DNA from: Fulvivirga ligni
GTDB taxonomy: Bacteria; Bacteroidota; Bacteroidia; Cytophagales; Cyclobacteriaceae
Direction: 5' to 3'
Length of the DNA stretch: 64,000 bases
Assembly (NCBI RefSeq): GCF_021389935.1
Contig: NZ_CP089979.1
Span: 5,623,001 to 5,687,000 of the forward strand
Below the pieces are notes generated by a model that searched no databases, had not been told where the DNA came from, and saw only the letters and a list, made by a program, of their open reading frames with translations. Made by a program: the position numbers and the translations under genes. Positions 1 through 64,000 of this stretch are shown piece after piece (positions within the stretch are counted from its first letter, which is position 1; every line of letters begins with the position of its first letter).

Positions 1-1544
1 GGCGCAGTCCAAAGCACTTCTGAAAGAGCCGCTAATCTTGGAAATACGACATACTCAATTTTTTCTGATGTAGGTAAATACTCTGACCATACATTGGCCT
101 GTGCCCCAAGGATAAATTTTTGCTCTTCGGCACTTAATGATTTCGGGGTAGGATCATAAGAATACACCTTTTCTAAGGTGGTGTAACCTGAAATTTGTAA
201 TGGCTCAAATTGCGGATCTCCCTGATAATGATCAAAATACATATGCGAACCTGGTGTCATCACCACGTAGTGAGATTCTTTAGCAGCAGCTATTCCTCCT
301 TCAGTTCCTCTCCATGACATCACCGCAGCATTAGGTGCTAATCCACCTTCGAGGATCTCATCCCAACCTATAATTTGTCGACCTTTTGAATTGATGAATT
401 TCTCAATACGGGTAATAAACCAGCTTTGTAGTTCATGCTCATTTTTCAATCCAAGTTCCTTTATTTTGGCTTGAACCTGAGGAGAAGCCTCCCACTGGTC
501 CTTCCAAGCTTCATCTCCTCCTATGTGAATGTATTTACCAGGAAACAGCTCTATCACCTCAGTAAGTACATCTTCCAAGAAATCAAAAGTTTGATCCTGA
601 ATACCATAAATATCTAAAAACACTCCCCATTCTGTTATTACTTTTGGCCTTTTTCCTGTAACGCCCAATTCAGGATAAGATGCTACGGCAGCGGTAGCGT
701 GTCCAGGCATTTCTATTTCCGGCACTACGGTAATATATCGCTCCCTTGCATAAGCTACAACTTCTTTAATCTCCTCTTGGGTATAGAATCCGCCATATCT
801 CTTACCATCATATTCCGTAGATCCTGCATGCCCAACCAATGTTTCATCCCTATATGCACCAATCTCCGTAAGTTTCGGATACTTCTTAATCTCTATTCTC
901 CAACCCTGATCATCAGTTAAATGCCAGTGAAAGGTATTTAATTTGTGCATGGCCATATTATCAATATATTCCTTGACAAATTCTACGGGGCTAAAATGTC
1001 TGGCCACATCCAGATGTAGACCTCGCCATTTGTAGCGAGGATAATCCCGGATAGATACTATGGGTAAAAGCCACTTTTTATTCTCAATAACCTGCTCACT
1101 TTCAATGGCTGTAGGCAAAAGCTGATTTAACGTTTGCATGCCATAAAAAAGTCCTGCGTGATCCTTACCTATTATTTCTGCCCCTGTATTTTCCACCTTA
1201 AGGGTATATCCCTCTTCTGGAACATCAAGAGTTTCATCTACCATAAAGAGTATACCTCCTTCAGCTTGGGTACCCTTTTCAATAGTTAATGTTACGCCAG
1301 AAGCTTTCTTAAACTTTTTCTGAAACTCTTCTGCTATCTTTTTAGATTCCTCATCACCTTCCTTAAAAAAGAGTTTGGTTTGCTCATTAACTAGGATGGC
1401 TCCCTTACCTTGCTCTATTTTTACTGGCCCAGGTATAATACTTACTGGCGCATTATATTCCTCTTCCTGAGGAATTGATATACTACAACTGGCTCCTAAT
1501 AGTAAAATTGACCAGATGTAGAATCTAAAAAAGTGAGTTTTCAT
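1..1544 (-). CDS. GH20 beta-N-acetylhexosaminidase lipoprotein (C-terminus cut by window edge)
   Basis: The frame reads from ATG at 1544 to the window edge without a stop (514 codons), so the C-terminus is missing. The N-terminus has a lipoprotein signal peptide with lipobox LGASC (Cys about residue 20), placing the enzyme on the periplasmic or outer-membrane face. A GH20b-like domain is followed by the GH20 barrel: motifs YKWRGLHLDVARHF, HWHLTDDQGWR and HIGGDEAW. The D344-E345 pair is the family's substrate-assisted catalytic pair (polarising Asp, acid/base Glu). It removes terminal beta-GlcNAc/GalNAc, here probably antennal or chitobiose GlcNAc of N-glycans. It is divergently transcribed from the GH29 operon, sharing the 193-bp gap that carries a LacI-type operator. 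Family assignment is certain; linkage is inferred. Confidence 0.95.
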   Translation of the reverse strand, partial: MKTHFFRFYIWSILLLGASCSISIPQEEEYNAPVSIIPGPVKIEQGKGAILVNEQTKLFFKEGDEESKKIAEEFQKKFKKASGVTLTIEKGTQAEGGILFMVDETLDVPEEGYTLKVENTGAEIIGKDHAGLFYGMQTLNQLLPTAIESEQVIENKKWLLPIVSIRDYPRYKWRGLHLDVARHFSPVEFVKEYIDNMAMHKLNTFHWHLTDDQGWRIEIKKYPKLTEIGAYRDETLVGHAGSTEYDGKRYGGFYTQEEIKEVVAYARERYITVVPEIEMPGHATAAVASYPELGVTGKRPKVITEWGVFLDIYGIQDQTFDFLEDVLTEVIELFPGKYIHIGGDEAWKDQWEASPQVQAKIKELGLKNEHELQSWFITRIEKFINSKGRQIIGWDEILEGGLAPNAAVMSWRGTEGGIAAAKESHYVVMTPGSHMYFDHYQGDPQFEPLQISGYTTLEKVYSYDPTPKSLSAEEQKFILGAQANVWSEYLPTSEKIEYVVFPRLAALSEVLWTA

Positions 1545-1737
1545 ATCATTTTCGTTAAAAAGGTTGACTTAAGTTTTTGATAGAATGACTGATTTGGGTT
1601 ATTCTATATTGACAAAACGTGAATTAACAAGATGCCAATTTACAAATGTTTGCGCACACATCTTCCAATTTTAAAGATTTTTATTTAAGATTGTATATCT
1701 GCAATTCTATTTAGCAAATCATTTAAAGGGAATATAT
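1545..1737. promoter_or_regulatory. Divergent promoter region between GH20 and the GH29 operon
   Basis: This 193-bp AT-rich gap separates two divergent genes and contains one copy of the locus operator near its middle (1646-1661). It should carry promoters in both directions. No unambiguous TTTG/TAnnTTTG pair could be fixed by eye. Confidence 0.6.
1646..1661. promoter_or_regulatory. LacI-family operator, site 1
   Basis: The sequence is ATGTTTGCGCACACAT, a near-perfect 16-bp palindrome with a central CG. It is one of eight copies in the locus, about 100 bp upstream of GH20 (minus) and 77 bp upstream of the GH29 start (plus), so one site may control both units. Binding by the LacI-family protein encoded at 14031 is inferred. 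Confidence 0.8.
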
Positions 1738-3150
1738 ATGTTTAAGAATCTGTTGTTATCAGCTATTTTAATGCTAGTAAGTATCCCCTCCTTGGTATCA
1801 GCACAGGAGAATAACCTTCACGGAATGTCATCAGAGTACGACTGGCCCAAAGACCCTAAAGTATTGAGTAAGCTGAATGAATGGCAAAACCTAAAGTTCG
1901 GAATGATTATCCACTGGGGGTTATACGCCCAGGCTGGAATAGTGGAATCATGGGAGCTCACCTCCGAAGACTGGATCAATAGAAAAGATTCTATGAGCTA
2001 TTGCGAGTATAAAGAATGGTACTGGGGACTTAGCAAAGAATTTAACCCGGTAAATTTCGCACCTGACCAATGGGCTCAAGCCGCAAAAGCTGCAGGAATG
2101 AAATATGTAGTTTTCACCACCAAGCATCATGATGGCTTTAACATGTTCGATACAAAAGAAACAGACTTTAAAATAACCAACGGTCCATTTGCCAACCATC
2201 CCAAAGCTAACGTGGCTAAATATGTATTTGAAGCCTTTAGAAATCAAGATATGATGATAGGGGCTTATTACTCTAAGCCAGATTGGCACTCACAATATTT
2301 CTGGTGGGACAAATATGGCTCTTGGGATAGAAATGTGAACTATAACCTGGGTGAGCATCCGGATAGATGGAACAAATACAAAGCCTTTACTTATAACCAG
2401 ATAAATGAGCTCACCTCAGACTATGGTAACATTGATATTTTATGGCTTGATGGTGGATGGGTAAGGGAAGGACGTAAGGTAAGAAACGGTGAACAAAGCA
2501 TTGATATTCCTAAAATAGCAGCCAGGGCCCGTGAAAATCAGCCCGGGTTATTAGTAGTAGACCGCACCGTACACGGCCCTTACGAAAACTACCAGACTCC
2601 AGAAAGAAGTATTCCTGATCGCCAGATCAACAATCCTTGGGAGAGCTGTATTCCACTGGCCAATAACTGGGGCTATGTCCCTAATGACAAATTAAAATCA
2701 TCAACAAAAATTATACATTCATTAGTAGAAATTGTAGCAAAGGGTGGCAGTCTTTTGCTGGGAATAGGCCCTAAACCAGATGGAACATTGAGAGATGGAG
2801 ATCTGAAAAGAATGGGGGAAATTGGCATATGGTTAGACAGTAATGGAAAAGCCATTTATAACACCAGAATTACTCCAGAATACAATGATGGAAACGTGTT
2901 TTTCACCAAAGGTCAGGCTGGAGAAACCTTTGCTATAGCTATTATAACCGAAGGAGAAGATACTCCCGCTACAATTAGCTGGAAGGGTAATTTACCTAAA
3001 AAGGGCAGCAGTGTAAAACTCCTCAGCTCAGGCAAAAAAGTAAAATGGACAGAGAAGAATGGGGAAGTGACTGTTACAATACCTAAGAGCTTCATTTCTA
3101 AAAATGCAAAATATCCTGCATTGGCCTTTGAATACAATGCCAAAAACTAA
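1738..3150 (+). CDS. GH29 alpha-L-fucosidase (A-type-like), secreted
   Basis: This 470-aa protein has a Sec signal peptide ending near VSAQ (residue 23). The GH29 barrel is recognised by FGMIIHWG, TTKHHDGFNMFDT and the nucleophile motif IDILWLDGGW, with D238 as the predicted nucleophile. A small C-terminal beta-sandwich follows. GH29 enzymes are retaining alpha-fucosidases. It resembles the general A-type rather than the B-type next to it, so the two probably attack different fucose linkages; core fucose is a plausible target here but unproven. It is first in a plus-strand operon, and its stop codon overlaps the next start (TAATG), indicating translational coupling. A weak purine-rich stretch (aaaggg) precedes the ATG. 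Confidence 0.93.
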   Translation: MFKNLLLSAILMLVSIPSLVSAQENNLHGMSSEYDWPKDPKVLSKLNEWQNLKFGMIIHWGLYAQAGIVESWELTSEDWINRKDSMSYCEYKEWYWGLSKEFNPVNFAPDQWAQAAKAAGMKYVVFTTKHHDGFNMFDTKETDFKITNGPFANHPKANVAKYVFEAFRNQDMMIGAYYSKPDWHSQYFWWDKYGSWDRNVNYNLGEHPDRWNKYKAFTYNQINELTSDYGNIDILWLDGGWVREGRKVRNGEQSIDIPKIAARARENQPGLLVVDRTVHGPYENYQTPERSIPDRQINNPWESCIPLANNWGYVPNDKLKSSTKIIHSLVEIVAKGGSLLLGIGPKPDGTLRDGDLKRMGEIGIWLDSNGKAIYNTRITPEYNDGNVFFTKGQAGETFAIAIITEGEDTPATISWKGNLPKKGSSVKLLSSGKKVKWTEKNGEVTVTIPKSFISKNAKYPALAFEYNAKN

Positions 3151-4619
3151 TGCTATTATCTATGCAAAGATTTTATAGACTTATGGCTGTGCTTTGCCTA
3201 CTGGGCGGTTTAGCTTGTGAAAACAAAAAAACTGTATCACCTCCTACGTCAATAGGTCCAGTACCAGATGCAAAACAAATGGAATGGCATAAAATGGAAA
3301 AAAATGCCTTTATTCATTTCACAATCAATACTTTTACGGATAAAGAATGGGGATATGGAGATGAATCTCCCGAGCTTTTTAATCCTACTGATCTTAATGT
3401 AGACCAATGGGTGAAGGTACTTAAAGAAACCGGTTTTAAAGGCGTGATTCTCACCTGCAAACACCATGATGGCTTTTGTTTATGGCCCTCCAAATATACT
3501 GAGCATACAGTAGCTAAAAGTCCTTATAAAAATGGTAAGGGTGACATTGCAAAAGAAGTCTCAGAAGCTTGTGAAAAGTATGGGCTGAAGTTTGGAGTTT
3601 ATCTGTCCCCTTGGGATCGAAACCGAGCAGACTACGGAGATTCTACTTACGTCACCTACTACAGAAACCAGCTAAAAGAGCTATTTACCTCATACGGAGA
3701 TGTTTTCGAAATGTGGTTTGATGGAGCCAATGGTGGTGATGGGTTCTATGGTGGCGCTGACGAAGTACGTAGGATAGAGCGTGAATCCTACTATCACTGG
3801 CCACAAACTCTTGATCTAGTCCGAAGTATACAGCCACAGGTGTTGTTTTTTAGTGACGGTGGACCAGACCTTAGATGGGGCGGTAATGAGGAGGCCAGAG
3901 CAGGTTTAACTAATTGGAACACCATCAGCACCGATACGCTTTACGCGGGCAAATCTGGTATTATGGACTTGCTTAATTCAGGATCTGAAAATGGAGTCAA
4001 TTGGGTACCCTTGGAAGCCAACACCTCTATCAGACCAGGATGGTTTTATCATGCTAAAGAAGATTCACTGGTTAAAACTCCAGAGCAGTTGATGGATATT
4101 TACCTGACTTCTGTAGGCCGTGGATCTACCCTATTACTTAATATCCCTCCAGATAAGCGAGGTCATTTTCATGAGAATGACATTGATGCTCTTAAAGGCT
4201 GGCATGCACTTCAGGAAAAAGAGTTCGCAAATAACCTCATCAAAAACACCAAAGTAACTGCATCATCTGTAAGAGGAAATGCTGAACAGTATGATGCTAG
4301 AAATGCGGTAGATGAAAACTATGATACTTACTGGGCTACGGATGATAATATCCAAACTGGATCATTGGAGGTAGAATTTAGCGGCGAACGAACCATTAAA
4401 TATGTTCTGTTGCAGGAATATATTCCTTTGGGGCAGAGAATAAAAGATTTCAGTATAGACGCTTGGATCAATGGTGGTTGGAAAGAAATAGCAAAAGGTA
4501 CAACTATCGGTTATAAAAGAATATTGAAGTTAGATGCTCCGGTAAAAACTGATAAGTTGAAAATTAATATTCTGGATAGCAAAGCTTGTCCGGTTATCAA
4601 TAATCTTGAGGTATACTAA
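3150..4619 (+). CDS. GH29-B-type alpha-1,3/1,4-fucosidase lipoprotein with discoidin domain
   Basis: This 489-aa protein starts inside the stop of the preceding gene (TAATG). The N-terminus is a lipoprotein signal with lipobox LGGLAC. The GH29 barrel contains HFTINTFTDKEW, LTCKHHDGFCLW and FEMWFDGANGG; D191 is the predicted nucleophile. HFTxNTFTDKEWG is typical of subfamily GH29-B, whose known members need a branched Gal/Fuc-GlcNAc (Lewis a/x) motif. Residues ~365-489 look like an F5/8 type C (discoidin, CBM32-like) domain. In this locus it could remove antennal alpha-1,4 (or 1,3) fucose before GH35 attacks the galactose. An alternative start (Met5, 3162) would still leave the signal intact. 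Confidence 0.92.
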   Translation: MLLSMQRFYRLMAVLCLLGGLACENKKTVSPPTSIGPVPDAKQMEWHKMEKNAFIHFTINTFTDKEWGYGDESPELFNPTDLNVDQWVKVLKETGFKGVILTCKHHDGFCLWPSKYTEHTVAKSPYKNGKGDIAKEVSEACEKYGLKFGVYLSPWDRNRADYGDSTYVTYYRNQLKELFTSYGDVFEMWFDGANGGDGFYGGADEVRRIERESYYHWPQTLDLVRSIQPQVLFFSDGGPDLRWGGNEEARAGLTNWNTISTDTLYAGKSGIMDLLNSGSENGVNWVPLEANTSIRPGWFYHAKEDSLVKTPEQLMDIYLTSVGRGSTLLLNIPPDKRGHFHENDIDALKGWHALQEKEFANNLIKNTKVTASSVRGNAEQYDARNAVDENYDTYWATDDNIQTGSLEVEFSGERTIKYVLLQEYIPLGQRIKDFSIDAWINGGWKEIAKGTTIGYKRILKLDAPVKTDKLKINILDSKACPVINNLEVY

Positions 4620-4687
4620 GCTCTCAGGCACGAAAATACGGCTAGCGTAGCGGCCAAATGAATTAATAGAACAATTAAAATTTACCG

Positions 4688-6247
4688 ATGCAAAAATTAC
4701 TTTATTTACTTGCCACAGTATTAGTTCTTTGGGGATGTAATGCCCCTTCCGAGAAATCAGAAAAGAAACTTCCAAGGGTAGCTATTGCCGGGTTAGCCAT
4801 AGAATCCAGCACCTTCTCCCCTGCTTTTACCCACGCAGAAGCATTTCATGCCAAAACTGGTGAAGATATACTTTCGCAATATCCGTTTATGGCTGCTGAT
4901 TCTGCTGACCGTAAAAGAGCGGAATGGATACCAACCCTTCAGGGACATGCTTTACCCGGAGGTGTAGTTACTAAAGAGGCTTATGATTCGCTGGTCAATG
5001 AAACCTTAAAAATGTTAAGCGAAAACGGTCCTTATGATGGTCTATTCTTCGATATTCATGGCGCCATGAGTGTGGAGGGCCTGGATGATCCTGAAGGAGA
5101 TTTTATCATTAAAATAAGAGAAGTAACTGGTCCTGAAACCATTATATCCACTTCTATGGATCTACATGGTAATGTATCCTGGAGACTGGCTGAAAATTCT
5201 GACCTGATCACTTGCTATAGAATGGCCCCGCATGAAGATGCGTTGGAGTCTAAGCAAAGAGCATTAGAAAATTTATTAGACCGCCTTGAAAGCGGCAAAG
5301 GCAAGCCTGCTTACAAGGCATGGATACCCGTGCCCATTTTATTACCCGGGGAAAAAACAAGTACCCGCATAGAGCCTGGCAAAAGTCTTTATGCTCAAGT
5401 AGCCCCGGCTGCTAATCAGGAAGGTATTGTAGACGCCGCTATCTGGATTGGTTATGCATGGGCAGATGCTCCCAGAAATCATGCTGTAGTAATGGTGACA
5501 GGCGACGACCAGAAAAAAGTAAGTAAAACTGCAGAAGAGCTTGCAAAAAGTTTCTGGGAAGTGCGTGGCGCATTTGACTTTGTAGCCCCCACTGCCACGC
5601 TAAAAGAAAGCTTAGACATGGCTATTGCCAGCCAAAAACATCCATTCATTATCAGTGATACCGGAGATAACCCTACCGCTGGTGGCGCAGGAGATGTGAC
5701 CTGGACTTTACAGGAAATCCTGAAACGTCCTGAGTTTAAATCTGTAAATGGTCCGTCATTAATTTACGCCTCAATACCTGGCCCAGAATTCGTAAAAAAA
5801 GCAAAAGAAATAGGTGTTGGAGGTGAAATTAGTGCAACTGCTGGGGCGGCCATTGATTCAAGGTTCGCCCCGCCTGTATTGCTAGAAGGTACCATAGAAA
5901 CTATTGAAGATGGTGATATTCATGCTGAAACAGAAGTAGTGGTAAAAGTGGGCAGCATACATGTTATAGTTACTAAAAAAAGAAAGCCCTATCACCATGA
6001 AAGCGATTTTACTAACCTAGGTCTCAAGCCAAAAGAAACCGATATCGTGGTAGTAAAGATCGGATATCTGGTACCAGAGTTGTATGACATGAGAGCAGAC
6101 TGGATCATGGCACTAACTCCAGGAGGTGTAGATCAAGATCTTGAGCGCTTAGGACATAAAAACATCAAAAGGCCTATGTATCCTTTGGATGCAGATATGG
6201 AGACCCCTGACCTTTCAGCCCAAATGGTCCCTTTATCTGGTAAGTAA
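4688..6247 (+). CDS. M81/MlrC-like (DUF1485) metallopeptidase lipoprotein
   Basis: This 519-aa protein has lipobox VLWGC (Cys17). It belongs to the microcystinase C (MlrC)/DUF1485 family, Zn-dependent enzymes that cut amide bonds in peptides. Candidate metal ligands: FDIHGAM (D122, H124), SMDLHGN (D158, H160) and APHED (H182). The C-terminal MlrC domain contains SDTGDNPTAGGAGD (~residue 325). It lies between GH29-B and GH35 in the same operon (18-bp gap to GH35). A peptidase/amidase in an N-glycan-type PUL is unusual. It may process the peptide or the GlcNAc-Asn linkage left on glycopeptides, but no sequence feature proves this. The family call is firm and the substrate unknown. Confidence 0.88.
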   Translation: MQKLLYLLATVLVLWGCNAPSEKSEKKLPRVAIAGLAIESSTFSPAFTHAEAFHAKTGEDILSQYPFMAADSADRKRAEWIPTLQGHALPGGVVTKEAYDSLVNETLKMLSENGPYDGLFFDIHGAMSVEGLDDPEGDFIIKIREVTGPETIISTSMDLHGNVSWRLAENSDLITCYRMAPHEDALESKQRALENLLDRLESGKGKPAYKAWIPVPILLPGEKTSTRIEPGKSLYAQVAPAANQEGIVDAAIWIGYAWADAPRNHAVVMVTGDDQKKVSKTAEELAKSFWEVRGAFDFVAPTATLKESLDMAIASQKHPFIISDTGDNPTAGGAGDVTWTLQEILKRPEFKSVNGPSLIYASIPGPEFVKKAKEIGVGGEISATAGAAIDSRFAPPVLLEGTIETIEDGDIHAETEVVVKVGSIHVIVTKKRKPYHHESDFTNLGLKPKETDIVVVKIGYLVPELYDMRADWIMALTPGGVDQDLERLGHKNIKRPMYPLDADMETPDLSAQMVPLSGK

Positions 6248-6265
6248 TCATTTAGAATAAACCTA

Positions 6266-8116
6266 ATGAACATCAGAAATAATATTTTAATTATACTCTT
6301 TTGCCTGCTGGCAATAACACAAGGAAAAGCTCAGACGCAGTTTGACATTGGCAATGGCAGCTATTTAGCCGATGGTAAGCCTATTCATATTTACTCTGGC
6401 GAAATGCACTATTCGAGAATACCGAAAGAATATTGGCGCCATAGAATGAAAATGGTTAAAGCCATGGGCCTTAACACTATTGCCACTTACGTATTTTGGA
6501 ACTACCATGAAGTGGCGCCCGGCGTTTGGGATTTTACTTCAGAAAATAAAAATCTGGCAGAATACATTAAAATAGCACAAGAAGAAGGACTTTATGTAAT
6601 ACTGAGACCTGGACCTTATGTATGTGCAGAATGGGAGTTTGGTGGTTATCCTTATTGGCTTCAAAACAATCCAGACCTACAAATAAGAACAAATAATCAG
6701 GCCTTCCTGGATTCCTGTAGGGTATATCTCACCAAACTTGCTGAGCAGGTAGCAGACCTACAGTTGAGCAAAGGAGGCAATATAATTATGACCCAGGTGG
6801 AGAATGAATTTGGCTCCTATGTATCTCAAAGGGAGGATATTAGCGCCAATGATCATCTCATATACAGGACCAAAATTTACAAGATGCTTCAGGAAGTAGG
6901 TTTTGAAGGACCTTTCTTCACCTCTGATGGCAGTTGGCTCTTTGAAGGTGGGGCCATAGATGGTGTGTTACCTACTGCTAACGGTGAGGGCAATGTTAAT
7001 AATCTAAAAAAAGCAGTTAATAAATATCATAATGACCAAGGACCATACATGGTGGCAGAATTTTACTCCGGCTGGTTAGACCACTGGGCAGAAGAATTCA
7101 TTACCATAGGCTCGCAAAGCCTGGTAGATCAGACTAAAACATATCTGGAAAATGGCGTAGATTTCAATTTTTATATGGTTCACGGCGGCACCAACTTTGG
7201 CTTTACCAGTGGCGCTAATTATAACGAGGAGCATGATATACAACCAGACTTGACTAGCTATGACTATAATGCTCCTATTAGCGAAGCCGGTTGGCCAACA
7301 GAGAAGTACATGGCACTACGTGAGCTTATGACAGCGCATGTATCTTACAAAATACCTGATTTACCTGATATGATACCGGTGTTAGAGATTCCGGAAATAA
7401 AAATTTCACAAGCTTACGACGCTCTTTCCTATATAAAAAAGCAGGTTGCAATTAAGAATGATACGCCCCTGACCTTTGAAAAACTAGGTCAGGCAAGTGG
7501 GTATGTGCTTTATAAAAAGCGTTTCACCCAGCCCATTAGTGGTAAGCTACAAATTAAAGGTCTTAGGGATTTTGCCACGGTTTATGTAAATGGAAAAATG
7601 AAAGGTCAACTTAACCGAGTATTTAATAACTATGAAATGGACATAAACATTCCTTTCAATGGAACGCTGGAAATTTTGGTAGAAAACCTAGGTAGAATTA
7701 ACTATGGCGCTAAAATTACAGAAAATAACAAAGGTATTATTAGCCCTGTACTGATCAATGATTATGAGATAACAGGAAATTGGGAAATGTACCAAGCTCC
7801 ATTTGATCAAGTACCTTCTTTCATTGACAACACATCACCGAAAAAGGGTAATCCGGTAATCTATGAAGCCAGCTTCAAGCTGAAGAAAACCGGAGACACC
7901 TTTCTGGACATGAGCAACTGGGGCAAAGGAATTGTCTATGTAAACGGACATCATATAGGAAGATATTGGCATGTAGGTCCACAGCAAACCTTGTACATTC
8001 CAGGGTGTTGGCTAAATAAGGGAGAAAATGAGATAGTCATATTCGAACAATTGAATGAGACACAACAGACCTCACTAAAAACAGTACGTAAACCAATTTT
8101 AACCGTTTTAAAATAA
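6266..8116 (+). CDS. GH35 beta-galactosidase, secreted
   Basis: This 616-aa protein has a Sec signal peptide ending near GKAQ (residue 23). The GH35 barrel shows GEMHYSRIPKEYW, ILRPGPYVCAEWEFGG, the acid/base motif QVENEFGSY (E181) and the nucleophile motif MVAEFYSGWLDHW (E265). Beta-sandwich domains follow (~400-616), including GIVYVNGHHIGRYW. GH35 enzymes are retaining exo-beta-galactosidases, often favouring beta-1,3 linkages, which fits a Lewis-a-type antenna (Gal beta-1,3 GlcNAc). It is the last gene of the GH29-GH29-M81-GH35 operon and is followed by a clear intrinsic terminator. Family is certain; linkage is inferred. Confidence 0.95.
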   Translation: MNIRNNILIILFCLLAITQGKAQTQFDIGNGSYLADGKPIHIYSGEMHYSRIPKEYWRHRMKMVKAMGLNTIATYVFWNYHEVAPGVWDFTSENKNLAEYIKIAQEEGLYVILRPGPYVCAEWEFGGYPYWLQNNPDLQIRTNNQAFLDSCRVYLTKLAEQVADLQLSKGGNIIMTQVENEFGSYVSQREDISANDHLIYRTKIYKMLQEVGFEGPFFTSDGSWLFEGGAIDGVLPTANGEGNVNNLKKAVNKYHNDQGPYMVAEFYSGWLDHWAEEFITIGSQSLVDQTKTYLENGVDFNFYMVHGGTNFGFTSGANYNEEHDIQPDLTSYDYNAPISEAGWPTEKYMALRELMTAHVSYKIPDLPDMIPVLEIPEIKISQAYDALSYIKKQVAIKNDTPLTFEKLGQASGYVLYKKRFTQPISGKLQIKGLRDFATVYVNGKMKGQLNRVFNNYEMDINIPFNGTLEILVENLGRINYGAKITENNKGIISPVLINDYEITGNWEMYQAPFDQVPSFIDNTSPKKGNPVIYEASFKLKKTGDTFLDMSNWGKGIVYVNGHHIGRYWHVGPQQTLYIPGCWLNKGENEIVIFEQLNETQQTSLKTVRKPILTVLK

Positions 8117-8135
8117 TATAGTCCACCGACTATTA

Positions 8136-8169
8136 GGCTCATCTCTTACCTGAGATGGGCCTTTTTTTT
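8136..8169 (+). terminator. Rho-independent terminator after GH35
   Basis: A 10-bp stem (GGCTCATCTC at 8136-8145 with GAGATGGGCC at 8152-8161, one G-T wobble) has a 6-nt loop and is followed by eight T residues. It lies 20 bp after the GH35 stop. Confidence 0.9.
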
Positions 8170-8620
8170 ACCTATTTTAAAAAGTGTAATAGAAATTATA
8201 GGTGCTGGAGTCTCCCCGTACGAACGTGCTTATTTCTAAAGAATATATCGAGGGTTATACCTACACAGAATTCTTGAATTATTACCACTATTTCAGCATC
8301 GAAAATATCAATTAGGATCTCTGACGCTCATTTATTAATTCACCATTAATAAATAGCTGACTGATTTCTCATTCGTTGGCATCAGATATACTTTAATCAT
8401 AAATGCATTAAAGATAAGGATTCGGGTTTATGACTTGGATACTTATGACTAGTGAAAAATTGCTTGACGCAGACTACTGTAAGCAATAGATTTAAATCTT
8501 AAACCTAATATTCAATATAAAACATTGTGGATTGGTGAAATTGCTTTGCTACAACTAACCGCCAAGGAAGGCAAAATAGCATGAACAGTAAGTTGAAATA
8601 GAAAGAATAGGCTGGTTAAA
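8170..8620. other. Non-coding gap between convergent GH35 and SusD units
   Basis: No gene can be supported here. A short run (8229-8312, plus frame) encodes KEYIEGYTYTEFLNYYHYF, faintly reminiscent of an IS21-type transposase segment, but it is too short and closed on both sides to call. Confidence 0.5.
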
Positions 8621-8621
8621 A

Positions 8622-8657
8622 TAAAAAGAGGCCATATCAAAAACTTTTGATACGGCT
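8622..8657 (-). terminator. Intrinsic terminator after SusD
   Basis: An inverted repeat pairs GGCCATATCAAAA (8630-8642) with TTTTGATACGGCT (8645-8657), with two wobble/mismatch positions. It lies just after the SusD stop. On the minus strand it is followed by a T-rich stretch (plus-strand AAAATAAAAAG). Confidence 0.75.
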
Positions 8658-8683
8658 ACTCTTTACTTAACTAATATCAATTA

Positions 8684-10252
8684 TTACTGTACATCCCAAA
8701 ACACTTTAGTATCTCTTGTATCTTTTGCAGCCACAGCAGCATAGTTTGTACCATTATTACTTCTCTCAGTAGGAGGATATAATAATCTGGCAGGTGGTAA
8801 TTCACCTGTTGTAGGATCCTCTGGTAAATTCAATTGCGGATATCCAGTTCTTCTAATCTCCGACCATGCCTGACCTGGTTGAAGAATGAAATAATGAATC
8901 CATTTCTGGGTAGCTATTTTCTCAATCTTTTCAGCTGTAGATCCTGTATACGCTATATCCGGATCTGAAAGATAATCATTAATGGTGCTCTCAGCAGGTG
9001 AGTCCATTGATACCCTAGAAAAAGTAAATGAATTACTTTCAACTGCACTCTGATTTAACCAATAGTAAAAATCAATTGATTCTTTAATGCCTTCCTGATA
9101 AGCACCTTCAGCATCACCTCCACCCCATTTCTCAAAGGTTTCGGCTTTTATAAAATTCATTTCAGCAGCAGTGAACAGCACACCTGGTATATTCCAATTA
9201 TATAAGAAGGTAAGGGTATCAAACGTAGCTAATACTCCATCATTAGCCAGGTTTTGCTGCTCATTAGTGGTCGCATCCGTAGGCACTCCTACAAAGCCAC
9301 CAGAGCCTGCATCCCAAAAAACGTCTGTCCTAGGGTCATTGTTAGCTACCATGACGTCATCTAGCATAAAGTCACCAGCATATGGTCCAAAACCTAGTTC
9401 AAGAAGAGCATTGGTGATTTCAGAATAGAAGTTCCCCCCTTCTGGATACATGTCTAACAAGATATTTTCTTCATTGGTACTTACCATAGGATATGTTGAT
9501 TCATCATTAAACATCTTAGTTAGTTCCGCCTGCGCTCTGGCCTCGTCATAATCACTAATTCTTAACAATAATCTCGCCCTCAATGAGTTTGCATACCTTC
9601 TCCAACTGGCAACATCACCACCATTCAATATGTCCGGTGATGCTAGTTGTCCCTCTATGGATGAAGGCACTTCTACAGTAGAGAGGTAGGTATTTATAAT
9701 ATCCAACCCATCTATAATGGTTGAATATACTTCAGAGGCGTCATCAAACTTGGCTTTACCCATGGCATTGGTTAAGTTCAGAGCACCTGCCTCAGAAAAA
9801 GGTATATCGCCCCAAAGGTCCACCATCTGCGCTGCTTCATCATATAACACAATCTTCCCCAGCTGCATGAAAATTTCATTATTCTGTTGATCGTCTTCGT
9901 TCATACCCTGATAAGTCTGCTCCATAGATTTATAGGTATTCATAATTCCACCACTGTAAAATGACTCCCATCTATCCTCCATATAGCCTGTGCTCGGCTG
10001 ATACATTTTATTAGTCTCAGAGAAGCCATAATACAAAGAAAACTTAGCAGTTGCGGCCATTCTAAAGGTTCTATAATCCCAGTAAGTGGGTCTTATTCTA
10101 TCATTATACAGCATATAGGTGAATAGTTTACTTATGCTGGCATCAGTTGTTTCATTGGGATCTACATAGTAATCCTCCAGCTTATCGCTACAACCGATAG
10201 CCATGAGAATTAACATCCCAAATACACATGTATTTATTAATATTCTTTTCAT
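8684..10252 (-). CDS. SusD-like outer-membrane glycan-binding lipoprotein
   Basis: This 522-aa protein has lipobox LMAIGC (Cys21). It resembles the SusD-like_2/RagB group: N-terminal YYVDPNETTDAS, helical TPR-like pairs with LYDEAAQMVDLWGDIPFSEA, and a C-terminus with QKWIHYFILQPGQAWSEIRRTGYP. SusD proteins cap the SusC pore and capture oligosaccharides at the surface. It follows SusC by 18 bp on the same strand and so forms the standard SusC/D complex. It carries a terminator downstream. The ligand is inferred from the surrounding enzymes (complex N-glycan fragments) and not from this protein. Confidence 0.95.
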   Translation of the reverse strand: MKRILINTCVFGMLILMAIGCSDKLEDYYVDPNETTDASISKLFTYMLYNDRIRPTYWDYRTFRMAATAKFSLYYGFSETNKMYQPSTGYMEDRWESFYSGGIMNTYKSMEQTYQGMNEDDQQNNEIFMQLGKIVLYDEAAQMVDLWGDIPFSEAGALNLTNAMGKAKFDDASEVYSTIIDGLDIINTYLSTVEVPSSIEGQLASPDILNGGDVASWRRYANSLRARLLLRISDYDEARAQAELTKMFNDESTYPMVSTNEENILLDMYPEGGNFYSEITNALLELGFGPYAGDFMLDDVMVANNDPRTDVFWDAGSGGFVGVPTDATTNEQQNLANDGVLATFDTLTFLYNWNIPGVLFTAAEMNFIKAETFEKWGGGDAEGAYQEGIKESIDFYYWLNQSAVESNSFTFSRVSMDSPAESTINDYLSDPDIAYTGSTAEKIEKIATQKWIHYFILQPGQAWSEIRRTGYPQLNLPEDPTTGELPPARLLYPPTERSNNGTNYAAVAAKDTRDTKVFWDVQ

Positions 10253-10270
10253 TTCTGTTCTTTTTTAAGA

Positions 10271-13200
10271 TTAGAATTTAGCTCTTAAGACTACACCATA
10301 GCTTCTTGTTGGGGCGGCAGCAGCATTATCAACAGCCTGTGCTTGCCAGCTATCTCCAATAGCAGCCTCAGGATCCCAATTATCAGGCGTATTTTTCCAT
10401 ATGTAGAAAAGATTTCTTCCTACAAGACTTACCTGAATATCTCTCAATCCCACTTTTTCACTAATTTTAATAGGAAGGTTATAAGTAAGACTAGCCTGGC
10501 GAAGTTTCACATAACTATTATCCATTACAGACTCTCTGTACTGACCCTCAGCTCCACCACCATATCCACCCCAAGTGTATGAGTTAATATAATAGGTACC
10601 TGCATCTATAATCTGGGTATTTTCACTTCCATCAGAAGTAACTCCATCCAGAATTAAACCATCATTATATTGACCGTTATCAGCCAGTACTTTTTCACCA
10701 TCTACTATATTGTAAGAAAGTCCTCCATGTTCTGTATCTCTATACTGCATGGTACTTTCAAACATACCAGCTCCTTTCATATATAGATAGGGAGTAGAAA
10801 CCATTTTACCCCCAAAACGGTAATCTGCGACAATATTTAAAGAGAAGTTTTTGTAGGTAAATGTGTTATTAAAACCACCAACAGCTTTTGGCATAACATT
10901 ACCAACTTTCTCGTAACCCGCTGAAGCATCTAACGTGTAAAGACCATTCTCATCAACTATTTTATTTCCGTTTTCATCTTTCAAAAATGGCAATACATAG
11001 ATATTTCCTATGGACTCACCTTCTTCTGCTCTTATATATAAAGACCCACCATCTTTATCTACAAAATTGATGTATTCCACACCATCCATTAATTTCTTAA
11101 CTGTGTTTTTGTTATAAGCATAGTTCACGAAAATATCCCAACGAAAATCTTCTGAACGGAAAGGGGTCGCATTTAACCCTATCTCTATTCCCTGGTTGGC
11201 AAGGTCACCGACGTTAGCAAGCATTCCTGTGGCACCAGAAGAAGAAGGAGTAGCAATATTTAATATCTGATCTCTAATGATATTATTATAATAAGTAATG
11301 TCTAGGCCAATTTTATTTTGGAACAAACTGGTTTCAAGTCCAAATTCTAAAGCATATTTCTTTTCAACTCTTATGTCACTATTACCATACTGGCTTGACT
11401 CAGGAGATTGATAAAGCACTGACTCACCATTATTAAAAGAGCCTAAATTATAAGTAACAGCCGCTTTATATGGTTCAGGGCTATTAGCTACCACCCCCCA
11501 TGAGGCTCTTAACTTACCATAATCCATAAAGGAAGGCATAGTCAGTGCCTCAGAAAATACAAAACTGGCATTGGCAGATGGATAAAAATAAGTATTTACA
11601 TTAGAAGGTAAAGTTGAGCGTCCTTCATACCTTCCGGTTCCTTGAATAAACAAATAATCTTTATAAGAGAATTCAGCTATACCAAAGGCAGCCGACTGAT
11701 ATTGATTTCTAACATAAGTATCTGCCTGTGCTCCTCCAGATAAAGTTTGAGCTGAATTCACAAGGTTAAAATAGTTTTCTAAAATAAGACCTCCATTAGT
11801 ACCTACATTGGATTCTATATATTTCTCATCTCTGTATGTAGCTCCTAATGATAAATTCATTTTTAGATCTTTGCTCAAGGTTTCTTTGTAAGTACCTAGG
11901 ACATCTCCATATATGAGATTATATGTACCTGTTTGCAACCTATATGCACCTGAATAACCTATTGATGAAGCATACTGAGAATACTCTTTTGTTTCGTGCC
12001 TAGCACTGGTATAATCATTACCGATTCTACCTCTTAGGAAAAATTTATCATTTATTTGGTAACGAAGCGTCGCATTGTTCATGTAACGGTTTGAAAATTC
12101 ATCCTTGCTATTCTTATTCTGATTCCAGAAATAATCTAACAGGTTGGTGGCCCTAATTCTATAAGCCAGTTGTTCATCCTGACTATAGCTCTGACCAGCC
12201 GTAACATACTTATAACCTTCACTAGTTTGGTACATAGTTTTATAAGCTTCCATATCATCCATTCTGTTGAAAAAACCAGCATAAGAAGCAAATAATTGAT
12301 TCATCATATACGGTCTGTTGTGCACCTGACTATTGATATATGATGATATTAGGTCAACTGAAACTTTATCACTCAACTTCAGCGTTCCGTTGAAATTGAA
12401 GTTGTTCTTTTTCATATCGAAACCGGGCATAATACCTTCATAGTCTTGTCTGGAATATGAAATTCTAAAATTTCCCTGATCACCTGAATTAGCGATGGCT
12501 ATGTTGGCATTTTTGTTATACCCTGTGTTGAAGAATTCTTTATAATTATCTTCATTAGCATTATAGGTTCTGGTTGTTCCATCCCAATACGATACTTGCC
12601 TGCCATCGAACTTAGGACCAAACTGTGCGTAAGCACCATAATATGGGTGGATTGAACCATCATCTTCTGTAATCCAGCCCTCTCTATTACCAGTAATGGC
12701 CTCATTATTGTCTCCATCATATCCAGGACCATAAGAATTTTGCCAATCTGGCTGAAAAGCTAACTGTTCTACATCATATTGTAGTTTAACATCCACACCA
12801 AGTCCCTTATTCCTACTTCCTTTTTTGGTGGTGATTACCACTACACCGTTAGTTCCATCAGATCCATATAAGGCCGTTGCACTTGCTCCTTTAAGCACAG
12901 AAATACTAGCTATATCTTCTGGATTGATGTCTATAAGGCCATTCTCTCTTATTCTTTGTTCTCCCCAGAAGTTATCATTAGCCCCTGCCTCCTGCATATT
13001 AATCAATGCCTCTCTACGCATAGGCACACCATCCACTACGTATAAAGGTTGTGTGTTTCCTGTGATAGAACTGGTTCCTCTCACCTGAATATTGACTGCA
13101 CTGGAAGCTCCTCCATTACTTGCGCTAACTCTTACTCCAGGCAATTTTCCGATCATTCCAGTACCAACATTCATATTACCCGCAGATGTAATGTCCTTTG

Positions 13201-13660
13201 ACTCGACCGTGGCTATGGAATAGCCTAGACTTTTCTCCTCCTTTTCTATACCTAAAGCAGTTACCACCACTTCCGTTAACTGAGTGATGTCTTCTGATAA
13301 AGAAATTTGAAAATTGGTTTGATTACCAACAGTCAATTCCTCACTCACGTAGCCTACAAAGGAGAAAACCAACACGTCTTCAGGTTGTGCTGAAATTGTA
13401 AATGTACCATCACTGCCAGTAATAGTGCCTTTTGGTGTTCCTTTAATAATTACCGTTACACCAGGTAGTGGTTCGCCTGTTGCCAACTCTTGCACTGTAC
13501 CGGTAATATTAGTCTGAGCATATACCGAAGTACCTCCAAATGCCATCACCAGACATAAACACTGGAATAATCTTTTAACACCCAAAGGGCTACCCCAGAT
13601 GTTAACACTAAAGCAGGAATCTATTAAAGACTTCCTTAGGTTACTGTAATGTTTCTTCAT
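10271..13660 (-). CDS. SusC-like TonB-dependent outer-membrane transporter
   Basis: This 1129-aa protein has an unusually long N-terminal leader (about 48 residues, ending near SVYAQ). A CarboxypepD_reg-like domain (ITGTVQELATGEPLPGVTV, ~52-130), a plug domain (~140-250, with IQVRGTSSITGNTQPLYVVDGVP and the SusC-type KGASATALYGS) and a 22-strand barrel follow, ending in VLRAKF with terminal Phe. It imports glycan fragments across the outer membrane with TonB energy. It is divergent from the LacI gene; the shared 370-bp gap contains two operators, so it is probably under LacI control. No FecR-type anti-sigma partner or N-terminal secretin-like signalling domain is visible, consistent with LacI rather than ECF control. 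Confidence 0.97.
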   Translation of the reverse strand: MKKHYSNLRKSLIDSCFSVNIWGSPLGVKRLFQCLCLVMAFGGTSVYAQTNITGTVQELATGEPLPGVTVIIKGTPKGTITGSDGTFTISAQPEDVLVFSFVGYVSEELTVGNQTNFQISLSEDITQLTEVVVTALGIEKEEKSLGYSIATVESKDITSAGNMNVGTGMIGKLPGVRVSASNGGASSAVNIQVRGTSSITGNTQPLYVVDGVPMRREALINMQEAGANDNFWGEQRIRENGLIDINPEDIASISVLKGASATALYGSDGTNGVVVITTKKGSRNKGLGVDVKLQYDVEQLAFQPDWQNSYGPGYDGDNNEAITGNREGWITEDDGSIHPYYGAYAQFGPKFDGRQVSYWDGTTRTYNANEDNYKEFFNTGYNKNANIAIANSGDQGNFRISYSRQDYEGIMPGFDMKKNNFNFNGTLKLSDKVSVDLISSYINSQVHNRPYMMNQLFASYAGFFNRMDDMEAYKTMYQTSEGYKYVTAGQSYSQDEQLAYRIRATNLLDYFWNQNKNSKDEFSNRYMNNATLRYQINDKFFLRGRIGNDYTSARHETKEYSQYASSIGYSGAYRLQTGTYNLIYGDVLGTYKETLSKDLKMNLSLGATYRDEKYIESNVGTNGGLILENYFNLVNSAQTLSGGAQADTYVRNQYQSAAFGIAEFSYKDYLFIQGTGRYEGRSTLPSNVNTYFYPSANASFVFSEALTMPSFMDYGKLRASWGVVANSPEPYKAAVTYNLGSFNNGESVLYQSPESSQYGNSDIRVEKKYALEFGLETSLFQNKIGLDITYYNNIIRDQILNIATPSSSGATGMLANVGDLANQGIEIGLNATPFRSEDFRWDIFVNYAYNKNTVKKLMDGVEYINFVDKDGGSLYIRAEEGESIGNIYVLPFLKDENGNKIVDENGLYTLDASAGYEKVGNVMPKAVGGFNNTFTYKNFSLNIVADYRFGGKMVSTPYLYMKGAGMFESTMQYRDTEHGGLSYNIVDGEKVLADNGQYNDGLILDGVTSDGSENTQIIDAGTYYINSYTWGGYGGGAEGQYRESVMDNSYVKLRQASLTYNLPIKISEKVGLRDIQVSLVGRNLFYIWKNTPDNWDPEAAIGDSWQAQAVDNAAAAPTRSYGVVLRAKF

Positions 13661-13883
13661 AGTAAATTAGTTAATGTATAAATCCACCTGTGCACCTCTT
13701 CATATAAATAGCACAGTAATAATAATGCGCTTACCCAAGACAATAACTCTGATTTTAGCTGATTGAATCATTGAAAAATGTATAATTCTAATACCAAAAA
13801 TGGATGTTGATATACTTGTGATGTCGCAGAATTTGAACCCAAATTAAACACACATTTTAGAAAAACAAAATAATTTATCAAAA

Positions 13884-13899
13884 ATGTGTACGCACACAT
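13884..13899. promoter_or_regulatory. LacI-family operator, site 2
   Basis: The sequence is ATGTGTACGCACACAT, a 16-bp palindrome with one asymmetric position. It is immediately upstream of the TATATTTG box and 21 bp (start to start) from site 3. Confidence 0.85.
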
Positions 13900-13907
13900 T
13901 ATATTTG
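13900..13907 (+). promoter_or_regulatory. Candidate -7 promoter box (TATATTTG)
   Basis: TATATTTG fits the Bacteroidota -7 consensus TAnnTTTG and points toward the lacI gene. A 17-nt stretch covering the operator half plus this box (13891-13907) recurs exactly at 17324-17340, upstream of the NagB fusion. No well-spaced TTTG -33 element was found, so this remains a candidate. Confidence 0.45.
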
Positions 13908-13920
13908 TTTGCGCAAACAC
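13905..13920. promoter_or_regulatory. LacI-family operator, site 3
   Basis: The sequence is TTGTTTGCGCAAACAC; its inner 14 bases (13906-13919) are a perfect palindrome. It overlaps the end of the candidate -7 box, so occupancy would block transcription toward lacI. Confidence 0.8.
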
Positions 13921-14030
13921 TTAAGGTCGAAATAATTACCTATATTAAATGTCAAGATGACTAACTATATAACCATGAGCATCTGATCTTTAATAATTAT
14001 TTAATTTTGGCTAGCGTAAAGAATCAATTC

Positions 14031-15101
14031 ATGAACAATCAAAAAAATATCAGAATCAAAGACATTGCTAAAATGGCTGGGGTATCTGTAGGAACGGTTG
14101 ACCGGGTTATCCATAAAAGGGGTAAAGTGTCCGAAAATGCTCGAAAAAAAGTAGAGAAAATACTTAATCAAACGAGTTATCAACCGAATATATTGGCTCG
14201 AACCTTAGGGTCGAATAAAAATCTAAGACTGGCAGTACTCACCCCTAATCCTAAACAGGACGAATACTGGGCACTATCCCATTCTGGTGTAGAACATGCT
14301 ATAGATGAGTGGGCCCAATATAGTGTTGAAATTATACCTAAACACTTTGACTTATACCAAAGTAATGATTTTTCTAAAATGGTGGGTGAGGTTATCGCTA
14401 TGGAACCTGATGGGTTATTAGTAGCACCAATCTTCTATAGGGAATCAGGAAATTTATTCCAATTATTAAGAAATGCCAGTATACCATTTGTTCTTTGTAA
14501 CACAAATATCACAGATTCTTCATCTATAAGTTTCATCGGCCAAGACAACTATCAGAGTGGGAAGGTAGCCGCAGAACTACTGGATCTTTCTACAAGTGGG
14601 AAAAATAAAATCGTAGTAGTTCACTTATATGAAGATATAGAAAATGCGGTTCACCTTAAAGCTAAGGAAGATGGTCTTAGAGATTATTTCAAAGAAAAAA
14701 AGGACAACCCTTATGAGGTGATCAGGTTTGGACTCAGTAGTCCTGGAGGAATTTCTTTTGAGGATGAGATAGATGCACTCTTAAAGACCGATGACATCCA
14801 TGGCATGTTAATTACTACCTCTAAAGGGGCCAGTATTACCGCCTCCCTGTTAAATAAGAAATACCAGAATAATATAAGAATAGTTGGCTACGATTTAATA
14901 GAGAAGAACATCGAATGTTTGAAAGAAGGATCAATTGATTTCCTTATCAATCAAAACCCAAACAAGCAGGCAGCTGTTGGAATTTCTTTTCTTGCTAATC
15001 ATCTACTTTTCAAAAAACAACCACCTCAGGAAGAACTCTTTCCCCTGGAAATCATAACCCGGCAAAATGTAGATTCATATATGAGATCTAAAATTCTATA
15101 A
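14031..15101 (+). CDS. LacI-family transcriptional regulator
   Basis: This 356-aa protein starts at ATG 14031; an upstream in-frame TTG (14007) is less likely because the HTH begins directly after this Met. Residues 8-30 form the LacI helix-turn-helix (IKDIAKMAGVSVGTVDRVIH), then a hinge helix near LARTLGS (~55-61) and a periplasmic-binding-protein-like effector domain (~65-340). Such proteins repress or activate sugar loci in response to a sugar ligand. It is divergent from SusC, sits 10 bp ahead of GH3, and has two palindromic operators in its own upstream region, implying autoregulation. It is the only LacI-family gene in the window, so it is the natural binder of the eight sites. The ligand is unknown. 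Confidence 0.94.
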   Translation: MNNQKNIRIKDIAKMAGVSVGTVDRVIHKRGKVSENARKKVEKILNQTSYQPNILARTLGSNKNLRLAVLTPNPKQDEYWALSHSGVEHAIDEWAQYSVEIIPKHFDLYQSNDFSKMVGEVIAMEPDGLLVAPIFYRESGNLFQLLRNASIPFVLCNTNITDSSSISFIGQDNYQSGKVAAELLDLSTSGKNKIVVVHLYEDIENAVHLKAKEDGLRDYFKEKKDNPYEVIRFGLSSPGGISFEDEIDALLKTDDIHGMLITTSKGASITASLLNKKYQNNIRIVGYDLIEKNIECLKEGSIDFLINQNPNKQAAVGISFLANHLLFKKQPPQEELFPLEIITRQNVDSYMRSKIL

Positions 15102-15111
15102 TTTTCAAAAA

Positions 15112-17265
15112 ATGATTAAAATCAAATTCTCTTTAATTTCTTTAATGTTAGTTTCATGCATTTATATATGTAACGCACAAGAAAACTTTAGAAACCCACA
15201 TCTTACGGTGCAAACCCGAGTGGCACAACTACTTTCGGAACTCACACTTGAAGAAAAAATTTCATTAATGGGATTCAATAATAATGGGGTTCCTAGATTA
15301 GATATCCCTAAATATAATTGGTGGAATGAGGCCTTGCATGGTGTGGCTCGTGCTGGTAATGCTACTGTTTTCCCACAAGCCATAGGTCTTGCGGCTACTT
15401 TTGATGACCAGCTTATTCATGAAATAGCAGATATCATATCTACTGAAGCCCGTGCAAAATATAATCTTGCAATAAATAAAAATAGACACCTTCAGTACAT
15501 GGGGCTATCCTTTTGGTCCCCCAATATTAATTTGTTTAGAGATCCACGTTGGGGCCGAGGCCAGGAAACTTATGGGGAAGATCCTTTCCTTACATCAAAA
15601 ATGGGAGTCGCCTTCATGCAGGGGTTGCAAGGTGATGATGATCATTATTTAAAAGTATCGGCTACTGCTAAGCATCTAGCCGTTCATAGTGGGCCTGAAG
15701 CAGATCGCCATAAATTTAATGCTGTGGTCGATGAAAAAGATCTTCGAGAAACCTATCTATATGCCTTTGAAAAGATGGTAGATGCAGGGGTAGAATCTGT
15801 GATGTGTGCCTATAACCGGGTAAACAATGAACCATGCTGTACTAGCGAAACACTTCTGGAGGGTATTTTAAAAGGTGAGTGGAATTTTCAGGGACACATT
15901 GTAACTGATTGCTGGGCATTAGAAGATATTTATGCCCGTCATAAAGTAATGGGTTCGGCTACAGAAGTTGCAGCGGCAGCAGTTAAAGCTGGAGTTAACC
16001 TGGACTGTTCCAATCTCATGCAGGCAGAATTACTCCCAGCTATGGAAAAAGGCTTACTCACGGAAGAAGATATTGACATAGCTTTGGCTCCTAACTTAAG
16101 AACATTATTTAAACTAGGTTTCTTTGACTCTTCGGAATTAGTTCCCTATTCTACCCTTGGGGCAACACAAATCCATTCCGACCGAAACATTGCGCTGGCC
16201 AGACGAGCTGCAGCCGAAAGCATGGTCCTATTAAAAAATGAAAACCAGCTATTACCACTGAATGCTGATAAATATAGTAGTATGGTAATTGTAGGAAGTA
16301 ATTCAGGAGCTTTAGACGCCATGCTTGGTAACTACCATGGAATCTCCGGAAATATAGTGACCTACGCTGAAGGTATAGCCGAAGCCGCCGGCCCAGAAAC
16401 TGCTGTTCAGTATGATATGGGATCAAATTATACGGATTCTACCCATTTTGGAGGGGTATGGGCATCAGAAACCAGTGATCTTACCATAGCTGTCATAGGT
16501 CTTACCCCTGTATTAGAGGGTGAGGAAGGCGATGCTTTTCTTGCTGACAATGGTGGTGATAAGAAAGACCTCAGCATTCCTCAAGCGCACATAGCGTTTT
16601 TAAGAAAACTAAGAAGTAAACATAATAAGCCAATTATTACTGTAATTACTGCCGGAAGTGCTGTTGATGTCTCAGCCATTGAACCCTATTCAGATGCCAT
16701 AATTATGGCTTGGTATTCTGGTGAACAAGGAGGTAACGCACTTGCTGACATCATTTTTGGTAAAACTTCACCTTCGGGCAAACTTCCTATTACATTTTAT
16801 AAATCCTTTGATGACCTCCCATCCTATTCCAATTACGAAATGCAGGGACGAACCTATCGATACTATCAAGGACAGGTACAATATCCTTTTGGTTTTGGTC
16901 TTTCCTACGGTAATTTTACTTACCAATGGACCACGGAACCTAAAGAAAAATATAAAAAAGATGAATTAGTGGAGATTTCCGTCACAGTAAAAAATGCCAG
17001 CAACTATACCGCAAAGGAAGTAGTTCAGGCATATATTAAATATCCACAGATCGAAAGAATGCCTATAAAGGAACTAAAGGCCTATAGTAAAGTAGAGGTC
17101 CAGGCCAATGGGCAACAGACTGTCTCACTAAAAATACCAGTTTCAGAATTACGGAAATGGGACTTAAAGAAAAAACAATGGAAGATATACCCCGGTATCT
17201 ATACAATTATTTTGGGTAGCGACTCCAAAGATGATAAGCTAATGGCTAGCTTCCGAATTCACTAA
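15112..17265 (+). CDS. GH3 glycosidase, xylosidase-type, secreted
   Basis: This 717-aa protein has a Sec signal ending near CNAQ (residue 23). Domain order is GH3 N-terminal barrel, GH3 C-terminal alpha/beta domain (~350-580) and a fibronectin-III-like domain (~640-717). Motifs WWNEALHGVARAG, DPRWGRGQETYGEDP and the nucleophile segment GHIVTDCWALEDI (D266) match the beta-xylosidase/arabinofuranosidase branch. The KHFPGHG signature of GH3 N-acetylglucosaminidases is absent. In an N-glycan locus, a xylosidase-type GH3 suggests removal of core beta-1,2-xylose of plant/invertebrate glycans. It is co-transcribed with lacI (10-bp gap). Family is certain; substrate is a reasoned guess. Confidence 0.92.
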   Translation: MIKIKFSLISLMLVSCIYICNAQENFRNPHLTVQTRVAQLLSELTLEEKISLMGFNNNGVPRLDIPKYNWWNEALHGVARAGNATVFPQAIGLAATFDDQLIHEIADIISTEARAKYNLAINKNRHLQYMGLSFWSPNINLFRDPRWGRGQETYGEDPFLTSKMGVAFMQGLQGDDDHYLKVSATAKHLAVHSGPEADRHKFNAVVDEKDLRETYLYAFEKMVDAGVESVMCAYNRVNNEPCCTSETLLEGILKGEWNFQGHIVTDCWALEDIYARHKVMGSATEVAAAAVKAGVNLDCSNLMQAELLPAMEKGLLTEEDIDIALAPNLRTLFKLGFFDSSELVPYSTLGATQIHSDRNIALARRAAAESMVLLKNENQLLPLNADKYSSMVIVGSNSGALDAMLGNYHGISGNIVTYAEGIAEAAGPETAVQYDMGSNYTDSTHFGGVWASETSDLTIAVIGLTPVLEGEEGDAFLADNGGDKKDLSIPQAHIAFLRKLRSKHNKPIITVITAGSAVDVSAIEPYSDAIIMAWYSGEQGGNALADIIFGKTSPSGKLPITFYKSFDDLPSYSNYEMQGRTYRYYQGQVQYPFGFGLSYGNFTYQWTTEPKEKYKKDELVEISVTVKNASNYTAKEVVQAYIKYPQIERMPIKELKAYSKVEVQANGQQTVSLKIPVSELRKWDLKKKQWKIYPGIYTIILGSDSKDDKLMASFRIH

Positions 17266-17285
17266 TCAGCTTGATTTAAAAAAAA

Positions 17286-17301
17286 ATGTGCGCGCACACA
17301 A
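17286..17301. promoter_or_regulatory. LacI-family operator, site 4
   Basis: The sequence is ATGTGCGCGCACACAA, 16 bp with a GTGCGCGCAC core. It lies 20 bp after the GH3 stop and 31 bp (about three turns) from site 5. Confidence 0.8.
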
Positions 17302-17316
17302 CTTTAAATTTTTAAT

Positions 17317-17332
17317 TTGTGTGCGCACACAT
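17317..17332. promoter_or_regulatory. LacI-family operator, site 5
   Basis: The sequence is TTGTGTGCGCACACAT; its core TGTGTGCGCACACA is a perfect palindrome. It abuts a TATATTTG -7-like box and lies 43 bp upstream of the NagB-fusion start. Confidence 0.85.
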
Positions 17333-17340
17333 TATATTTG
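17333..17340 (+). promoter_or_regulatory. Candidate -7 promoter box for the NagB fusion
   Basis: TATATTTG matches TAnnTTTG and lies 34 bp before the ATG at 17375, directly next to operator site 5. The same operator/box junction occurs at 13891-13907. Confidence 0.5.
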
Positions 17341-17374
17341 TAATATATCAAGTATAGAACTTAAAGTCTTCGCA

Positions 17375-19291
17375 ATGCCAGCACTTAATTATTCTGAAAC
17401 TAGTTTAGAAAAAATTCCCGTAACTGTATTCAATGATAATCTTGAAGGTTCTCGCATAGTAGCCAGTGAAATTGCCAGATTAATCGAAAAGAAAAATCAA
17501 ATGGGCAAACCCGCTGTATTAGGTTTGGCTACAGGATCATCACCGGTAAATATCTATAAGGAGCTAATCCGGCTTCATAAAGAAGAAGGACTCAGTTTCC
17601 AAAATGTAGTTACCTTCAATTTAGACGAATATTATCCGATGGACCCCGAATCGCTTCAAAGCTATGTTCGTTTTATGAATGAAAACCTTTTTAATCATAT
17701 TGATATTCCCAAGCAAAATATTCATATTCCGGATGGCTCTATTACTTTAGAAGAGGTGAAGAGATATTGCGTAGAATACGAAGAGAAAATAGACACTTTA
17801 GGTGGTATTGATATTCAATTATTGGGAATAGGCCGAACAGGACATATTGGTTTTAACGAACCAGGTTCATCTTTTTCCTCCTCTACCAGGATGGTCAAGT
17901 TAGACCCTCTTACCATATCTGATGCTGCTAAAGATTTTATCAAGGAAGAGTTTGTACCGTTACGTGCAATTACTATGGGTGTTGGAACAATAATGCAGGC
18001 TAAAAAAATCATTTTAGTCGCTTGGGGATCAGGAAAAGCGCCTATTGTTCAGAAAATGGTTGAAGGTCAAATTACTGATGATGTGCCCGCCTCATTCTTA
18101 CAGACTCATAGCAAAGTACAGGTAGTGTTAGACGAAAGTGCTGCTGCTAACCTGGCGCGGTATAAAACACCATGGGTTGTGGGTCTCGCCAACTGGGATC
18201 AAAAGCTAACCAGAAGAGCCGTAACATGGCTTAGCAAGAAAATGGAAAAGCCTATATTAAAGCTTACTGATGAGGATTACAAAGAAGCAGGATTAATGGA
18301 CCTGCTGGTTCAGTCTGGTAGCGCTTACGACCTTAACATAAAAGTATTTGACCAAATACAAAAAACTATTACAGGTTGGCCTGGTGGCAAGCCTAATTCT
18401 GACGACAAAAAAAGACCTGAAAGAAGTGAACCGGCCATAAAGAGATCAATTATATTTAGTCCACACCCTGATGATGATGTTATATCTATGGGAGGAACAT
18501 TACTAAGATTGGTCGATCAAGGGCATGATGTTCATGTTGCCTACCAGACTTCCGGAAACATTGCAGTATTTGATGATGATGCTTTAAGGTTTGCATCATT
18601 TACAGAGGAGATTCTTAAATCATTAGGTATTTCGTCTGACTTCCCAGAGCAATTATCTGATTTAAAGAGCTTCTTAGACACAAAGAAATTAGGTGAAGAG
18701 GACACTCCATTAGTAAAGACCATTAAGGGGCTCATTAGAAAAGGAGAAGCCGAGGCCGGATGTAGGTTTTGCGGTGTGAAGGAGGAGAATGTTCATTTTT
18801 TAAACTTGCCATTTTATGAAACGGGACAGGTAAAAAAGAGGCCCATAGGTGAAGAAGATATTCAAATCATAGTAAATATTTTACAGGAAGTAAGGCCACA
18901 CCAAATCTTCGCTGCCGGCGATCTCCAAGATCCACATGGCACCCATGCAGTATGCCTACAGGCTATTTATAAGGCATTGGAAATACTTAAAGAACAAGGG
19001 GAAGAGTGGCTTGAAGACTGTTATGTTTGGCTATATCGGGGAGCTTGGCAGGAATGGGATATCGAAGATATAGAGATGGCCATCCCAATTAGTCCAGGAG
19101 AATTAATGAGAAAAAGAAAAGCCATATTCAAGCATCAGTCACAAAAGGATTCTCCCGTATTTCCTGGAGATGACAAGCGTGAGTTTTGGCAACGTGCGGA
19201 AGACAGAAATAGAACAACCGCACGTTTATACGATAAACTAGGACTAACCGAATACGAGGCTATAGAAGCTTTTGTTCGGCACCATTTCTAG
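17375..19291 (+). CDS. nagB: Glucosamine-6-phosphate deaminase fused to a PIG-L/LmbE deacetylase domain
   Basis: The start is set at ATG 17375 (MPALNYSETS), giving 638 aa. An upstream in-frame GTG (17288) lies inside operator site 4 and would read through both operators, so it is rejected. Residues ~15-260 are a NagB/isomerase domain with LGLATGSSPVNIY, FNLDEYYP and LGIGRTGHIGFNEPGSSF. Residues ~355-638 are a PIG-L/LmbE-like domain with HPDD at 364-367 plus a distal HGTH motif, typical Zn ligands of GlcNAc de-N-acetylases. NagB converts GlcN-6-P to Fru-6-P and ammonia. This fusion type is known in Bacteroidota. No nagA lies in the window, so the second domain may supply deacetylation. It is cytoplasmic, with its own operator-controlled promoter. 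Confidence 0.9.
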   Translation: MPALNYSETSLEKIPVTVFNDNLEGSRIVASEIARLIEKKNQMGKPAVLGLATGSSPVNIYKELIRLHKEEGLSFQNVVTFNLDEYYPMDPESLQSYVRFMNENLFNHIDIPKQNIHIPDGSITLEEVKRYCVEYEEKIDTLGGIDIQLLGIGRTGHIGFNEPGSSFSSSTRMVKLDPLTISDAAKDFIKEEFVPLRAITMGVGTIMQAKKIILVAWGSGKAPIVQKMVEGQITDDVPASFLQTHSKVQVVLDESAAANLARYKTPWVVGLANWDQKLTRRAVTWLSKKMEKPILKLTDEDYKEAGLMDLLVQSGSAYDLNIKVFDQIQKTITGWPGGKPNSDDKKRPERSEPAIKRSIIFSPHPDDDVISMGGTLLRLVDQGHDVHVAYQTSGNIAVFDDDALRFASFTEEILKSLGISSDFPEQLSDLKSFLDTKKLGEEDTPLVKTIKGLIRKGEAEAGCRFCGVKEENVHFLNLPFYETGQVKKRPIGEEDIQIIVNILQEVRPHQIFAAGDLQDPHGTHAVCLQAIYKALEILKEQGEEWLEDCYVWLYRGAWQEWDIEDIEMAIPISPGELMRKRKAIFKHQSQKDSPVFPGDDKREFWQRAEDRNRTTARLYDKLGLTEYEAIEAFVRHHF

Positions 19292-19319
19292 TGTTTAGGT
19301 AAGTAGTTTGATTAGGACA

Positions 19320-19359
19320 GAAAGTGGCTGCCTTATGGTGAGACAGAGGCGGCCCTTTC
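19320..19359 (+). terminator. Possible terminator after the NagB fusion
   Basis: An imperfect inverted repeat (GAAAGTGGCTGCC with GGCGGCCCTTTC) lies 29 bp after the stop. It has only a weak T stretch afterwards, so it could be a stabilising hairpin. Confidence 0.45.
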
Positions 19360-19491
19360 TAATTTCAATAATATTAAGGATTCACTGAAGTTTAACTATA
19401 TGAATACCTTACAAGGAAAAGTATATAAGGAAAAGTATATATAGTACTGAGAGCTTTAAGATTACTAAAACAGCTACTTTTACAAAGTAAA

Positions 19492-20385
19492 TTAATGTAA
19501 AATACCTTGGTGATTAGAAAGATTTTCCTTGATCTGAATATTCATTTCACACACTGCAGCAGCACCCATAATAGCCACTTCATTCATTTCAGATTTCTCA
19601 ACAACGAGATTATCAATAACTCTTTTATAAGGAAAGGTGTGTAAGACATCCCACATTGATTCCTCAAAAAGAGGATATGCATCTTTAATTGAGCCTCCGA
19701 TAAAAATTGCCTCCGGTGCCACTACATGAAGTAAATATTTTAACAAATGTCCAAGATGTAAACCATACTGTTTAAAAATACCGCGGCTAATCTCATGACC
19801 TTCCATCGCTTTTTGAAAGACAGTTTTCCCATCCAAACCAAATTCTTTTTTGAAGAATTTGCCACTACAATAATGTTCATAATTATGAAGCATATAAGGG
19901 ATTGCTCCTACCTCTCCTGCTGCTGACATAATCCCAGTATGCAGCTGACCATTAAATACGAACCCCACACCAAGACCTGTTCCCAATGCTAATCCTGCTA
20001 TACTTTTATATCGGGCGCCACCACCATATATTTTTTCACCTACGGCAAAACAATTAGCATCATTTGCTAAATAAACATCCACTTTGAATCGCGCCTGCAC
20101 TGCATCGGACAAATAAACCTCATTCCAAGAGGGTATATTTATTAAGTCATATATAATACCGTTACCAGCATCTAAAAGCCCAGGAACACCTATGCCTACA
20201 CCTTCAATAGTATAGCCTTCTGATATTTCTTCTATACCGTCAAGTAAAACATTGATGATGACTTGCTTCGATTCCATGGCTGGCGTGTCCAATTGCATTT
20301 TCTTAACCAATTGTCCTTCTTGGATCACCCCTATACTGATAGTTGTGCCTCCAATATCGACACCAATGACGGCCTTATTTGACAT
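19492..20385 (-). CDS. ROK-family sugar kinase without the usual zinc motif
   Basis: This 297-aa cytoplasmic protein has the ATP phosphate motif DIGGTT (10-15), catalytic base motif LANDAN (D109), LALGTGLGVG (132-141) and E158. ROK kinases phosphorylate hexoses such as glucose, mannose, GlcNAc or ManNAc. The family's zinc site (GH...CxCGxxGCxE) is missing: the His position reads GEVGA and only one Cys (Cys173, in EHYCSGKFF) is present. It is the last gene of the GH92-MFS-ROK unit but has its own operator 93 bp upstream. In this pathway it would make GlcNAc-6-P or Man-6-P; which one cannot be read from the sequence. Confidence 0.88.
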   Translation of the reverse strand: MSNKAVIGVDIGGTTISIGVIQEGQLVKKMQLDTPAMESKQVIINVLLDGIEEISEGYTIEGVGIGVPGLLDAGNGIIYDLINIPSWNEVYLSDAVQARFKVDVYLANDANCFAVGEKIYGGGARYKSIAGLALGTGLGVGFVFNGQLHTGIMSAAGEVGAIPYMLHNYEHYCSGKFFKKEFGLDGKTVFQKAMEGHEISRGIFKQYGLHLGHLLKYLLHVVAPEAIFIGGSIKDAYPLFEESMWDVLHTFPYKRVIDNLVVEKSEMNEVAIMGAAAVCEMNIQIKENLSNHQGILH

Positions 20386-20477
20386 ATTATTATTTTCTTA
20401 TGTTAGTATTAATATGATATATATACCACAGCATTCACTAAATACTCTTTTGCAATTACAATAATAATTAATTTTTA

Positions 20478-20493
20478 TTGTGTGCGCACACAG
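20478..20493. promoter_or_regulatory. LacI-family operator, site 6
   Basis: The sequence is TTGTGTGCGCACACAG, with perfect core palindrome TGTGTGCGCACACA (20479-20492). It lies in the 145-bp gap between the MFS stop and the ROK start, so the kinase probably has its own regulated promoter. On the minus strand a TTTG precedes it and an AT-rich TAAAAATT follows about 18 bp later. Confidence 0.82.
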
Positions 20494-20530
20494 AACAAAT
20501 CTTAATTAGAATTTATTACCTGTATTCCAA

Positions 20531-21796
20531 TTATTTCAATCCTATTTTATGTCCTCTGATTGCAAAATAGCAAATGTAGGCATAACAAGGTAAGAGCATG
20601 AGGTAAGCCGATCGGCCATCCCAAACATGAGCTAGCCTACCATATATTAACGGCAATATGGCTCCACCTGAAATAGCCATTATCAGTAATGCGGAACCTT
20701 TAGGTGCGTACTTTCCCAAGTTGAAAATAGATAACGGAAAAATTGCCGGCCACATTAATGAGTTAGCTAATCCCAAAAGAGCAATAAAGGCTACCGATAC
20801 AAACCCATTGGTCAAAATTGCTCCTATTGTAAACAACATGCCCAATAGCGCACAAATAGTTAGTGCCTTAGCTTGGGAGATGAATTTAGGAATAGTGAAT
20901 ATGCCGACTATATACCCAATAAGCATACACACTAAAGTCAGCTGGGTAAAGTATCTTGCTACAGACAAAGAAATGCCTATTGACTTACCATAGCTTATTA
21001 TTGTATCTCCAGCTATTACCTCAGCTCCCACATATAGGAATAGCGCCAAAACACCCAGAAATAGGTGTGGAAACTCAAATATACTCTCTCTGCTATTCGC
21101 AACACCAGTTTTAATAGTTACCTCATCTGATTTCTCTCCATCGATTTCGGGTAATGATGAAAGTCCAATTGCAAATGCTAAAATAGCCAAGACTACAGCA
21201 ATAATACTATAGGGTATAATAACCCGAGATGCCAGTTCGTCGAGTGCTATAGTCTTTTCCGTAGCATCCATAGTAACTAGAGAAGTCTCCAAGGCATCTA
21301 CATCACTGAGCGCAATATAGCCAAAGATCAAGCCAGCAAGGATCCCTGCCACCTTATTCGAAATACCCATGATGCTAATTCTCGTAGCCGCACTCTGAGG
21401 TGAACCAATAGCTGAAACATACGGATTAACCGCTGTTTGTAAAAGGGCCAACCCGGAACCAATTATAAAAAGACCGAATAAGAAGAAAGAATAACTTCTT
21501 ATCATGGCGGCCGGAACAAATATAATAGAACCTATAGCCATGACTATTAGCCCCATGGACATCCCCAATTTGTACCCAACCTTGTCTAATACGTAAGATG
21601 ATGGTAACGCCATCAGTGTATAAGCGATATAAAAGGCAGTAGCTACCAAATAAGCTTGTGTTTCTGTCTCTAGCTGACATGCTATTTGCAAATACGGAAT
21701 TAAAGTACCGTTAACCCAAGTAGCAAAACCTATGATGAAAAACAGTATGCCAATGATTGTCATAGAAATGACGAAACTTTTTTTCTTTTGGGGCAT
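20531..21796 (-). CDS. MFS sugar permease, FHS family (FucP/GluP/NagP-like)
   Basis: This 421-aa inner-membrane protein has about 12 hydrophobic helices. The N-terminal segment FFIIGFATWVNGTLIPYLQ, then GFKLG-like VGYKLGMSMG and LALLQTAVNPYVSAIG, are hallmarks of the fucose:H+/glucose-galactose/NagP symporter family. It probably imports one of the released monosaccharides (GlcNAc, fucose or mannose). It sits 17 bp after GH92 and ahead of the ROK kinase, a common PUL pairing of permease and kinase for the same sugar. The substrate is not determinable from the sequence. Confidence 0.92.
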   Translation of the reverse strand: MPQKKKSFVISMTIIGILFFIIGFATWVNGTLIPYLQIACQLETETQAYLVATAFYIAYTLMALPSSYVLDKVGYKLGMSMGLIVMAIGSIIFVPAAMIRSYSFFLFGLFIIGSGLALLQTAVNPYVSAIGSPQSAATRISIMGISNKVAGILAGLIFGYIALSDVDALETSLVTMDATEKTIALDELASRVIIPYSIIAVVLAILAFAIGLSSLPEIDGEKSDEVTIKTGVANSRESIFEFPHLFLGVLALFLYVGAEVIAGDTIISYGKSIGISLSVARYFTQLTLVCMLIGYIVGIFTIPKFISQAKALTICALLGMLFTIGAILTNGFVSVAFIALLGLANSLMWPAIFPLSIFNLGKYAPKGSALLIMAISGGAILPLIYGRLAHVWDGRSAYLMLLPCYAYICYFAIRGHKIGLK

Positions 21797-21813
21797 AAAC
21801 GTGGTATTTAAAA

Positions 21814-24096
21814 CTATTTGATAAAGTGCTTTGGAATAGAAGCTGGTCTATTTTTATCTAAAACTCCAAATTCAGAAGAAGGCTTGTCACCCATTTCTAT
21901 GATTAATACACCGCCTTTTGAAAGCATAGAATAGGGTATTGCAGAGCTCATATACTGCTGGCCATTCCATGCTACCTGCTGAATATACTTATTAGTGGAG
22001 CTATTGTTATTTACTATTATATCTAACTTATTGCCCCCGATGTATAAAGTGGCATTTTCAATGATCGGGCTACCAAATAGAAAATCGCCATTCGCCGGAC
22101 TGAGCTGATAAAAACCAAGTGCGGACAGCACATACCAAGCTGACATTTGGCCAACGTCTTCATTACCGCAAATACCAGCTGGAATATCCTGATAGAGGCT
22201 GTCCATGATATATCGAACCTTATCTGCGGTCTTCCACGGCTTACCTACATAATTATATAAGTATGGTATATGATGACTAGGCTCATTACCTTGAGCGTAT
22301 TGACCTATAAGACCTGAAATATCAGGTGAGGCTTCTTTACCAAGATCCCCTTCAACTATGAATAAGCTATCTAACTTCTTTTCAAAAGATTCCTCACTGC
22401 CAAATAAAGAAATAAGGCCCTCCACATCGTGAGGAACCAGCCATGTATATTGCCAGGCATTTCCTTCAGTGTAATCACCCCAAATATGTGTAGATGTGAA
22501 AGGATTAAGAGGTGAGCGGAAACTGCCATCATCCAATTTGGCTCTCATGAATTGAGAATCTTTATCAAAATACTGCTCATAAGCATGAGCTCTTTTATTG
22601 AAATATAGATAATCCTCAGTTTTACCCAGCGACTTGGCCATATAGGCTATACTCCAATCTGCCAGGCAATATTCCAACGCCTTCGATACAGATTCCTTCT
22701 CAAGATCTGCCGGTATATACCCTTTCTCTTTAATATACTTCATTCCATAATCATCACGCATGGAGGAAGCTTTCATAGCTTTAAAGGCCAATTCTCCATC
22801 AACATCAAACCCTTTAAAATAAGCATCCGCTATCACTGGTATAGAAGGATAACCTACCATGCAATCAGTCTCATTACCCACCAAATGCCAAATCGGAAGC
22901 TTGCCTTGTTGATTATATATGTTCAAAAAACTTTTCACAAAATCCTTGACCCTCTCTGCTTGCACTAGGGTATATAATGGATGTGCCGCTCTGTAGGTAT
23001 CCCATAGCGAATAAGTTGTATAGTTATGGAAGCTAGTGTCTGTATATACTTTTCCATCAGCACCACGATATTGACCATTTATATCCTGAAAAATTGATGG
23101 AGCTATCATGGTGTGGTACAATGAAGTATAAAAAACTTTCATTTGTTTCTCAGTGGGCATAGAAACCTGCACTTTGCTTAGCTCCTGATTCCATTCTCTA
23201 TTCGCAACCGAAGCCACCTCCTGAAAATCCCAATTGGGAATCTCTTTCGAAAGATTGTCACGAGCATTTTCTATACTTACAGGAGATATTCCGGTTTTAA
23301 TCATTAAATCTCCATTAGCAAGCTTATCGAAAACTAGTGCTACTTTTAACTTTTGCCCTTCCAGCATAGCTCCACCTGTAAACACTTCATTTTTATCCGT
23401 CACCAATTTGCTTAATGGCGAAGATAATTTCATATAGAAATATATTCTTTGATTTACCGCCCACCCTTTAGAATATCTAAAGCCCTGAATAGTGCTGTCA
23501 TTAATCCATTCAATCTGTGTATCAGTGGGCGAATCCCAGCCAATACCTCTTTCTAGGTCCAGTATAACATTGTATGAACCGGAACTCTTATAATTATAAT
23601 GCTGAAAACCGGCGCGCTTAGTAGCTGTAAGTTCTACTGCCACTTGATATTTATCTATCCATACCCCATAATATCCTGGACGCACTTCCTCATCTTTATG
23701 ACTATAATAGGCCACATACCCTTCGTCCATAGTTGAATCTTTTATAGACCCTCTATTTAAATTAACTTCACCCGTAGTAGGCATAAGTAAAACATCTCCA
23801 AGATCACCTATACCCGTACCACTAAGATGGGTATGAGAAAAGCCGATAACAGTGGTGTCGCTATAATGATACCCTGAGCACCAGTCCCAACCTTCAGTAA
23901 GGTTGGTAGGGCCTAACTGAACTGCTCCGAACGGAACGTTGGCGCCTAAGAAGACATGTCCGTGAAAACCTGTACCTATATATGGATCTACAAAATCACT
24001 ATAGCTAATAAAATTATTAGTTTCTGAAGCATCACGTTCAACGGTGCAACCGCTCAATATCATTAAGATTGCTATTGGTAAGAAAAACCTGATCAT
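21814..24096 (-). CDS. GH92 exo-alpha-mannosidase lipoprotein
   Basis: This 760-aa protein has lipobox ILSGC (Cys16). The N-terminal beta-sandwich carries VDPYIGTGFHGHVFLGANVPFGAVQLGP and GFSHTHLSGTG. The (alpha/alpha)6 domain contains LYHTMIAPS, WHLVGNETDCMVGY, and GNEDVGQMSAWYVLSALGFY with E646-D647, the segment carrying the family's catalytic carboxylates. GH92 enzymes are Ca2+-dependent inverting alpha-mannosidases of N-glycans and yeast mannan. It heads a minus-strand operon with the MFS and ROK genes and has an operator 141 bp upstream. It strongly supports an N-glycan-type substrate; the mannose linkage is not predictable. Confidence 0.96.
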   Translation of the reverse strand: MIRFFLPIAILMILSGCTVERDASETNNFISYSDFVDPYIGTGFHGHVFLGANVPFGAVQLGPTNLTEGWDWCSGYHYSDTTVIGFSHTHLSGTGIGDLGDVLLMPTTGEVNLNRGSIKDSTMDEGYVAYYSHKDEEVRPGYYGVWIDKYQVAVELTATKRAGFQHYNYKSSGSYNVILDLERGIGWDSPTDTQIEWINDSTIQGFRYSKGWAVNQRIYFYMKLSSPLSKLVTDKNEVFTGGAMLEGQKLKVALVFDKLANGDLMIKTGISPVSIENARDNLSKEIPNWDFQEVASVANREWNQELSKVQVSMPTEKQMKVFYTSLYHTMIAPSIFQDINGQYRGADGKVYTDTSFHNYTTYSLWDTYRAAHPLYTLVQAERVKDFVKSFLNIYNQQGKLPIWHLVGNETDCMVGYPSIPVIADAYFKGFDVDGELAFKAMKASSMRDDYGMKYIKEKGYIPADLEKESVSKALEYCLADWSIAYMAKSLGKTEDYLYFNKRAHAYEQYFDKDSQFMRAKLDDGSFRSPLNPFTSTHIWGDYTEGNAWQYTWLVPHDVEGLISLFGSEESFEKKLDSLFIVEGDLGKEASPDISGLIGQYAQGNEPSHHIPYLYNYVGKPWKTADKVRYIMDSLYQDIPAGICGNEDVGQMSAWYVLSALGFYQLSPANGDFLFGSPIIENATLYIGGNKLDIIVNNNSSTNKYIQQVAWNGQQYMSSAIPYSMLSKGGVLIIEMGDKPSSEFGVLDKNRPASIPKHFIK

Positions 24097-24236
24097 TTAA
24101 ATACTATTTTTTAAATCTATAAGAGGGATAGACCATTAACATTTGTGAATTCAATAATTTCCAGTGCTCCCGTTTGAGGGGCTAAAGATATATTATAAAT
24201 TTCACATCATAATATTAAAATCATTATTTTTGAGCA

Positions 24237-24252
24237 ATGTGTACGCAAACAC
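24237..24252. promoter_or_regulatory. LacI-family operator, site 7
   Basis: The sequence is ATGTGTACGCAAACAC, 141 bp upstream of the GH92 start on the minus side. It is the most divergent copy in the right half-site. Confidence 0.75.
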
Positions 24253-24403
24253 AAAGAAATATAATAAAGTTTATATGTTGAAATATTTTCTTTTTGTAGA
24301 GAAAAAATAGTTCAAAAGGAAATGAGCCAACTTTTGGTACGCCAAGCTCTGTCTGAAAACCACACCAAATTTTTTTTAACAAAAAAAATTATAAATTTGA
24401 ATA

Positions 24404-24419
24404 ATGTGTGCGCACACAA
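24404..24419. promoter_or_regulatory. LacI-family operator, site 8
   Basis: The sequence is ATGTGTGCGCACACAA, with perfect core palindrome, 26 bp before the GH2 start. At this distance it would overlap the 5' leader or promoter, consistent with repression. Confidence 0.85.
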
Positions 24420-24444
24420 ATCTTTATCAACTAATTTTCAAGGT

Positions 24445-27084
24445 ATGACTTCAAATCTAATCTCACTTTTCATCATTGGCAGTTTTTTCGCTATAATATC
24501 AACTCATACACAAGCACAGGATGTCAGAGAATTAAATTCCGGCTGGAAATGTGCTCCAATAGGAGAAGTAGGCCACAACGGAAAAGCCCTGTCACAACAA
24601 GATTATGATATTAATAGCTGGCTTCCAGCCACTGTACCTGGAACGGTTCTCACTACCTTATTAAACAACCAAAAGGTACCTGACCCCTTTTATGGTATGA
24701 ATAATCTCGAGATACCAGATATATACGAAACCGGCCGGGATCACTATACTTATTGGTTTGTAAAAGATTTTGAAATGAGCATCAAAAAAGGTGAAGAAGC
24801 CTGGTTAAATTTCAGAGGAATAAATTATAGCTGCGATGTATTCTTAAACGGAAAACAGGTAAACGAGCAACGTCATAAAGGAATGTTTTTAAGGCAATCA
24901 TACAATATCACCTCTTTTTTAACTTCTAATGGTAGCAACAGACTAGCGGTAATTGTATACCCTCCAGATCCGGTGGGCAACCCTAACGGAGGCCAGGGTG
25001 GAGATGGTACAATTGCTAAAAACGTAAGTCATCAATATGTGGCAGGCTGGGATTGGATTCAACCCATCAGAGACAGAAATACCGGTATATGGGATAAAGT
25101 TACATTGGAAAAAACAGGCGCTATTAATATCAAAAACCCTCAAGTGATAACCAAGGTGCCCGGCTTAAGAAAGAGTAATGCTAACCAACAAAATGATGCT
25201 ATCCTTATAGTTTCGACTGAATTAGAAAACCCAACCAATCAAGCGGCGGAAGGCACAATCAGTTACGAACTTAACGGCAATACTATAAGTCAGTCAGTTA
25301 CTATTCCTGCAAATCAAACCATCAAAGCTAACCTGCCTAACTTCAGCATCAAAAACCCAAAACTATGGTGGCCAAACGGATATGGAGCACAAAACTTATA
25401 CGATATTACGCTCACCTTTAAAGAGAAAAAGAAAGTATCCGATGAGCAAAAGATTTATTTTGGGATTCGTGAAATCAGCAGAGAATGGAATGATCACACA
25501 CAAAGTATGCAGGTCATGGTTAATGGACAAAAAATCTTTATTAAGGGAGGCAACTGGATCATTTCTGATGCCATGTTAAGATTCACTCCAGAAAGATACG
25601 ATGCAGAGATTAGATTTCACCGTGATATGAACCTCAACCTTATCAGAATTTGGGGCGGGGCATTGGCAGAGAGACCAGAATTTTATGAAGCATGTGATAA
25701 ATATGGCCTATTAGTGATACAAGATTTCTGGATGTCAGGTGACTGTAACGGCAAATGGGTAGATCCGATGAAACTAGAAGATCAGTGGACTCGCCGAAAG
25801 TACCCTGATGATCATAGTCTCTTTATTGAATCTGCTCGTGACATGGTTAAAATGATAAGAAATCACCCCTCATTGGCCATATATTGTGGTGGAAATGAGA
25901 TCACACCTCCAGAGGATATACTGGAAGCACTTCAAAATGATGTGTTGAGTAAAGAAGACGGCACACGTTGGTTCATCACATATTCGAACTCTGATAGCAT
26001 GTCGTTAAATACCATCGGGGGAAACGGAGATGGCCCATATACTATACAGTCTACCGATGTATTTTGGAATCACAAGACTTGGCCATTTAATTCTGAAGTA
26101 GGCTCAGTAGGCGTGGGAGATATTGAGTCATTAAAAAGATTTATTCCCAAGGAGCATCTCACTCCCCCAACCTTTAATGACTCCACTGTAGACAAGGTTT
26201 GGGATTACCATAAATACATCGGTTACGAGCATCACATACGCCCTTATGGAGATGCTACTGATGCCCGGGATTTTGGCAGAAAGGCTCAGCTGGTTAACTA
26301 TAATCAATATAGGGCACTCATGGAAGGATTTAGTTCTCACATGTGGGAATGGTACACGGGCACCATTATATGGAAGACTCAAAACCCCTGGACAGCCATG
26401 CGCGGACAAATGTATGACTATTATCTAGACCCCAACGCCTGTCTGTATGGTTTACGCAAAGGTGGTGAATCCGTGCACGTAATGTATAACCACACCAATG
26501 GTATGATAATGGGGGTAAACAATTCGTTTGACACTTACCATAACCTGATGCTCAAGGTAGAAACCATTGATATGGCAGGTAACAAAAAACTATTTACGCA
26601 AGTAGTAGTGGGTTTAGAACCTACTTCTGCTAAAAAGTATTTATCAATGAAAAGCTATGTAGATAAAGTAGCGAAGGATGATGGCCTGTTTTTGAAGCTT
26701 CAGTTGTTGAATATGGATCAAAATATGATCTCTGAAAATTTCTATTGGATTCCTGATAAAAATGGTACGTACAGTGGACTAAAACAATTACCTTCTGTAG
26801 CCATTACCTGTAATGCATATTTAGTTGAAGAAGGTAAAATAAACGTAAGCCTTAAGGCTAATGAAAGCGGACCGGTAGCTTTTTTCAATAGAATATCATT
26901 GGTAGATGAGAGTAACCAAGAACGTATTTTACCTGTTTTTTATGATGACAATTATATATCGCTAACAGCAGGAGAAACTAAAACTGTGACCCTGGAATAT
27001 GACTCTTCAAAGTTAGATATTGCAACAGCTAAAATTTCAATTGAAGGCTGGAATGTTAAAGAGCAACTTCTACCTATAGAGTAA
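24445..27084 (+). CDS. GH2 beta-mannosidase, secreted
   Basis: Start chosen at ATG 24445 (MTSNLISLFIIG), giving 879 aa with a Sec signal ending near HTQAQ; the longer frame from 24322 would translate operator 8. Domains: GH2 jelly-roll (ELNSGWKC..., ~30-200), Ig-like (~220-320), TIM barrel (~330-600) and two C-terminal beta domains. Motifs VFLNGKQVNEQRHKGMF, IRIWGGALAERPEFYEACD, IYCGGNE (acid/base E485) and WPFNSEVGS (nucleophile E551) are those of beta-mannosidases. It would release the core beta-1,4-mannose of Man-GlcNAc2 after GH92 and GH3 act. It is a single-gene unit under its own operator. Confidence 0.94.
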   Translation: MTSNLISLFIIGSFFAIISTHTQAQDVRELNSGWKCAPIGEVGHNGKALSQQDYDINSWLPATVPGTVLTTLLNNQKVPDPFYGMNNLEIPDIYETGRDHYTYWFVKDFEMSIKKGEEAWLNFRGINYSCDVFLNGKQVNEQRHKGMFLRQSYNITSFLTSNGSNRLAVIVYPPDPVGNPNGGQGGDGTIAKNVSHQYVAGWDWIQPIRDRNTGIWDKVTLEKTGAINIKNPQVITKVPGLRKSNANQQNDAILIVSTELENPTNQAAEGTISYELNGNTISQSVTIPANQTIKANLPNFSIKNPKLWWPNGYGAQNLYDITLTFKEKKKVSDEQKIYFGIREISREWNDHTQSMQVMVNGQKIFIKGGNWIISDAMLRFTPERYDAEIRFHRDMNLNLIRIWGGALAERPEFYEACDKYGLLVIQDFWMSGDCNGKWVDPMKLEDQWTRRKYPDDHSLFIESARDMVKMIRNHPSLAIYCGGNEITPPEDILEALQNDVLSKEDGTRWFITYSNSDSMSLNTIGGNGDGPYTIQSTDVFWNHKTWPFNSEVGSVGVGDIESLKRFIPKEHLTPPTFNDSTVDKVWDYHKYIGYEHHIRPYGDATDARDFGRKAQLVNYNQYRALMEGFSSHMWEWYTGTIIWKTQNPWTAMRGQMYDYYLDPNACLYGLRKGGESVHVMYNHTNGMIMGVNNSFDTYHNLMLKVETIDMAGNKKLFTQVVVGLEPTSAKKYLSMKSYVDKVAKDDGLFLKLQLLNMDQNMISENFYWIPDKNGTYSGLKQLPSVAITCNAYLVEEGKINVSLKANESGPVAFFNRISLVDESNQERILPVFYDDNYISLTAGETKTVTLEYDSSKLDIATAKISIEGWNVKEQLLPIE

Positions 27085-27303
27085 TTAATATCAAATACCT
27101 ATCTTTTAGTAAGTGAGGTACAATTATATTTTGCCTACTAAATGTTTCTTTTTTATTTTTATATTAATATAAACAGTTCTTTGATTCTATATGACCCGGG
27201 CATCAACAAACTTAAACAACAGATGCCTTACAAAATGAGCCCTATTAGGTGCCCCATAAGTTGATATAATATATAAATAATTGAAAATCAATACATTAGA
27301 GAT
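27085..27303. other. Non-coding AT-rich gap after GH2
   Basis: No gene is seen. AT-rich sequence leads into the tRNA 3' fragment. No 5' half of a tRNA (a CGGGGCG acceptor strand) could be found upstream. Confidence 0.5.
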
Positions 27304-27328
27304 GTAGGTTCAAATCCTGCCGCCCCGA
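27304..27328 (+). other. 3' fragment of a tRNA gene (probable integration scar)
   Basis: GTAGG-TTCAAAT-CCTGC (27304-27320) forms a T-arm with a 5-bp stem and a 7-nt loop. It is followed by CGCCCCG (27321-27327), an acceptor 3' strand, and discriminator A (27328). The acceptor strand would fit a tRNA starting CGGGGCG, as in many tRNA-Pro. The D arm, anticodon arm and 5' acceptor strand are not recognisable, so the gene is not functional here. Such 3' ends are commonly left by integrases. Confidence 0.6.
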
Positions 27329-27336
27329 CTACTAAG

Positions 27337-27369
27337 AACCGTTTAACTTTATAAGTTAAGCGGTTTTTT
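27337..27369 (+). terminator. Intrinsic terminator after the tRNA fragment
   Basis: A 13-bp stem (AACCGTTTAACTT at 27337-27349 with AAGTTAAGCGGTT at 27353-27365, one wobble) has a 3-nt loop and a T6 run. It probably belonged to the tRNA transcript and came along with the fragment. Confidence 0.85.
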
Positions 27370-27488
27370 GTTTTTAAGGGTTTTTAAATTTCCTGCCTAC
27401 CCTTATTTAAAAGCTAGTGTAAGTGTCTAATTGTGCATTAACCTGATTTGATCACGGAATTATAATTAGTAGATTGGCGGTATAGACC

Positions 27489-27965
27489 ATGAAACTTCTA
27501 GCTTACTTCATTTTATTATTTTTAACCAGCGCATGCCTGGCTCAGAATCCAAAAATGATTTACAGACCTAATCCTAAACTTATTTCAAAGGAACATTTTG
27601 TAGATTGTATAGAGAATTTAAACTACTCAGTGCTAATAGACCCAAAAAGCAGGCGTGAACAAGCATACTTCGAATATTTTCCTGCAGTAAAAAAAGAGTC
27701 GAGCTGCGAGGGCATATACTACTATAACTACGTCTCAAGAAAACACCCTAAACCCAAGTATAGGGACACGTCTGGAGACACCTACTCCAAATACTTTTTA
27801 TTTATAATTTTAGATTATAAAATAATCTCCTTGACCAATAAATCTCAAAAATGGAGACAACACTTTTTCAATAGGCATCAAAAAGAACTTATAGAGAAAT
27901 TTGGCGGAAATGAGATTCAAGAATTAAAAACTCATATAATAAGTGGGTATAAGAATTTTTATTAA
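27489..27965 (+). CDS. Hypothetical exported protein
   Basis: This 158-aa protein has a signal peptide (MKLLAYFILLFLTSACLAQ) and a mature part rich in Lys, Tyr and Asn. I do not recognise a family. Cys residues at SACLA could allow a lipobox reading, but the -1/-3 residues fit signal peptidase I (CLAQ) equally well. It lies just downstream of the tRNA scar in an AT-rich segment, so it may be part of laterally acquired DNA. No operon partner other than the small membrane protein 71 bp later is visible. Confidence 0.6.
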   Translation: MKLLAYFILLFLTSACLAQNPKMIYRPNPKLISKEHFVDCIENLNYSVLIDPKSRREQAYFEYFPAVKKESSCEGIYYYNYVSRKHPKPKYRDTSGDTYSKYFLFIILDYKIISLTNKSQKWRQHFFNRHQKELIEKFGGNEIQELKTHIISGYKNFY

Positions 27966-28036
27966 TTGAGTTATTGATATAGAAGATATAAGCAATCAAT
28001 TGTAAATAGCTAATTACGTTTAACGAAGATTTTCAT

Positions 28037-28285
28037 ATGAATAATAAATCACTTTCTTTGATCTTTGTATACGGATTTATTCTTTTAGCATTAACTCCAA
28101 TTGCTCAGCATGCTTTTTCAATAGGTATGTATGACCCAAATAGGCATGGTAAGCCTTCTTATTTTTTGATGAGTATATTCTCATGTGGTCCAGCATTATT
28201 AATTCTTGGTCTAATTCTTTTATTCTCATTTAAGGACTTAAAACATAAATTATCTGGTAGCTTAAGTATCTTAATTGGGATATGA
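28037..28285 (+). CDS. Small hypothetical membrane protein
   Basis: This 82-aa protein has two predicted transmembrane segments (about residues 8-28 and 44-65) and a basic loop after the second. It stops abruptly within a hydrophobic run (SILIGI), so it may be the truncated front of a longer membrane protein. No family recognised. It is in the AT-rich segment next to the tRNA scar. Confidence 0.45.
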   Translation: MNNKSLSLIFVYGFILLALTPIAQHAFSIGMYDPNRHGKPSYFLMSIFSCGPALLILGLILLFSFKDLKHKLSGSLSILIGI

Positions 28286-28576
28286 CATTGGCAGCCGAAC
28301 AAGGATAATAATGCTAAGCTACCGTATTAAATTTAAAGGGATCTATTTTTGTATTTACACTGCTTCAGACTCAATTGAAGAGGCCTCTTGAAAACTCTCA
28401 TCTACATTCTATAACAGAACCTTAACTCAATAGTCCACCTCAACTTTAATCACCAAATTCACCTTTTAAAATAAAATGATAATCAAACCCTAAAAAAGTC
28501 AACCCTCACATAACTCACCCTCAGTTTGTCTGAAAAATAAGTTTATCCAATTTGTTGCCAACCTAAAAACTAAAAA

Positions 28577-29311
28577 ATGGAAAGACTTAAAGGAAAGATA
28601 GCCATCATTACTGGTGGCGCCAGTGGCATAGGAAGGGCAACGGCTGAAAAGTTTATTAAAGAAGGCGCTCAGGTAGCCATTTGGGATATCACCGAAGACA
28701 TTGGCAAACAAACCGCAGCAGAACTTGGCCATGGCACCCGCTTTTATAAAGTGGACACCGCATCAAAAAATTCCGTAGAGCAAGCCACGCAAAAAACGAT
28801 TCAAGACTTTGGTAAAGTACATATCCTCATTAATAACGCCGGCATCACTAGGGATTCCACTTTAGGAAAAATGACTGATGACCAATGGCAGCAGGTCATC
28901 AACGTTAACCTAAATGGTGTTTACTACTGCACCAAAGCAGTATCTCCCTATATGATTGAGCAGCAGTATGGCCGCATTATTAATGCTTCTTCTGTGGTAG
29001 GATTATATGGCAATTTCGGTCAAACCAACTATGTAGCCACCAAAGCTGGAGTCATTGGAATGACAAAGGTTTGGGCCAAGGAGCTGGGACGAAAAGGCAT
29101 AACAGTAAATGCCGTGGCGCCTGGGTTTATTGCTACCGAAATGGTGAAAAAGATGCCTGAAAAGGTGATCAAAATGATGGAAGACAAAACCCCTCTTTCA
29201 AGATTGGGCCAACCGGAAGAAATTGCCAATGCCTATGCGTTTTTGGCCTCTGACGAAGCATCATTCATTAGCGGCACTACACTTAGCGTAGATGGCGCGG
29301 TAACTATTTAA
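28577..29311 (+). CDS. SDR-family oxidoreductase, FabG/PhaB-like (3-oxoacyl reductase)
   Basis: This 244-aa cytoplasmic protein is a classical short-chain dehydrogenase: TGGASGIG nucleotide motif (12-19), NNAG (86-89), N112, catalytic S139, Y152 and K156, and a C-terminus FISGTTLSVDGAV. It is closest in feel to 3-oxoacyl-ACP or acetoacetyl-CoA reductases, which interconvert 3-oxoacyl and 3-hydroxyacyl thioesters with NAD(P)H. It heads a tight plus-strand cluster with a KAS III-like enzyme (28-bp gap), a symporter and an acyl-CoA ligase. That context suggests a dedicated hydroxyacyl-CoA step and not general fatty acid synthesis. Direction of reaction is unknown. Confidence 0.88.
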   Translation: MERLKGKIAIITGGASGIGRATAEKFIKEGAQVAIWDITEDIGKQTAAELGHGTRFYKVDTASKNSVEQATQKTIQDFGKVHILINNAGITRDSTLGKMTDDQWQQVINVNLNGVYYCTKAVSPYMIEQQYGRIINASSVVGLYGNFGQTNYVATKAGVIGMTKVWAKELGRKGITVNAVAPGFIATEMVKKMPEKVIKMMEDKTPLSRLGQPEEIANAYAFLASDEASFISGTTLSVDGAVTI

Positions 29312-29339
29312 GCATTCAACCCTACGTGGCACTCGCCTC

Positions 29340-30344
29340 ATGAAACTATCTACTATGAGAAAAGCAGTTATTACTGGCACAGGATCCTATGCACCTGAGC
29401 AGGTACTGAAAAATGAATATTTCAACGAATTACTAGGTGAAGATGTAGACACATGGCTGCGCGAAAACCTAACCATAGAGCAGCGCCATTGGTGCGCTGA
29501 CGATGAATCTACCGTAGATCTGTGTGAAAAGGCCGCACTAAAAGCACTGGAAAGTGCAGGAATAGCCGCCAAGGAACTAGACCAGATCATCATTTCTACT
29601 GACACCCCAGAATACATTTCTCCAGCCACGGCTTCTGTGCTCCAGCATCGTCTGGGAGCAGAAGGTGCCGGCACTTTTGATCTCAATACTGCATGCGCTG
29701 GCTTTGTGTCGGCTATTGATACGGCTTCTAAATACATCCTGGCAGATGAGCAGTACAAACATATTTTGGTCATCGGGGTATATGCCATGAGCAAATACCT
29801 GAACAAGTCCGACAAGAAAACGGTAACGCTGTTTGCCGATGGTGCCGGTGCCGTGGTGCTAAGCGCCAAGGATAATACAGACAGTGGCTTTCTAAACGCG
29901 CACCAGTTCACCCAGGGCCAGTACCACGACTGGATGGGAATTTATGCCGGTGGGACACACTGCCCCATTACCGAAACGGCCGTTCAGAATGGAAAGCATC
30001 AACTGCAGTTTGTGAAGAAATTCCCTAAAGAACTGAACCCTGAAATGTGGACCAAAATGAGTTTGCGCATGGCCAGAGAAGCAGGTATTGAAGTATGTCA
30101 GGTTAGTAAATTTTTCCTTACTCAGATTAACATCAATAGCATTTATGAAATGCTGGAAAATCTGAACCTGGCGAAGGACAAAGCCAAATACATCATGCAT
30201 AAATATGGGTACACTGGTTCTGCAGCCATTCCTATGGCGTTGGATGAGGCAGTAAGAAAGGGAGAGATCCAGAAAGGGGATTACATTTTCCTTATCGGTT
30301 CTGGCGGAGGGCTTTCATTTGCCGGAGCAGCTTTTAAATTTTAA
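29340..30344 (+). CDS. KAS III (FabH)-like thiolase-fold enzyme with altered catalytic triad
   Basis: This 334-aa protein has the thiolase fold: KAVITGTGSYAPE, nucleophile Cys in NTACAGF (C119), and FADGAGAVVL. FabH enzymes use Cys-His-Asn. Here the His motif (normally PHQAN) reads FLTQININ, with T261 in the His place, and the Asn motif (normally YGNTS) reads YGYTGSAA, with Y291 in the Asn place. The Cys remains, so the protein can probably carry an acyl group but cannot decarboxylate malonyl-ACP by the usual mechanism. It might act as a thiolase, acyltransferase or other Claisen-type enzyme. It is the second gene of the SDR-KAS-symporter-ligase cluster. An internal start at 29355 (MRKAVITG) is also possible. 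Confidence 0.85.
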   Translation: MKLSTMRKAVITGTGSYAPEQVLKNEYFNELLGEDVDTWLRENLTIEQRHWCADDESTVDLCEKAALKALESAGIAAKELDQIIISTDTPEYISPATASVLQHRLGAEGAGTFDLNTACAGFVSAIDTASKYILADEQYKHILVIGVYAMSKYLNKSDKKTVTLFADGAGAVVLSAKDNTDSGFLNAHQFTQGQYHDWMGIYAGGTHCPITETAVQNGKHQLQFVKKFPKELNPEMWTKMSLRMAREAGIEVCQVSKFFLTQININSIYEMLENLNLAKDKAKYIMHKYGYTGSAAIPMALDEAVRKGEIQKGDYIFLIGSGGGLSFAGAAFKF

Positions 30345-30357
30345 CTTACCTGATAAT

Positions 30358-31890
30358 ATGGATAAATATCCCATTATACTTGGTCAAATTTCGGTAGTAA
30401 CAGCCACCTACTCATTACTGGGGGTTTATGCTATGGCTGTTTTATATTTTGTGGTTAATGGCATGCGAAAAACTACAAATATGAGCGATTATGCTTTAGG
30501 CAGCGTGCAGTTTTCACCTGCCTTTGTAGGCTTGTCATTAGCGGCCTCCATGACCAGCGCAGCTACGTTTATTATTAACCCTGGCCTTATTGGCACCTAT
30601 GGCATCAGCGGTTTCATTTCATATGGATTAGCATTGCCTGTAGCGGCCATTTTTTCTTTGGTTTTACTCACCAAGGGCTTTCGCAAATTCGGCAATAAAG
30701 TATCTGCCTTAACCATGGCCCAATGGATGGGAAACCGATATAAAAACGAGAAATTCGCCCTGTTTTTCGCATTTCTATCTCTCTTACTCATCACTTTCAT
30801 CGTCCTTATCTGTGTAGGGATAACTCAGGTTTTATCAAAGGCCTTAGGATTGGACCCAGCTTATGCGCTGGCCGGAGTAATCGTTTTTGTGTTTGGCTAC
30901 ATGATGTTCGGAGGAGCCAACTCTATGGTCTACACCAATACCATTCAGGCAGTATCTATGGTCATAGTAGCTATCATATTAATCAGCTCAGGTTATGAGT
31001 ATTTTGAAAAGGGAGTCAATGATTTTTTTAACAAACTCACTGCAATCGATCCCAATTTAACAAAGCCGCTTAATCCTGAAAGTCCGCTCTTTAGAGATTA
31101 TTTTGAAATCATATTTTGTCAGATAGTTGTAGGTATAGCAGTGGTTTGTCAACCGCATATACTTACTAAGTCACTTTTACTAAAAAAGTCTACCGATGTA
31201 AACCGCTATTTATTGGTTGGAGCCACGGTGCAATTCCTGTTTTTTCTGGTTGTCATTGCCGGGCTTTATGCTCGTATTGAATTTCCAGATATGAAAATTG
31301 GAGACACACCGATCGCTCCCGATGGATTGATCTCCACCTATGTAGTCACTAAGTTTCCGGTTTATCTCAGCATTATTATCATTTTCGGACTTATTTCGGC
31401 AGGCATGTCTACGCTGGAAGGACTAATTCAAAGCCTTTCATCCACCATTACTTCTGACATCATCATGAAAGTTAGCCCCGAGGCCTTCCGAAAGAAGCTT
31501 GAAGATGGGAAAGCCGGGATAATGGTGAATAAAATAGTCATCATTCTATTGGCCATTGTATCTTTTTTGTTTTCATATCAGCAGCTGATTAATCCTAATA
31601 TGAGTGTAGCCATATTTGCTCAAAATGGCGTTTATGCATATTTCTCTTGCGCTTTCATTCCGGTTCTATTCGGCATGTTTTTGCCAAGAGCCAATACCAA
31701 TGCGGTAATCATTGCTGCGCTTAGCGCTTTAATTATTCACTTTGGCATGTACTATGGCGGCATTACTGCTTACATGCAGACTACAGTGAAAAACCCTGCC
31801 ATTGCTTCTACAGCTGCCATTCTGGGATCCAGCATCATCGGAATTTTATTGTATTTTGTACTACCTAAAAAGCAATACCATGATATGTGA
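30358..31890 (+). CDS. Sodium:solute symporter (SSS/SSF family)
   Basis: This 510-aa inner-membrane protein starts at ATG 30358, 13 bp after the KAS gene; an upstream in-frame start would overlap that gene. It has about 13 hydrophobic helices and SSF features: SDYALGSVQFSPAFVGLSLAAS, a GAxSMxYTNTIQA-like segment (GANSMVYTNTIQAVSMV), and a C-terminal half with FGLISAGMSTLEGLIQSLSS. It catalyses Na+-coupled import of a small solute; monocarboxylates are common substrates of this branch. Its 3' end overlaps the ligase start by 11 bp, so import and CoA activation are likely coupled. Confidence 0.9.
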   Translation: MDKYPIILGQISVVTATYSLLGVYAMAVLYFVVNGMRKTTNMSDYALGSVQFSPAFVGLSLAASMTSAATFIINPGLIGTYGISGFISYGLALPVAAIFSLVLLTKGFRKFGNKVSALTMAQWMGNRYKNEKFALFFAFLSLLLITFIVLICVGITQVLSKALGLDPAYALAGVIVFVFGYMMFGGANSMVYTNTIQAVSMVIVAIILISSGYEYFEKGVNDFFNKLTAIDPNLTKPLNPESPLFRDYFEIIFCQIVVGIAVVCQPHILTKSLLLKKSTDVNRYLLVGATVQFLFFLVVIAGLYARIEFPDMKIGDTPIAPDGLISTYVVTKFPVYLSIIIIFGLISAGMSTLEGLIQSLSSTITSDIIMKVSPEAFRKKLEDGKAGIMVNKIVIILLAIVSFLFSYQQLINPNMSVAIFAQNGVYAYFSCAFIPVLFGMFLPRANTNAVIIAALSALIIHFGMYYGGITAYMQTTVKNPAIASTAAILGSSIIGILLYFVLPKKQYHDM

Positions 31891-33376
31891 TTGGCTGACA
31901 AAATGGAGCCTCTACTGTCCGGATAAAGTGGCAGTGAAAGAGGTAAATAGGCAAGATACTTTGAATTATAGCCAGCTGAATCAGGCCGCTAATAGCCTCA
32001 GTGCGTGGCTGGAAGAGCAACATAACATCCGCAAAGGCGATCGCATATTGGTGTTAGCCAATTTTCACATGGAGTATGTGAGTCTTTTAGGGGTGACACA
32101 AAAAACAGGAGCTATTTTAGTCCCTATAAACTATCGGCTTTCGCCATCAGAAATAGCTTTTTTGGTAAAGAATTCAGATCCAAGCCTCATTATAGTAGCG
32201 GATGAATATCGACCTCTGTTAGATGAGGTGCCCGCGCTGCTTTATGAGAAAATTATTAGCTTTCAGTTCTTTTCTGACTTTGTTCAGAAAAACAAGGACA
32301 GCAACATCACCTACAAAGCGAAGACCCTGGAAGAAACGCATCCCGCTTTCATTCTGTATACTTCTGGCACTACCGGGCAGCCAAAAGGTGCTGTTTACAC
32401 CCATGGCATGATGCTTTGGAACAGTTTGAATACAGCCCTTCGACTACAGATTACCTTTAATGACATCAACCTCAATGTTATGCCGCCATTTCATACTGGC
32501 GGCTGGAATGTACTCACCACCCCTATTTTGCATGCTGGGGGTACCATGATTATGATGCCAAAATTTGATGCTAAAAACATTCTTCATCTGCTGGAAAGTG
32601 AAAAGGTAAGCATATTTATGGCAGTACCTACCATGGTACGCATGATGAGCGACTGCCCGCTATTTGAAAAAGCAAATTTTGAAGCTTTACGCTATATGAT
32701 TGTAGGAGGCGAGGCGCTTCCGGTACCGCTCATAGAACAGTGGGCAGATCAGGGAGTGCCTATCCGTCAGGGGTTTGGGTTAACGGAATGCGGACCTAAT
32801 ATTTTCTCATTAGAAGCCAGAGATGCAATACGCAAAAGAGGTTCCATTGGCTTTCCTAACTTTTATGTGGAGTGCAAGCTAATGAATGAGGACGGAGTGG
32901 AAGCTAGTGCCAATGAAAATGGAGAGCTCTGGATAAAAGGCCCGATTGTTACACCTGGCTATTGGCGAAATATCTCGGCCACCGAAAAGTCCATTCAGGA
33001 TGGTTGGTTTAAAACGGGAGACATTCTCATGAAAGATTCGGAAGGTTATTTTTACGTGGTGGATAGAATTAAAAATATGTTTATATCTGGCGGCGAAAAT
33101 GTATATCCCGCTGAAATCGAGAAGTGCTTATTGCAGCATGAAGCTATAAAAGAGGTTTGTGTAGTGGGTGTGCCCGATGATAAATGGGGTGAAGTAGGCA
33201 AAGCTTTTCTTATTATGCATGAAAATGTACCAATGAGCATGATTAAAGACTACTGCTGTGAAAAGCTGGCTAAATACAAAGTGCCAAAATTTTTTGAAGT
33301 GATTTCTGAGTTGCCAAAAAATGATACTGGTAAAATCAATAGAAAAGCACTGTCAGCATTGCCACATCAGGTGTGA
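31880..33376 (+). CDS. Acyl-CoA ligase (AMP-binding, ANL superfamily)
   Basis: The start is set at ATG 31880 (MICDWLTKW), overlapping the symporter end by 11 bp and giving 498 aa; a longer frame from 31802 lies within the symporter. Motifs: P-loop TSGTTGQPKG (161-170), GFGLTECGP, GWFKTGD (~380), and the C-terminal GKINR with K485, the adenylation Lys. It activates a carboxylate with ATP and CoA. It is closest to medium/long-chain or aryl-acid ligases, but specificity cannot be told by eye. With the symporter it forms an uptake-and-activation pair feeding the SDR and KAS-like enzymes. Confidence 0.92.
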   Translation: MICDWLTKWSLYCPDKVAVKEVNRQDTLNYSQLNQAANSLSAWLEEQHNIRKGDRILVLANFHMEYVSLLGVTQKTGAILVPINYRLSPSEIAFLVKNSDPSLIIVADEYRPLLDEVPALLYEKIISFQFFSDFVQKNKDSNITYKAKTLEETHPAFILYTSGTTGQPKGAVYTHGMMLWNSLNTALRLQITFNDINLNVMPPFHTGGWNVLTTPILHAGGTMIMMPKFDAKNILHLLESEKVSIFMAVPTMVRMMSDCPLFEKANFEALRYMIVGGEALPVPLIEQWADQGVPIRQGFGLTECGPNIFSLEARDAIRKRGSIGFPNFYVECKLMNEDGVEASANENGELWIKGPIVTPGYWRNISATEKSIQDGWFKTGDILMKDSEGYFYVVDRIKNMFISGGENVYPAEIEKCLLQHEAIKEVCVVGVPDDKWGEVGKAFLIMHENVPMSMIKDYCCEKLAKYKVPKFFEVISELPKNDTGKINRKALSALPHQV

Positions 33377-33447
33377 CGATCATTTTTATAATATCATAAA
33401 AATCAATTAAATTGATAGCTACTGAACCTCTTTTAGGATAGCGCACT

Positions 33448-34848
33448 TTGAAAAAACAAAAGCTTAAGAAATTTAATGAGTTTATAGATAGTCTCTTACC
33501 TCATGAGACTACCTTCCTTCTGAACAAACAGCAGTTTGAAGATCCCGACAACCTCACCATACTGAAGCAAACACACGAATTGGTAGCCGGGGTTAATGAT
33601 ACTGCAGGCTTTTCTACCCATATTGATAAGCGCAAATATAGCCGCATGATGCGGTGGATATCGGATAACTTGTCGCAAAGTGATGTCGATATTGAATTTG
33701 ATTATCTGATCAATCTGGAGCAGAAGCTCATGAAGGATGCTATTAATTTTGACAATGAGCTGGAGCTTCTGAAGCTCATAAAAAGCACAGATACAGGCCA
33801 TTATTACTTCATGAAGCGGTTTGAACTGGCTATGCATTTGCTCAACTATCTGCTCATTCGAATGCGCCACAAGGAGTATAATGAGGTGGTCAGTTTTGTG
33901 AATAAATATAAAAACAGCTACGATCATTGCCGGCTGGTATATGGCCGTATACAAGAAGCCACTTCGGACATCACCAGTCAGTATACTTTCAATGATAAGG
34001 AGTCTAAACAATGGGAAAGTTGGCTATTGACCATTTTCAGAGATCCCATGATGGATGGCATGAATCGCTATTATGCGCTAGTTAGACTAATATTTCTTTA
34101 TTACAACTATAACCAGCAAGAGAAAATGGAGAACCTCTTCGAAGAGGTGGAGCCACTGCTGGAGTCAGGTAATTTTTATAGTAAACGCATTCTGATCAAC
34201 TATTATGGCAACCGGCTGCTTTACCATAGCAAAGCCAATCAGCTGGACCTGGCGGAAAAGTATGGCTACCTTTCTATAAGAACTGAAAACAGCGACTACC
34301 TGCACTACATTAATAATCTCAACACTGTTCTTCTTAAAAAAGGAAAAATCAAGGAAGCATTGGCTTTAATGAGGCAGGCCTTTCCTCAGGCTAAAAAAAC
34401 TTCAAACTTTCATCATAGAGTGAGCTTTGTAGCTTCCTATGTGCGTTGTCTCACAGATTCAGGAGAGATTTCCAATGCCATTACGCATGCCGAAATATTT
34501 CTGAATGCCTATAAAAAAGAGCTATTGCAGCACAGATGGCATTTCTATTTTACAGTATACTTCAGAGCCTTACTGCTACATGGTCATTATAGGAAAATTA
34601 TTCAGATAATAAACAAATTCCGACTCATCGATCGCGAGACTAAATACCTGGAAAAAATTAAATCCGTGGCCACGCTGGAATGGTACTACTATGCTGCTTC
34701 ATACAAGAGTGAAAAAATAGAATTACCAGAATTAAAGCAGTATACAAAGGCATTTCTTTCTGTCTATGACAAAATCAGTAACAGAAGTAAAGCAGTAAAT
34801 GAACTTCTGGCCGACACCCGAAAAGTTATTCCTGAACTCTTCACTTAA
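33448..34848 (+). CDS. Hypothetical TPR-like helical protein, TTG start
   Basis: This 466-aa protein starts at TTG 33448 (next in-frame Met is about residue 66, inside the helical part). It has no signal peptide or membrane segment. The sequence is helical throughout, with TPR-like pairs in the second half (YYALVRLIFLYYNYNQQEKMENLFEEV, LNTVLLKKGKIKEALALMRQAF, VSFVASYVRCLTDSGEISNAITHAEIF). I do not recognise a named family; related Bacteroidota proteins of unknown function look similar. It lies 71 bp after the ligase in the same direction, possibly in the same transcript. A scaffold or regulatory role is a guess. Confidence 0.7.
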   Translation: MKKQKLKKFNEFIDSLLPHETTFLLNKQQFEDPDNLTILKQTHELVAGVNDTAGFSTHIDKRKYSRMMRWISDNLSQSDVDIEFDYLINLEQKLMKDAINFDNELELLKLIKSTDTGHYYFMKRFELAMHLLNYLLIRMRHKEYNEVVSFVNKYKNSYDHCRLVYGRIQEATSDITSQYTFNDKESKQWESWLLTIFRDPMMDGMNRYYALVRLIFLYYNYNQQEKMENLFEEVEPLLESGNFYSKRILINYYGNRLLYHSKANQLDLAEKYGYLSIRTENSDYLHYINNLNTVLLKKGKIKEALALMRQAFPQAKKTSNFHHRVSFVASYVRCLTDSGEISNAITHAEIFLNAYKKELLQHRWHFYFTVYFRALLLHGHYRKIIQIINKFRLIDRETKYLEKIKSVATLEWYYYAASYKSEKIELPELKQYTKAFLSVYDKISNRSKAVNELLADTRKVIPELFT

Positions 34849-35005
34849 AAGTCGCACCCTTTCACAAAATTACAAATGGCCTTAAAATACTCAATGAGAA
34901 TAATAATATAATTCTAAGCGTAATAGTCAATCCCTCTTTTATACAACTCTGGAATTACAATGCCATTAGCTTTCATAGCTTAGCCTATATAATCAACCGA
35001 AAGCA

Positions 35006-35977
35006 ATGACAGCTATATATTTTAATAGAGTATCCCAATTATCCTTATTGATCTTTCTTATGATGACAACCAATACCCCACATACCAAAGCGCAAGATAA
35101 GTTTAGTGAACTGGTATACCCTTTTGAAATGCATATTATGCAATCGATTGAAGGTATTGAAGTAGCATACGCTGATGAAGGATCAGCAAATGAAGAAACT
35201 ATTCTTTTTGTGCACGGACTGGGAAGCTATGCACCCAGTTGGAAATATACTGTTCAAGAGCTTTCAAAGACTTACCGTTGCATTGTTGTGGATTTGGCAG
35301 GATATGGTAAATCATCTAAAGGCAAATATCCCGCAAGCATGGCTTTTCATAGCAAGCACCTGTTTCAGCTCATGGAAAAACTGGGCATCGAGTCCTATCA
35401 TTTGGTAGGCCATTCTATGGGTGGGCAAATCGGACTTACTATGGCACTGGATCGACCAGATCAGATAAAATCGCTAGTACTGATAGCACCTGCCGGCATT
35501 GAAACTTTCACAGAAGAGGAAGCGGCCTTTTTGAAAAAAGTGAGTACCCCTGAGTTAATCGCATCAGTAAGCGATGAGCAGTACAGAGCTAACCTCAATA
35601 TGAACTTCTACAGCATGGATGAGAGAGCCGAGTTTATGTATAACGATAGAATGCTCATTAAAACAGATCCGCTTTTCAAAGATTACTGCTTTGTAGTATC
35701 TGAAGGTATAAAAGGGATGCTAAATGGGCCGGTTTATGATCAGCTGTCAAATATTCAGTGCCCCAGCTTGATCATATTTGGCAAGCAAGATCAGCTTATT
35801 CCTAATCGGTATTTGCATAAAGATCTAACCACAGAGTTCATAGCCAACAGAGCAAAAGAAGCTATCCCACATGCTGAGATGCATATGATAGACAAAGCCG
35901 GTCACTTTGCACATTTCGACCAACCAGAAAAAATCAATACCCTTATTAATAAATTTCTACGTACTAATAACCATTAA
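35006..35977 (+). CDS. Secreted alpha/beta hydrolase
   Basis: This 323-aa protein has a signal peptide ending near HTKAQ (residue 30), so it is periplasmic or surface-exposed. Alpha/beta-hydrolase motifs: oxyanion HG in VHGLGSYAPSW, nucleophile elbow GHSMGG (S137), acid in IIFGKQDQLIP and His in DKAGHFAHFDQP. The fold covers esterases, lactonases, haloalkane dehalogenases and epoxide hydrolases; a Ser nucleophile favours an esterase/lipase-type. It sits 6 bp before a TonB-dependent receptor, so the two probably act on the same external compound. The substrate is unknown. Confidence 0.9.
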   Translation: MTAIYFNRVSQLSLLIFLMMTTNTPHTKAQDKFSELVYPFEMHIMQSIEGIEVAYADEGSANEETILFVHGLGSYAPSWKYTVQELSKTYRCIVVDLAGYGKSSKGKYPASMAFHSKHLFQLMEKLGIESYHLVGHSMGGQIGLTMALDRPDQIKSLVLIAPAGIETFTEEEAAFLKKVSTPELIASVSDEQYRANLNMNFYSMDERAEFMYNDRMLIKTDPLFKDYCFVVSEGIKGMLNGPVYDQLSNIQCPSLIIFGKQDQLIPNRYLHKDLTTEFIANRAKEAIPHAEMHMIDKAGHFAHFDQPEKINTLINKFLRTNNH

Positions 35978-35983
35978 CTCACT

Positions 35984-38440
35984 ATGAAAATCTTATATAC
36001 CATTTTGTGTGGCATATGCCTGCTCTATTCAGGCTTTGCCTTTGGGCAGGAAGCCGTTGTTACTGGGCGCTTGTTAGATGGAGACAGCCAGCAGCCGCTA
36101 CCAGGCGTAAGCGTCAGAGTTAAAGGAACCCAGCAAGGTGTTTCTTCTGATGTAGATGGCTCATTCCGATTAAGTTTAAAATCTACTCCGGCTACTATCA
36201 TTTTTAGCTATATAGGATTTGAAAGCCAGGAGAAGGAAATTCAGGGCTCTGGGTCTTTAGGAGATTTCATTATGAAACCTTCATTGATCTTTATGGCTGA
36301 TCAGGTGGTTATTTCAGGGACTCGCCAAGCCGAAAAGATCACAAAAACGCCAGCAACTATTCAACTAATCAATTCTAAATCCATCGAAGAGCTACCCTCT
36401 TTCAACCCAGGAGAATTACTTTCTCGTGTAAAAGGTGTTGAATTTGTACGATCAGGGGTAATCGGCACCGGAATAAATATACGAGGCTTCAACAGTAACT
36501 TCAATTCTAAAAACCTACAAGTGAATGATGGCAGATTCGCCACCTTAATTGCTACAGGCCTTCCATTGGGGCCTTTATCAACATTTATTAAAGAAGATAT
36601 TGATCGAGTAGAAGTTATTTTAGGACCTAATGCTGCACTTTATGGACCTAATGCCCACAATGGATTGGTAAATACTATTATGAAAGATCCACGTGCTTCA
36701 CAAGGTACAACCATAGCCTTAGGCGCTGGTAACCAAAATATGCTTACGGCCAGAGTAAGACATGCTCAGGTACTGAATGATAAATTTGCCTTCAGAGTAT
36801 CTGGGGAATATACCAAAGGCACCGAATTTGATTTTGTAGACTCCGTGTACATGATCAGAGGCGGCTCATTAGGCGCATATGAAGAATTGGAATTAGACAA
36901 TGACTTCAGTTTTTTAAAGGGCAACGCTTCCCTGGTTTATAATATCACCGAGCGCGCCGAGCTTGTAGCCACCTGGGGAGGAAGTAATACCACTTACCTC
37001 GCTCCTACCAATGTGGGAAGAAATCAAATTAAAGACTGGAAAATCAACCACTATGGATTGAAACTCATCTCAGAACACTGGTTTGCACAAGCATACTACA
37101 CCACCAGCAAAACAGACTCTACCTATTCAATAGACGAGCGCACTAAGCAATATTATCGAGGCATTGATTCAGGCCTAACAGATAACCAGGCAAGAGGAGC
37201 ATTTTCTTACCAAAGTGGTGCCTTATTTATAGATGATTCCCGTCGTTTAAATGGTGAAATTCAGTACAACAACAGCCTGGGCAAGCTTAACATAGTGGTA
37301 GGAGCCCAAGGGCAAAGAGATATGGCCAATAGCCATGGCACATATCTGCTAGATAAAGATGAAGATGACTACATTACTATCAACCAATTTGGTGTATATG
37401 GCCAGTTTGACTACGATCTCGGCAATGGGTTCAAACTAACTGCAGTCGCCAGAGGAGACTATCACGAGGTGTATGAGTTTAACTTCGTACCAAAAGCAGG
37501 CTTGGTAAAATCAGTGGGTAAAGATGGTGCTATTCGCCTGACCTACAGTAAAGGAATAGCTGCGCCTACCATATTAAATATGTATGGAAACTTATTCAAC
37601 GGACTTATTCTAGGCAATGCTGAAGGATTTACGTTAAACGATGGATCAGCGGTAGAAAAACAGAAAGTAGAGGAAATTCAGACTATTGAACTAGGCTACA
37701 AAGGCAAATTAAATAACAGATTATATACTGACATTAATGCTTACTACAACAAATCCAAGAATTTCCTAAGCCCGGTAACCGTAGTTGGAGTAGCCACCGA
37801 AAGGGGTGATCAACCTATGTCAGAGGTACAAGATGGCTATGGTGTATACGGCGGACTAGTAGCCACTTACGTGAATTTTGGAGAAGTAAACACGTTTGGC
37901 TTTGATATAGGATTGAACTACCAATTGATGAATCATCTAACTCTTGATTTCAATTATTCATTCTTCGATTATTCTGTGGATGAAGATGATCTGGACAACG
38001 ATTTTGACAAAGATGGGAAGGTAACTAAACTTGACATTCTGGTTAACTCTCCCAAGAACAGAGCAGGATTAGGGTTAAACTACTCAGGTAATAAGTTTTT
38101 CGGAACCGTCTTCGCGCGTTGGGTTGAAGAATATGATTACTTCTCTAGTTTCCAAATTGCTGCCAAGTCGCAACCTGAGTTGAGTTACCGTGGAGTTCCT
38201 ATCAAGGAAAATGCTAGAAGCGCTGATACCTGGAACTATGGTCCCTTAGGAGGATTTGTAGACGTAGACCTCTCTTTAGGCTATCATATTATTCAGAATA
38301 AGCTAAGCTTATCAGGACAGGTGACCAACCCATTTGATGCAGAGTTCAGAGAATTCACTGCCTCTCCATTCATAGGCCGATTATATAGCGTACAGCTGAA
38401 ACTGGACTTACCAGCGATAAGTAAAAAAACAAGCAAGTAA
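35984..38440 (+). CDS. TonB-dependent outer-membrane receptor
   Basis: This 818-aa protein has a signal peptide ending near FAFGQ (residue 22), a CarboxypepD_reg-like domain (VVTGRLLDGDSQQPLPGVSV, ~24-105), a plug domain (~115-230; VLGPNAALYGPNAHNGLV) and a barrel ending in QLKLDLPAISKKTSK. It is about 300 aa shorter than SusC proteins and has no SusD partner, so it is a conventional receptor and not a PUL transporter. The plug motif GPNAALYGPN occurs in siderophore/cobalamin-like receptors too. It is 6 bp downstream of the secreted alpha/beta hydrolase, suggesting capture of the ester or its product. Confidence 0.93.
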   Translation: MKILYTILCGICLLYSGFAFGQEAVVTGRLLDGDSQQPLPGVSVRVKGTQQGVSSDVDGSFRLSLKSTPATIIFSYIGFESQEKEIQGSGSLGDFIMKPSLIFMADQVVISGTRQAEKITKTPATIQLINSKSIEELPSFNPGELLSRVKGVEFVRSGVIGTGINIRGFNSNFNSKNLQVNDGRFATLIATGLPLGPLSTFIKEDIDRVEVILGPNAALYGPNAHNGLVNTIMKDPRASQGTTIALGAGNQNMLTARVRHAQVLNDKFAFRVSGEYTKGTEFDFVDSVYMIRGGSLGAYEELELDNDFSFLKGNASLVYNITERAELVATWGGSNTTYLAPTNVGRNQIKDWKINHYGLKLISEHWFAQAYYTTSKTDSTYSIDERTKQYYRGIDSGLTDNQARGAFSYQSGALFIDDSRRLNGEIQYNNSLGKLNIVVGAQGQRDMANSHGTYLLDKDEDDYITINQFGVYGQFDYDLGNGFKLTAVARGDYHEVYEFNFVPKAGLVKSVGKDGAIRLTYSKGIAAPTILNMYGNLFNGLILGNAEGFTLNDGSAVEKQKVEEIQTIELGYKGKLNNRLYTDINAYYNKSKNFLSPVTVVGVATERGDQPMSEVQDGYGVYGGLVATYVNFGEVNTFGFDIGLNYQLMNHLTLDFNYSFFDYSVDEDDLDNDFDKDGKVTKLDILVNSPKNRAGLGLNYSGNKFFGTVFARWVEEYDYFSSFQIAAKSQPELSYRGVPIKENARSADTWNYGPLGGFVDVDLSLGYHIIQNKLSLSGQVTNPFDAEFREFTASPFIGRLYSVQLKLDLPAISKKTSK

Positions 38441-38857
38441 AAAGAATCCCAACCAACCTTTAATAATAATTGGTATGCTGTTCTTATGAGTCTTGAACTC
38501 TAAGTATAGCGTACCTTTTTTTATAGTCCCCCATCCAGAAAACTACCCTATTGTATTTGAGAGGAATTCTCTACTGATAAAAGTAGCTCCACATCAATTT
38601 CAAAACTTCGGATTTGCTACCTAATTGGTTGTATTTTAAGGTGCCTTAGAGAAATCTAATAGATGATAAAGACAGCAGCTAGGTCTTAGAAGAAAAGATA
38701 TTGGAATGTAATTACGATTCAGAAAACCGACAGTGTCTTAGGTTGGCTGGAAGGTATTCCTGACATGGTTAAAATCAAAAATCTACTCCATATAAGTACA
38801 GAGTAGACAGTTAATCTTAATTGAACGTTAGTTCTGAGAAATGAATAGGCCAGTAAA
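38441..38857. other. Gap between convergent receptor and TPR lipoprotein genes
   Basis: About 420 bp with no supportable gene. A weak inverted repeat follows the receptor stop (AACCAACC...TTGGT, ~38450-38475) but has no clear T run. Confidence 0.5.
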
Positions 38858-38877
38858 GAGGAGTAAAATTACTCCTC
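38858..38877. repeat. Hairpin overlapping the TPR lipoprotein stop codon
   Basis: Perfect 9-bp arms GAGGAGTAA and TTACTCCTC flank an AA loop, and the minus-strand stop codon (38869-38871) lies in one arm. There is no long T tract, so it may be an mRNA-end hairpin. Confidence 0.4.
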
Positions 38878-40227
38878 AAATAATGCCTTTATCTTTTGAA
38901 ATTTACTTTCGTAATTCTGCTTTTTTCTATTGATGAATAGCGTTACACCAATTAGTGATAACATTACAAATGCGATAGAGCTTCCAGCAAACTTCAGCAC
39001 CGTCATACGCTCAGCTTCTAATTTAGCCTGCTTCACTTCACGGTGATGCGCTTCCACCTCTTTATCAAGCACTACCTGCAGCTTTTTAAAATCCAGCTGA
39101 TCAGCTAACTCTGCTTTCAATTCTTCTTGATGCTTACGAAGATCCTCAACTCTAAAAATATCCTGATGATCCACTCTGGCATTTTCAGACACTAGAGCTC
39201 TTTGAGATTTAGAAATGAGGTCTAATGTACTTACGAAATACTCATTAATCACCTCTTTATCAGCTAATTCAATAGCTTGATTAAAAACTTCAATAGCTTT
39301 TTTATGATTTCCCTGTAGTTGGTAGAATTCGCCTTCTATGTTACGGCTTTCAATAATTGACTTTTGACTTAGATTAATTTCACCTTGCAATTTCTTTCCT
39401 TTAGATATCCAATTGCTAGCTTCGCTGAAGTCCCCTTTATACATATAAGCGTTGGCGAGGTTATCATATGTCTTATATTTCTGCTCACTTGATATTTCTG
39501 AGAAAGCTAAGGCTTTTCGATAGTTTTCTATTGCTTGATCATATTCTTTTTCTAGGTAATAAATATTACCAAGCTCTGTATAAAATACCGACAAATCTTC
39601 ACTATTATCAGTATTAATGTTAATCACCTTATTTTGAAATACTTTCGCATCATCCCATCTTTCCAGTTTCAAGTAGCATGTCGCAATATTTGAATACGCA
39701 TATGAAAGGTATTTGAAATCTTTTTCATTATGATAAATTTTAGCTGACTTTTCAAAATAAGGAAGTGCTTGATTATATCCTTCCACTTCCAAAAAGATCA
39801 GTCCTATGCTGTTTAATGCATCTGCTACTCTAACAATATCATCAACTTGAGAATACAAATCATAAGCAATTAAGTAATGATCAAGCGCTGCCTCATGATT
39901 ACCATCTTTTCTTAATAAAGATCCCTTCACAAATTCTGATCGACCTTGATACTCAATATTTTCAACTTCTATCGCAAGTGTGTTTAGTTTATCAATATAA
40001 ATTAGAGCGGTTTCAGGATCGGATGATTTATAACTTTTGTATAAATTGAAATAAACATCCATGCGATTCAAATCAGTTAAATTAGGATCATTTAATAATC
40101 CTTCCAGAGATTGTGCATCCTCCGGTATTGTGTTGATGGAAACATCATCACTTTGATCAGCACAAGCACTAAAACAAAGTGCTATCATCAAGTACACAAA
40201 TATCTTTCGTGGGTTTAGGTTAGTCAT
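38869..40227 (-). CDS. TPR lipoprotein with C-terminal coiled coil and membrane anchor
   Basis: The start is set at ATG 40227 (MTNLNPRKIFVYL), giving 452 aa with lipobox CFSAC (Cys~21). An upstream extension to 40326 would overlap the small lipoprotein gene in another frame. About six TPR pairs cover residues ~80-340 (YQGRSEFVKGSLLRKDGNHEAALDHY, AYSNIATCYLKLERWDDA, ELGNIYYLEKEYDQAIENYRKAL). A charged helix (~350-405) and one transmembrane segment (~415-435) follow. It resembles the sensor halves of Bacteroidota TPR-LuxR or TPR-histidine kinases but ends after a short tail (KKQNYESKFQKIKALFEE) with no output domain. A signalling or scaffold role is inferred. Confidence 0.8.
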   Translation of the reverse strand: MTNLNPRKIFVYLMIALCFSACADQSDDVSINTIPEDAQSLEGLLNDPNLTDLNRMDVYFNLYKSYKSSDPETALIYIDKLNTLAIEVENIEYQGRSEFVKGSLLRKDGNHEAALDHYLIAYDLYSQVDDIVRVADALNSIGLIFLEVEGYNQALPYFEKSAKIYHNEKDFKYLSYAYSNIATCYLKLERWDDAKVFQNKVININTDNSEDLSVFYTELGNIYYLEKEYDQAIENYRKALAFSEISSEQKYKTYDNLANAYMYKGDFSEASNWISKGKKLQGEINLSQKSIIESRNIEGEFYQLQGNHKKAIEVFNQAIELADKEVINEYFVSTLDLISKSQRALVSENARVDHQDIFRVEDLRKHQEELKAELADQLDFKKLQVVLDKEVEAHHREVKQAKLEAERMTVLKFAGSSIAFVMLSLIGVTLFINRKKQNYESKFQKIKALFEE

Positions 40228-40288
40228 TACTTTAATATTAGGTTGACACTGACTAATTAATTTATTTATAAGTTGATCTAATTTAGGC

Positions 40289-40432
40289 TTATCCATCTCT
40301 ATCAACTTCATGCCCCTCATTCCCATGAGGCTCTGTATTCTTAGGATTTACATCCCCGTTAGGATCACTACAAGACGCTAAGCAAAAGCTAGATATGGCA
40401 GCTACAAAAAGTATTCTTTTTAAAATTCTCAT
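40289..40432 (-). CDS. Small lipoprotein, 47 aa, related to the repeat lipoprotein upstream
   Basis: ATG at 40432 to TAA at 40289 gives MRILKRILFVAAISSFCLAS followed by CSDPNGDV. It has a signal peptide with lipobox SFCLASC (Cys21) and a short acidic tail containing PHGNEGHEVDRDG. That tail matches the repeat unit of the neighbouring lipoprotein (DPHGNEG...), and CSDPN is common to both. It is therefore a short paralog with a single unit. It precedes the TPR lipoprotein by 61 bp on the same strand. Function unknown. Confidence 0.65.
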   Translation of the reverse strand: MRILKRILFVAAISSFCLASCSDPNGDVNPKNTEPHGNEGHEVDRDG

Positions 40433-40557
40433 AGTATCGTTAATTTAATTTAGTGACATATTTTACAATATAGCTAAATATTTATTATTTGTCACAATAT
40501 ATCCATAACAGGTAAAGCCACTTATATACCATTTGAATTAAAAGACTAGCTTCGAAC

Positions 40558-40827
40558 TTAATCTCTCTCAGCCACCTGACCTTCGTCCCCATGAGGATCA
40601 GTATAGGTTTGGACATCTTCTCTTTCGCCAACAGGCTCACCCTCATTACCATGTGGATCAGTATAGGCTTGAACATCTTCACGTTCACCAACTGGCTCTC
40701 CCTCATTACCTGATGGAGTAGTATATTTTTCAGATTCAAAATTCGGATCACTACAAGATGTGGCTAATGAAAAAAAGCCCGCCATAGCGACAATAATAAA
40801 TACCTTAGATAAGATCTTCATTTTCAT
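40558..40827 (-). CDS. Small acidic tandem-repeat lipoprotein
   Basis: This 89-aa protein has a signal with lipobox SLATSC (Cys25) then CSDPNFESEK. The mature part is two full and one shorter copy of a 20-aa unit, YTDPHGNEGEPVGEREDVQA (residues 35-54, 55-74, 75-89). The repeat is 60 bp at DNA level. The units are rich in Glu, Asp and Gly, which suggests an extended, possibly cation-binding chain on the membrane surface. No known family recognised. A second, single-unit paralog lies downstream on the same strand (40289-40432). Confidence 0.7.
   Translation of the reverse strand: MKMKILSKVFIIVAMAGFFSLATSCSDPNFESEKYTTPSGNEGEPVGEREDVQAYTDPHGNEGEPVGEREDVQTYTDPHGDEGQVAERD
40561..40725 (-). repeat. 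60-bp in-frame tandem repeat within the repeat lipoprotein
   Basis: The segments at 40591-40650 and 40651-40710 align in exact 60-base register with few differences, for example CCCTCATTACC at 40640-40650 and 40700-40710. A partial third unit lies at 40561-40590. The period equals 20 codons, so copy-number change keeps the frame. Confidence 0.8.
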
Positions 40828-41167
40828 ACAGGTTTAGTTGAACTCTTAATGCTCGAGGTGCAGTTGAGATACACAACGATAACATAAATATAATAATTAA
40901 TTTAATTAGTTATATTCTCAGTGGTCCCGGCATATGTTCACGGGGTCATTTATTTCACATTTTGCAACTTTCTCTCTTATTTAATTGCAAAATCTTACGT
41001 CTACTCCATTTTATTATGAATTTAAATGTCAGCCAGAGAAGCTCAAAAACCGTTAAATAAAGCCATAAGGCTGACTAACTACTATGTCTAGCCCGTAATT
41101 TGGGGTATTTATATTACCTGACTTAGTAAATGATAATTATGCTCAAAGTGTGATAGAGTGGAGGAAT
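40828..41167. other. Gap upstream of the repeat lipoprotein
   Basis: About 340 bp of AT-rich sequence with no gene or clear RNA. It should contain the promoter of the small lipoproteins and the 3' end of the lplA unit. Confidence 0.5.
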
Positions 41168-42157
41168 TTAAAAAAAGGCTCTGCATAGCTCCTCCTCACT
41201 GATATTACTGAAATATTCGCTGCTTTTAAGATCATTTAGCGTACTTGAAACCACTTCTTCTCGGTGTTCCTTTCCTATTAAAGCTTCTATTATAGGTTCT
41301 ATGTCTTTATTTACAAAGTAATCTCCATAGATCTCTAAAGCAGTAATTATGCCTTTATCCACATTCATATGTACCTCCACATGCCCTCCAGGAGTTTTAA
41401 CTCCGTGCTTTAAGGCATATTTCGGAGAATGTCCAAAGTTCCAGTCCCAGGTGCTATATTTATCATCAGCTAACTTTTGTATCGCTGCCTTATCAGCTTC
41501 TGTTAGCACATAAGGTTGAGCATCAGGGTACATATTTATGATATGATCCATAACCAATTTTCTAAACTGATCTACTCCGATATCTTCCTTCAAGTGTGAT
41601 GAAATGTTCGTAACCCTGCTGCGAACCGACTTGCGGGCCTTATCCTGGAATTTCAGAGGGTTCACTTTCAGTGCATCTGAAATATCCTTTATCTCAGAAG
41701 AATATAATAGTGTTCCGTGATGTAAAACCCTTTTCCTTTGATGGAATATGTGCTCAGCATTCCCTGAAAACTTCTGATCATTAATTAGTATGTCATTTCT
41801 CCCAGAAAAATGAGCTTTTACACCCAAAGAGGCTAGCACATCTATAATGGGTTGGTTATACTTTTTAAAATCTACCTTCGCTCCCTCTTCACCAAAACCC
41901 ATGATGAATGTATAATTGATATTACCCAAATCATGAAAAACTGCCCCTCCCCCGGTTAGCCTTCTCACCACCTTAATGCTTTTCTCTTTTACATGATCTA
42001 CATTAATCTCAGCGATAGTATTCTGATGTTTACCTACTATGATTGCATTATCATTCCGCCAAAGCATGAATATATTTTCATCGAAATTCTTTAGAAAATA
42101 TTCTTCGACGGCCTGATTAAAATAAGGTTCTATGCTGGGGTTATCTATGCATATCAT
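41168..42157 (-). CDS. lplA: Lipoate-protein ligase A
   Basis: This 329-aa cytoplasmic protein activates free lipoate with ATP and attaches it to E2/GcvH lipoyl domains. Motifs: RRLTGGGAVFHD (65-76) for lipoyl-AMP binding, GRNDILINDQKFSGNA (119-134) with K129 as the adenylate-contacting Lys, and HHGTLL (146-151). The C-terminal LplA accessory domain (~250-329) is present, so it is the full-length bacterial form. It lies downstream of the TlpA-like gene on the same strand (45-bp gap), possibly a shared transcript. It is an ordinary housekeeping gene. Confidence 0.96.
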   Translation of the reverse strand: MICIDNPSIEPYFNQAVEEYFLKNFDENIFMLWRNDNAIIVGKHQNTIAEINVDHVKEKSIKVVRRLTGGGAVFHDLGNINYTFIMGFGEEGAKVDFKKYNQPIIDVLASLGVKAHFSGRNDILINDQKFSGNAEHIFHQRKRVLHHGTLLYSSEIKDISDALKVNPLKFQDKARKSVRSRVTNISSHLKEDIGVDQFRKLVMDHIINMYPDAQPYVLTEADKAAIQKLADDKYSTWDWNFGHSPKYALKHGVKTPGGHVEVHMNVDKGIITALEIYGDYFVNKDIEPIIEALIGKEHREEVVSSTLNDLKSSEYFSNISEEELCRAFF

Positions 42158-42202
42158 AATTTAAATATTTCATAATACAACTTAGGAATGTCTTGCGGCT
42201 AA

Positions 42203-43453
42203 TTAATCAGATACAAGTTCTTCTACCTTATTCCTTATACTCTCCATATTCTTTTCGGAAAATCCTGTAAACACCGACCTGACAATACGATTCTCGTCTA
42301 ACAAAACAAAAAACGGCACTCCTTGAACCCCATATTGCTCAAGCAAATTAATATCTGGCAGTAGGTATGGATATTCAATACTATTCTTTTTTAAGTACTT
42401 ACTAATTGCATCTTTATCATTTCTATACACTTCAATACTTATCACCGAAAAGCCTTTGTCAACAAATTCATTTTGGATTTTCTTTAACCTTGAAAGCGAT
42501 AAATGGCAGGGCCCACAACTAATAGATGTAAAATCGATCAGAATTACTTTTTCACTCACCCCCTGGAGAGGAAACTCTCTGCCGTCAAGTTTTCTCAACC
42601 CCAATTCAGGTGCTTCATCTCCTATATTAATGGTAGGCTTACTGATTCTTTCATTTTTTATGCTGAAATTTTGTGGAATTTCGGCTAAAGCATCGATCGG
42701 GTTCATATTTGATTTACCGATTTGACTTTTAACAATTTCCACAATAGAGGCATGATGCTCTTGTTTACGATAGAGTTTGTAAGGGAGTAAAGATTTTTTA
42801 TCAAACCAAACAGTATAAGTAGAATTAGCATACCCCTTTCTTCCCTGCACAACTATTAGATTACCCTGAACTTCAATTCTATGAGAATTAAACTGAAGAT
42901 CTATCTGCAATATACTATCATTATCGGCCGTTACTTTGTATCGATGTACTTCCTTCTCAATGTCAACTTCTCCTTCATCAGAATTTTGCCACAAAATTTG
43001 CTGATGACCACGACCTGGATACAAAAAATACTCTAAAAGCGTTTGCACCTGTAGATAAAATGCAGCGTGTAAGACAAACCTTTCCTCTGGTTTTATAATG
43101 ACGTCTTTTAAGATTACTTCCTTTTTTGACCAGTTAAAATCCGCAACAAACTTGCCATCGTATACCTGAGTCACCAAGGTCGTGTCATTCAAAAACCTTT
43201 TATAAGTGTAACCCACCACTGAGTCTTCCAAATTTCTATAGCCTTGAAATTTCTCAACATAACTGTACACAAAATTAGTGGTATCAAAAGGCGCTGAATC
43301 TTTACCGTTCAATACATATTCACAATTTTTTATTTGAGACAACTCATTTATAGCATTCTGCAAGAACTCACCAGGCTGTTGAGCGCATAGATTAGTTGCA
43401 GGCACTGCAATACATAAAACTGCAAATAGAGAAAAACGATAAAGACTTAACAT
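42203..43453 (-). CDS. TlpA-like thioredoxin-fold protein with N-terminal extension
   Basis: This 416-aa exported protein has a signal peptide ending near LCAQQ (residue 25). Residues ~30-270 are a beta-rich region of the type found in outer-membrane/periplasmic redox proteins of Bacteroidota. Residues ~275-416 are a thioredoxin fold (INIGDEAPELGLRKLDG) with active site SCGPCH (C313, C316) and cis-Pro motif GVPFF. It probably acts as a periplasmic thiol-disulfide reductase or cytochrome c-maturation-type protein. Its substrate is unknown. It is 45 bp upstream of lplA. Confidence 0.88.
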   Translation of the reverse strand: MLSLYRFSLFAVLCIAVPATNLCAQQPGEFLQNAINELSQIKNCEYVLNGKDSAPFDTTNFVYSYVEKFQGYRNLEDSVVGYTYKRFLNDTTLVTQVYDGKFVADFNWSKKEVILKDVIIKPEERFVLHAAFYLQVQTLLEYFLYPGRGHQQILWQNSDEGEVDIEKEVHRYKVTADNDSILQIDLQFNSHRIEVQGNLIVVQGRKGYANSTYTVWFDKKSLLPYKLYRKQEHHASIVEIVKSQIGKSNMNPIDALAEIPQNFSIKNERISKPTINIGDEAPELGLRKLDGREFPLQGVSEKVILIDFTSISCGPCHLSLSRLKKIQNEFVDKGFSVISIEVYRNDKDAISKYLKKNSIEYPYLLPDINLLEQYGVQGVPFFVLLDENRIVRSVFTGFSEKNMESIRNKVEELVSD

Positions 43454-43517
43454 ATTAGCATTTATATTTTATGCCAATATAATATTAAAATATAAGAATC
43501 AATTACTGACTTACACT

Positions 43518-44699
43518 CTAAGAAAGCTCATCAATCTTCACTTTTTTGGTGTTTTCTGTCACCAAAAAGTCATTCTTAGATTTATGCATGGTAAGGATAG
43601 CTTTAAGCTGTTCCATCATGAAAATGTGAGATTTAGACAGTGCTCTCCAAATATCTTTAGAGGCACCTGCTAGTTTTAGTACCCATACAAAATTAACAAA
43701 GAACATGAATACAGAGAAAACGAGCACTGCTGTAAGTATTGGTGCTACAAAAAGACAAGCTACAGCAAGAAAAAATGCCGCTGCCATAAGTAGGAACAAG
43801 GGAGGAAGTCCACTATAGATACCAAATAGCATTTTCACGAATCTTAGTCGGAAGAAACCACTAAGAATGATACCCAAAGAATATCTTAAATTAATAAAGT
43901 ATGATTTGAACCATCTAATTCTCTGATTCTTTATCTGATCTTTATTCTCAAGTTTTTCATCATACACGATAGCTTCGTATTCATAAGCTATCTTATGACC
44001 TTGCTCAATAATATAGTTAGCAAAATATTTATCCTCTCCATATATCACACCCTGCTCCTCTTTTTTGGTTATATCACCATAAAGAAACCCCTTCAATAAT
44101 GAGGTTGTAAAAGCCATTCCCGAACCTGATAAGGTAGAGGATGCTCTTAAGCGAAATGGAACATATTTATCTACATAATTATGATACATTTCACCAGCTG
44201 CATCTAAGGCAGCCACTGTTGTATCTAAATTTTTCGCCATTCTTCTACCCTGCACAGCTTCGTAATGGTATCGAAATGTGTTTATTTTTTTAAGAAAATC
44301 ACTTTTAATGAGGTTGTCAGGATCAAGTATAATAGAGGTATCATGATCTCTTACATAACTCTCTACAGCATATCTGATGGACTTTAATTTTGAGTTCAGC
44401 GGAGCACCAGGTACAGCAATAGTTAGCTTTTCATTTGGTGCTATATCAATTTCTTTATCGTAATTATCCACTACCAAATAAATATGATAGTTAGAGTAAT
44501 CCGATCGATATATGGAGTCTAGTATTTCAGAAATAGTATTAATGCTTTTATAAGCTGTAATGATGAGAGCCATATCCTTTTCTACCTTCTCTTCGGGAAA
44601 GGAAATTTTAGGCATGACTAAAGAAAAGAGAGTGGTTAAGAAACTGAATAATAATAAGAAGGCAATGATGACAGTAAGTACTGTAAGAAATATAATCAT
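43518..44699 (-). CDS. Membrane GT2 glycosyltransferase
   Basis: This 393-aa protein has one N-terminal transmembrane helix (1-28) and two to three C-terminal ones (~285-345). The GT2 domain shows ALIITAYKS, DPDN (126-129, metal-binding DxD), GED (221-223) and QRIRW (259-263, the QxxRW motif of processive family-2 enzymes). It probably extends a cell-envelope or exopolysaccharide chain using a nucleotide sugar at the inner membrane. No other glycosyltransferase, flippase or PilZ-domain gene is adjacent, so its product is unknown. It is a monocistronic minus-strand gene. Confidence 0.88.
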   Translation of the reverse strand: MIIFLTVLTVIIAFLLLFSFLTTLFSLVMPKISFPEEKVEKDMALIITAYKSINTISEILDSIYRSDYSNYHIYLVVDNYDKEIDIAPNEKLTIAVPGAPLNSKLKSIRYAVESYVRDHDTSIILDPDNLIKSDFLKKINTFRYHYEAVQGRRMAKNLDTTVAALDAAGEMYHNYVDKYVPFRLRASSTLSGSGMAFTTSLLKGFLYGDITKKEEQGVIYGEDKYFANYIIEQGHKIAYEYEAIVYDEKLENKDQIKNQRIRWFKSYFINLRYSLGIILSGFFRLRFVKMLFGIYSGLPPLFLLMAAAFFLAVACLFVAPILTAVLVFSVFMFFVNFVWVLKLAGASKDIWRALSKSHIFMMEQLKAILTMHKSKNDFLVTENTKKVKIDELS

Positions 44700-45235
44700 A
44701 CTTTTTTCAATTGTTAGAGGCTATGCAGCTTATGCTGAAAAGCACTCTTGTCTCAAATTTTAAACAAACTCAATTCTAAAGTCTCTTATTCAAAGTGACC
44801 TGAGTCCTCTCAATTTAGCAAAACTAATCAAAACTCAGAGTTGATACCTTTTAAGGTATTTTTAATTTTTAACACTAAATATATTGATTACTTAAAAAGT
44901 CTCAGCAAGAATTAAACACACTTTGAACAGAATGGTTAAAACCACCACCGGCGTTCAATGAACTGCTATATCTACAGTTTGAATACTACAATGAGAGCAA
45001 ACATAACCTCGTAACGGCTAACATAATATAAGTCGAAATTATTAGACCTTCCGCCAATTGCTTGGCAACAAGGTTTTATCAAAACTGAAAATGCCATGAG
45101 AAAAGCAATAAAGTAACCACTGAAAACAAATACTTACAATTAATTTCTTATTGAATTATAAATAGTTAAATTAAATATTAGTATTTAAATATTATTGATA
45201 ATGTAGGATAAAGGAACCATCAACCAACCCCCTTA
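44700..45235. other. Divergent intergenic region upstream of GT2 and bacteriophytochrome
   Basis: About 540 bp with no gene. It contains a perfect 16-bp palindrome (44844-44859). Promoters for both divergent genes should lie here but none is clear. Confidence 0.5.
44844..44859. repeat. Perfect 16-bp palindrome followed by a T-rich run
   Basis: ATACCTTTTAAGGTAT is perfectly symmetric and followed by TTTTTAATTTTT. It lies between divergent genes, where a terminator is not expected, so it may be a protein-binding site for the GT2 or phytochrome promoters. Confidence 0.4.
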
Positions 45236-47431
45236 ATGCTATATCAAGATTTTTCATTGAACGTGGACAATTGTGACAGAGAGCCGATTGATCAACCTAT
45301 GGCTATACAAGACTATGGGCACATGTTGGTTTTTCTCGAAGCTAATCCTAACTACCTTTTTGCAGCAAGTGAAGGGAGTATAGAACTCTTTAATCTTAAT
45401 TCAAGTCAAATGTGGTCCACCCACGTTAAAAGATGGCTACCTTCTTCGCTGTTAAAACTTCATCAAAACATTGATAATTACAAAGCCTCAGTTATTCATA
45501 ATCCTATTCTAATCAAAATTGATAAGAATGATTGGAATGCCATCATACACCATTGTGATGACAAGCTTTTTATTGAGTTAGAGCCTGTTCGGAGCGATAA
45601 GAAAGAATATTCATTTCACAGCATGATAAGAATGGTGTCTGACCCATTAACGTATATAAATTCTGAAGAAATGGCTTGCCGTGAGCTAGTTACGCAATTA
45701 AAGAGAATTACTGGCTACAATCGAGTAATGATTTTTCAATTTATCGCTGACAATCATGGACATGTGATAGGTGAAGCCAAAGATGAAGGGCTCGAGTCTT
45801 TATTAGGCCTACATTTCCCTTCATCAGACATCTCCACTGAGGTGAGGGAATCCTTTCTATCTAATAAAAGCAGAATTGCTCCAAACCTTCAATTAGATAC
45901 AAAAAATCTGGTCTTTAATCCTGATGCTGATGAATCAGAGCTATATATCAATTTTTCAAACTCAGAATTAAGGCCTATACCAGATTCCCAGGCTGAATAT
46001 CTGACAAGGATGGGAGTCATCTCTACCTTCACCGTTTCGATAATTTCTAATAACAAATTATGGGGAGTCATATCATGTCATCATTTAAGCCCTTACTTCT
46101 TATCCTATAAAGTGCGTAAAGCCTGTGAAATCATTGCTCAGCGATTCATTCACAGGTACACTGAAATTACAGAAGAGAAAAGGGACAAGGTTCTTGCTAA
46201 AAATGACAAAAATATCAATCGGCTTATAAGCAGCATAACTATTGACAAGGACATTGAAACGCAGCTCTTTGATGAAATTGACAAGATTCATTCTAGTCAT
46301 ATAGCAGATGGAGTAGCTGTAATAGGTTCTAATTCAGAAATAAGCACCATGGGTCTGGCTCCTGGCACCGATCAGCTTTTAAAACTAAAAAAATGGTTTT
46401 ATGATAGTAGAATTAACTTTTTCATCACCGATCAAATAGTCAATGACCTGCCACTGAACCTTCAGACTGACAAGCTTATTAGCGGCTTGATCATGGCTCA
46501 AATAGGTGATTTTAATGATGCTATGGTCCTATGGTTCAGAAAAACAGAAACACAAAGCACCATTTGGAGTAATCCACCTGAAACTAATAACCGAACTAGC
46601 GTTAAACCAAAATCTTTCAAGAGATGGCAACAATTAGTTGATTCTCAGTGCGCTCCATGGAATGAAGCTGATATTATTTCTATTAAAAAATTACATGAAG
46701 CTCTTCTTCTAAAAGACACCCAAAGAAAAGCTGATCACGCTAACAATATGAGAAATGAGTTTGAGAGACTTACATATATCGCTGCACATGATTTACAGGA
46801 GCCTTTGAGAACCGTAACGAGCTATCTCACCCTAATTAAGGAAGATTTAGAGCAAAGTGATGAGGATAGCAGTTCTGCCTATATAGAGCGAGCATGTGAA
46901 GCTGCCAATAGGATGAAAATGATGGTAAGTGACATGCTTACATACAGTAAAATTGGACACAGCACCAGCATAGAATGGGTGAGTATACCACGAGTTATCA
47001 ACGAGGTAATGAATGACATGATGGATATGATTAATGCAAAAGATGCATCTATCAAATGTGGTGCTTTACCTGAGATAAACGGCTCACACTATGAGATATT
47101 CCAACTATTCTACAACCTAATTAACAATGCTATTAAATACCAACCGAAAGGTAATGTGCCCATCATAAACATAAAAGCTAAGAGAGAAGGTAATTATTCT
47201 ATCATAGACATCAAGGACAATGGTATTGGGATAGACAGTAAAAACACGGAGAAAATATTTCTTATGTTCCAGCGCCTGCATCGGAAAGATGAATATAGCG
47301 GCACTGGAATTGGGCTTGCTCAGTGTAAAAAAATTATGGATTCTCTCAAAGGAGATATCTGGGTTACGTCCACCTTAGGGCAAGGCAGTACTTTTCATTT
47401 AAAAATTCACGAATCTAAAATAAAGCATTAA
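45236..47431 (+). CDS. Bacteriophytochrome-like histidine kinase (PAS-GAF-PHY-HisKA-HATPase)
   Basis: This 731-aa cytoplasmic protein has PAS_2 (NCDREPIDQPMAIQDYGHML; C13 at the biliverdin-attachment position), GAF (~140-305), PHY (~325-495), DHp with phospho-acceptor H518 (IAAHDLQEP) and HATPase_c (N-box NLINNAIKY, DNGIGID 661-667, GTGIGLA 689-695). The GAF motif PASDIP reads PSSDIS (D198 kept) and CHH (281-283) is kept. The pocket His usually in SPIHxEYL is Gln here (Q252, SQAEYL). It senses light through bound bilin and phosphorylates the adjacent response regulator. The stop overlaps the regulator's ATG (TAATG), so the two are coupled. No heme oxygenase (bphO) is adjacent. Confidence 0.93.
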   Translation: MLYQDFSLNVDNCDREPIDQPMAIQDYGHMLVFLEANPNYLFAASEGSIELFNLNSSQMWSTHVKRWLPSSLLKLHQNIDNYKASVIHNPILIKIDKNDWNAIIHHCDDKLFIELEPVRSDKKEYSFHSMIRMVSDPLTYINSEEMACRELVTQLKRITGYNRVMIFQFIADNHGHVIGEAKDEGLESLLGLHFPSSDISTEVRESFLSNKSRIAPNLQLDTKNLVFNPDADESELYINFSNSELRPIPDSQAEYLTRMGVISTFTVSIISNNKLWGVISCHHLSPYFLSYKVRKACEIIAQRFIHRYTEITEEKRDKVLAKNDKNINRLISSITIDKDIETQLFDEIDKIHSSHIADGVAVIGSNSEISTMGLAPGTDQLLKLKKWFYDSRINFFITDQIVNDLPLNLQTDKLISGLIMAQIGDFNDAMVLWFRKTETQSTIWSNPPETNNRTSVKPKSFKRWQQLVDSQCAPWNEADIISIKKLHEALLLKDTQRKADHANNMRNEFERLTYIAAHDLQEPLRTVTSYLTLIKEDLEQSDEDSSSAYIERACEAANRMKMMVSDMLTYSKIGHSTSIEWVSIPRVINEVMNDMMDMINAKDASIKCGALPEINGSHYEIFQLFYNLINNAIKYQPKGNVPIINIKAKREGNYSIIDIKDNGIGIDSKNTEKIFLMFQRLHRKDEYSGTGIGLAQCKKIMDSLKGDIWVTSTLGQGSTFHLKIHESKIKH

Positions 47432-47814
47432 TGGACCTGATCTTATTAATAGATGATGATAAGGATGATAATTTTCTTCATACCAGAACTATCAAAAAAA
47501 GTGATATCACTAAGGAAGTTGCCTCATTTTTAGATGCGGAAGATGCTTTAGCATACTTGAAATCTGCAGAAACTAAAAAGCCAGATTTAATATTTTTGGA
47601 TATAAATATGCCAAAAATGAATGGATGGGATTTCTTAAATGAATATACTAAACTTCCAGATGACAAAAAGGGCTCTATTGTAGTAATGCTCACAACCTCC
47701 GTTAACCCGGATGATAAACATAAGGCACTGAGCTTTCAGAATGTGGTTTCCTACACTAATAAACCTCTAACTCAAATGGAATTGTTGGATCTTATTAAAA
47801 AAGTAAGGCCTTAG
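47431..47814 (+). CDS. Single-domain response regulator paired with bacteriophytochrome
   Basis: This 127-aa protein is a lone receiver domain: acidic pocket DDDKDD (8-13), phospho-acceptor D57 in IFLDINMP, Thr in MLTTS and K111 in NKPLT. It resembles the Rcp1-type partners of cyanobacterial and bacterial phytochromes, which lack a DNA-binding domain. Its start shares a base with the kinase stop, so it is translated with it. Output must go through another protein, not encoded next to it. Confidence 0.94.
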   Translation: MDLILLIDDDKDDNFLHTRTIKKSDITKEVASFLDAEDALAYLKSAETKKPDLIFLDINMPKMNGWDFLNEYTKLPDDKKGSIVVMLTTSVNPDDKHKALSFQNVVSYTNKPLTQMELLDLIKKVRP

Positions 47815-47818
47815 AGTA

Positions 47819-48469
47819 TTATAATTTTTTTTCTGTATAAGAATCATAAATAATTTTTCCATCCAGATAGTCAAAAGCTATTTTCATAGAATCAGATTGA
47901 GGAATTTCTATATGATAAACTTTATCAAAGGGAACTTTGGGAAAGTTTTTAATAGTATCTCCATTTTTAAAGAAGTACATATCAATTATGAGGGAGTCAT
48001 AATAATATAGCGCAGACCTGAATTGCTGGCCAGAAGGATAATAGCTTATGGAATTCTGATGCTTTTTACCTTTTTTATATCTGGTTTCTGCAGCCTTCCG
48101 TGCATAATCATAGTAATCGACTCTGAGTTGCTCTTTGTTTTTCTTTTTGTGGTATCTTGTGATGAAATAACTATTTTCAGGCTTAGGAAATCTTTCAGGA
48201 GCATTTTTAAATACGAAGTAAGTACCTATGGCTCCTATAATAATTGCCCCCAATAAGGTAACTGAAAATATTCGGGATTTAGCCGAATGGCGTTTTTCTC
48301 TTTGTAAATGAAGTCTAACCCGCTCTTTTACATCATCTTTATTAATGTGATCAGGCTCCTCCTCTGCAGATCCTGCAGTAAGTATATCTTTTAATGACTT
48401 CCTGCCTTTCCTCACCTCTCTATTATATTTTAGAGAATCATTCATACCCTTTAAAAAGCCACCCATCAT
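47819..48469 (-). CDS. Hypothetical single-pass membrane protein
   Basis: This 216-aa protein has a basic cytoplasmic N-terminus (~1-66, with REVRKGRKSLKDIL), one transmembrane helix (about 67-87, FSVTLLGAIIIGAIGTYFVF) and a Tyr/Lys-rich outer part (~90-216). I do not recognise a family. It is convergent with the response-regulator gene, ending 5 bp after it. A role cannot be assigned. Confidence 0.7.
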   Translation of the reverse strand: MMGGFLKGMNDSLKYNREVRKGRKSLKDILTAGSAEEEPDHINKDDVKERVRLHLQREKRHSAKSRIFSVTLLGAIIIGAIGTYFVFKNAPERFPKPENSYFITRYHKKKNKEQLRVDYYDYARKAAETRYKKGKKHQNSISYYPSGQQFRSALYYYDSLIIDMYFFKNGDTIKNFPKVPFDKVYHIEIPQSDSMKIAFDYLDGKIIYDSYTEKKL

Positions 48470-48570
48470 AATTATCGTAAGATTTGATTGTTGATAAAAC
48501 TATAAATAATATCACTATCAGTCAACACATTGAACATTCGAAATAAAAGATGCAAATGTGTACAACAAAA

Positions 48571-48597
48571 AAAACCGGAACTAAAAGCTCCGGTTTT
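48571..48597. terminator. Intrinsic terminator after the TolB-amidohydrolase gene
   Basis: A 9-bp stem AAAACCGGA (48571-48579) pairs with TCCGGTTTT (48589-48597) around a 9-nt loop. On the minus strand it is followed by a T run (plus-strand AAAAAAA at 48567-48574), 21 bp after the stop. It fits termination of the minus-strand gene. Confidence 0.8.
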
Positions 48598-48617
48598 CTA
48601 TATTCTTTAGATCTATT

Positions 48618-51600
48618 TTAATGATCAGCTTCACAGCTACATCCTACTTTCATATAGCTTTCAGCAGTTTCGTGCCAATCGAAAGCTTGGTTGTACTTAT
48701 TGTTTTCCCAGTAGAATTTAGTCCTGGATTTCTCGTGATTTCCCAATTCATTCATGGTGTTGGCATCATATAAACGGCCATTAACCATAGTGTATATAAC
48801 TGTATTACTGTTAGTTATACCTTGAAGAGGATTCTTATCCAAAACAATTAGATCAGCAAGTTTACCTTCTTTCAATGATCCAACTTGCTCATCAATACCC
48901 AGATAGTTTGCTCCGTTAATAGTGGCGGCCTTTAAAGCTTCCATATTACTCATTCCCCCTTGCTTTAGCATCCACAGTTCCCAGTGAGCGCCCAGGCCAT
49001 GAAGCTGTCCGTGGGCTCCAAGGTTCACTTTCACACCATTATCAGCTAATGCTTTACAGGTTTCTGAAACCAGAATATGGCCATTTTTATATTCCTCTTC
49101 AGGTGCCATAGTTCTGTATCGGGACCTGGAATCAATCATTCCTCTAGGATAGAAAGTAAGGAGTTTCTCATCTTCCCAAACATTATAGTTCTGATAGAAA
49201 TAATACTCACCATTCAGACCTCCGTAATTTACAATCAAAGTTGGTGTATAACCTGTATTGCTATTTCCCCAAAGCTCTAAAACATCCTTGTAAACTGGTG
49301 CTACTGGAATGTTATGTTCTATTCCAGTGTGCCCGTCCATGATCATGCTCATGTTATGATAGAAAGTGGAGCCACCTTCAGGCACCACAAGCATGTTTAG
49401 CTCTCTGGCAGCTTGAATTACCTGCTGTCTTTGGTTTCTTCTAGGCTGGTTATAACTCTTCACTGAAAAAGCGCCGAAAGCTTTAGTTCTTCTCAATGCG
49501 GAGCGAGCGTCTTCAAGGTTATTGATCTTCGCTTTAAAATCGCCATCGGCACCATAAAGGATAATACCTGTTGAGAACAGTCTTGGACCGCTCATTTCCC
49601 CAGACTTGATCAGCTCTGATAAGGCAAAAACTGTTTCAGTATTGGCCGAAGGATCATGCGCAGTAGTAACACCATAGGCCAGATTCGCATATAGAGGCCA
49701 GTGTTTTTGCGGTGTGATACCATAACCAAAAGCACTTACGTGAGCATGCACATCTACCAACCCAGGCATGATGGTTTTGCCCTTCACATCATACACCTTA
49801 GCTCCTGCAGGAATAGCGGTAGAAGCATCGCCAATGGCTTCTATTTTATTGCCATTAATAACGATTATACCATTTTCAATTACCTGCTCACCTTCCATGG
49901 TGATAATGGTAGCCCCAGTAAAAGCTACATATCCATCAGGATTAAAAGATCTGGCATTCAGTGCCACCTTCACTCCTACTGTATCAATGGGAGGAATGCT
50001 GTCTGGAGAACCTTCAAGGAAGGTAAATCTTTCTTTGATGTCATTGGTAAAGTATTCGTCACCTAAAGTCCAATGGATTTTCTTGCTATCGGCTGACCAA
50101 TGGAGGTTAATGCCGGCATCACGCGTGATAGGAGCAACTGGCACAGATTTACTATTAGGATCAATGTCCAGCGTTTTACCAGTTAAAGGAAGCGGCGCAA
50201 TGTATGCTTTATGTAAGTTAATGAATGCCACCCACTTATTATCCGGACTTGGAATAAGACGGTTGGCATACTTAGACTCCACATGTGTATGCTCATCATT
50301 ACCTGCCAGATTCACACTTTTCAGCCTTTTAGTTAAGTTTCCGAAGAAATAACCACCCGTTTGGAAGAAAATACGATCTCCTTTTACACTGAACTGAGGA
50401 TACTCACCATCTTCTGTCACCAGCTTAGCTTGCCCCCCATCCGCTGAAATAGTATAGATCCCCGAGTTTTTATCAAATGTGCCACCCAAAATGCTGTTGC
50501 CTGATTCTTTCACAAAAACCACCCTTTTGCCATCTGGAGAGATCGCAGGAGTACGGTATATCCCCTTTTCATTGGTGATACTAACTGGCTCTTTCTTTTT
50601 ACCTTTTAATGAGATCTTCTTTACAGCTCCCATAGCTTCATCATCCCATGTTACATAAACCAGGGTACTGCCGTCAGCCGAGAAGACTGGCTCAAACTCA
50701 AACTCCTTGGCCGTGGTAATTCTCATGGGAGCGCCGTTAGGTAATTCTTTTTTATAAAGATGCCCTAGAGCATTAAATACCAGCCATTTACCATCAGGGG
50801 ACGTGATAGCATTTCTGATATCTTTCACCTCAAATTCATCAGAGTCAATATCTCTTTTAAACTTGAGTGCTTCGGCTATTTTAATCGTATTTTGTACTTC
50901 AAAAGGTATATCTGCAACTTGAAGTGTACTTACATTAAGCTTTTTGATTTTACCTTCAGCCCAGAAATAGATATACTGATCATCTGGAGACCAATCGAAG
51001 TTAGGGTAAGTACCAAAAATAGCCCATGCCTCTTGCTGATCCTTATTTAATTTGTCATAAATAGGCCATTCTTCACCTGTAGCCAGGTCATGAAGAAAGA
51101 GTACGGTTTTAGTTCTTACTCGCTTTACGAAAGCTAAATATTTACCATTATTAGAAATGGTAGGTCTGCAGGCACCACCTGGTCCGCCGGTGATGGTTGT
51201 AGTTTCACCATCTTCAATTCCATAGCGTTTTACAGCATATATCTGGCTATTAGGGTCTTTGTTATACTGAAAATAACCCCCTGGATAAACATCTTCACAG
51301 TAATATAAATATTTGCCATTTGGCGACACATACGGCTCATTTACATCTTGCTGATCATTCTTTCTTTTGGTAAGCTGCATACCACTACCGCCTGTAATGT
51401 GGTACATCCACATTTCACCAGCACCTAAACTACGGCCAGAGGTAAAGTGCTTTCTGGCAATAAGATAATCACCATCAGGAGTCCAGACAGCATTATTTAG
51501 CAGCCTAAAATCTTCTTTTGTAATCTGCTTAGCGTCAGATCCATCTGTATTCATTACCCAGATATTATCTCCTCCACCGGCATCGCTGGTGAACGATATT

Positions 51601-51893
51601 TTCTTGCCATCCGGGCTAAAGCGAGGCTGCACTTCGAAGGGCAAACCTGATCTTAGGGCCGTTGCCTTTCCTCCCGCGGCTGGCATAATGTAGATATCAC
51701 CGAGTAAGTCAAAAGTGATCTGACTACCATCAGGACTAACATCCAGATTCATCCAGGTCCCTTCTGTGGTAGAAAGTTCCATTTCTTTAAAATTCCACTC
51801 ACCTTCAGGTTCGGCTACATTCCATTCTTTCTTGTCCTGGGCGCCTACCATACCGGCGATGCATAATAACACACTGAGGTATAAGTATTTCAT
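48618..51893 (-). CDS. Secreted TolB-propeller/amidohydrolase fusion
   Basis: This 1091-aa protein has a signal peptide ending near VGAQ (residue 19). Residues ~30-640 contain TolB/WD40-like PD40 repeats (FSPDGKKISFTSD, SPDGKWLVFN, SPDGKRVVFV). Residues ~655-1070 are an amidohydrolase (imidazolonepropionase-like) with metal motif VDVHAHV (H716, H718), GHTGIEHNIP and LKEGKLADLIVLDKNP. The fold hydrolyses amide/cyclic imide bonds; many such fusions are annotated as Xaa-Pro-like or unknown amidohydrolases. It ends in a Cys-His tail (GCSCEADH). It is a monocistronic minus-strand gene with a terminator. Substrate unknown. Confidence 0.9.
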   Translation of the reverse strand: MKYLYLSVLLCIAGMVGAQDKKEWNVAEPEGEWNFKEMELSTTEGTWMNLDVSPDGSQITFDLLGDIYIMPAAGGKATALRSGLPFEVQPRFSPDGKKISFTSDAGGGDNIWVMNTDGSDAKQITKEDFRLLNNAVWTPDGDYLIARKHFTSGRSLGAGEMWMYHITGGSGMQLTKRKNDQQDVNEPYVSPNGKYLYYCEDVYPGGYFQYNKDPNSQIYAVKRYGIEDGETTTITGGPGGACRPTISNNGKYLAFVKRVRTKTVLFLHDLATGEEWPIYDKLNKDQQEAWAIFGTYPNFDWSPDDQYIYFWAEGKIKKLNVSTLQVADIPFEVQNTIKIAEALKFKRDIDSDEFEVKDIRNAITSPDGKWLVFNALGHLYKKELPNGAPMRITTAKEFEFEPVFSADGSTLVYVTWDDEAMGAVKKISLKGKKKEPVSITNEKGIYRTPAISPDGKRVVFVKESGNSILGGTFDKNSGIYTISADGGQAKLVTEDGEYPQFSVKGDRIFFQTGGYFFGNLTKRLKSVNLAGNDEHTHVESKYANRLIPSPDNKWVAFINLHKAYIAPLPLTGKTLDIDPNSKSVPVAPITRDAGINLHWSADSKKIHWTLGDEYFTNDIKERFTFLEGSPDSIPPIDTVGVKVALNARSFNPDGYVAFTGATIITMEGEQVIENGIIVINGNKIEAIGDASTAIPAGAKVYDVKGKTIMPGLVDVHAHVSAFGYGITPQKHWPLYANLAYGVTTAHDPSANTETVFALSELIKSGEMSGPRLFSTGIILYGADGDFKAKINNLEDARSALRRTKAFGAFSVKSYNQPRRNQRQQVIQAARELNMLVVPEGGSTFYHNMSMIMDGHTGIEHNIPVAPVYKDVLELWGNSNTGYTPTLIVNYGGLNGEYYFYQNYNVWEDEKLLTFYPRGMIDSRSRYRTMAPEEEYKNGHILVSETCKALADNGVKVNLGAHGQLHGLGAHWELWMLKQGGMSNMEALKAATINGANYLGIDEQVGSLKEGKLADLIVLDKNPLQGITNSNTVIYTMVNGRLYDANTMNELGNHEKSRTKFYWENNKYNQAFDWHETAESYMKVGCSCEADH

Positions 51894-51997
51894 ATTTAGG
51901 TTTTTGTTTTAAAAAAGATTTGCAATATAATGGTTATCAATTAAGTAAGGAAAGAAGTATTTATGAGCGGTCATGGTATGTTATAACCTCCAATACC

Positions 51998-52675
51998 TTA
52001 ATCTTCCTCAAGGCCCATTTCCTTAAGTTTTTGGTCCAGCTCCTGAGCTTGTCTAAGACTAGTTTCGTAGCCACGAATTTGCTGATCAAGCAACATGATA
52101 TACCCCATGTACAGGTTTATAAATTTAAAATTTCTGAGCGCTTCTGTGTTCGACTTATTTTTTTCAAAGAAATTAAAATTGTCAAAAAAGAAAGGGGTAA
52201 CAAAATCAGTGGAGTAATCCAGAAGCAACTTTTCCATGGCAACAGCATTATCGAATGCGGCGTACGTAGAAATGATCTGATTACGGATATCTACTTTTTG
52301 AAGCAGCTCAAACTGACCTGAAGCTTTAATGTTCTCCATAGTAGTATTATTAGGGTAGAATTGGGCGAAAGTCATCAGATTTTTAGATAAGCCATAAATA
52401 TCTGCATTGGCCAGCTTGGTGTCTGATGTTAAGACTACTCTCCCACTGTCAATGTCCTGTTTCTTATTTTTACATATCTCGATGATACTTGCCAGGTTGT
52501 CGATATTCTCATCATTCTCTTCTTTAAAACTTTGCAGGTAATTCTTTAATTCGGAATTCTCTTTGATGGATTCATTCCAGGTATTCAACTTAAAGGCAAT
52601 TGTGATTCCTATAATTACAATTAGCAGATCAAGTAATTTAGACTTCCAGTCAATGGTTGATTTATGTTTTCCCAT
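51998..52675 (-). CDS. DUF6090-like single-pass membrane protein
   Basis: This 225-aa protein has an N-terminal transmembrane helix (LLDLLIVIIGITIAFKLNTWNE, ~residues 14-35) followed by a long helical cytoplasmic or periplasmic domain. The helix ending in LNTWNE, with the following helical region, resembles the DUF6090 family, common and uncharacterised in Bacteroidota. A role cannot be given. Confidence 0.75.
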   Translation of the reverse strand: MGKHKSTIDWKSKLLDLLIVIIGITIAFKLNTWNESIKENSELKNYLQSFKEENDENIDNLASIIEICKNKKQDIDSGRVVLTSDTKLANADIYGLSKNLMTFAQFYPNNTTMENIKASGQFELLQKVDIRNQIISTYAAFDNAVAMEKLLLDYSTDFVTPFFFDNFNFFEKNKSNTEALRNFKFINLYMGYIMLLDQQIRGYETSLRQAQELDQKLKEMGLEED

Positions 52676-52770
52676 CTTACATTACAATTAGATCTCTTAA
52701 TCTAATCATTTTCTAACTTTTTTAGAGAGAAAGACATATGGATTAACGAACTATTCTGGACTAATAATAA

Positions 52771-52810
52771 AAAACAGTATTCATTGATTAAAGCCAACGA
52801 ATACTGTTTT
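52771..52810 (-). terminator. Intrinsic terminator after the alpha/beta hydrolase
   Basis: The arms AAAACAGTATTC (52771-52782) and GAATACTGTTTT (52799-52810) are a perfect 12-bp inverted repeat with a 16-nt loop, just after the hydrolase stop. On the minus strand a T-rich stretch follows. Confidence 0.75.
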
Positions 52811-52813
52811 ACT

Positions 52814-53878
52814 TTAATTAGCCAATAAATCTAAGTCCGACGTAACAGAAGCGTCAAGATTGGACAATGATGGCTGACCATTTTGGAAGAAGCTCACTAT
52901 ATCATCCGCAACGTGCTTAGGGAGTCCCCAATGCAAGTTGTGGCCGACCTCTAAATCATCTTTCCCGGCCCTTTTATACGTTTTGAAAAACACTGGGACT
53001 GAAGACTTGCTTTGAGCTTTGCTCAGGGTTGCCTTCACCAAATCCTGATCTGGGTGTTCTTGAAAAATAGCATCATCACCACCCCATATGACCATTACAG
53101 GTCTATCGATGTCACTGAGGCGATCACTATGATCTACATTGGAAAGCATCTCCAATGATTTATACCAGGTTATCAGCGGTGTATTCACCGTTTCAGTATA
53201 AATTTCATTTAAAAAATTCTGATCTGCTCTGGCTTCGGTCACCCAGTATTGCTTTAAGAAATCGGCTACACTATCACCCAAATCCGATGGTGTCAATTTA
53301 TCCAACTGACTGCTCCAATGATCATTAGCTTTCTCTTCAAGAATTTGCTTCCATTCTCCATACAGCATGCTTTCACTTAAAAACTGCTGTACTACAGGGT
53401 TCTTATCTGTACATGTGAATGTGCCAATAAGAATTACATCTTCAACTTTATCAGGCCGAGCCAGAGCAAAATCCTGAGCGATAATACTCCCCATAGAATG
53501 GCCTACCAGATGCACTTTATCTATGTCTAGTTTAGCCAGCAAACTCAGAATATCATTTCTAAAATCGCCTATTTCATAAGACTGATTCTCAGGTACTGAA
53601 GTACTTCCATGGCCTCTTAAATCAGGCGCTAGTATACGCAAAGATGTATCTTGGTCGACTATTTGATCAATCACCTTTTTAAACGACCTTGAGGTATCTG
53701 TATAACCATGCAACAGCAAAATCACCTCTCCTTTTGGATTACCCGCATCAATATAAGCCATAGAAATACCTGTGGAGAGCTGCAGGCGAGATTTAGCCAT
53801 TTCAAATCCGTCTACCACCGGCTTTGTAAAACCGATTAAGACAGACATTGTCAAAACTACTTTTAGATAGAAGTTCAT
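52814..53878 (-). CDS. Alpha/beta hydrolase, exported or membrane-associated
   Basis: This 354-aa protein has an N-terminal hydrophobic stretch (residues 4-20) that may be a signal. Alpha/beta-hydrolase motifs: LLLHGYTDTSRSF (oxyanion HG), nucleophile elbow GHSMGS (S128), PDLRGHG, acid in IWGGDDAIF and a C-terminal His in VGHNLHWG. The fold covers esterases, epoxide hydrolases and others. Its ATG overlaps the preceding gene's stop (ATGA, 53875-53878), so it is translationally coupled with a sterol-desaturase family protein. The partner suggests a lipid ester as substrate. Confidence 0.88.
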   Translation of the reverse strand: MNFYLKVVLTMSVLIGFTKPVVDGFEMAKSRLQLSTGISMAYIDAGNPKGEVILLLHGYTDTSRSFKKVIDQIVDQDTSLRILAPDLRGHGSTSVPENQSYEIGDFRNDILSLLAKLDIDKVHLVGHSMGSIIAQDFALARPDKVEDVILIGTFTCTDKNPVVQQFLSESMLYGEWKQILEEKANDHWSSQLDKLTPSDLGDSVADFLKQYWVTEARADQNFLNEIYTETVNTPLITWYKSLEMLSNVDHSDRLSDIDRPVMVIWGGDDAIFQEHPDQDLVKATLSKAQSKSSVPVFFKTYKRAGKDDLEVGHNLHWGLPKHVADDIVSFFQNGQPSLSNLDASVTSDLDLLAN

Positions 53879-54654
53879 GACTTTGCAGACTGATCTGAAA
53901 CATCCTTAAACATCAGCATATCTTTTATTCTGGCAGAGGCACCATCATAAAAGCCTGTTTCATTTTCAAAGCCTTTAGGATTTTTAAAGGTGCCGAAAAT
54001 GATGTCATATAGCGATATGTCAGAGTAATTATAAGCGTGAATTCCTCTGGCATGATGCAATGCATGGGCCTCTGGTCTTTGTATAAAATAACCGATCCAT
54101 TCAGGGGTTTCAATGTTACTATGCTGAAATACCGATAAGAAGGTGGTTCCCAATATAATAAGTGTAGATGCTTCCGGCGTGAAACCAGCTAAAACCACCA
54201 AGCATAAACTACCCAGAAATGTGAAGCCAATCATATCCATAGGACTGAAATAAAAAGCGCCATAAGTATCCAGGCGCTCGGCACTATGATGCATCTGATG
54301 AAAGACCTTCCACAAATTATCATTTTTGTGCATCGCAAAATGCCAGGCATATAAACCCAACTCATAGATCATAATACCTACAATAGCACCCCACCAGCTC
54401 CCCAAAGCTGTAAGGTCAAACACCTGATACTCGGCCAGATACTGATCCCAGATCATTGGTAAATAAGAAGACAAAAAGAAGAAAATGGCAAATGAAACCA
54501 TACCCCTCAGCTTCCAATTTTTAACATAGGGCAACTGACGTGCAGGAAACAAAGCTTCCCACAACATAAGACTACCATACATAGCAAATACAATTAAAGA
54601 CACCGAATCCAATACCAACTCTATTGGCGTCGGTAGATTACTCAAACTTTCCAT
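53875..54654 (-). CDS. Sterol desaturase/fatty acid hydroxylase family membrane enzyme
   Basis: This 259-aa protein has four to five transmembrane helices and the family's His clusters: H105-x3-H109 (HFAMH), HQMHHS (H119, H122, H123), QHSN (H178) and HALHH (H197, H200, H201). These bind a di-iron centre for O2-dependent C-H hydroxylation or desaturation of lipids. The enzyme acts in the membrane. Its stop overlaps the alpha/beta hydrolase start. The substrate (lipid, sterol, carotenoid-like) cannot be told. Confidence 0.92.
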   Translation of the reverse strand: MESLSNLPTPIELVLDSVSLIVFAMYGSLMLWEALFPARQLPYVKNWKLRGMVSFAIFFFLSSYLPMIWDQYLAEYQVFDLTALGSWWGAIVGIMIYELGLYAWHFAMHKNDNLWKVFHQMHHSAERLDTYGAFYFSPMDMIGFTFLGSLCLVVLAGFTPEASTLIILGTTFLSVFQHSNIETPEWIGYFIQRPEAHALHHARGIHAYNYSDISLYDIIFGTFKNPKGFENETGFYDGASARIKDMLMFKDVSDQSAKS

Positions 54655-54859
54655 AATATTTAATTAGTTAATAAATTATGGTCAGCACCTGCGCAGGATT
54701 ATGGCTGACAAACTTGAGTACAAAACTATATTGGGGATTTACTAAAGCGTAATTATACCAAAGATGTGAAGTTTACCACTAGCAGATAATAGGTGAACAC
54801 CTCAAAAATACAGGTTAACATGAGGTAGACAAAAGATGTAAAATACTGATAATCAAATA

Positions 54860-56521
54860 CTAAGAAATGGATGACAGAAACTCAAACAAGTCGTCTTCCT
54901 GGTTAATATCCAGCTTTTTTCTTAATCTATATCGTGCTGTTTTAGTGCTTTCGGGTGAAATGCCCAGAATACGGGATGACTCTTTGATGGATAAATTCAA
55001 ACGACACAGGGCCGCCACTTTGAGATCATTACCACTTAGGTCTGGATATTTGCTTTTTAATGACTTGAAAAAATCATCATGGACCTGTTCAAAGTGAACT
55101 TTAAAATCTTCCCATTCACTATCCACAGATCTGTTCTGCTGAAGAATCTTTTCCATTTGCTTGAGAAGTTTCTCCTGCTCCTGAGGTTTGGCTGCTTTAA
55201 TCTCTTTCAGCTTATCCTGTAGCTCTTCAAAAATTTCATTCTTCTGAACAAAGTTTAGCGCATATGAGGTGAGCTCCTTGTTTTTATCGTGAAGTTCACT
55301 AGATAATTCAGATTGCTTAAGCTTTTCATTTTCCAGCTTTATCATGGCCAGATCGTTTTCTGACTTTAAAAGTTCTTTTTCCCTTTTACTTCGCACCTTC
55401 AAACTCTTCACCAGAAAAAAGGCTAACAGTGATATTATCCATATACCTCCGATTAGTACCCATTTTATCATGTTGTTGAGCTCATCACTTTCCTTTAGGT
55501 ATTCAAGTTCTAAATCTTGCTCAGTCAATTCATTTTTAAACTCAATTGCTGCCACCTGTTTCACCTTAGTACTGTTAAATAGTGAATCTTTTAAATTAAT
55601 GTAGGAGTCATAATAGTAAAGTGCACTATCATAAAACCCTTGCTGCTTCTTTAGGTTTTTCAGCTCTATTAAGGCCTCTAATTTGTAATGAGAAAGTGCT
55701 TTTTTATCGGCCCGCCCCAGTGCTAACTTCAAATGCCCATCTGACATTTCATCTTCTCCTCGCAGCCTTAAAAGTTTACCAAAGAGGATTAGATTACTTA
55801 TCAACCCATCTTCATCATTAGCTTCCCTGCCTTTTTGGATAGAAATCCTTAAATGATGATCTGCCAGCTCTAACTTACCTTGATTGATGTATAGCTTTCC
55901 TAATCGGTTATGAGCTTCTGATATTCCATAGGCAAAGTTATTTTTAGTATGAATGTCCAGTGCATTCTGGAGGTATTTTTCAGCGTCGTAGTAATAGCCC
56001 TGCTCCAAAAGAAGTGTTCCTAACTTGGTGTAAGTGGTGGCTACCCTTCCTGTGAGATTTAGTTTTGAAAAAATGGTAATCACCTGATTATAAAGCTCAA
56101 GAGCCTTTTCGTAGTCATGTATTTCGGCATATACCATTCCCGTATTTAAGATAGCATTAGCCATACCCTCCTCATCCTTGAGCACTTCATATTCGTCAGT
56201 AGCGGCATATAAGTTCTCTAAGGCCACACGTGGCTGCCCTATAGTCCAATACGCAACACCCAGCACTCTATGAGCAAAAGCACGTCCCTCCAGATATTCT
56301 AATTTTTTAGCAAGCTCCAAAGATTTTTCAGCATACTCGATCGACTTTTTAGAGTCTATAATCCAGTATTCATAGCCAATATGGTTAAGTAAGTCTACTT
56401 TTTGTGAGGATTTAGGGGCAGCTTTAGCTAATTCTTGCTGTAAAGAATCCATTGAAGACTGTGCAAGGGTGTTAGTCTGATATACCAGACAGAGGAGCAA
56501 ACCGATGATTCTTACTTTCAT
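54860..56521 (-). CDS. TPR-LuxR-like transmembrane transcriptional regulator
   Basis: This 553-aa protein has a signal peptide (ending ~NTLAQ, residue 20), a periplasmic TPR array (~25-320), one transmembrane helix (~349-372, NMIKWVLIGGIWIISLLAFFLVK), a coiled coil (~375-470) and a C-terminal LuxR-type helix-turn-helix (DLSGNDLKVAALCRLNLSIKESSRILGISPESTKTARYRLRKKL, ~495-540). This architecture is typical of Bacteroidota membrane-linked regulators that sense outside signals. The HTH fits DNA binding. The regulon is unknown. It is a single gene between the desaturase and CheB genes. Confidence 0.85.
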   Translation of the reverse strand: MKVRIIGLLLCLVYQTNTLAQSSMDSLQQELAKAAPKSSQKVDLLNHIGYEYWIIDSKKSIEYAEKSLELAKKLEYLEGRAFAHRVLGVAYWTIGQPRVALENLYAATDEYEVLKDEEGMANAILNTGMVYAEIHDYEKALELYNQVITIFSKLNLTGRVATTYTKLGTLLLEQGYYYDAEKYLQNALDIHTKNNFAYGISEAHNRLGKLYINQGKLELADHHLRISIQKGREANDEDGLISNLILFGKLLRLRGEDEMSDGHLKLALGRADKKALSHYKLEALIELKNLKKQQGFYDSALYYYDSYINLKDSLFNSTKVKQVAAIEFKNELTEQDLELEYLKESDELNNMIKWVLIGGIWIISLLAFFLVKSLKVRSKREKELLKSENDLAMIKLENEKLKQSELSSELHDKNKELTSYALNFVQKNEIFEELQDKLKEIKAAKPQEQEKLLKQMEKILQQNRSVDSEWEDFKVHFEQVHDDFFKSLKSKYPDLSGNDLKVAALCRLNLSIKESSRILGISPESTKTARYRLRKKLDINQEDDLFEFLSSIS

Positions 56522-56584
56522 GCTAACATAAAAGTAAAAAAATTATAATTCCTCTGGTGAATTTTATAAATAAATTGATTGCTA

Positions 56585-57232
56585 TTACGTGCTCAAATCC
56601 AGAGTAATAGCTCTTCTTTCATTTCTATCTTCATTGCCAGTGACGATGCTTTCAACCAGCTCTGGCATTTCTTCTGGCGGCAGAACATAATCCGGATGAT
56701 CATAAATAATGCTTTTTAAAGGCATACTCTCAAAAATGGCAGTACTAGGATCTTGTACCAAAACCACTCCGTTGTTTTTTTCAATGCATTTACAACCTTC
56801 GGTGCCATCACTACCGGTGCCGGACATTACAATACCAATCATCTTTTCCTGTAAATGACCTGCCAGAGCTGTAAAGCTTATATCAATGGTTTTATTAATT
56901 AAATCATCGTCTTCACGCTCTACCAATTTAAATTTATTTCCCTTTAGTCTCACCGAATGTGATGGCGGACATATGTAGATTTTATTCCCCACTAATTCCA
57001 TATTTTCTGTAACAACTACAGATTCCACAGGAGTAACCTGTGCCAAAATTTGAGGCAATAAACTTTTATGCGATCTTAAAGAATGCTGGATTATGACATA
57101 AGCTTCTCCGCTGGATGCATCTAAGTTAGAAAAATATGATTTGAGAGCCTCCAGACCACCTGCCGAAGCTCCTATCCCGATAACATAAGTGAAATTTTCC
57201 ATAACATGTTTGTTCATAAGAGCACCTACCAT
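56585..57232 (-). CDS. Stand-alone CheB-type methylesterase domain
   Basis: This 215-aa cytoplasmic protein has the CheB catalytic triad: S23 in GIGASAGG, H50 in IIQHS, and D142 in GTGSDGTEG. The receiver domain normally fused N-terminally to CheB is missing, and no CheR, MCP or CheA is in the window. It probably demethylates glutamate methyl esters or deamidates Gln on an unknown receptor; in Bacteroidota such proteins also pair with hybrid kinases. Starts at 57217 or 57202 are equally possible. Divergent from the esterase gene to its right. Confidence 0.85.
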   Translation of the reverse strand: MVGALMNKHVMENFTYVIGIGASAGGLEALKSYFSNLDASSGEAYVIIQHSLRSHKSLLPQILAQVTPVESVVVTENMELVGNKIYICPPSHSVRLKGNKFKLVEREDDDLINKTIDISFTALAGHLQEKMIGIVMSGTGSDGTEGCKCIEKNNGVVLVQDPSTAIFESMPLKSIIYDHPDYVLPPEEMPELVESIVTGNEDRNERRAITLDLST

Positions 57233-57309
57233 TTCTTATATAGATGCAATTACAAATAAATTGCTCAATATTTATGCCTCAAATTATTGTAACAACTTTG
57301 ATGAGCCCA

Positions 57310-59313
57310 ATGAAAACAGATATTTTAGTAAAACTTAAATCGAATCTTCCATCTATGCCCCGGCTCTATCTCATCGTATTGTTCTCATTAATATTCATAA
57401 CTGCCCCATCTATGGTAAGTGCTCAACTATCATTACCTGAAATTTTTAGTGACAACATGGTTCTGCAGAGAGATAAGGAAATTCCGCTTTGGGGCAGCGC
57501 GGCTGCTGGGTCACTCATTACAGTAGAACTTAATGGCGTTCGACAATCTACCACTTCAAACGCTGACAAAAGCTGGGAGCTTCATTTTCCAAAACAAAAG
57601 GCCGGTGGTCCACACTTGCTCACCATATATCAGGATTCAATAGCAGCCATTTCCTTCAAAAATGTGCTCATTGGAGATGTTTGGGTGGCTTCAGGACAAT
57701 CCAATATGGAATGGCAAGTACAACAAGCCAAAGATGCTTCAGAAGAAATCAAAAATGCTCAACATCCTGAAATACGCTATTTCAAGGTTGATCATGCGAA
57801 AAGGACACAGCCTCAGGCTGATGTAGCTGGTGGATCCTGGCAAGCGATAGATAGCAATACGGTTAAGGAATTTTCGGCTGTAGCCTACTATTTTAGCAGA
57901 AAGATTCAAAAAGACATCAACATCCCCATTGGCATCATACAATCGACCTGGGGCGGAACCCCGGTTGAGGCCTGGACCAGCAAGGAGCAATTACTTTCTT
58001 CTCCTGCTGCCCGGAACAGAACGTTGGCCAATGACACCATTTCTGAGGAGCATTTCGTTAAAGATAGCTTGGACTTGATCAGGTTCTGGAATATTGTCTA
58101 TACCCCTGAGAAAAAAGTGCAGAAAGAGATTATAAAACGAAACTATAATGACGAGGACTGGTCCATTATAAAAATGCCCTCTACGCTAAAAGATGGAGCA
58201 ATTTCTTATTACGAGGGCATAGTTTGGCTAAGAAAAGAGGTCACTATACCTCAATCTATGATGGGTAAAGACCTGACCATCAGCCTCGGGCATCCTGAAA
58301 TGAACTACACACTATTTTTTAATGAAGAAAGAATCTGCAAAAATGTGTGGAATGCTAACGAAACACATGATTACCCCATTCCCAAAACCCTGGCTAAAAA
58401 GCATAAGAATATCATTACTATTAGAATGGCCTATTTGTGGGGTGGTGGCGGTTTCAATCCACCAGCAGATGAAATGTACATTTCTGATGGAGATAGCAAA
58501 ATAACCCTCAGCGGCGACTGGAAATACAAAAAAGGTTTGGAGCCTGCTATTCCTGAGATAATGAATTATCATCAATACCCGTCCTTTTTATATAACGGCA
58601 TGATCAACCCCATTATTCCATATGGCATTAAGGGCTTTATCTGGTATCAAGGGGAGAACAATGTGGAAGCCGCTAGCGATTATGCAGAGCTATTTTCGCT
58701 GCTCATTAGTGACTGGCGAATAAAATGGCAGCAAGGTTATCTACCTTTTATATACGTGCAGCTAGCCAACTACATGAAGGAGAATGAAAAACCATCTGAG
58801 AGTGATTGGGCGCTGTTAAGAGAGGCTCAAACCAAAACACTCAAACAACCTAATACTGCAATGGCTTGTATTATAGACATTGGTGAGGCAGCGTCTATCC
58901 ACCCTCTAAATAAGCAGGAAGTAGGCCGCAGGCTGGCATTGCTGGCGGAAAGCATGGTCTACCAGCAAAAAGTACAGGCCTACGGCCCGATATATAAAAA
59001 TCATAAAATTGAAAAAGGTAAGATTATCATCAGTTTCTCTGAAATAGCAGATGGTCTTGCCATCAGTGAAGGGACAGAGTTAAAGGGTTTTGCCATAGCC
59101 GGAGCAGACCAAAAATTTTATTGGGCTAAGGCCGAAATCAGAGAAAACGAGATAGTGGTATCTAGCGATGATGTTCCAAATCCTATTGTGGTGAGATACA
59201 ATTGGGCTGATAACCCCAATGGTAATCTGACCAACAGCAGCGGACTACCTGCGATACCTTTTAGAACTGATGACTGGGTTAAAAAAGAAAAAAGTGGAGC
59301 AGATAAGGAGTGA
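57310..59313 (+). CDS. Sialate O-acetylesterase (SASA, SGNH hydrolase), secreted
   Basis: The start is set at ATG 57310 (MKTDILVKLK), giving 667 aa with a signal peptide ending near MVSAQ; starts at 57244 and 57355 are possible. Family motifs: IFSDNMVLQRDKEIPLWG and catalytic Ser motif GQSNME (S131); STWGGTPVEAW, FIWYQGENN and SGLPAIPFR. An inserted jelly-roll (GxxWLRKEVTIP...ISLGHPEMNYTLFFNEERI, ~290-400) is typical of GH2-like lectin insertions in this family. Members remove O-acetyl groups from sialic acid or other sugars, including plant xylan or pectin. It is outside the PUL, followed directly by a Crp-like regulator overlapping its end. Substrate unproven. Confidence 0.9.
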   Translation: MKTDILVKLKSNLPSMPRLYLIVLFSLIFITAPSMVSAQLSLPEIFSDNMVLQRDKEIPLWGSAAAGSLITVELNGVRQSTTSNADKSWELHFPKQKAGGPHLLTIYQDSIAAISFKNVLIGDVWVASGQSNMEWQVQQAKDASEEIKNAQHPEIRYFKVDHAKRTQPQADVAGGSWQAIDSNTVKEFSAVAYYFSRKIQKDINIPIGIIQSTWGGTPVEAWTSKEQLLSSPAARNRTLANDTISEEHFVKDSLDLIRFWNIVYTPEKKVQKEIIKRNYNDEDWSIIKMPSTLKDGAISYYEGIVWLRKEVTIPQSMMGKDLTISLGHPEMNYTLFFNEERICKNVWNANETHDYPIPKTLAKKHKNIITIRMAYLWGGGGFNPPADEMYISDGDSKITLSGDWKYKKGLEPAIPEIMNYHQYPSFLYNGMINPIIPYGIKGFIWYQGENNVEAASDYAELFSLLISDWRIKWQQGYLPFIYVQLANYMKENEKPSESDWALLREAQTKTLKQPNTAMACIIDIGEAASIHPLNKQEVGRRLALLAESMVYQQKVQAYGPIYKNHKIEKGKIIISFSEIADGLAISEGTELKGFAIAGADQKFYWAKAEIRENEIVVSSDDVPNPIVVRYNWADNPNGNLTNSSGLPAIPFRTDDWVKKEKSGADKE

Positions 59314-59860
59314 GTTTGAAGTGCATGGCCCTATGCCAGATAATGATTGGCAGCTATTCGCCAGCAAGCTGAAAAAAGTGGAACTGAAAGCTAAAAAGCC
59401 CTTACTAAACGTTGGAAAGATCGAGAATTACCTGTCATTTATAGAGAGTGGCACCGTACGTCTTTACATTCCACAAGATGAAAATGATCTTACATTCGGT
59501 TTTGTCTTCGAAGGAGGATTTGTAAGCGCTTATGATTCCTTTCTTACTCGCACGCCATCATTGTATGCCATAGAAAGCATCACTACAACTGTCTTATGGA
59601 GAATTAGTTATGATAATTTACAAACCATTTATCAAGAGACTAGCGTAGGCAATCTCATCGGGAGAAAAGCCAGTGAGAATCTGTTTCTCATTAAATCCAG
59701 AAGAGAACTATCATTCTTAACCCAAAGTGCGGAAGAAAGATATCTGAGTCTTTTCTCCGAAAGGCCAGAACTCATCAGACAGATTCCGTTAAAATATATA
59801 GCCAGTTATATTGGAGTAACTCCCCAAGCATTAAGCAGAATAAGGAAGCGCATTTCTTAA
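59294..59860 (+). CDS. Crp/Fnr-family transcriptional regulator
   Basis: The start is taken as GTG 59294 (VEQIRSEFEVHG), which aligns with the usual family N-terminus, giving 188 aa; an ATG at 59270 is possible. The cAMP-binding-like domain has LLNVGKIENYLSFIESGTVRLYI and SAYDSFLTRTPS. The C-terminal winged helix contains IPLKYIASYIGVTPQALSRIRKRI. These proteins bind DNA directly and often sense a small ligand or no ligand. Its 5' end overlaps the esterase stop by 20 bp, suggesting cotranscription. Confidence 0.88.
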   Translation: MEQIRSEFEVHGPMPDNDWQLFASKLKKVELKAKKPLLNVGKIENYLSFIESGTVRLYIPQDENDLTFGFVFEGGFVSAYDSFLTRTPSLYAIESITTTVLWRISYDNLQTIYQETSVGNLIGRKASENLFLIKSRRELSFLTQSAEERYLSLFSERPELIRQIPLKYIASYIGVTPQALSRIRKRIS

Positions 59861-59912
59861 CCCAGGTTCATTGCCTTAGAGTGTATATTATTCAAATTTT
59901 GTAAGTAAAAAG

Positions 59913-60365
59913 ATGAAACCATTATATGTACTCCTAGGCTCATTTGCTATCAGCAACCATATCATTTTCATAGTTAATAAAACCATGAACTGGTCTTTGG
60001 CAGGCAATATTGCTATGGGCATTATGCTCATTTTCACGGCTATCGGTCATTTTGCTTTCACCAAGGGCATGTCAGCCATGATTCCTGATTTTACACCTTA
60101 CAAAGCTCCTTTGGTTTACCTCACCGGGATATTGGAGATAATTCTGGCTGTAGGCCTACTGATTCCTCAATACAGAAAAGCTACCGGTATAATATTGATA
60201 ATATTCTTCATTCTCATACTACCAGCAAATATTAAAGCTGCCGTTGAAAATATAAATTATCAGACAGGAGAGCATGACGGCCCTGGATTATCATATCTAT
60301 GGATCAGAATACCCATGCAGGTACTTTTTATAGCATGGGTCTTTTTCTGTGCTGTTAAAGATTAA
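59913..60365 (+). CDS. DoxX-like membrane protein
   Basis: This 150-aa protein has four transmembrane helices (about 5-25, 38-55, 65-90, 130-148) and the DoxX/MauE-like pattern IGHFAFTKGMSAMIPDFTPYKAPLVYLTGILEIILAVGLL. DoxX-family proteins are often linked with quinol oxidases or redox stress; no specific role can be assigned. It is 52 bp after the Crp-like gene on the same strand, probably controlled by it. Its stop overlaps the convergent DUF3857 gene by 4 bp. Confidence 0.85.
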   Translation: MKPLYVLLGSFAISNHIIFIVNKTMNWSLAGNIAMGIMLIFTAIGHFAFTKGMSAMIPDFTPYKAPLVYLTGILEIILAVGLLIPQYRKATGIILIIFFILILPANIKAAVENINYQTGEHDGPGLSYLWIRIPMQVLFIAWVFFCAVKD

Positions 60366-62353
60366 TTTACTTTTTCAAACGCAATGGCCTGATTAAATGT
60401 CTTCACTATCTGGTCATAGTAAAACTTTATCCTCGGGTATTCATGAGACTCATAAACGGCCTTTTTAAAGCTATATGAAGCTTCCGTAAACACCTGATTG
60501 CCATCTTGCTTATAAGTAATGTTAACCAAAGCCAGATCATCCACCACATTGTAGCCTTCTGGAAGAGATACTGGTTGATACCCATCTGGTATTTGAATAG
60601 AAGAACTGTATTTTATGACTTTGGCGTATTCCATATCCACAGGATAAGTGCGGGTCTTCTGTTGCAGCCTGTTTCTCTGAATGGGCATTTCGAGAAAAGG
60701 TTTTACTACTATCCTGGAAGCAATGACATCTACATCACTATTTCCTTTTACCACCATGGTATATGGAATATCATTTCTATCATAATTCATGGTCGAAACC
60801 TCATCCACATTTTTAAAACCCTTATCCAGAAACGCATCTTTTAATTTCGACTCGTCATCATCGTAACTGAATTTATAATTAAATGCCTCATATTCATTCG
60901 CCTGCAAATTCACAGAACATTCTGATTTCAGTGTTTCCACATTAGGAATAATAGTGAACTGGGCTGATAAAAAACTTGGGGCATTGTTTTCAAGACTTAC
61001 CCAAAATGGCTTATCCTCTCTGATTACCAATCCTTTTTCATTCAGACACCAAATGGGTAGCTTGTCATATGATACAAAACTTTGGGTGCCATCCGCCAAG
61101 AACATATTATCATCTGCCTCAACTAGTACCGCCGTGTAATTAAAGAAATGGTCAAACGGATAATCCGCTGCAATTTTACCATGACTACGTGTGCTCAGGA
61201 TTACCGGAGAGGCAGTAATTCCAGCCTGACGAAGCAGACCTATTAAGAACAGGTTAATCTCCCCACTGGTACCGGAACGTGTTTCTAAAAGCTCCTTTGG
61301 CGAATGATATGCATATTCTGTAAACGTCTTGTTCCAATTGATATGTTGGCGAACATAGTCAACCAGTACTTTTGCCTTCTGCTTATCGGTTTTTCCTGCT
61401 AAATTCAAGTCTTCCAATATGTCTTTAGCCTGTTTTTGAGCTTTCTTTACATACTTCCCAAAATTGTCATTATCAAGCAGCTCTTCAGTTAACTTGGGCC
61501 AGGTAGAAATAATTTCTTCACTACCACCAGTAGGTCTATGAAATTTGGCCAGCTGAAAATCCAGCTTCATGATATAATCATTTTTAGAGGTAATGAATCC
61601 TTCATCTTTAAATGCAGGCACATCTTTCATTACATAGGTGTGAATTACATCCTTAAACTTGAAACCATTTCCCATAGTCTGACCATAAGCTTCAGAAACA
61701 TTACCATACTTCCGCTCCACTCTGCCCACTTCTGAATTCTGATAGTCAAATTTCTTTATCCCTTGTGCTATGAAAACATATTCGTAGAAGGGAATCATAT
61801 TTACTTTATACTCACTATATATGGTCGGGATCTCATCTTGAAAGGTCCAGTCTGGCATTTTGCTTCTAAATGGCGTTTCCAGCACGTACTTATATTCAAT
61901 TACAGAACCTTCTTTCACATCTGGGAATGCAAATTTCATCACCTTCCATCTGTCATTAATGGTCTCTTCGTAAATGGCTTTTTTAGAAAGCTCTTTAGTG
62001 GTAATCACACCATTTTCCTCATTATAGGTGTAAGCTTCAATGCTTCTCACTATTTCGGTTTTCCCATACCCATCAACATAATAAGGGATGGAAATCTCTG
62101 CATAATGCATTGCAGAGGCTTTAAATATTTTTATTCTCTTTATTTCCGTGAACTCTATGTTATAATTACCATCCAGGAACACTGAGTGTCCTACGTTAAA
62201 TAAGACCACAGCATCCGCTTCCGGGTCCTTTTCATAGAATTCCAGATCCATCTCCGGACTTCCAATCACAGAGAATCGCTTGGACAGTTCCTGTGATTTA
62301 CCACTGATCACAATTGTGAAAAGAAAGACAGCTAAGAATAAAAGTCTCTTCAT
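60362..62353 (-). CDS. DUF3857/transglutaminase-like exported protein with Ser at the Cys position
   Basis: This 663-aa protein has a signal peptide ending near ISGKSQ (residue 21). A DUF3857 domain (~50-250) is followed by a transglutaminase-like core (~290-430) with ETRSGTSGEINLFLIGLLRQAGI, then a C-terminal DUF2569-like beta domain. The paired protein upstream has the usual YGDCKGL with the catalytic Cys. Here the corresponding position is S363, so it is probably not an active Cys enzyme. It may be a structural or binding partner. It lies 2 bp after its paralog and is surely cotranscribed. Confidence 0.88.
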   Translation of the reverse strand: MKRLLFLAVFLFTIVISGKSQELSKRFSVIGSPEMDLEFYEKDPEADAVVLFNVGHSVFLDGNYNIEFTEIKRIKIFKASAMHYAEISIPYYVDGYGKTEIVRSIEAYTYNEENGVITTKELSKKAIYEETINDRWKVMKFAFPDVKEGSVIEYKYVLETPFRSKMPDWTFQDEIPTIYSEYKVNMIPFYEYVFIAQGIKKFDYQNSEVGRVERKYGNVSEAYGQTMGNGFKFKDVIHTYVMKDVPAFKDEGFITSKNDYIMKLDFQLAKFHRPTGGSEEIISTWPKLTEELLDNDNFGKYVKKAQKQAKDILEDLNLAGKTDKQKAKVLVDYVRQHINWNKTFTEYAYHSPKELLETRSGTSGEINLFLIGLLRQAGITASPVILSTRSHGKIAADYPFDHFFNYTAVLVEADDNMFLADGTQSFVSYDKLPIWCLNEKGLVIREDKPFWVSLENNAPSFLSAQFTIIPNVETLKSECSVNLQANEYEAFNYKFSYDDDESKLKDAFLDKGFKNVDEVSTMNYDRNDIPYTMVVKGNSDVDVIASRIVVKPFLEMPIQRNRLQQKTRTYPVDMEYAKVIKYSSSIQIPDGYQPVSLPEGYNVVDDLALVNITYKQDGNQVFTEASYSFKKAVYESHEYPRIKFYYDQIVKTFNQAIAFEKVN

Positions 62354-62355
62354 AT

Positions 62356-64000
62356 TTATGGTGTTATAACGGCTGCAACCTTCTTCTCCGCAGCTTCTAT
62401 ATTTTCAAAAAATTCGTAAAATTTTGGATATTCAGCCAGGGAATATGTCCGGGTGTAAAGTTCAAATCGGCGAACAAAAAGTATCTGATTACCTTTTTTC
62501 TCACATTTTAAAGAAAAACTTCCGTAATCAGAATCCACTGATACTGGGGCAGGTATCTCTACTTTTCCGGACTCTAACCACGACAAGTTATAAACCATAG
62601 AGTCTAGCTGATTTACAGGATAATTGATTTTCACTGGTAATTTCCGGGAGGCCGGACGCTCAAACGAAAGGTTCATGGTATGAGGTTGCACTACCTTCAT
62701 TCCTGCAATATCCTGCACCTGATCTTTTACCTTACAAGTTAAATTGGCTCCGATATATGTACTATCTCGGTGGTTTTCAGTTAGTTCGAAATTTTCCAAT
62801 TCGGTACCTGAATTATGAACAACTCGAGATAAATATTTCTGCTGATCTGCCGCATTAACATTTCTATTTAAGGCATTGTACTGCTCAAAAAATGCTCCTG
62901 TCAAATGCTTTTTTATATGCAATTCTCCATTACCCTCATGATCTAATGTATAGTTATAGGTAGTAGCGCTCATGGAATTGTCTGAAGTCAAAGATGGTGT
63001 TTTCACAAATTTGGAGTTACTACCATCCACCACAAAAGCATATCTACCTTGAGTAAAGGTTCCCATATAGTTAAAGGGATTGATCTGAGACGTATTCTCA
63101 AGCCATACGGTATCTTTCTCAAAGGGCACCATGAGCACAACATGATTAAACTGCTGACTTGGAAAATCAAAATCCACATCATCAAACTTATCCCCCGCGT
63201 CAATTAAGGTGTAGTAAGAATTTATACCTACATAAGACAGCATAGCCTTCATATAAATAGTTAACCCTTTACAGTCTCCATACTTTTTATCACAGACATA
63301 GCTGGCGGGAAATGGCTTCAATCCGCCTGTTTCAAGGCTTACGTTGATATATCTGGTATTGTCCTGAAGATAATGGTATAAGATTTTTACAATTTCCTTT
63401 CTATCACTTACGCCCTTTATCAGTTGATCTATCTTTTGCTGTTCTGATACTGGTAGTTCTTCCAGTTTGTAGATCAAATCATTGATCCAAGTACCAAATG
63501 AGCTCCAGGAGTTCTGATAGCCCATGGTTTCATAATAAAATTTGGCTGGCACCAACTTTACACTTGGCGCTATCTCAGTAATTAATGGGCTAAATTTTTC
63601 ATATCCCTCAAATGCTGGTAAGTCGTGTGCCTCCCAGGTTTCAACCACCTCTCCGGCAAAGGTGGAATCATATTTTAGCTCCGGTGAAAAAGATTTTAGC
63701 ACCTTGAAATTCTTCGGATAATGAAGGGATAGTTTGGCGTTTTTCACCGAGACATTTGACGAATAGTAAGGTAGCCAATGGGCGATATAAAAATAATCTT
63801 TAGTGGTCCGCTGGTATTTGTACTCTAATCTGTAAGGATATTCATGACCTTGAAGTGTAAACTCCAGCACCAACTGATCATCATGAAAGGTATCTGTGGT
63901 AAGATCACTATGAACTGAAATATCTTTTTTCTTGAGTTTACGAGTAATATTTCCTCTTGTATCAAGAATATTTGCTTCTAAAAGATCTAAGCTCTCATCT
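62356..64000 (-). CDS. DUF3857/transglutaminase-like exported protein (N-terminus cut by window edge)
   Basis: The frame stays open from 62356 to the window end; a GTG at 63873 is internal, not the start. DUF3857 features (FYIAHWLPYYSS...FSPLITEIAPSVKLVP) lead to a transglutaminase-like core with KKYGDCKGLTIYMKAML, where the Cys (codon at 63271-63273) is the expected nucleophile, then VVLMVPFEKDTVWLENTSQINPF. It is probably active, unlike its downstream partner. Bacteroidota DUF3857 proteins are surface-linked and of unknown substrate. It sits 2 bp before its paralog. Confidence 0.87.
   Translation of the reverse strand, partial: DESLDLLEANILDTRGNITRKLKKKDISVHSDLTTDTFHDDQLVLEFTLQGHEYPYRLEYKYQRTTKDYFYIAHWLPYYSSNVSVKNAKLSLHYPKNFKVLKSFSPELKYDSTFAGEVVETWEAHDLPAFEGYEKFSPLITEIAPSVKLVPAKFYYETMGYQNSWSSFGTWINDLIYKLEELPVSEQQKIDQLIKGVSDRKEIVKILYHYLQDNTRYINVSLETGGLKPFPASYVCDKKYGDCKGLTIYMKAMLSYVGINSYYTLIDAGDKFDDVDFDFPSQQFNHVVLMVPFEKDTVWLENTSQINPFNYMGTFTQGRYAFVVDGSNSKFVKTPSLTSDNSMSATTYNYTLDHEGNGELHIKKHLTGAFFEQYNALNRNVNAADQQKYLSRVVHNSGTELENFELTENHRDSTYIGANLTCKVKDQVQDIAGMKVVQPHTMNLSFERPASRKLPVKINYPVNQLDSMVYNLSWLESGKVEIPAPVSVDSDYGSFSLKCEKKGNQILFVRRFELYTRTYSLAEYPKFYEFFENIEAAEKKVAAVITP

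Follow-up and report, generated by a model that had tools for sequence, protein, structure and literature searches.

Which glycan is broken down by the gene cluster at the left end of the window (the whole 64,000-nucleotide stretch of Fulvivirga ligni DNA analysed here), and how is the core of that glycan opened? The sequence-only reading had proposed plant/invertebrate-type complex N-glycans, with all genes in one locus under one regulator. At the sequence level this target is well supported and the single regulon also stands, but the endo-enzyme suggested to the left is not supported and the uniqueness of the one-locus arrangement is weakened. We consider it likely that the locus is a LacI-controlled polysaccharide-utilisation locus (PUL) of a Fulvivirga-type member of the Bacteroidota which takes in and dismantles such N-glycans, probably as glycopeptides, with an endo-acting GH2. 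The gene content, the common operator, the conservation and the residue signature of the GH2 are direct observations.

Gene content and related neighbourhoods

A Pfam profile search found each family named earlier (GH20, two fucosidases, GH35, GH3, NagB, GH92 and GH2) at or near its given position, as well as genes not listed before: an M81/MlrC metallopeptidase, SusD, SusC, a ROK kinase and an MFS transporter. The GH20 beta-N-acetylhexosaminidase (629 aa, minus strand, lipoprotein-like signal LLGASC) lies at -345–1544 and runs past the left window edge; its window part (1–1544) matches Pfam at 1.7e-123. On the plus strand are an A-type GH29 alpha-L-fucosidase with a signal peptide (1738–3150; Pfam 8.3e-91, nearest PDB entry 6gn6), a B-type GH29 alpha-1,3/4-fucosidase with an F5/8 domain and the lipobox GLAC (3150–4619; Pfam 3.6e-39, PDB 8ayr, 5k9h, 4zrx and 3ues), the lipoprotein-like M81/MlrC metallopeptidase (4688–6247) and a GH35 beta-galactosidase (6266–8116; PDB 6eon, 3d3a and 4mad). 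The minus strand encodes a SusD-like surface glycan-binding lipoprotein (8684–10252, lipobox AIGC) and a SusC-like TonB-dependent outer-membrane importer (10271–13660), so that, by Pfam, a SusC/SusD pair stands among clustered CAZymes as in a PUL. The plus strand then carries a LacI-family protein as the putative regulator of the locus (14007–15101), a GH3 (15112–17265), for which the NCBIfam xylosidase models all score below their cut-offs, and a fusion of glucosamine-6-phosphate deaminase with a de-N-acetylase-like part (NagB-PIG-L, 17375–19291; NF002557, 1041 bits), whose ORF opens at 17288 and whose likely start is the ATG at 17375. A ROK-family sugar kinase (19492–20385; none of the models tried scored above its cut-off), an NagP/GluP-like MFS sugar transporter (20531–21796; TIGR01272 287 bits, above cut-off; NF046060 (NagP) 390 bits, below the 625-bit cut-off) and a GH92 alpha-mannosidase with the lipobox LSGC (21814–24096) are on the minus strand, and a GH2 whose motifs and domains suggest the endo-beta-mannosidase (GH2_17) type is on the plus strand (24445–27084). 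By family only, the locus covers antennal fucose, galactose and GlcNAc and core mannose, xylose and fucose. The M81/MlrC gene is an accessory insertion; it is absent from both same-genus loci and from all 80 related neighbourhoods.

These are Bacteroidota GH2_17 neighbourhoods (within 10 kb), which were compared with 39 random control regions for 11 locus-type families. The families are more frequent around GH2_17 than in the controls: GH92 is found in 40/80 vs 2/39, GH3 in 31/80 vs 1/39, GH20 in 28/80 vs 1/39, GH29-A in 22/80 vs 1/39, GH29-B in 19/80 vs 0/39 and NagB-PIG-L in 15/80 vs 0/39. At 40% identity or more, the counts are 39/80 vs 0/39 for GH92, 19/80 vs 1/39 for GH3, 16/80 vs 1/39 for GH20 and 19/80 vs 0/39 for GH29-A. 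None of the 11 families lies within 10 kb in 25 of the 80 neighbourhoods. At least five are present in 24 of them, and the Xanthomonas nix genes are described as one plant N-glycan cluster adjoining a GlcNAc (nag) cluster (Dupoiron et al. 2015, via PMC5700972), so the claimed uniqueness of the one-locus arrangement is weakened. The genes common to the same-genus loci, SusC/D excepted, are 70–83% alike.

A common operator

The 14-bp palindrome TGTKTRCGYAMACA occurs in seven exact copies in the window, against 0.00 expected (100 shuffles), and no exact copy was found outside the locus in the 6.52-Mb genome, where about 0.5 would be expected by base composition. It was derived from five of the seven sites; the remaining two are independent finds. 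Based on motif matches, putative LacI-type operators are located between GH20 and GH29-A (TGTTTGCGCACACA, 1647–1660), between SusC and LacI (13885–13898 and 13906–13919), ahead of the likely nagB start (exact at 17318–17331, with one mismatch at 17287–17300), ahead of ROK (TGTGTGCGCACACA, 20479–20492), between GH92 and GH2 (24238–24251) and ahead of the likely GH2 start (24405–24418). With 17375 taken as the start of NagB and 24445 as that of GH2, all eight locus sites (seven exact, one with one mismatch) are intergenic; the seven one-mismatch sites elsewhere in the genome all lie within ORFs of at least 118 aa. The two same-genus loci have four and five operator sites, a genome of another genus (G066) has one, between SusC and LacI, and the 39 control regions have none. 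The LacI is 71% and 75% identical to its counterparts in the same-genus loci (the latter over 199 aa). Because the genome's seven exact sites all lie inside the locus, a single regulator acting through these putative operators is well supported, and the common regulation expected of a PUL is borne out as far as sequence can tell.

The GH2 and the glycan core

We infer the substrate of each enzyme, their order, the endo mode of the GH2 and the inducer. GH29-B, proposed as the antennal (Lewis a) fucosidase, would first take off antennal fucose, followed by GH35, the proposed beta-1,3-galactosidase of the antenna, which would remove beta-1,3-galactose. GH20 would then remove antennal GlcNAc, GH92 alpha-1,3-mannose, GH3 (the proposed core beta-1,2-xylosidase) core beta-1,2-xylose and GH29-A, a proposed core fucosidase, core fucose. 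The GH2 would endo-cleave Man-beta1,4-GlcNAc and release Man-alpha1,6-Man; the chitobiose would be split by GH20, and the last GlcNAc would be freed from Asn by a glycosylasparaginase encoded elsewhere in the genome. GlcNAc would enter via the NagP-like carrier and pass to NagB and the ROK kinase, a proposed N-acetylglucosamine kinase. Concerning individual enzymes, the locus GH92 scores best against 6f8z (585 bits), 7zgm (574) and 6f91 (564), the next PDB entry reaching 349; this group includes BT3130 (6f8z) and the Bacteroides massiliensis plant N-glycan enzyme (7zgm), two published chains described as alpha-1,3-mannosidases in the literature consulted. The locus-type GH3s form one clade in a tree (100/100 support), apart from GH3s elsewhere in the family.

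The B. massiliensis pathway, as outlined by Crouch et al. (2022, PMC9522356), uses GH29, GH20, a GH92 alpha-1,3-mannosidase and a GH3 xylosidase in the order proposed here. In that outline the glycan is released by a type II PNGase, the galactosidase is a GH2, the genes are spread over several loci and breakdown ends at Man-alpha1,6-Man-beta1,4-GlcNAc2; the present system has one regulon, its galactosidase belongs to GH35, a PNGase F type is lacking and the GH2 is of apparent endo-beta-mannosidase type. According to the same authors, no enzyme had by then been reported that takes the alpha-1,6-mannose end off the N-glycan core; GH38 enzymes have since been named for this (2023 review, PMC10154615). 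If of the GH2_17 endo type, the GH2 would cut the core left by the published Bacteroides pathway and would be a concrete candidate for removing that end, giving a physiological context to the subfamily, and the locus would be a co-regulated toolset for stripping plant and insect glycans off proteins.

The GH2 ORF is listed from an ATG at 24322, and its likely start, with a signal peptide, is at 24445. Numbered from the ATG at 24322, N525-E526 form the acid/base motif, accompanied by W444 and E592. All 10 aligned sequences have NE (not SD) and Trp replacing the conserved His; W444 aligns with a Glu of CsxA. In the description of PMC12243196, NE and Trp mark the beta-mannosidase subfamilies, exo and endo alike, and not the glucosaminidase subfamily; plant GH2_17 endo-beta-mannosidases likewise have both, and by that account GH2_17 members have been characterised from plants and none from bacteria. 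The present GH2 differs from these in being bacterial and having a signal peptide. GH2_16 exo-beta-D-glucosaminidase was rejected, since it needs SD and Glu for His. The GH2 carries an Ig_GlcNase domain and lacks the Ig_mannosidase domain that the exo-type GH2 of this genome has; its Mannosidase_ig match is slightly below the Pfam cut-off. The best PDB match is of the CsxA type and near full-length, exo-mannosidases scoring lower and chiefly over the first half. The residue signature and domain set fit GH2_17, an assignment resting on motifs and domains, with the plant members compared through their published description. Calling the gene a beta-mannosidase agrees with its NE/Trp marks, but the endo subfamily fits better than a standard exo enzyme.

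An ordinary exo-beta-mannosidase on the same N-glycan target, acting once the alpha-1,6-mannose has been taken off by GH92 or GH125, with the core step as in Xanthomonas or Bacteroides, would also carry NE and Trp. The nix GH2 is of the exo type. Besides the locus GH92, the genome has another GH92 that is 62% like it, and one GH125 outside the locus, and as GH125 also occurs in 9/80 neighbourhoods (vs 0/39 controls), the alpha-1,6-mannose may go without an endo enzyme; with Ig_GlcNase in place of Ig_mannosidase and the near full-length match to the CsxA type, we regard this course as somewhat unlikely. We find it very unlikely that the locus is aimed at some other algal or invertebrate glycan that carries fucose and xylose, and takes plant-type N-glycans as a mere side substrate. 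The genus is that of the marine Fulvivirga sediminis and the GH3 family also includes xylan enzymes, but GH92, GH20, the GH2 type, NagB, ROK and the same-genus glycosylasparaginase jointly indicate mannose and GlcNAc adjacent to Asn, and within the locus Pfam found neither an endo-xylanase nor a galactanase family.

The release step

For the favoured N-glycan PUL, the sequence-only reading had suggested that a release enzyme may lie left of position 1. None was found there: the left side, scanned over 9 of the 13 listed ORFs, is a separate ECF-sigma/FecR/SusD locus. The genome has no match to the PNGase F C-domain (PF09113) or to GH85 (PF03644). Across 147 genomes of the family, this one among them, the same PNGase F search gives matches in 15; in this one draw, 4/8 GH2-bearing genomes hold such a gene vs 11/139 others, so the lack of one in this genome does not generalise. 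GH18 is represented in the genome by five domains in four ORFs, of which the two examined are chitinase-like, and by none in the locus (Pfam). As described in PMC5700972, nix resembles the locus in containing GH29 (NixE) and GH35 (NixL) and differs in its GH18-type NixF and its phylum. The nix cluster is also not known to have a SusC/D pair.

In both same-genus loci, a glycosylasparaginase-family gene lies after GH20. The glycosylasparaginase of F. ligni is unlinked to the locus and adjoins GHL10 and CBM9 proteins; no operator was found near it. GHL10 at 75% identity or more is found in exactly the three of 15 drawn Fulvivirga genomes that have the GH2, with relatives at 37–39% in three others. 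It is possible, though less likely than not, that release is due to an unlinked acid PNGase like the PNGase A of plants, or to an endoglycosidase not yet described, GHL10 for instance, the locus then handling free glycans and not glycopeptides. Our PNGase search covered the PNGase F type, and GHL10 co-occurs with the GH2, sits with the glycosylasparaginase and is modelled as a glycosidase-like barrel with Cwp19 and PgaB among its top fold matches. Against this, confidence in the model is modest (pLDDT 71.8), its fold matches also include fucanase, galactosidase, beta-mannosidase and amylase structures, and the GHL10 gene lacks the locus operator in this genome. A wider proposal, unlikely in our view, combines a bacterial endo-beta-mannosidase (the GH2) closing the Man-alpha1,6-Man/chitobiose gap with a CBM9-GHL10-glycosylasparaginase module as an undescribed de-glycosylation unit, in which GHL10 would be a new endo-beta-N-acetylglucosaminidase-like family that takes the place of PNGase and GH18/GH85 enzymes in certain environmental Bacteroidota. 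The GHL10 proteins are testable N-glycan enzyme candidates. The F. ligni glycosylasparaginase matches a solved glycosylasparaginase at 5.6e-119, with the HDT motif kept, and is 64% like the copy inside the locus of the same-genus genome G107, below the range of the common locus genes.

Layout of the locus and its predicted regulon

The host genome is complete and consists of one contig of 6.52 Mb, of which the window covers positions 5,623,001-5,687,000. The genus, which the host shares with Fulvivirga sediminis, is marine. The predicted N-glycan locus spans window positions -345 (the end of GH20) to 27084, and its genes are found in the order GH20 (-); GH29-A, GH29-B, M81 and GH35 (+); SusD and SusC (-); LacI, GH3 and NagB-PIG-L (+); ROK, NagP-like MFS and GH92 (-); and GH2 (+). 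Based on direct reading of the sequences, lipoprotein-like leaders are present in GH20, GH29-B, M81, SusD and GH92, and ordinary signal peptides in GH29-A, GH35, GH3 and GH2. Right of the locus, at 27307-27331, lies a fragment resembling the 3' end of a tRNA (GGTTCAAATCCTGCCGCCCCGACTA), which may be an integration-site remnant; neither the window nor the 40 kb to its left contains a full tRNA. Both loci from the same genus (F. sediminis, G107; and G165) contain an ORF of 317 amino acids without a Pfam match between ROK and NagB (L062:2422-3375 in one of them; the G165 counterpart is 75% alike), which was not seen in the host's locus.

The intergenic regions of the locus have in common the palindrome TGTKTRCGYAMACA, proposed as the LacI site. 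It has seven exact sites in the genome, all within the locus; about 0.5 per genome is expected from base composition, and 100 shuffles of the window contained none. Five of the seven sites served to derive the pattern, so that the other two are independent. The sites at 17318 and 24405 at first appeared intragenic, which suggests that the starts of NagB and GH2 are wrong: 17375 and 24445 are the more likely ones, the latter being followed by a predicted signal peptide. Seven one-mismatch sites are located outside the locus, all within ORFs, and regulon members elsewhere in the genome were rejected on this basis. With a slightly looser pattern, the same-genus loci contain four (G107) and five (G165) sites, before GH2/GH92, ROK (G107), NagB, a second SusC (G165) and GH29-A/GH20, and none between SusC and LacI. 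A genome of another genus (G066) has one site between SusC and LacI, and its LacI is 49% like the host's. No site is found in 39 control regions (780 kb). Because of this distribution, the claim of the sequence-only reading that one regulator serves the locus is firm at sequence level, and the locus is predicted to form one LacI regulon.

Distribution of the locus type among Bacteroidota

We compared the surroundings of the best 80 of 551 confirmed GH2 matches in named Bacteroidota genomes (from 33 groups defined by genus or MAG, with flanks of at most 10 kb, in some cases shortened by a contig end; one is the G107 locus itself) with random stretches from nine genomes of the host's family, which are not genus-matched and are slightly shorter. 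Of these controls, 40 were drawn and 39 used, one being dropped as it overlapped another. Among the best 80, the most widespread family is GH92 (40/80 vs 2/39 controls), followed by GH3 (31/80 vs 1/39), GH20 (28/80 vs 1/39), GH29-A (22/80 vs 1/39), GH29-B (19/80 vs 0/39), MFS (17/80 vs 2/39), NagB-PIG-L (15/80 vs 0/39), ROK (15/80 vs 2/39), CBM9 (13/80 vs 0/39), GH125 (9/80 vs 0/39) and GHL10 (8/80 vs 0/39). GH35 (6/80 vs 0/39, p 0.087), the glycosylasparaginase family AGA (5/80 vs 0/39, p 0.13) and LacI (4/80 vs 0/39, p 0.2) are not significant alone, SusD does not differ significantly from the controls (p 0.3), and PNGase is found in none of the 80 or the 39.

Eleven families were counted as locus-type: GH92, GH3, GH20, GH29-A, GH29-B, GH35, GH125, NagB-PIG-L, ROK, MFS and AGA. 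At least five of them are present in 24 of the best 80 neighbourhoods and none in 25. Looking at the seven GH families alone, at least four are found in 22 of the 80, and no control of the 39 holds more than one. Desertivirga arenae (L164) has eight of the 11, its GH3 being of a 32% identical type. The 24 neighbourhoods point to a shared locus type of environmental Bacteroidota, and the single-locus arrangement is thus not unique to the host. From the 25 with none of the families, the GH2 is also found outside such loci.

In Bacteroides the plant N-glycan pathway is distributed over several loci, and Xanthomonas has the nix cluster for plant N-glycans (PMC5700972); the host locus differs from known pathways in its single predicted LacI regulon, GH35, a GH2_17-type enzyme and the lack of a PNGase F type. 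It is best described as a variant of these pathways, with predicted substrates. A literature search for Fulvivirga with N-glycan found nothing.

Predicted enzymes of the antenna and core

The nearest PDB entries of GH35 are 6eon, 3d3a and 4mad, the last of which we take to prefer Gal-beta1,3-GlcNAc. GH29-B groups with alpha-1,3/4-fucosidases (3ues and others) in the PDB comparison, and GH29-B enzymes are described as preferring Lewis epitopes (PMC11189522); we infer that GH29-A is the core fucosidase. GH92 scores highest against BT3130 (6f8z, 585 bits), B. massiliensis 7zgm (574) and 6f91 (564), with all other entries at 349 or less; 7zgm is described as an alpha-1,3-mannosidase tolerant of plant xylose. 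The GH3 is xylosidase-like, with scores under the model cut-offs. Together with relatives from GH2-bearing loci it forms a single clade (support 100/100), separate from 20 GH3s elsewhere in the family, the host's own second GH3 included; several rows are near-copies belonging to Mucilaginibacter, and those labelled unlinked all come from a single family. Of the 23 rows labelled linked, 21 share one locus with the GH2, the exceptions being G074, whose GH2 lies ~54 kb from the GH3, and G132, where the stretch that was read contains no GH2; the tree leaves out 12 neighbourhoods with a ~30% identical GH3 of another type.

The closest near full-length solved relative of the GH2 (24445-27084) is the exo-glucosaminidase CsxA. 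The catalytic GS-D/E of CsxA is GG-N-E in the locus protein and the CsxA Glu position is Trp; the N-E motif and the Trp are kept in all 10 aligned sequences, and these residues rule out a glucosaminidase. The Ig_GlcNase domain is present and the Ig_mannosidase domain, found in the genome's own exo-type GH2, is absent, so that GH2_17 is the better fit, a prediction from residue marks and domain set. Of the earlier assignment as a GH2 beta-mannosidase, the beta-mannosidase-type marks stand, and the routine beta-mannosidase gives way to GH2_17 (NE, Trp and domain set).

Plant-type endo-beta-mannosidases tolerate alpha-1,6-mannose. They cleave Man-beta1,4-GlcNAc of the N-glycan core (PMC3871823), and the characterised GH2_17 enzymes are three, all plant and none bacterial, according to PMC12243196. 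The pathway of Crouch et al. 2022 ends at Man-alpha1,6-Man-beta1,4-GlcNAc-beta1,4-GlcNAc, and its authors state that no enzyme had been reported for removal of the alpha-1,6-mannose (PMC9522356); a 2023 review adds GH38 for this step (PMC10154615). Against a purely endo-acting route stand the GH125 alpha-1,6-mannosidase genes, in 9 of the best 80 of 551 neighbourhoods and once, unlinked, in the host genome; GH125 could equally act on the released disaccharide. In the stretch L245:5358-11020 (host 4.62 Mb), which has no operator, the genome's single GH125 adjoins a gene distantly resembling GH92 (26% to the GH92 of the locus), with a SusC-like piece nearby.

Proposed release of the glycan from protein

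The left flank of the window is a separate locus. An endo-enzyme gene had been suggested as possibly lying left of position 1, and this was not borne out: none is found in the scanned ORFs (9 of the 13 of L003, the stretch left of the window), the host genome has no match to the PNGase F C-domain or GH85, and the two GH18 ORFs examined are chitinase-like. In L003, a 743-aa ORF without a Pfam match (13446-15677) occupies the expected SusC place, with SusD beside it and the FecR and ECF sigma genes ahead of it. The PNGase F C-domain is found in 15 of 147 family genomes, G107 included. In the same draw it is present in 4 of 8 genomes with the GH2 (at least 55% identity) vs 11 of 139 others; the two thus often co-occur, and the absence of the domain from the host is not a rule.

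GH18 is represented in the host by five domains in four ORFs. Two of these ORFs were examined, one at 6.21 Mb and one member of a pair at 3.77 Mb. The former lies near a second GH92 and was rejected as an endoglycosidase because the solved GH18s closest to it are chitinases; the latter carries a chitin-binding-type module. The 6.21-6.22 Mb region (L071:4034-16261) groups the second GH92 (62% to the locus GH92), a CutC-family gene, two CBM6 proteins and an exo-type GH2. Both CBM6 proteins have secretion-tail matches; one is the GH18, and the other's tail match is under the cut-off. CutC-type genes are near the GH2 in 7 of the best 80 of 551 neighbourhoods.

A glycosylasparaginase-family protein directly follows GH20 in both same-genus loci (PF01112 in G107; a 90% relative in G165). 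The host copy keeps the HDT motif (5.6e-119 to solved enzymes) and is located at 3.51 Mb behind a CBM9 and a GHL10 protein (L122:8170-12155, host 3.506-3.510 Mb). Because PNGase F and GH85 were not found, the glycosylasparaginase follows GH20 in the same-genus loci and the host copy keeps its HDT motif, we propose that the glycan would be trimmed down to GlcNAc-Asn, on which the glycosylasparaginase would then act. A literature search for glycosylasparaginase, N-glycan and Bacteroides returned nothing related, judged by abstract.

The trio of CBM9, GHL10 and glycosylasparaginase is also present in G200, G160 and G007, adjoining GH92 and SusC/D-like genes in G007, and CBM9-GHL10 pairs form part of the GH2 loci in Pontibacter, Pedobacter, Hymenobacter, Desertivirga, Pararcticibacter and Hufsiella. 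The host GHL10 scores 27.6 bits, just below the Pfam cut-off of 27.9. With kinship ignored and two GH2 matches at 34% identity not counted as positive, GHL10 is present in 15 of the 20 GH2-bearing genomes vs 46 of 370 others, and by genus in 5 of 6 vs 18 of 78. It has no sequence match in the PDB; its structure model, of modest confidence, has fold neighbours led by Cwp19 and PgaB (TM 0.57-0.64), with many other glycosidases too. GHL10 may be a candidate endo-enzyme; among the matches listed for GHL10 with N-glycan in the literature, it appears in none.

The M81/MlrC gene (4688-6247) lies inside the fucosidase-galactosidase operon and is in neither same-genus locus. A replacement of glycosylasparaginase by M81 was rejected, as 82 of the 245 genomes of the family carry an M81 match, almost always with 66-80% identity, the G165 copy is far from its N-glycan locus, and none of the best 80 of 551 neighbourhoods or the 39 controls contains it; we read it as an accessory insertion. 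The host's M81 is more similar to copies from other genera (up to 80%) than to the one in G165, which is of its own genus (69%).
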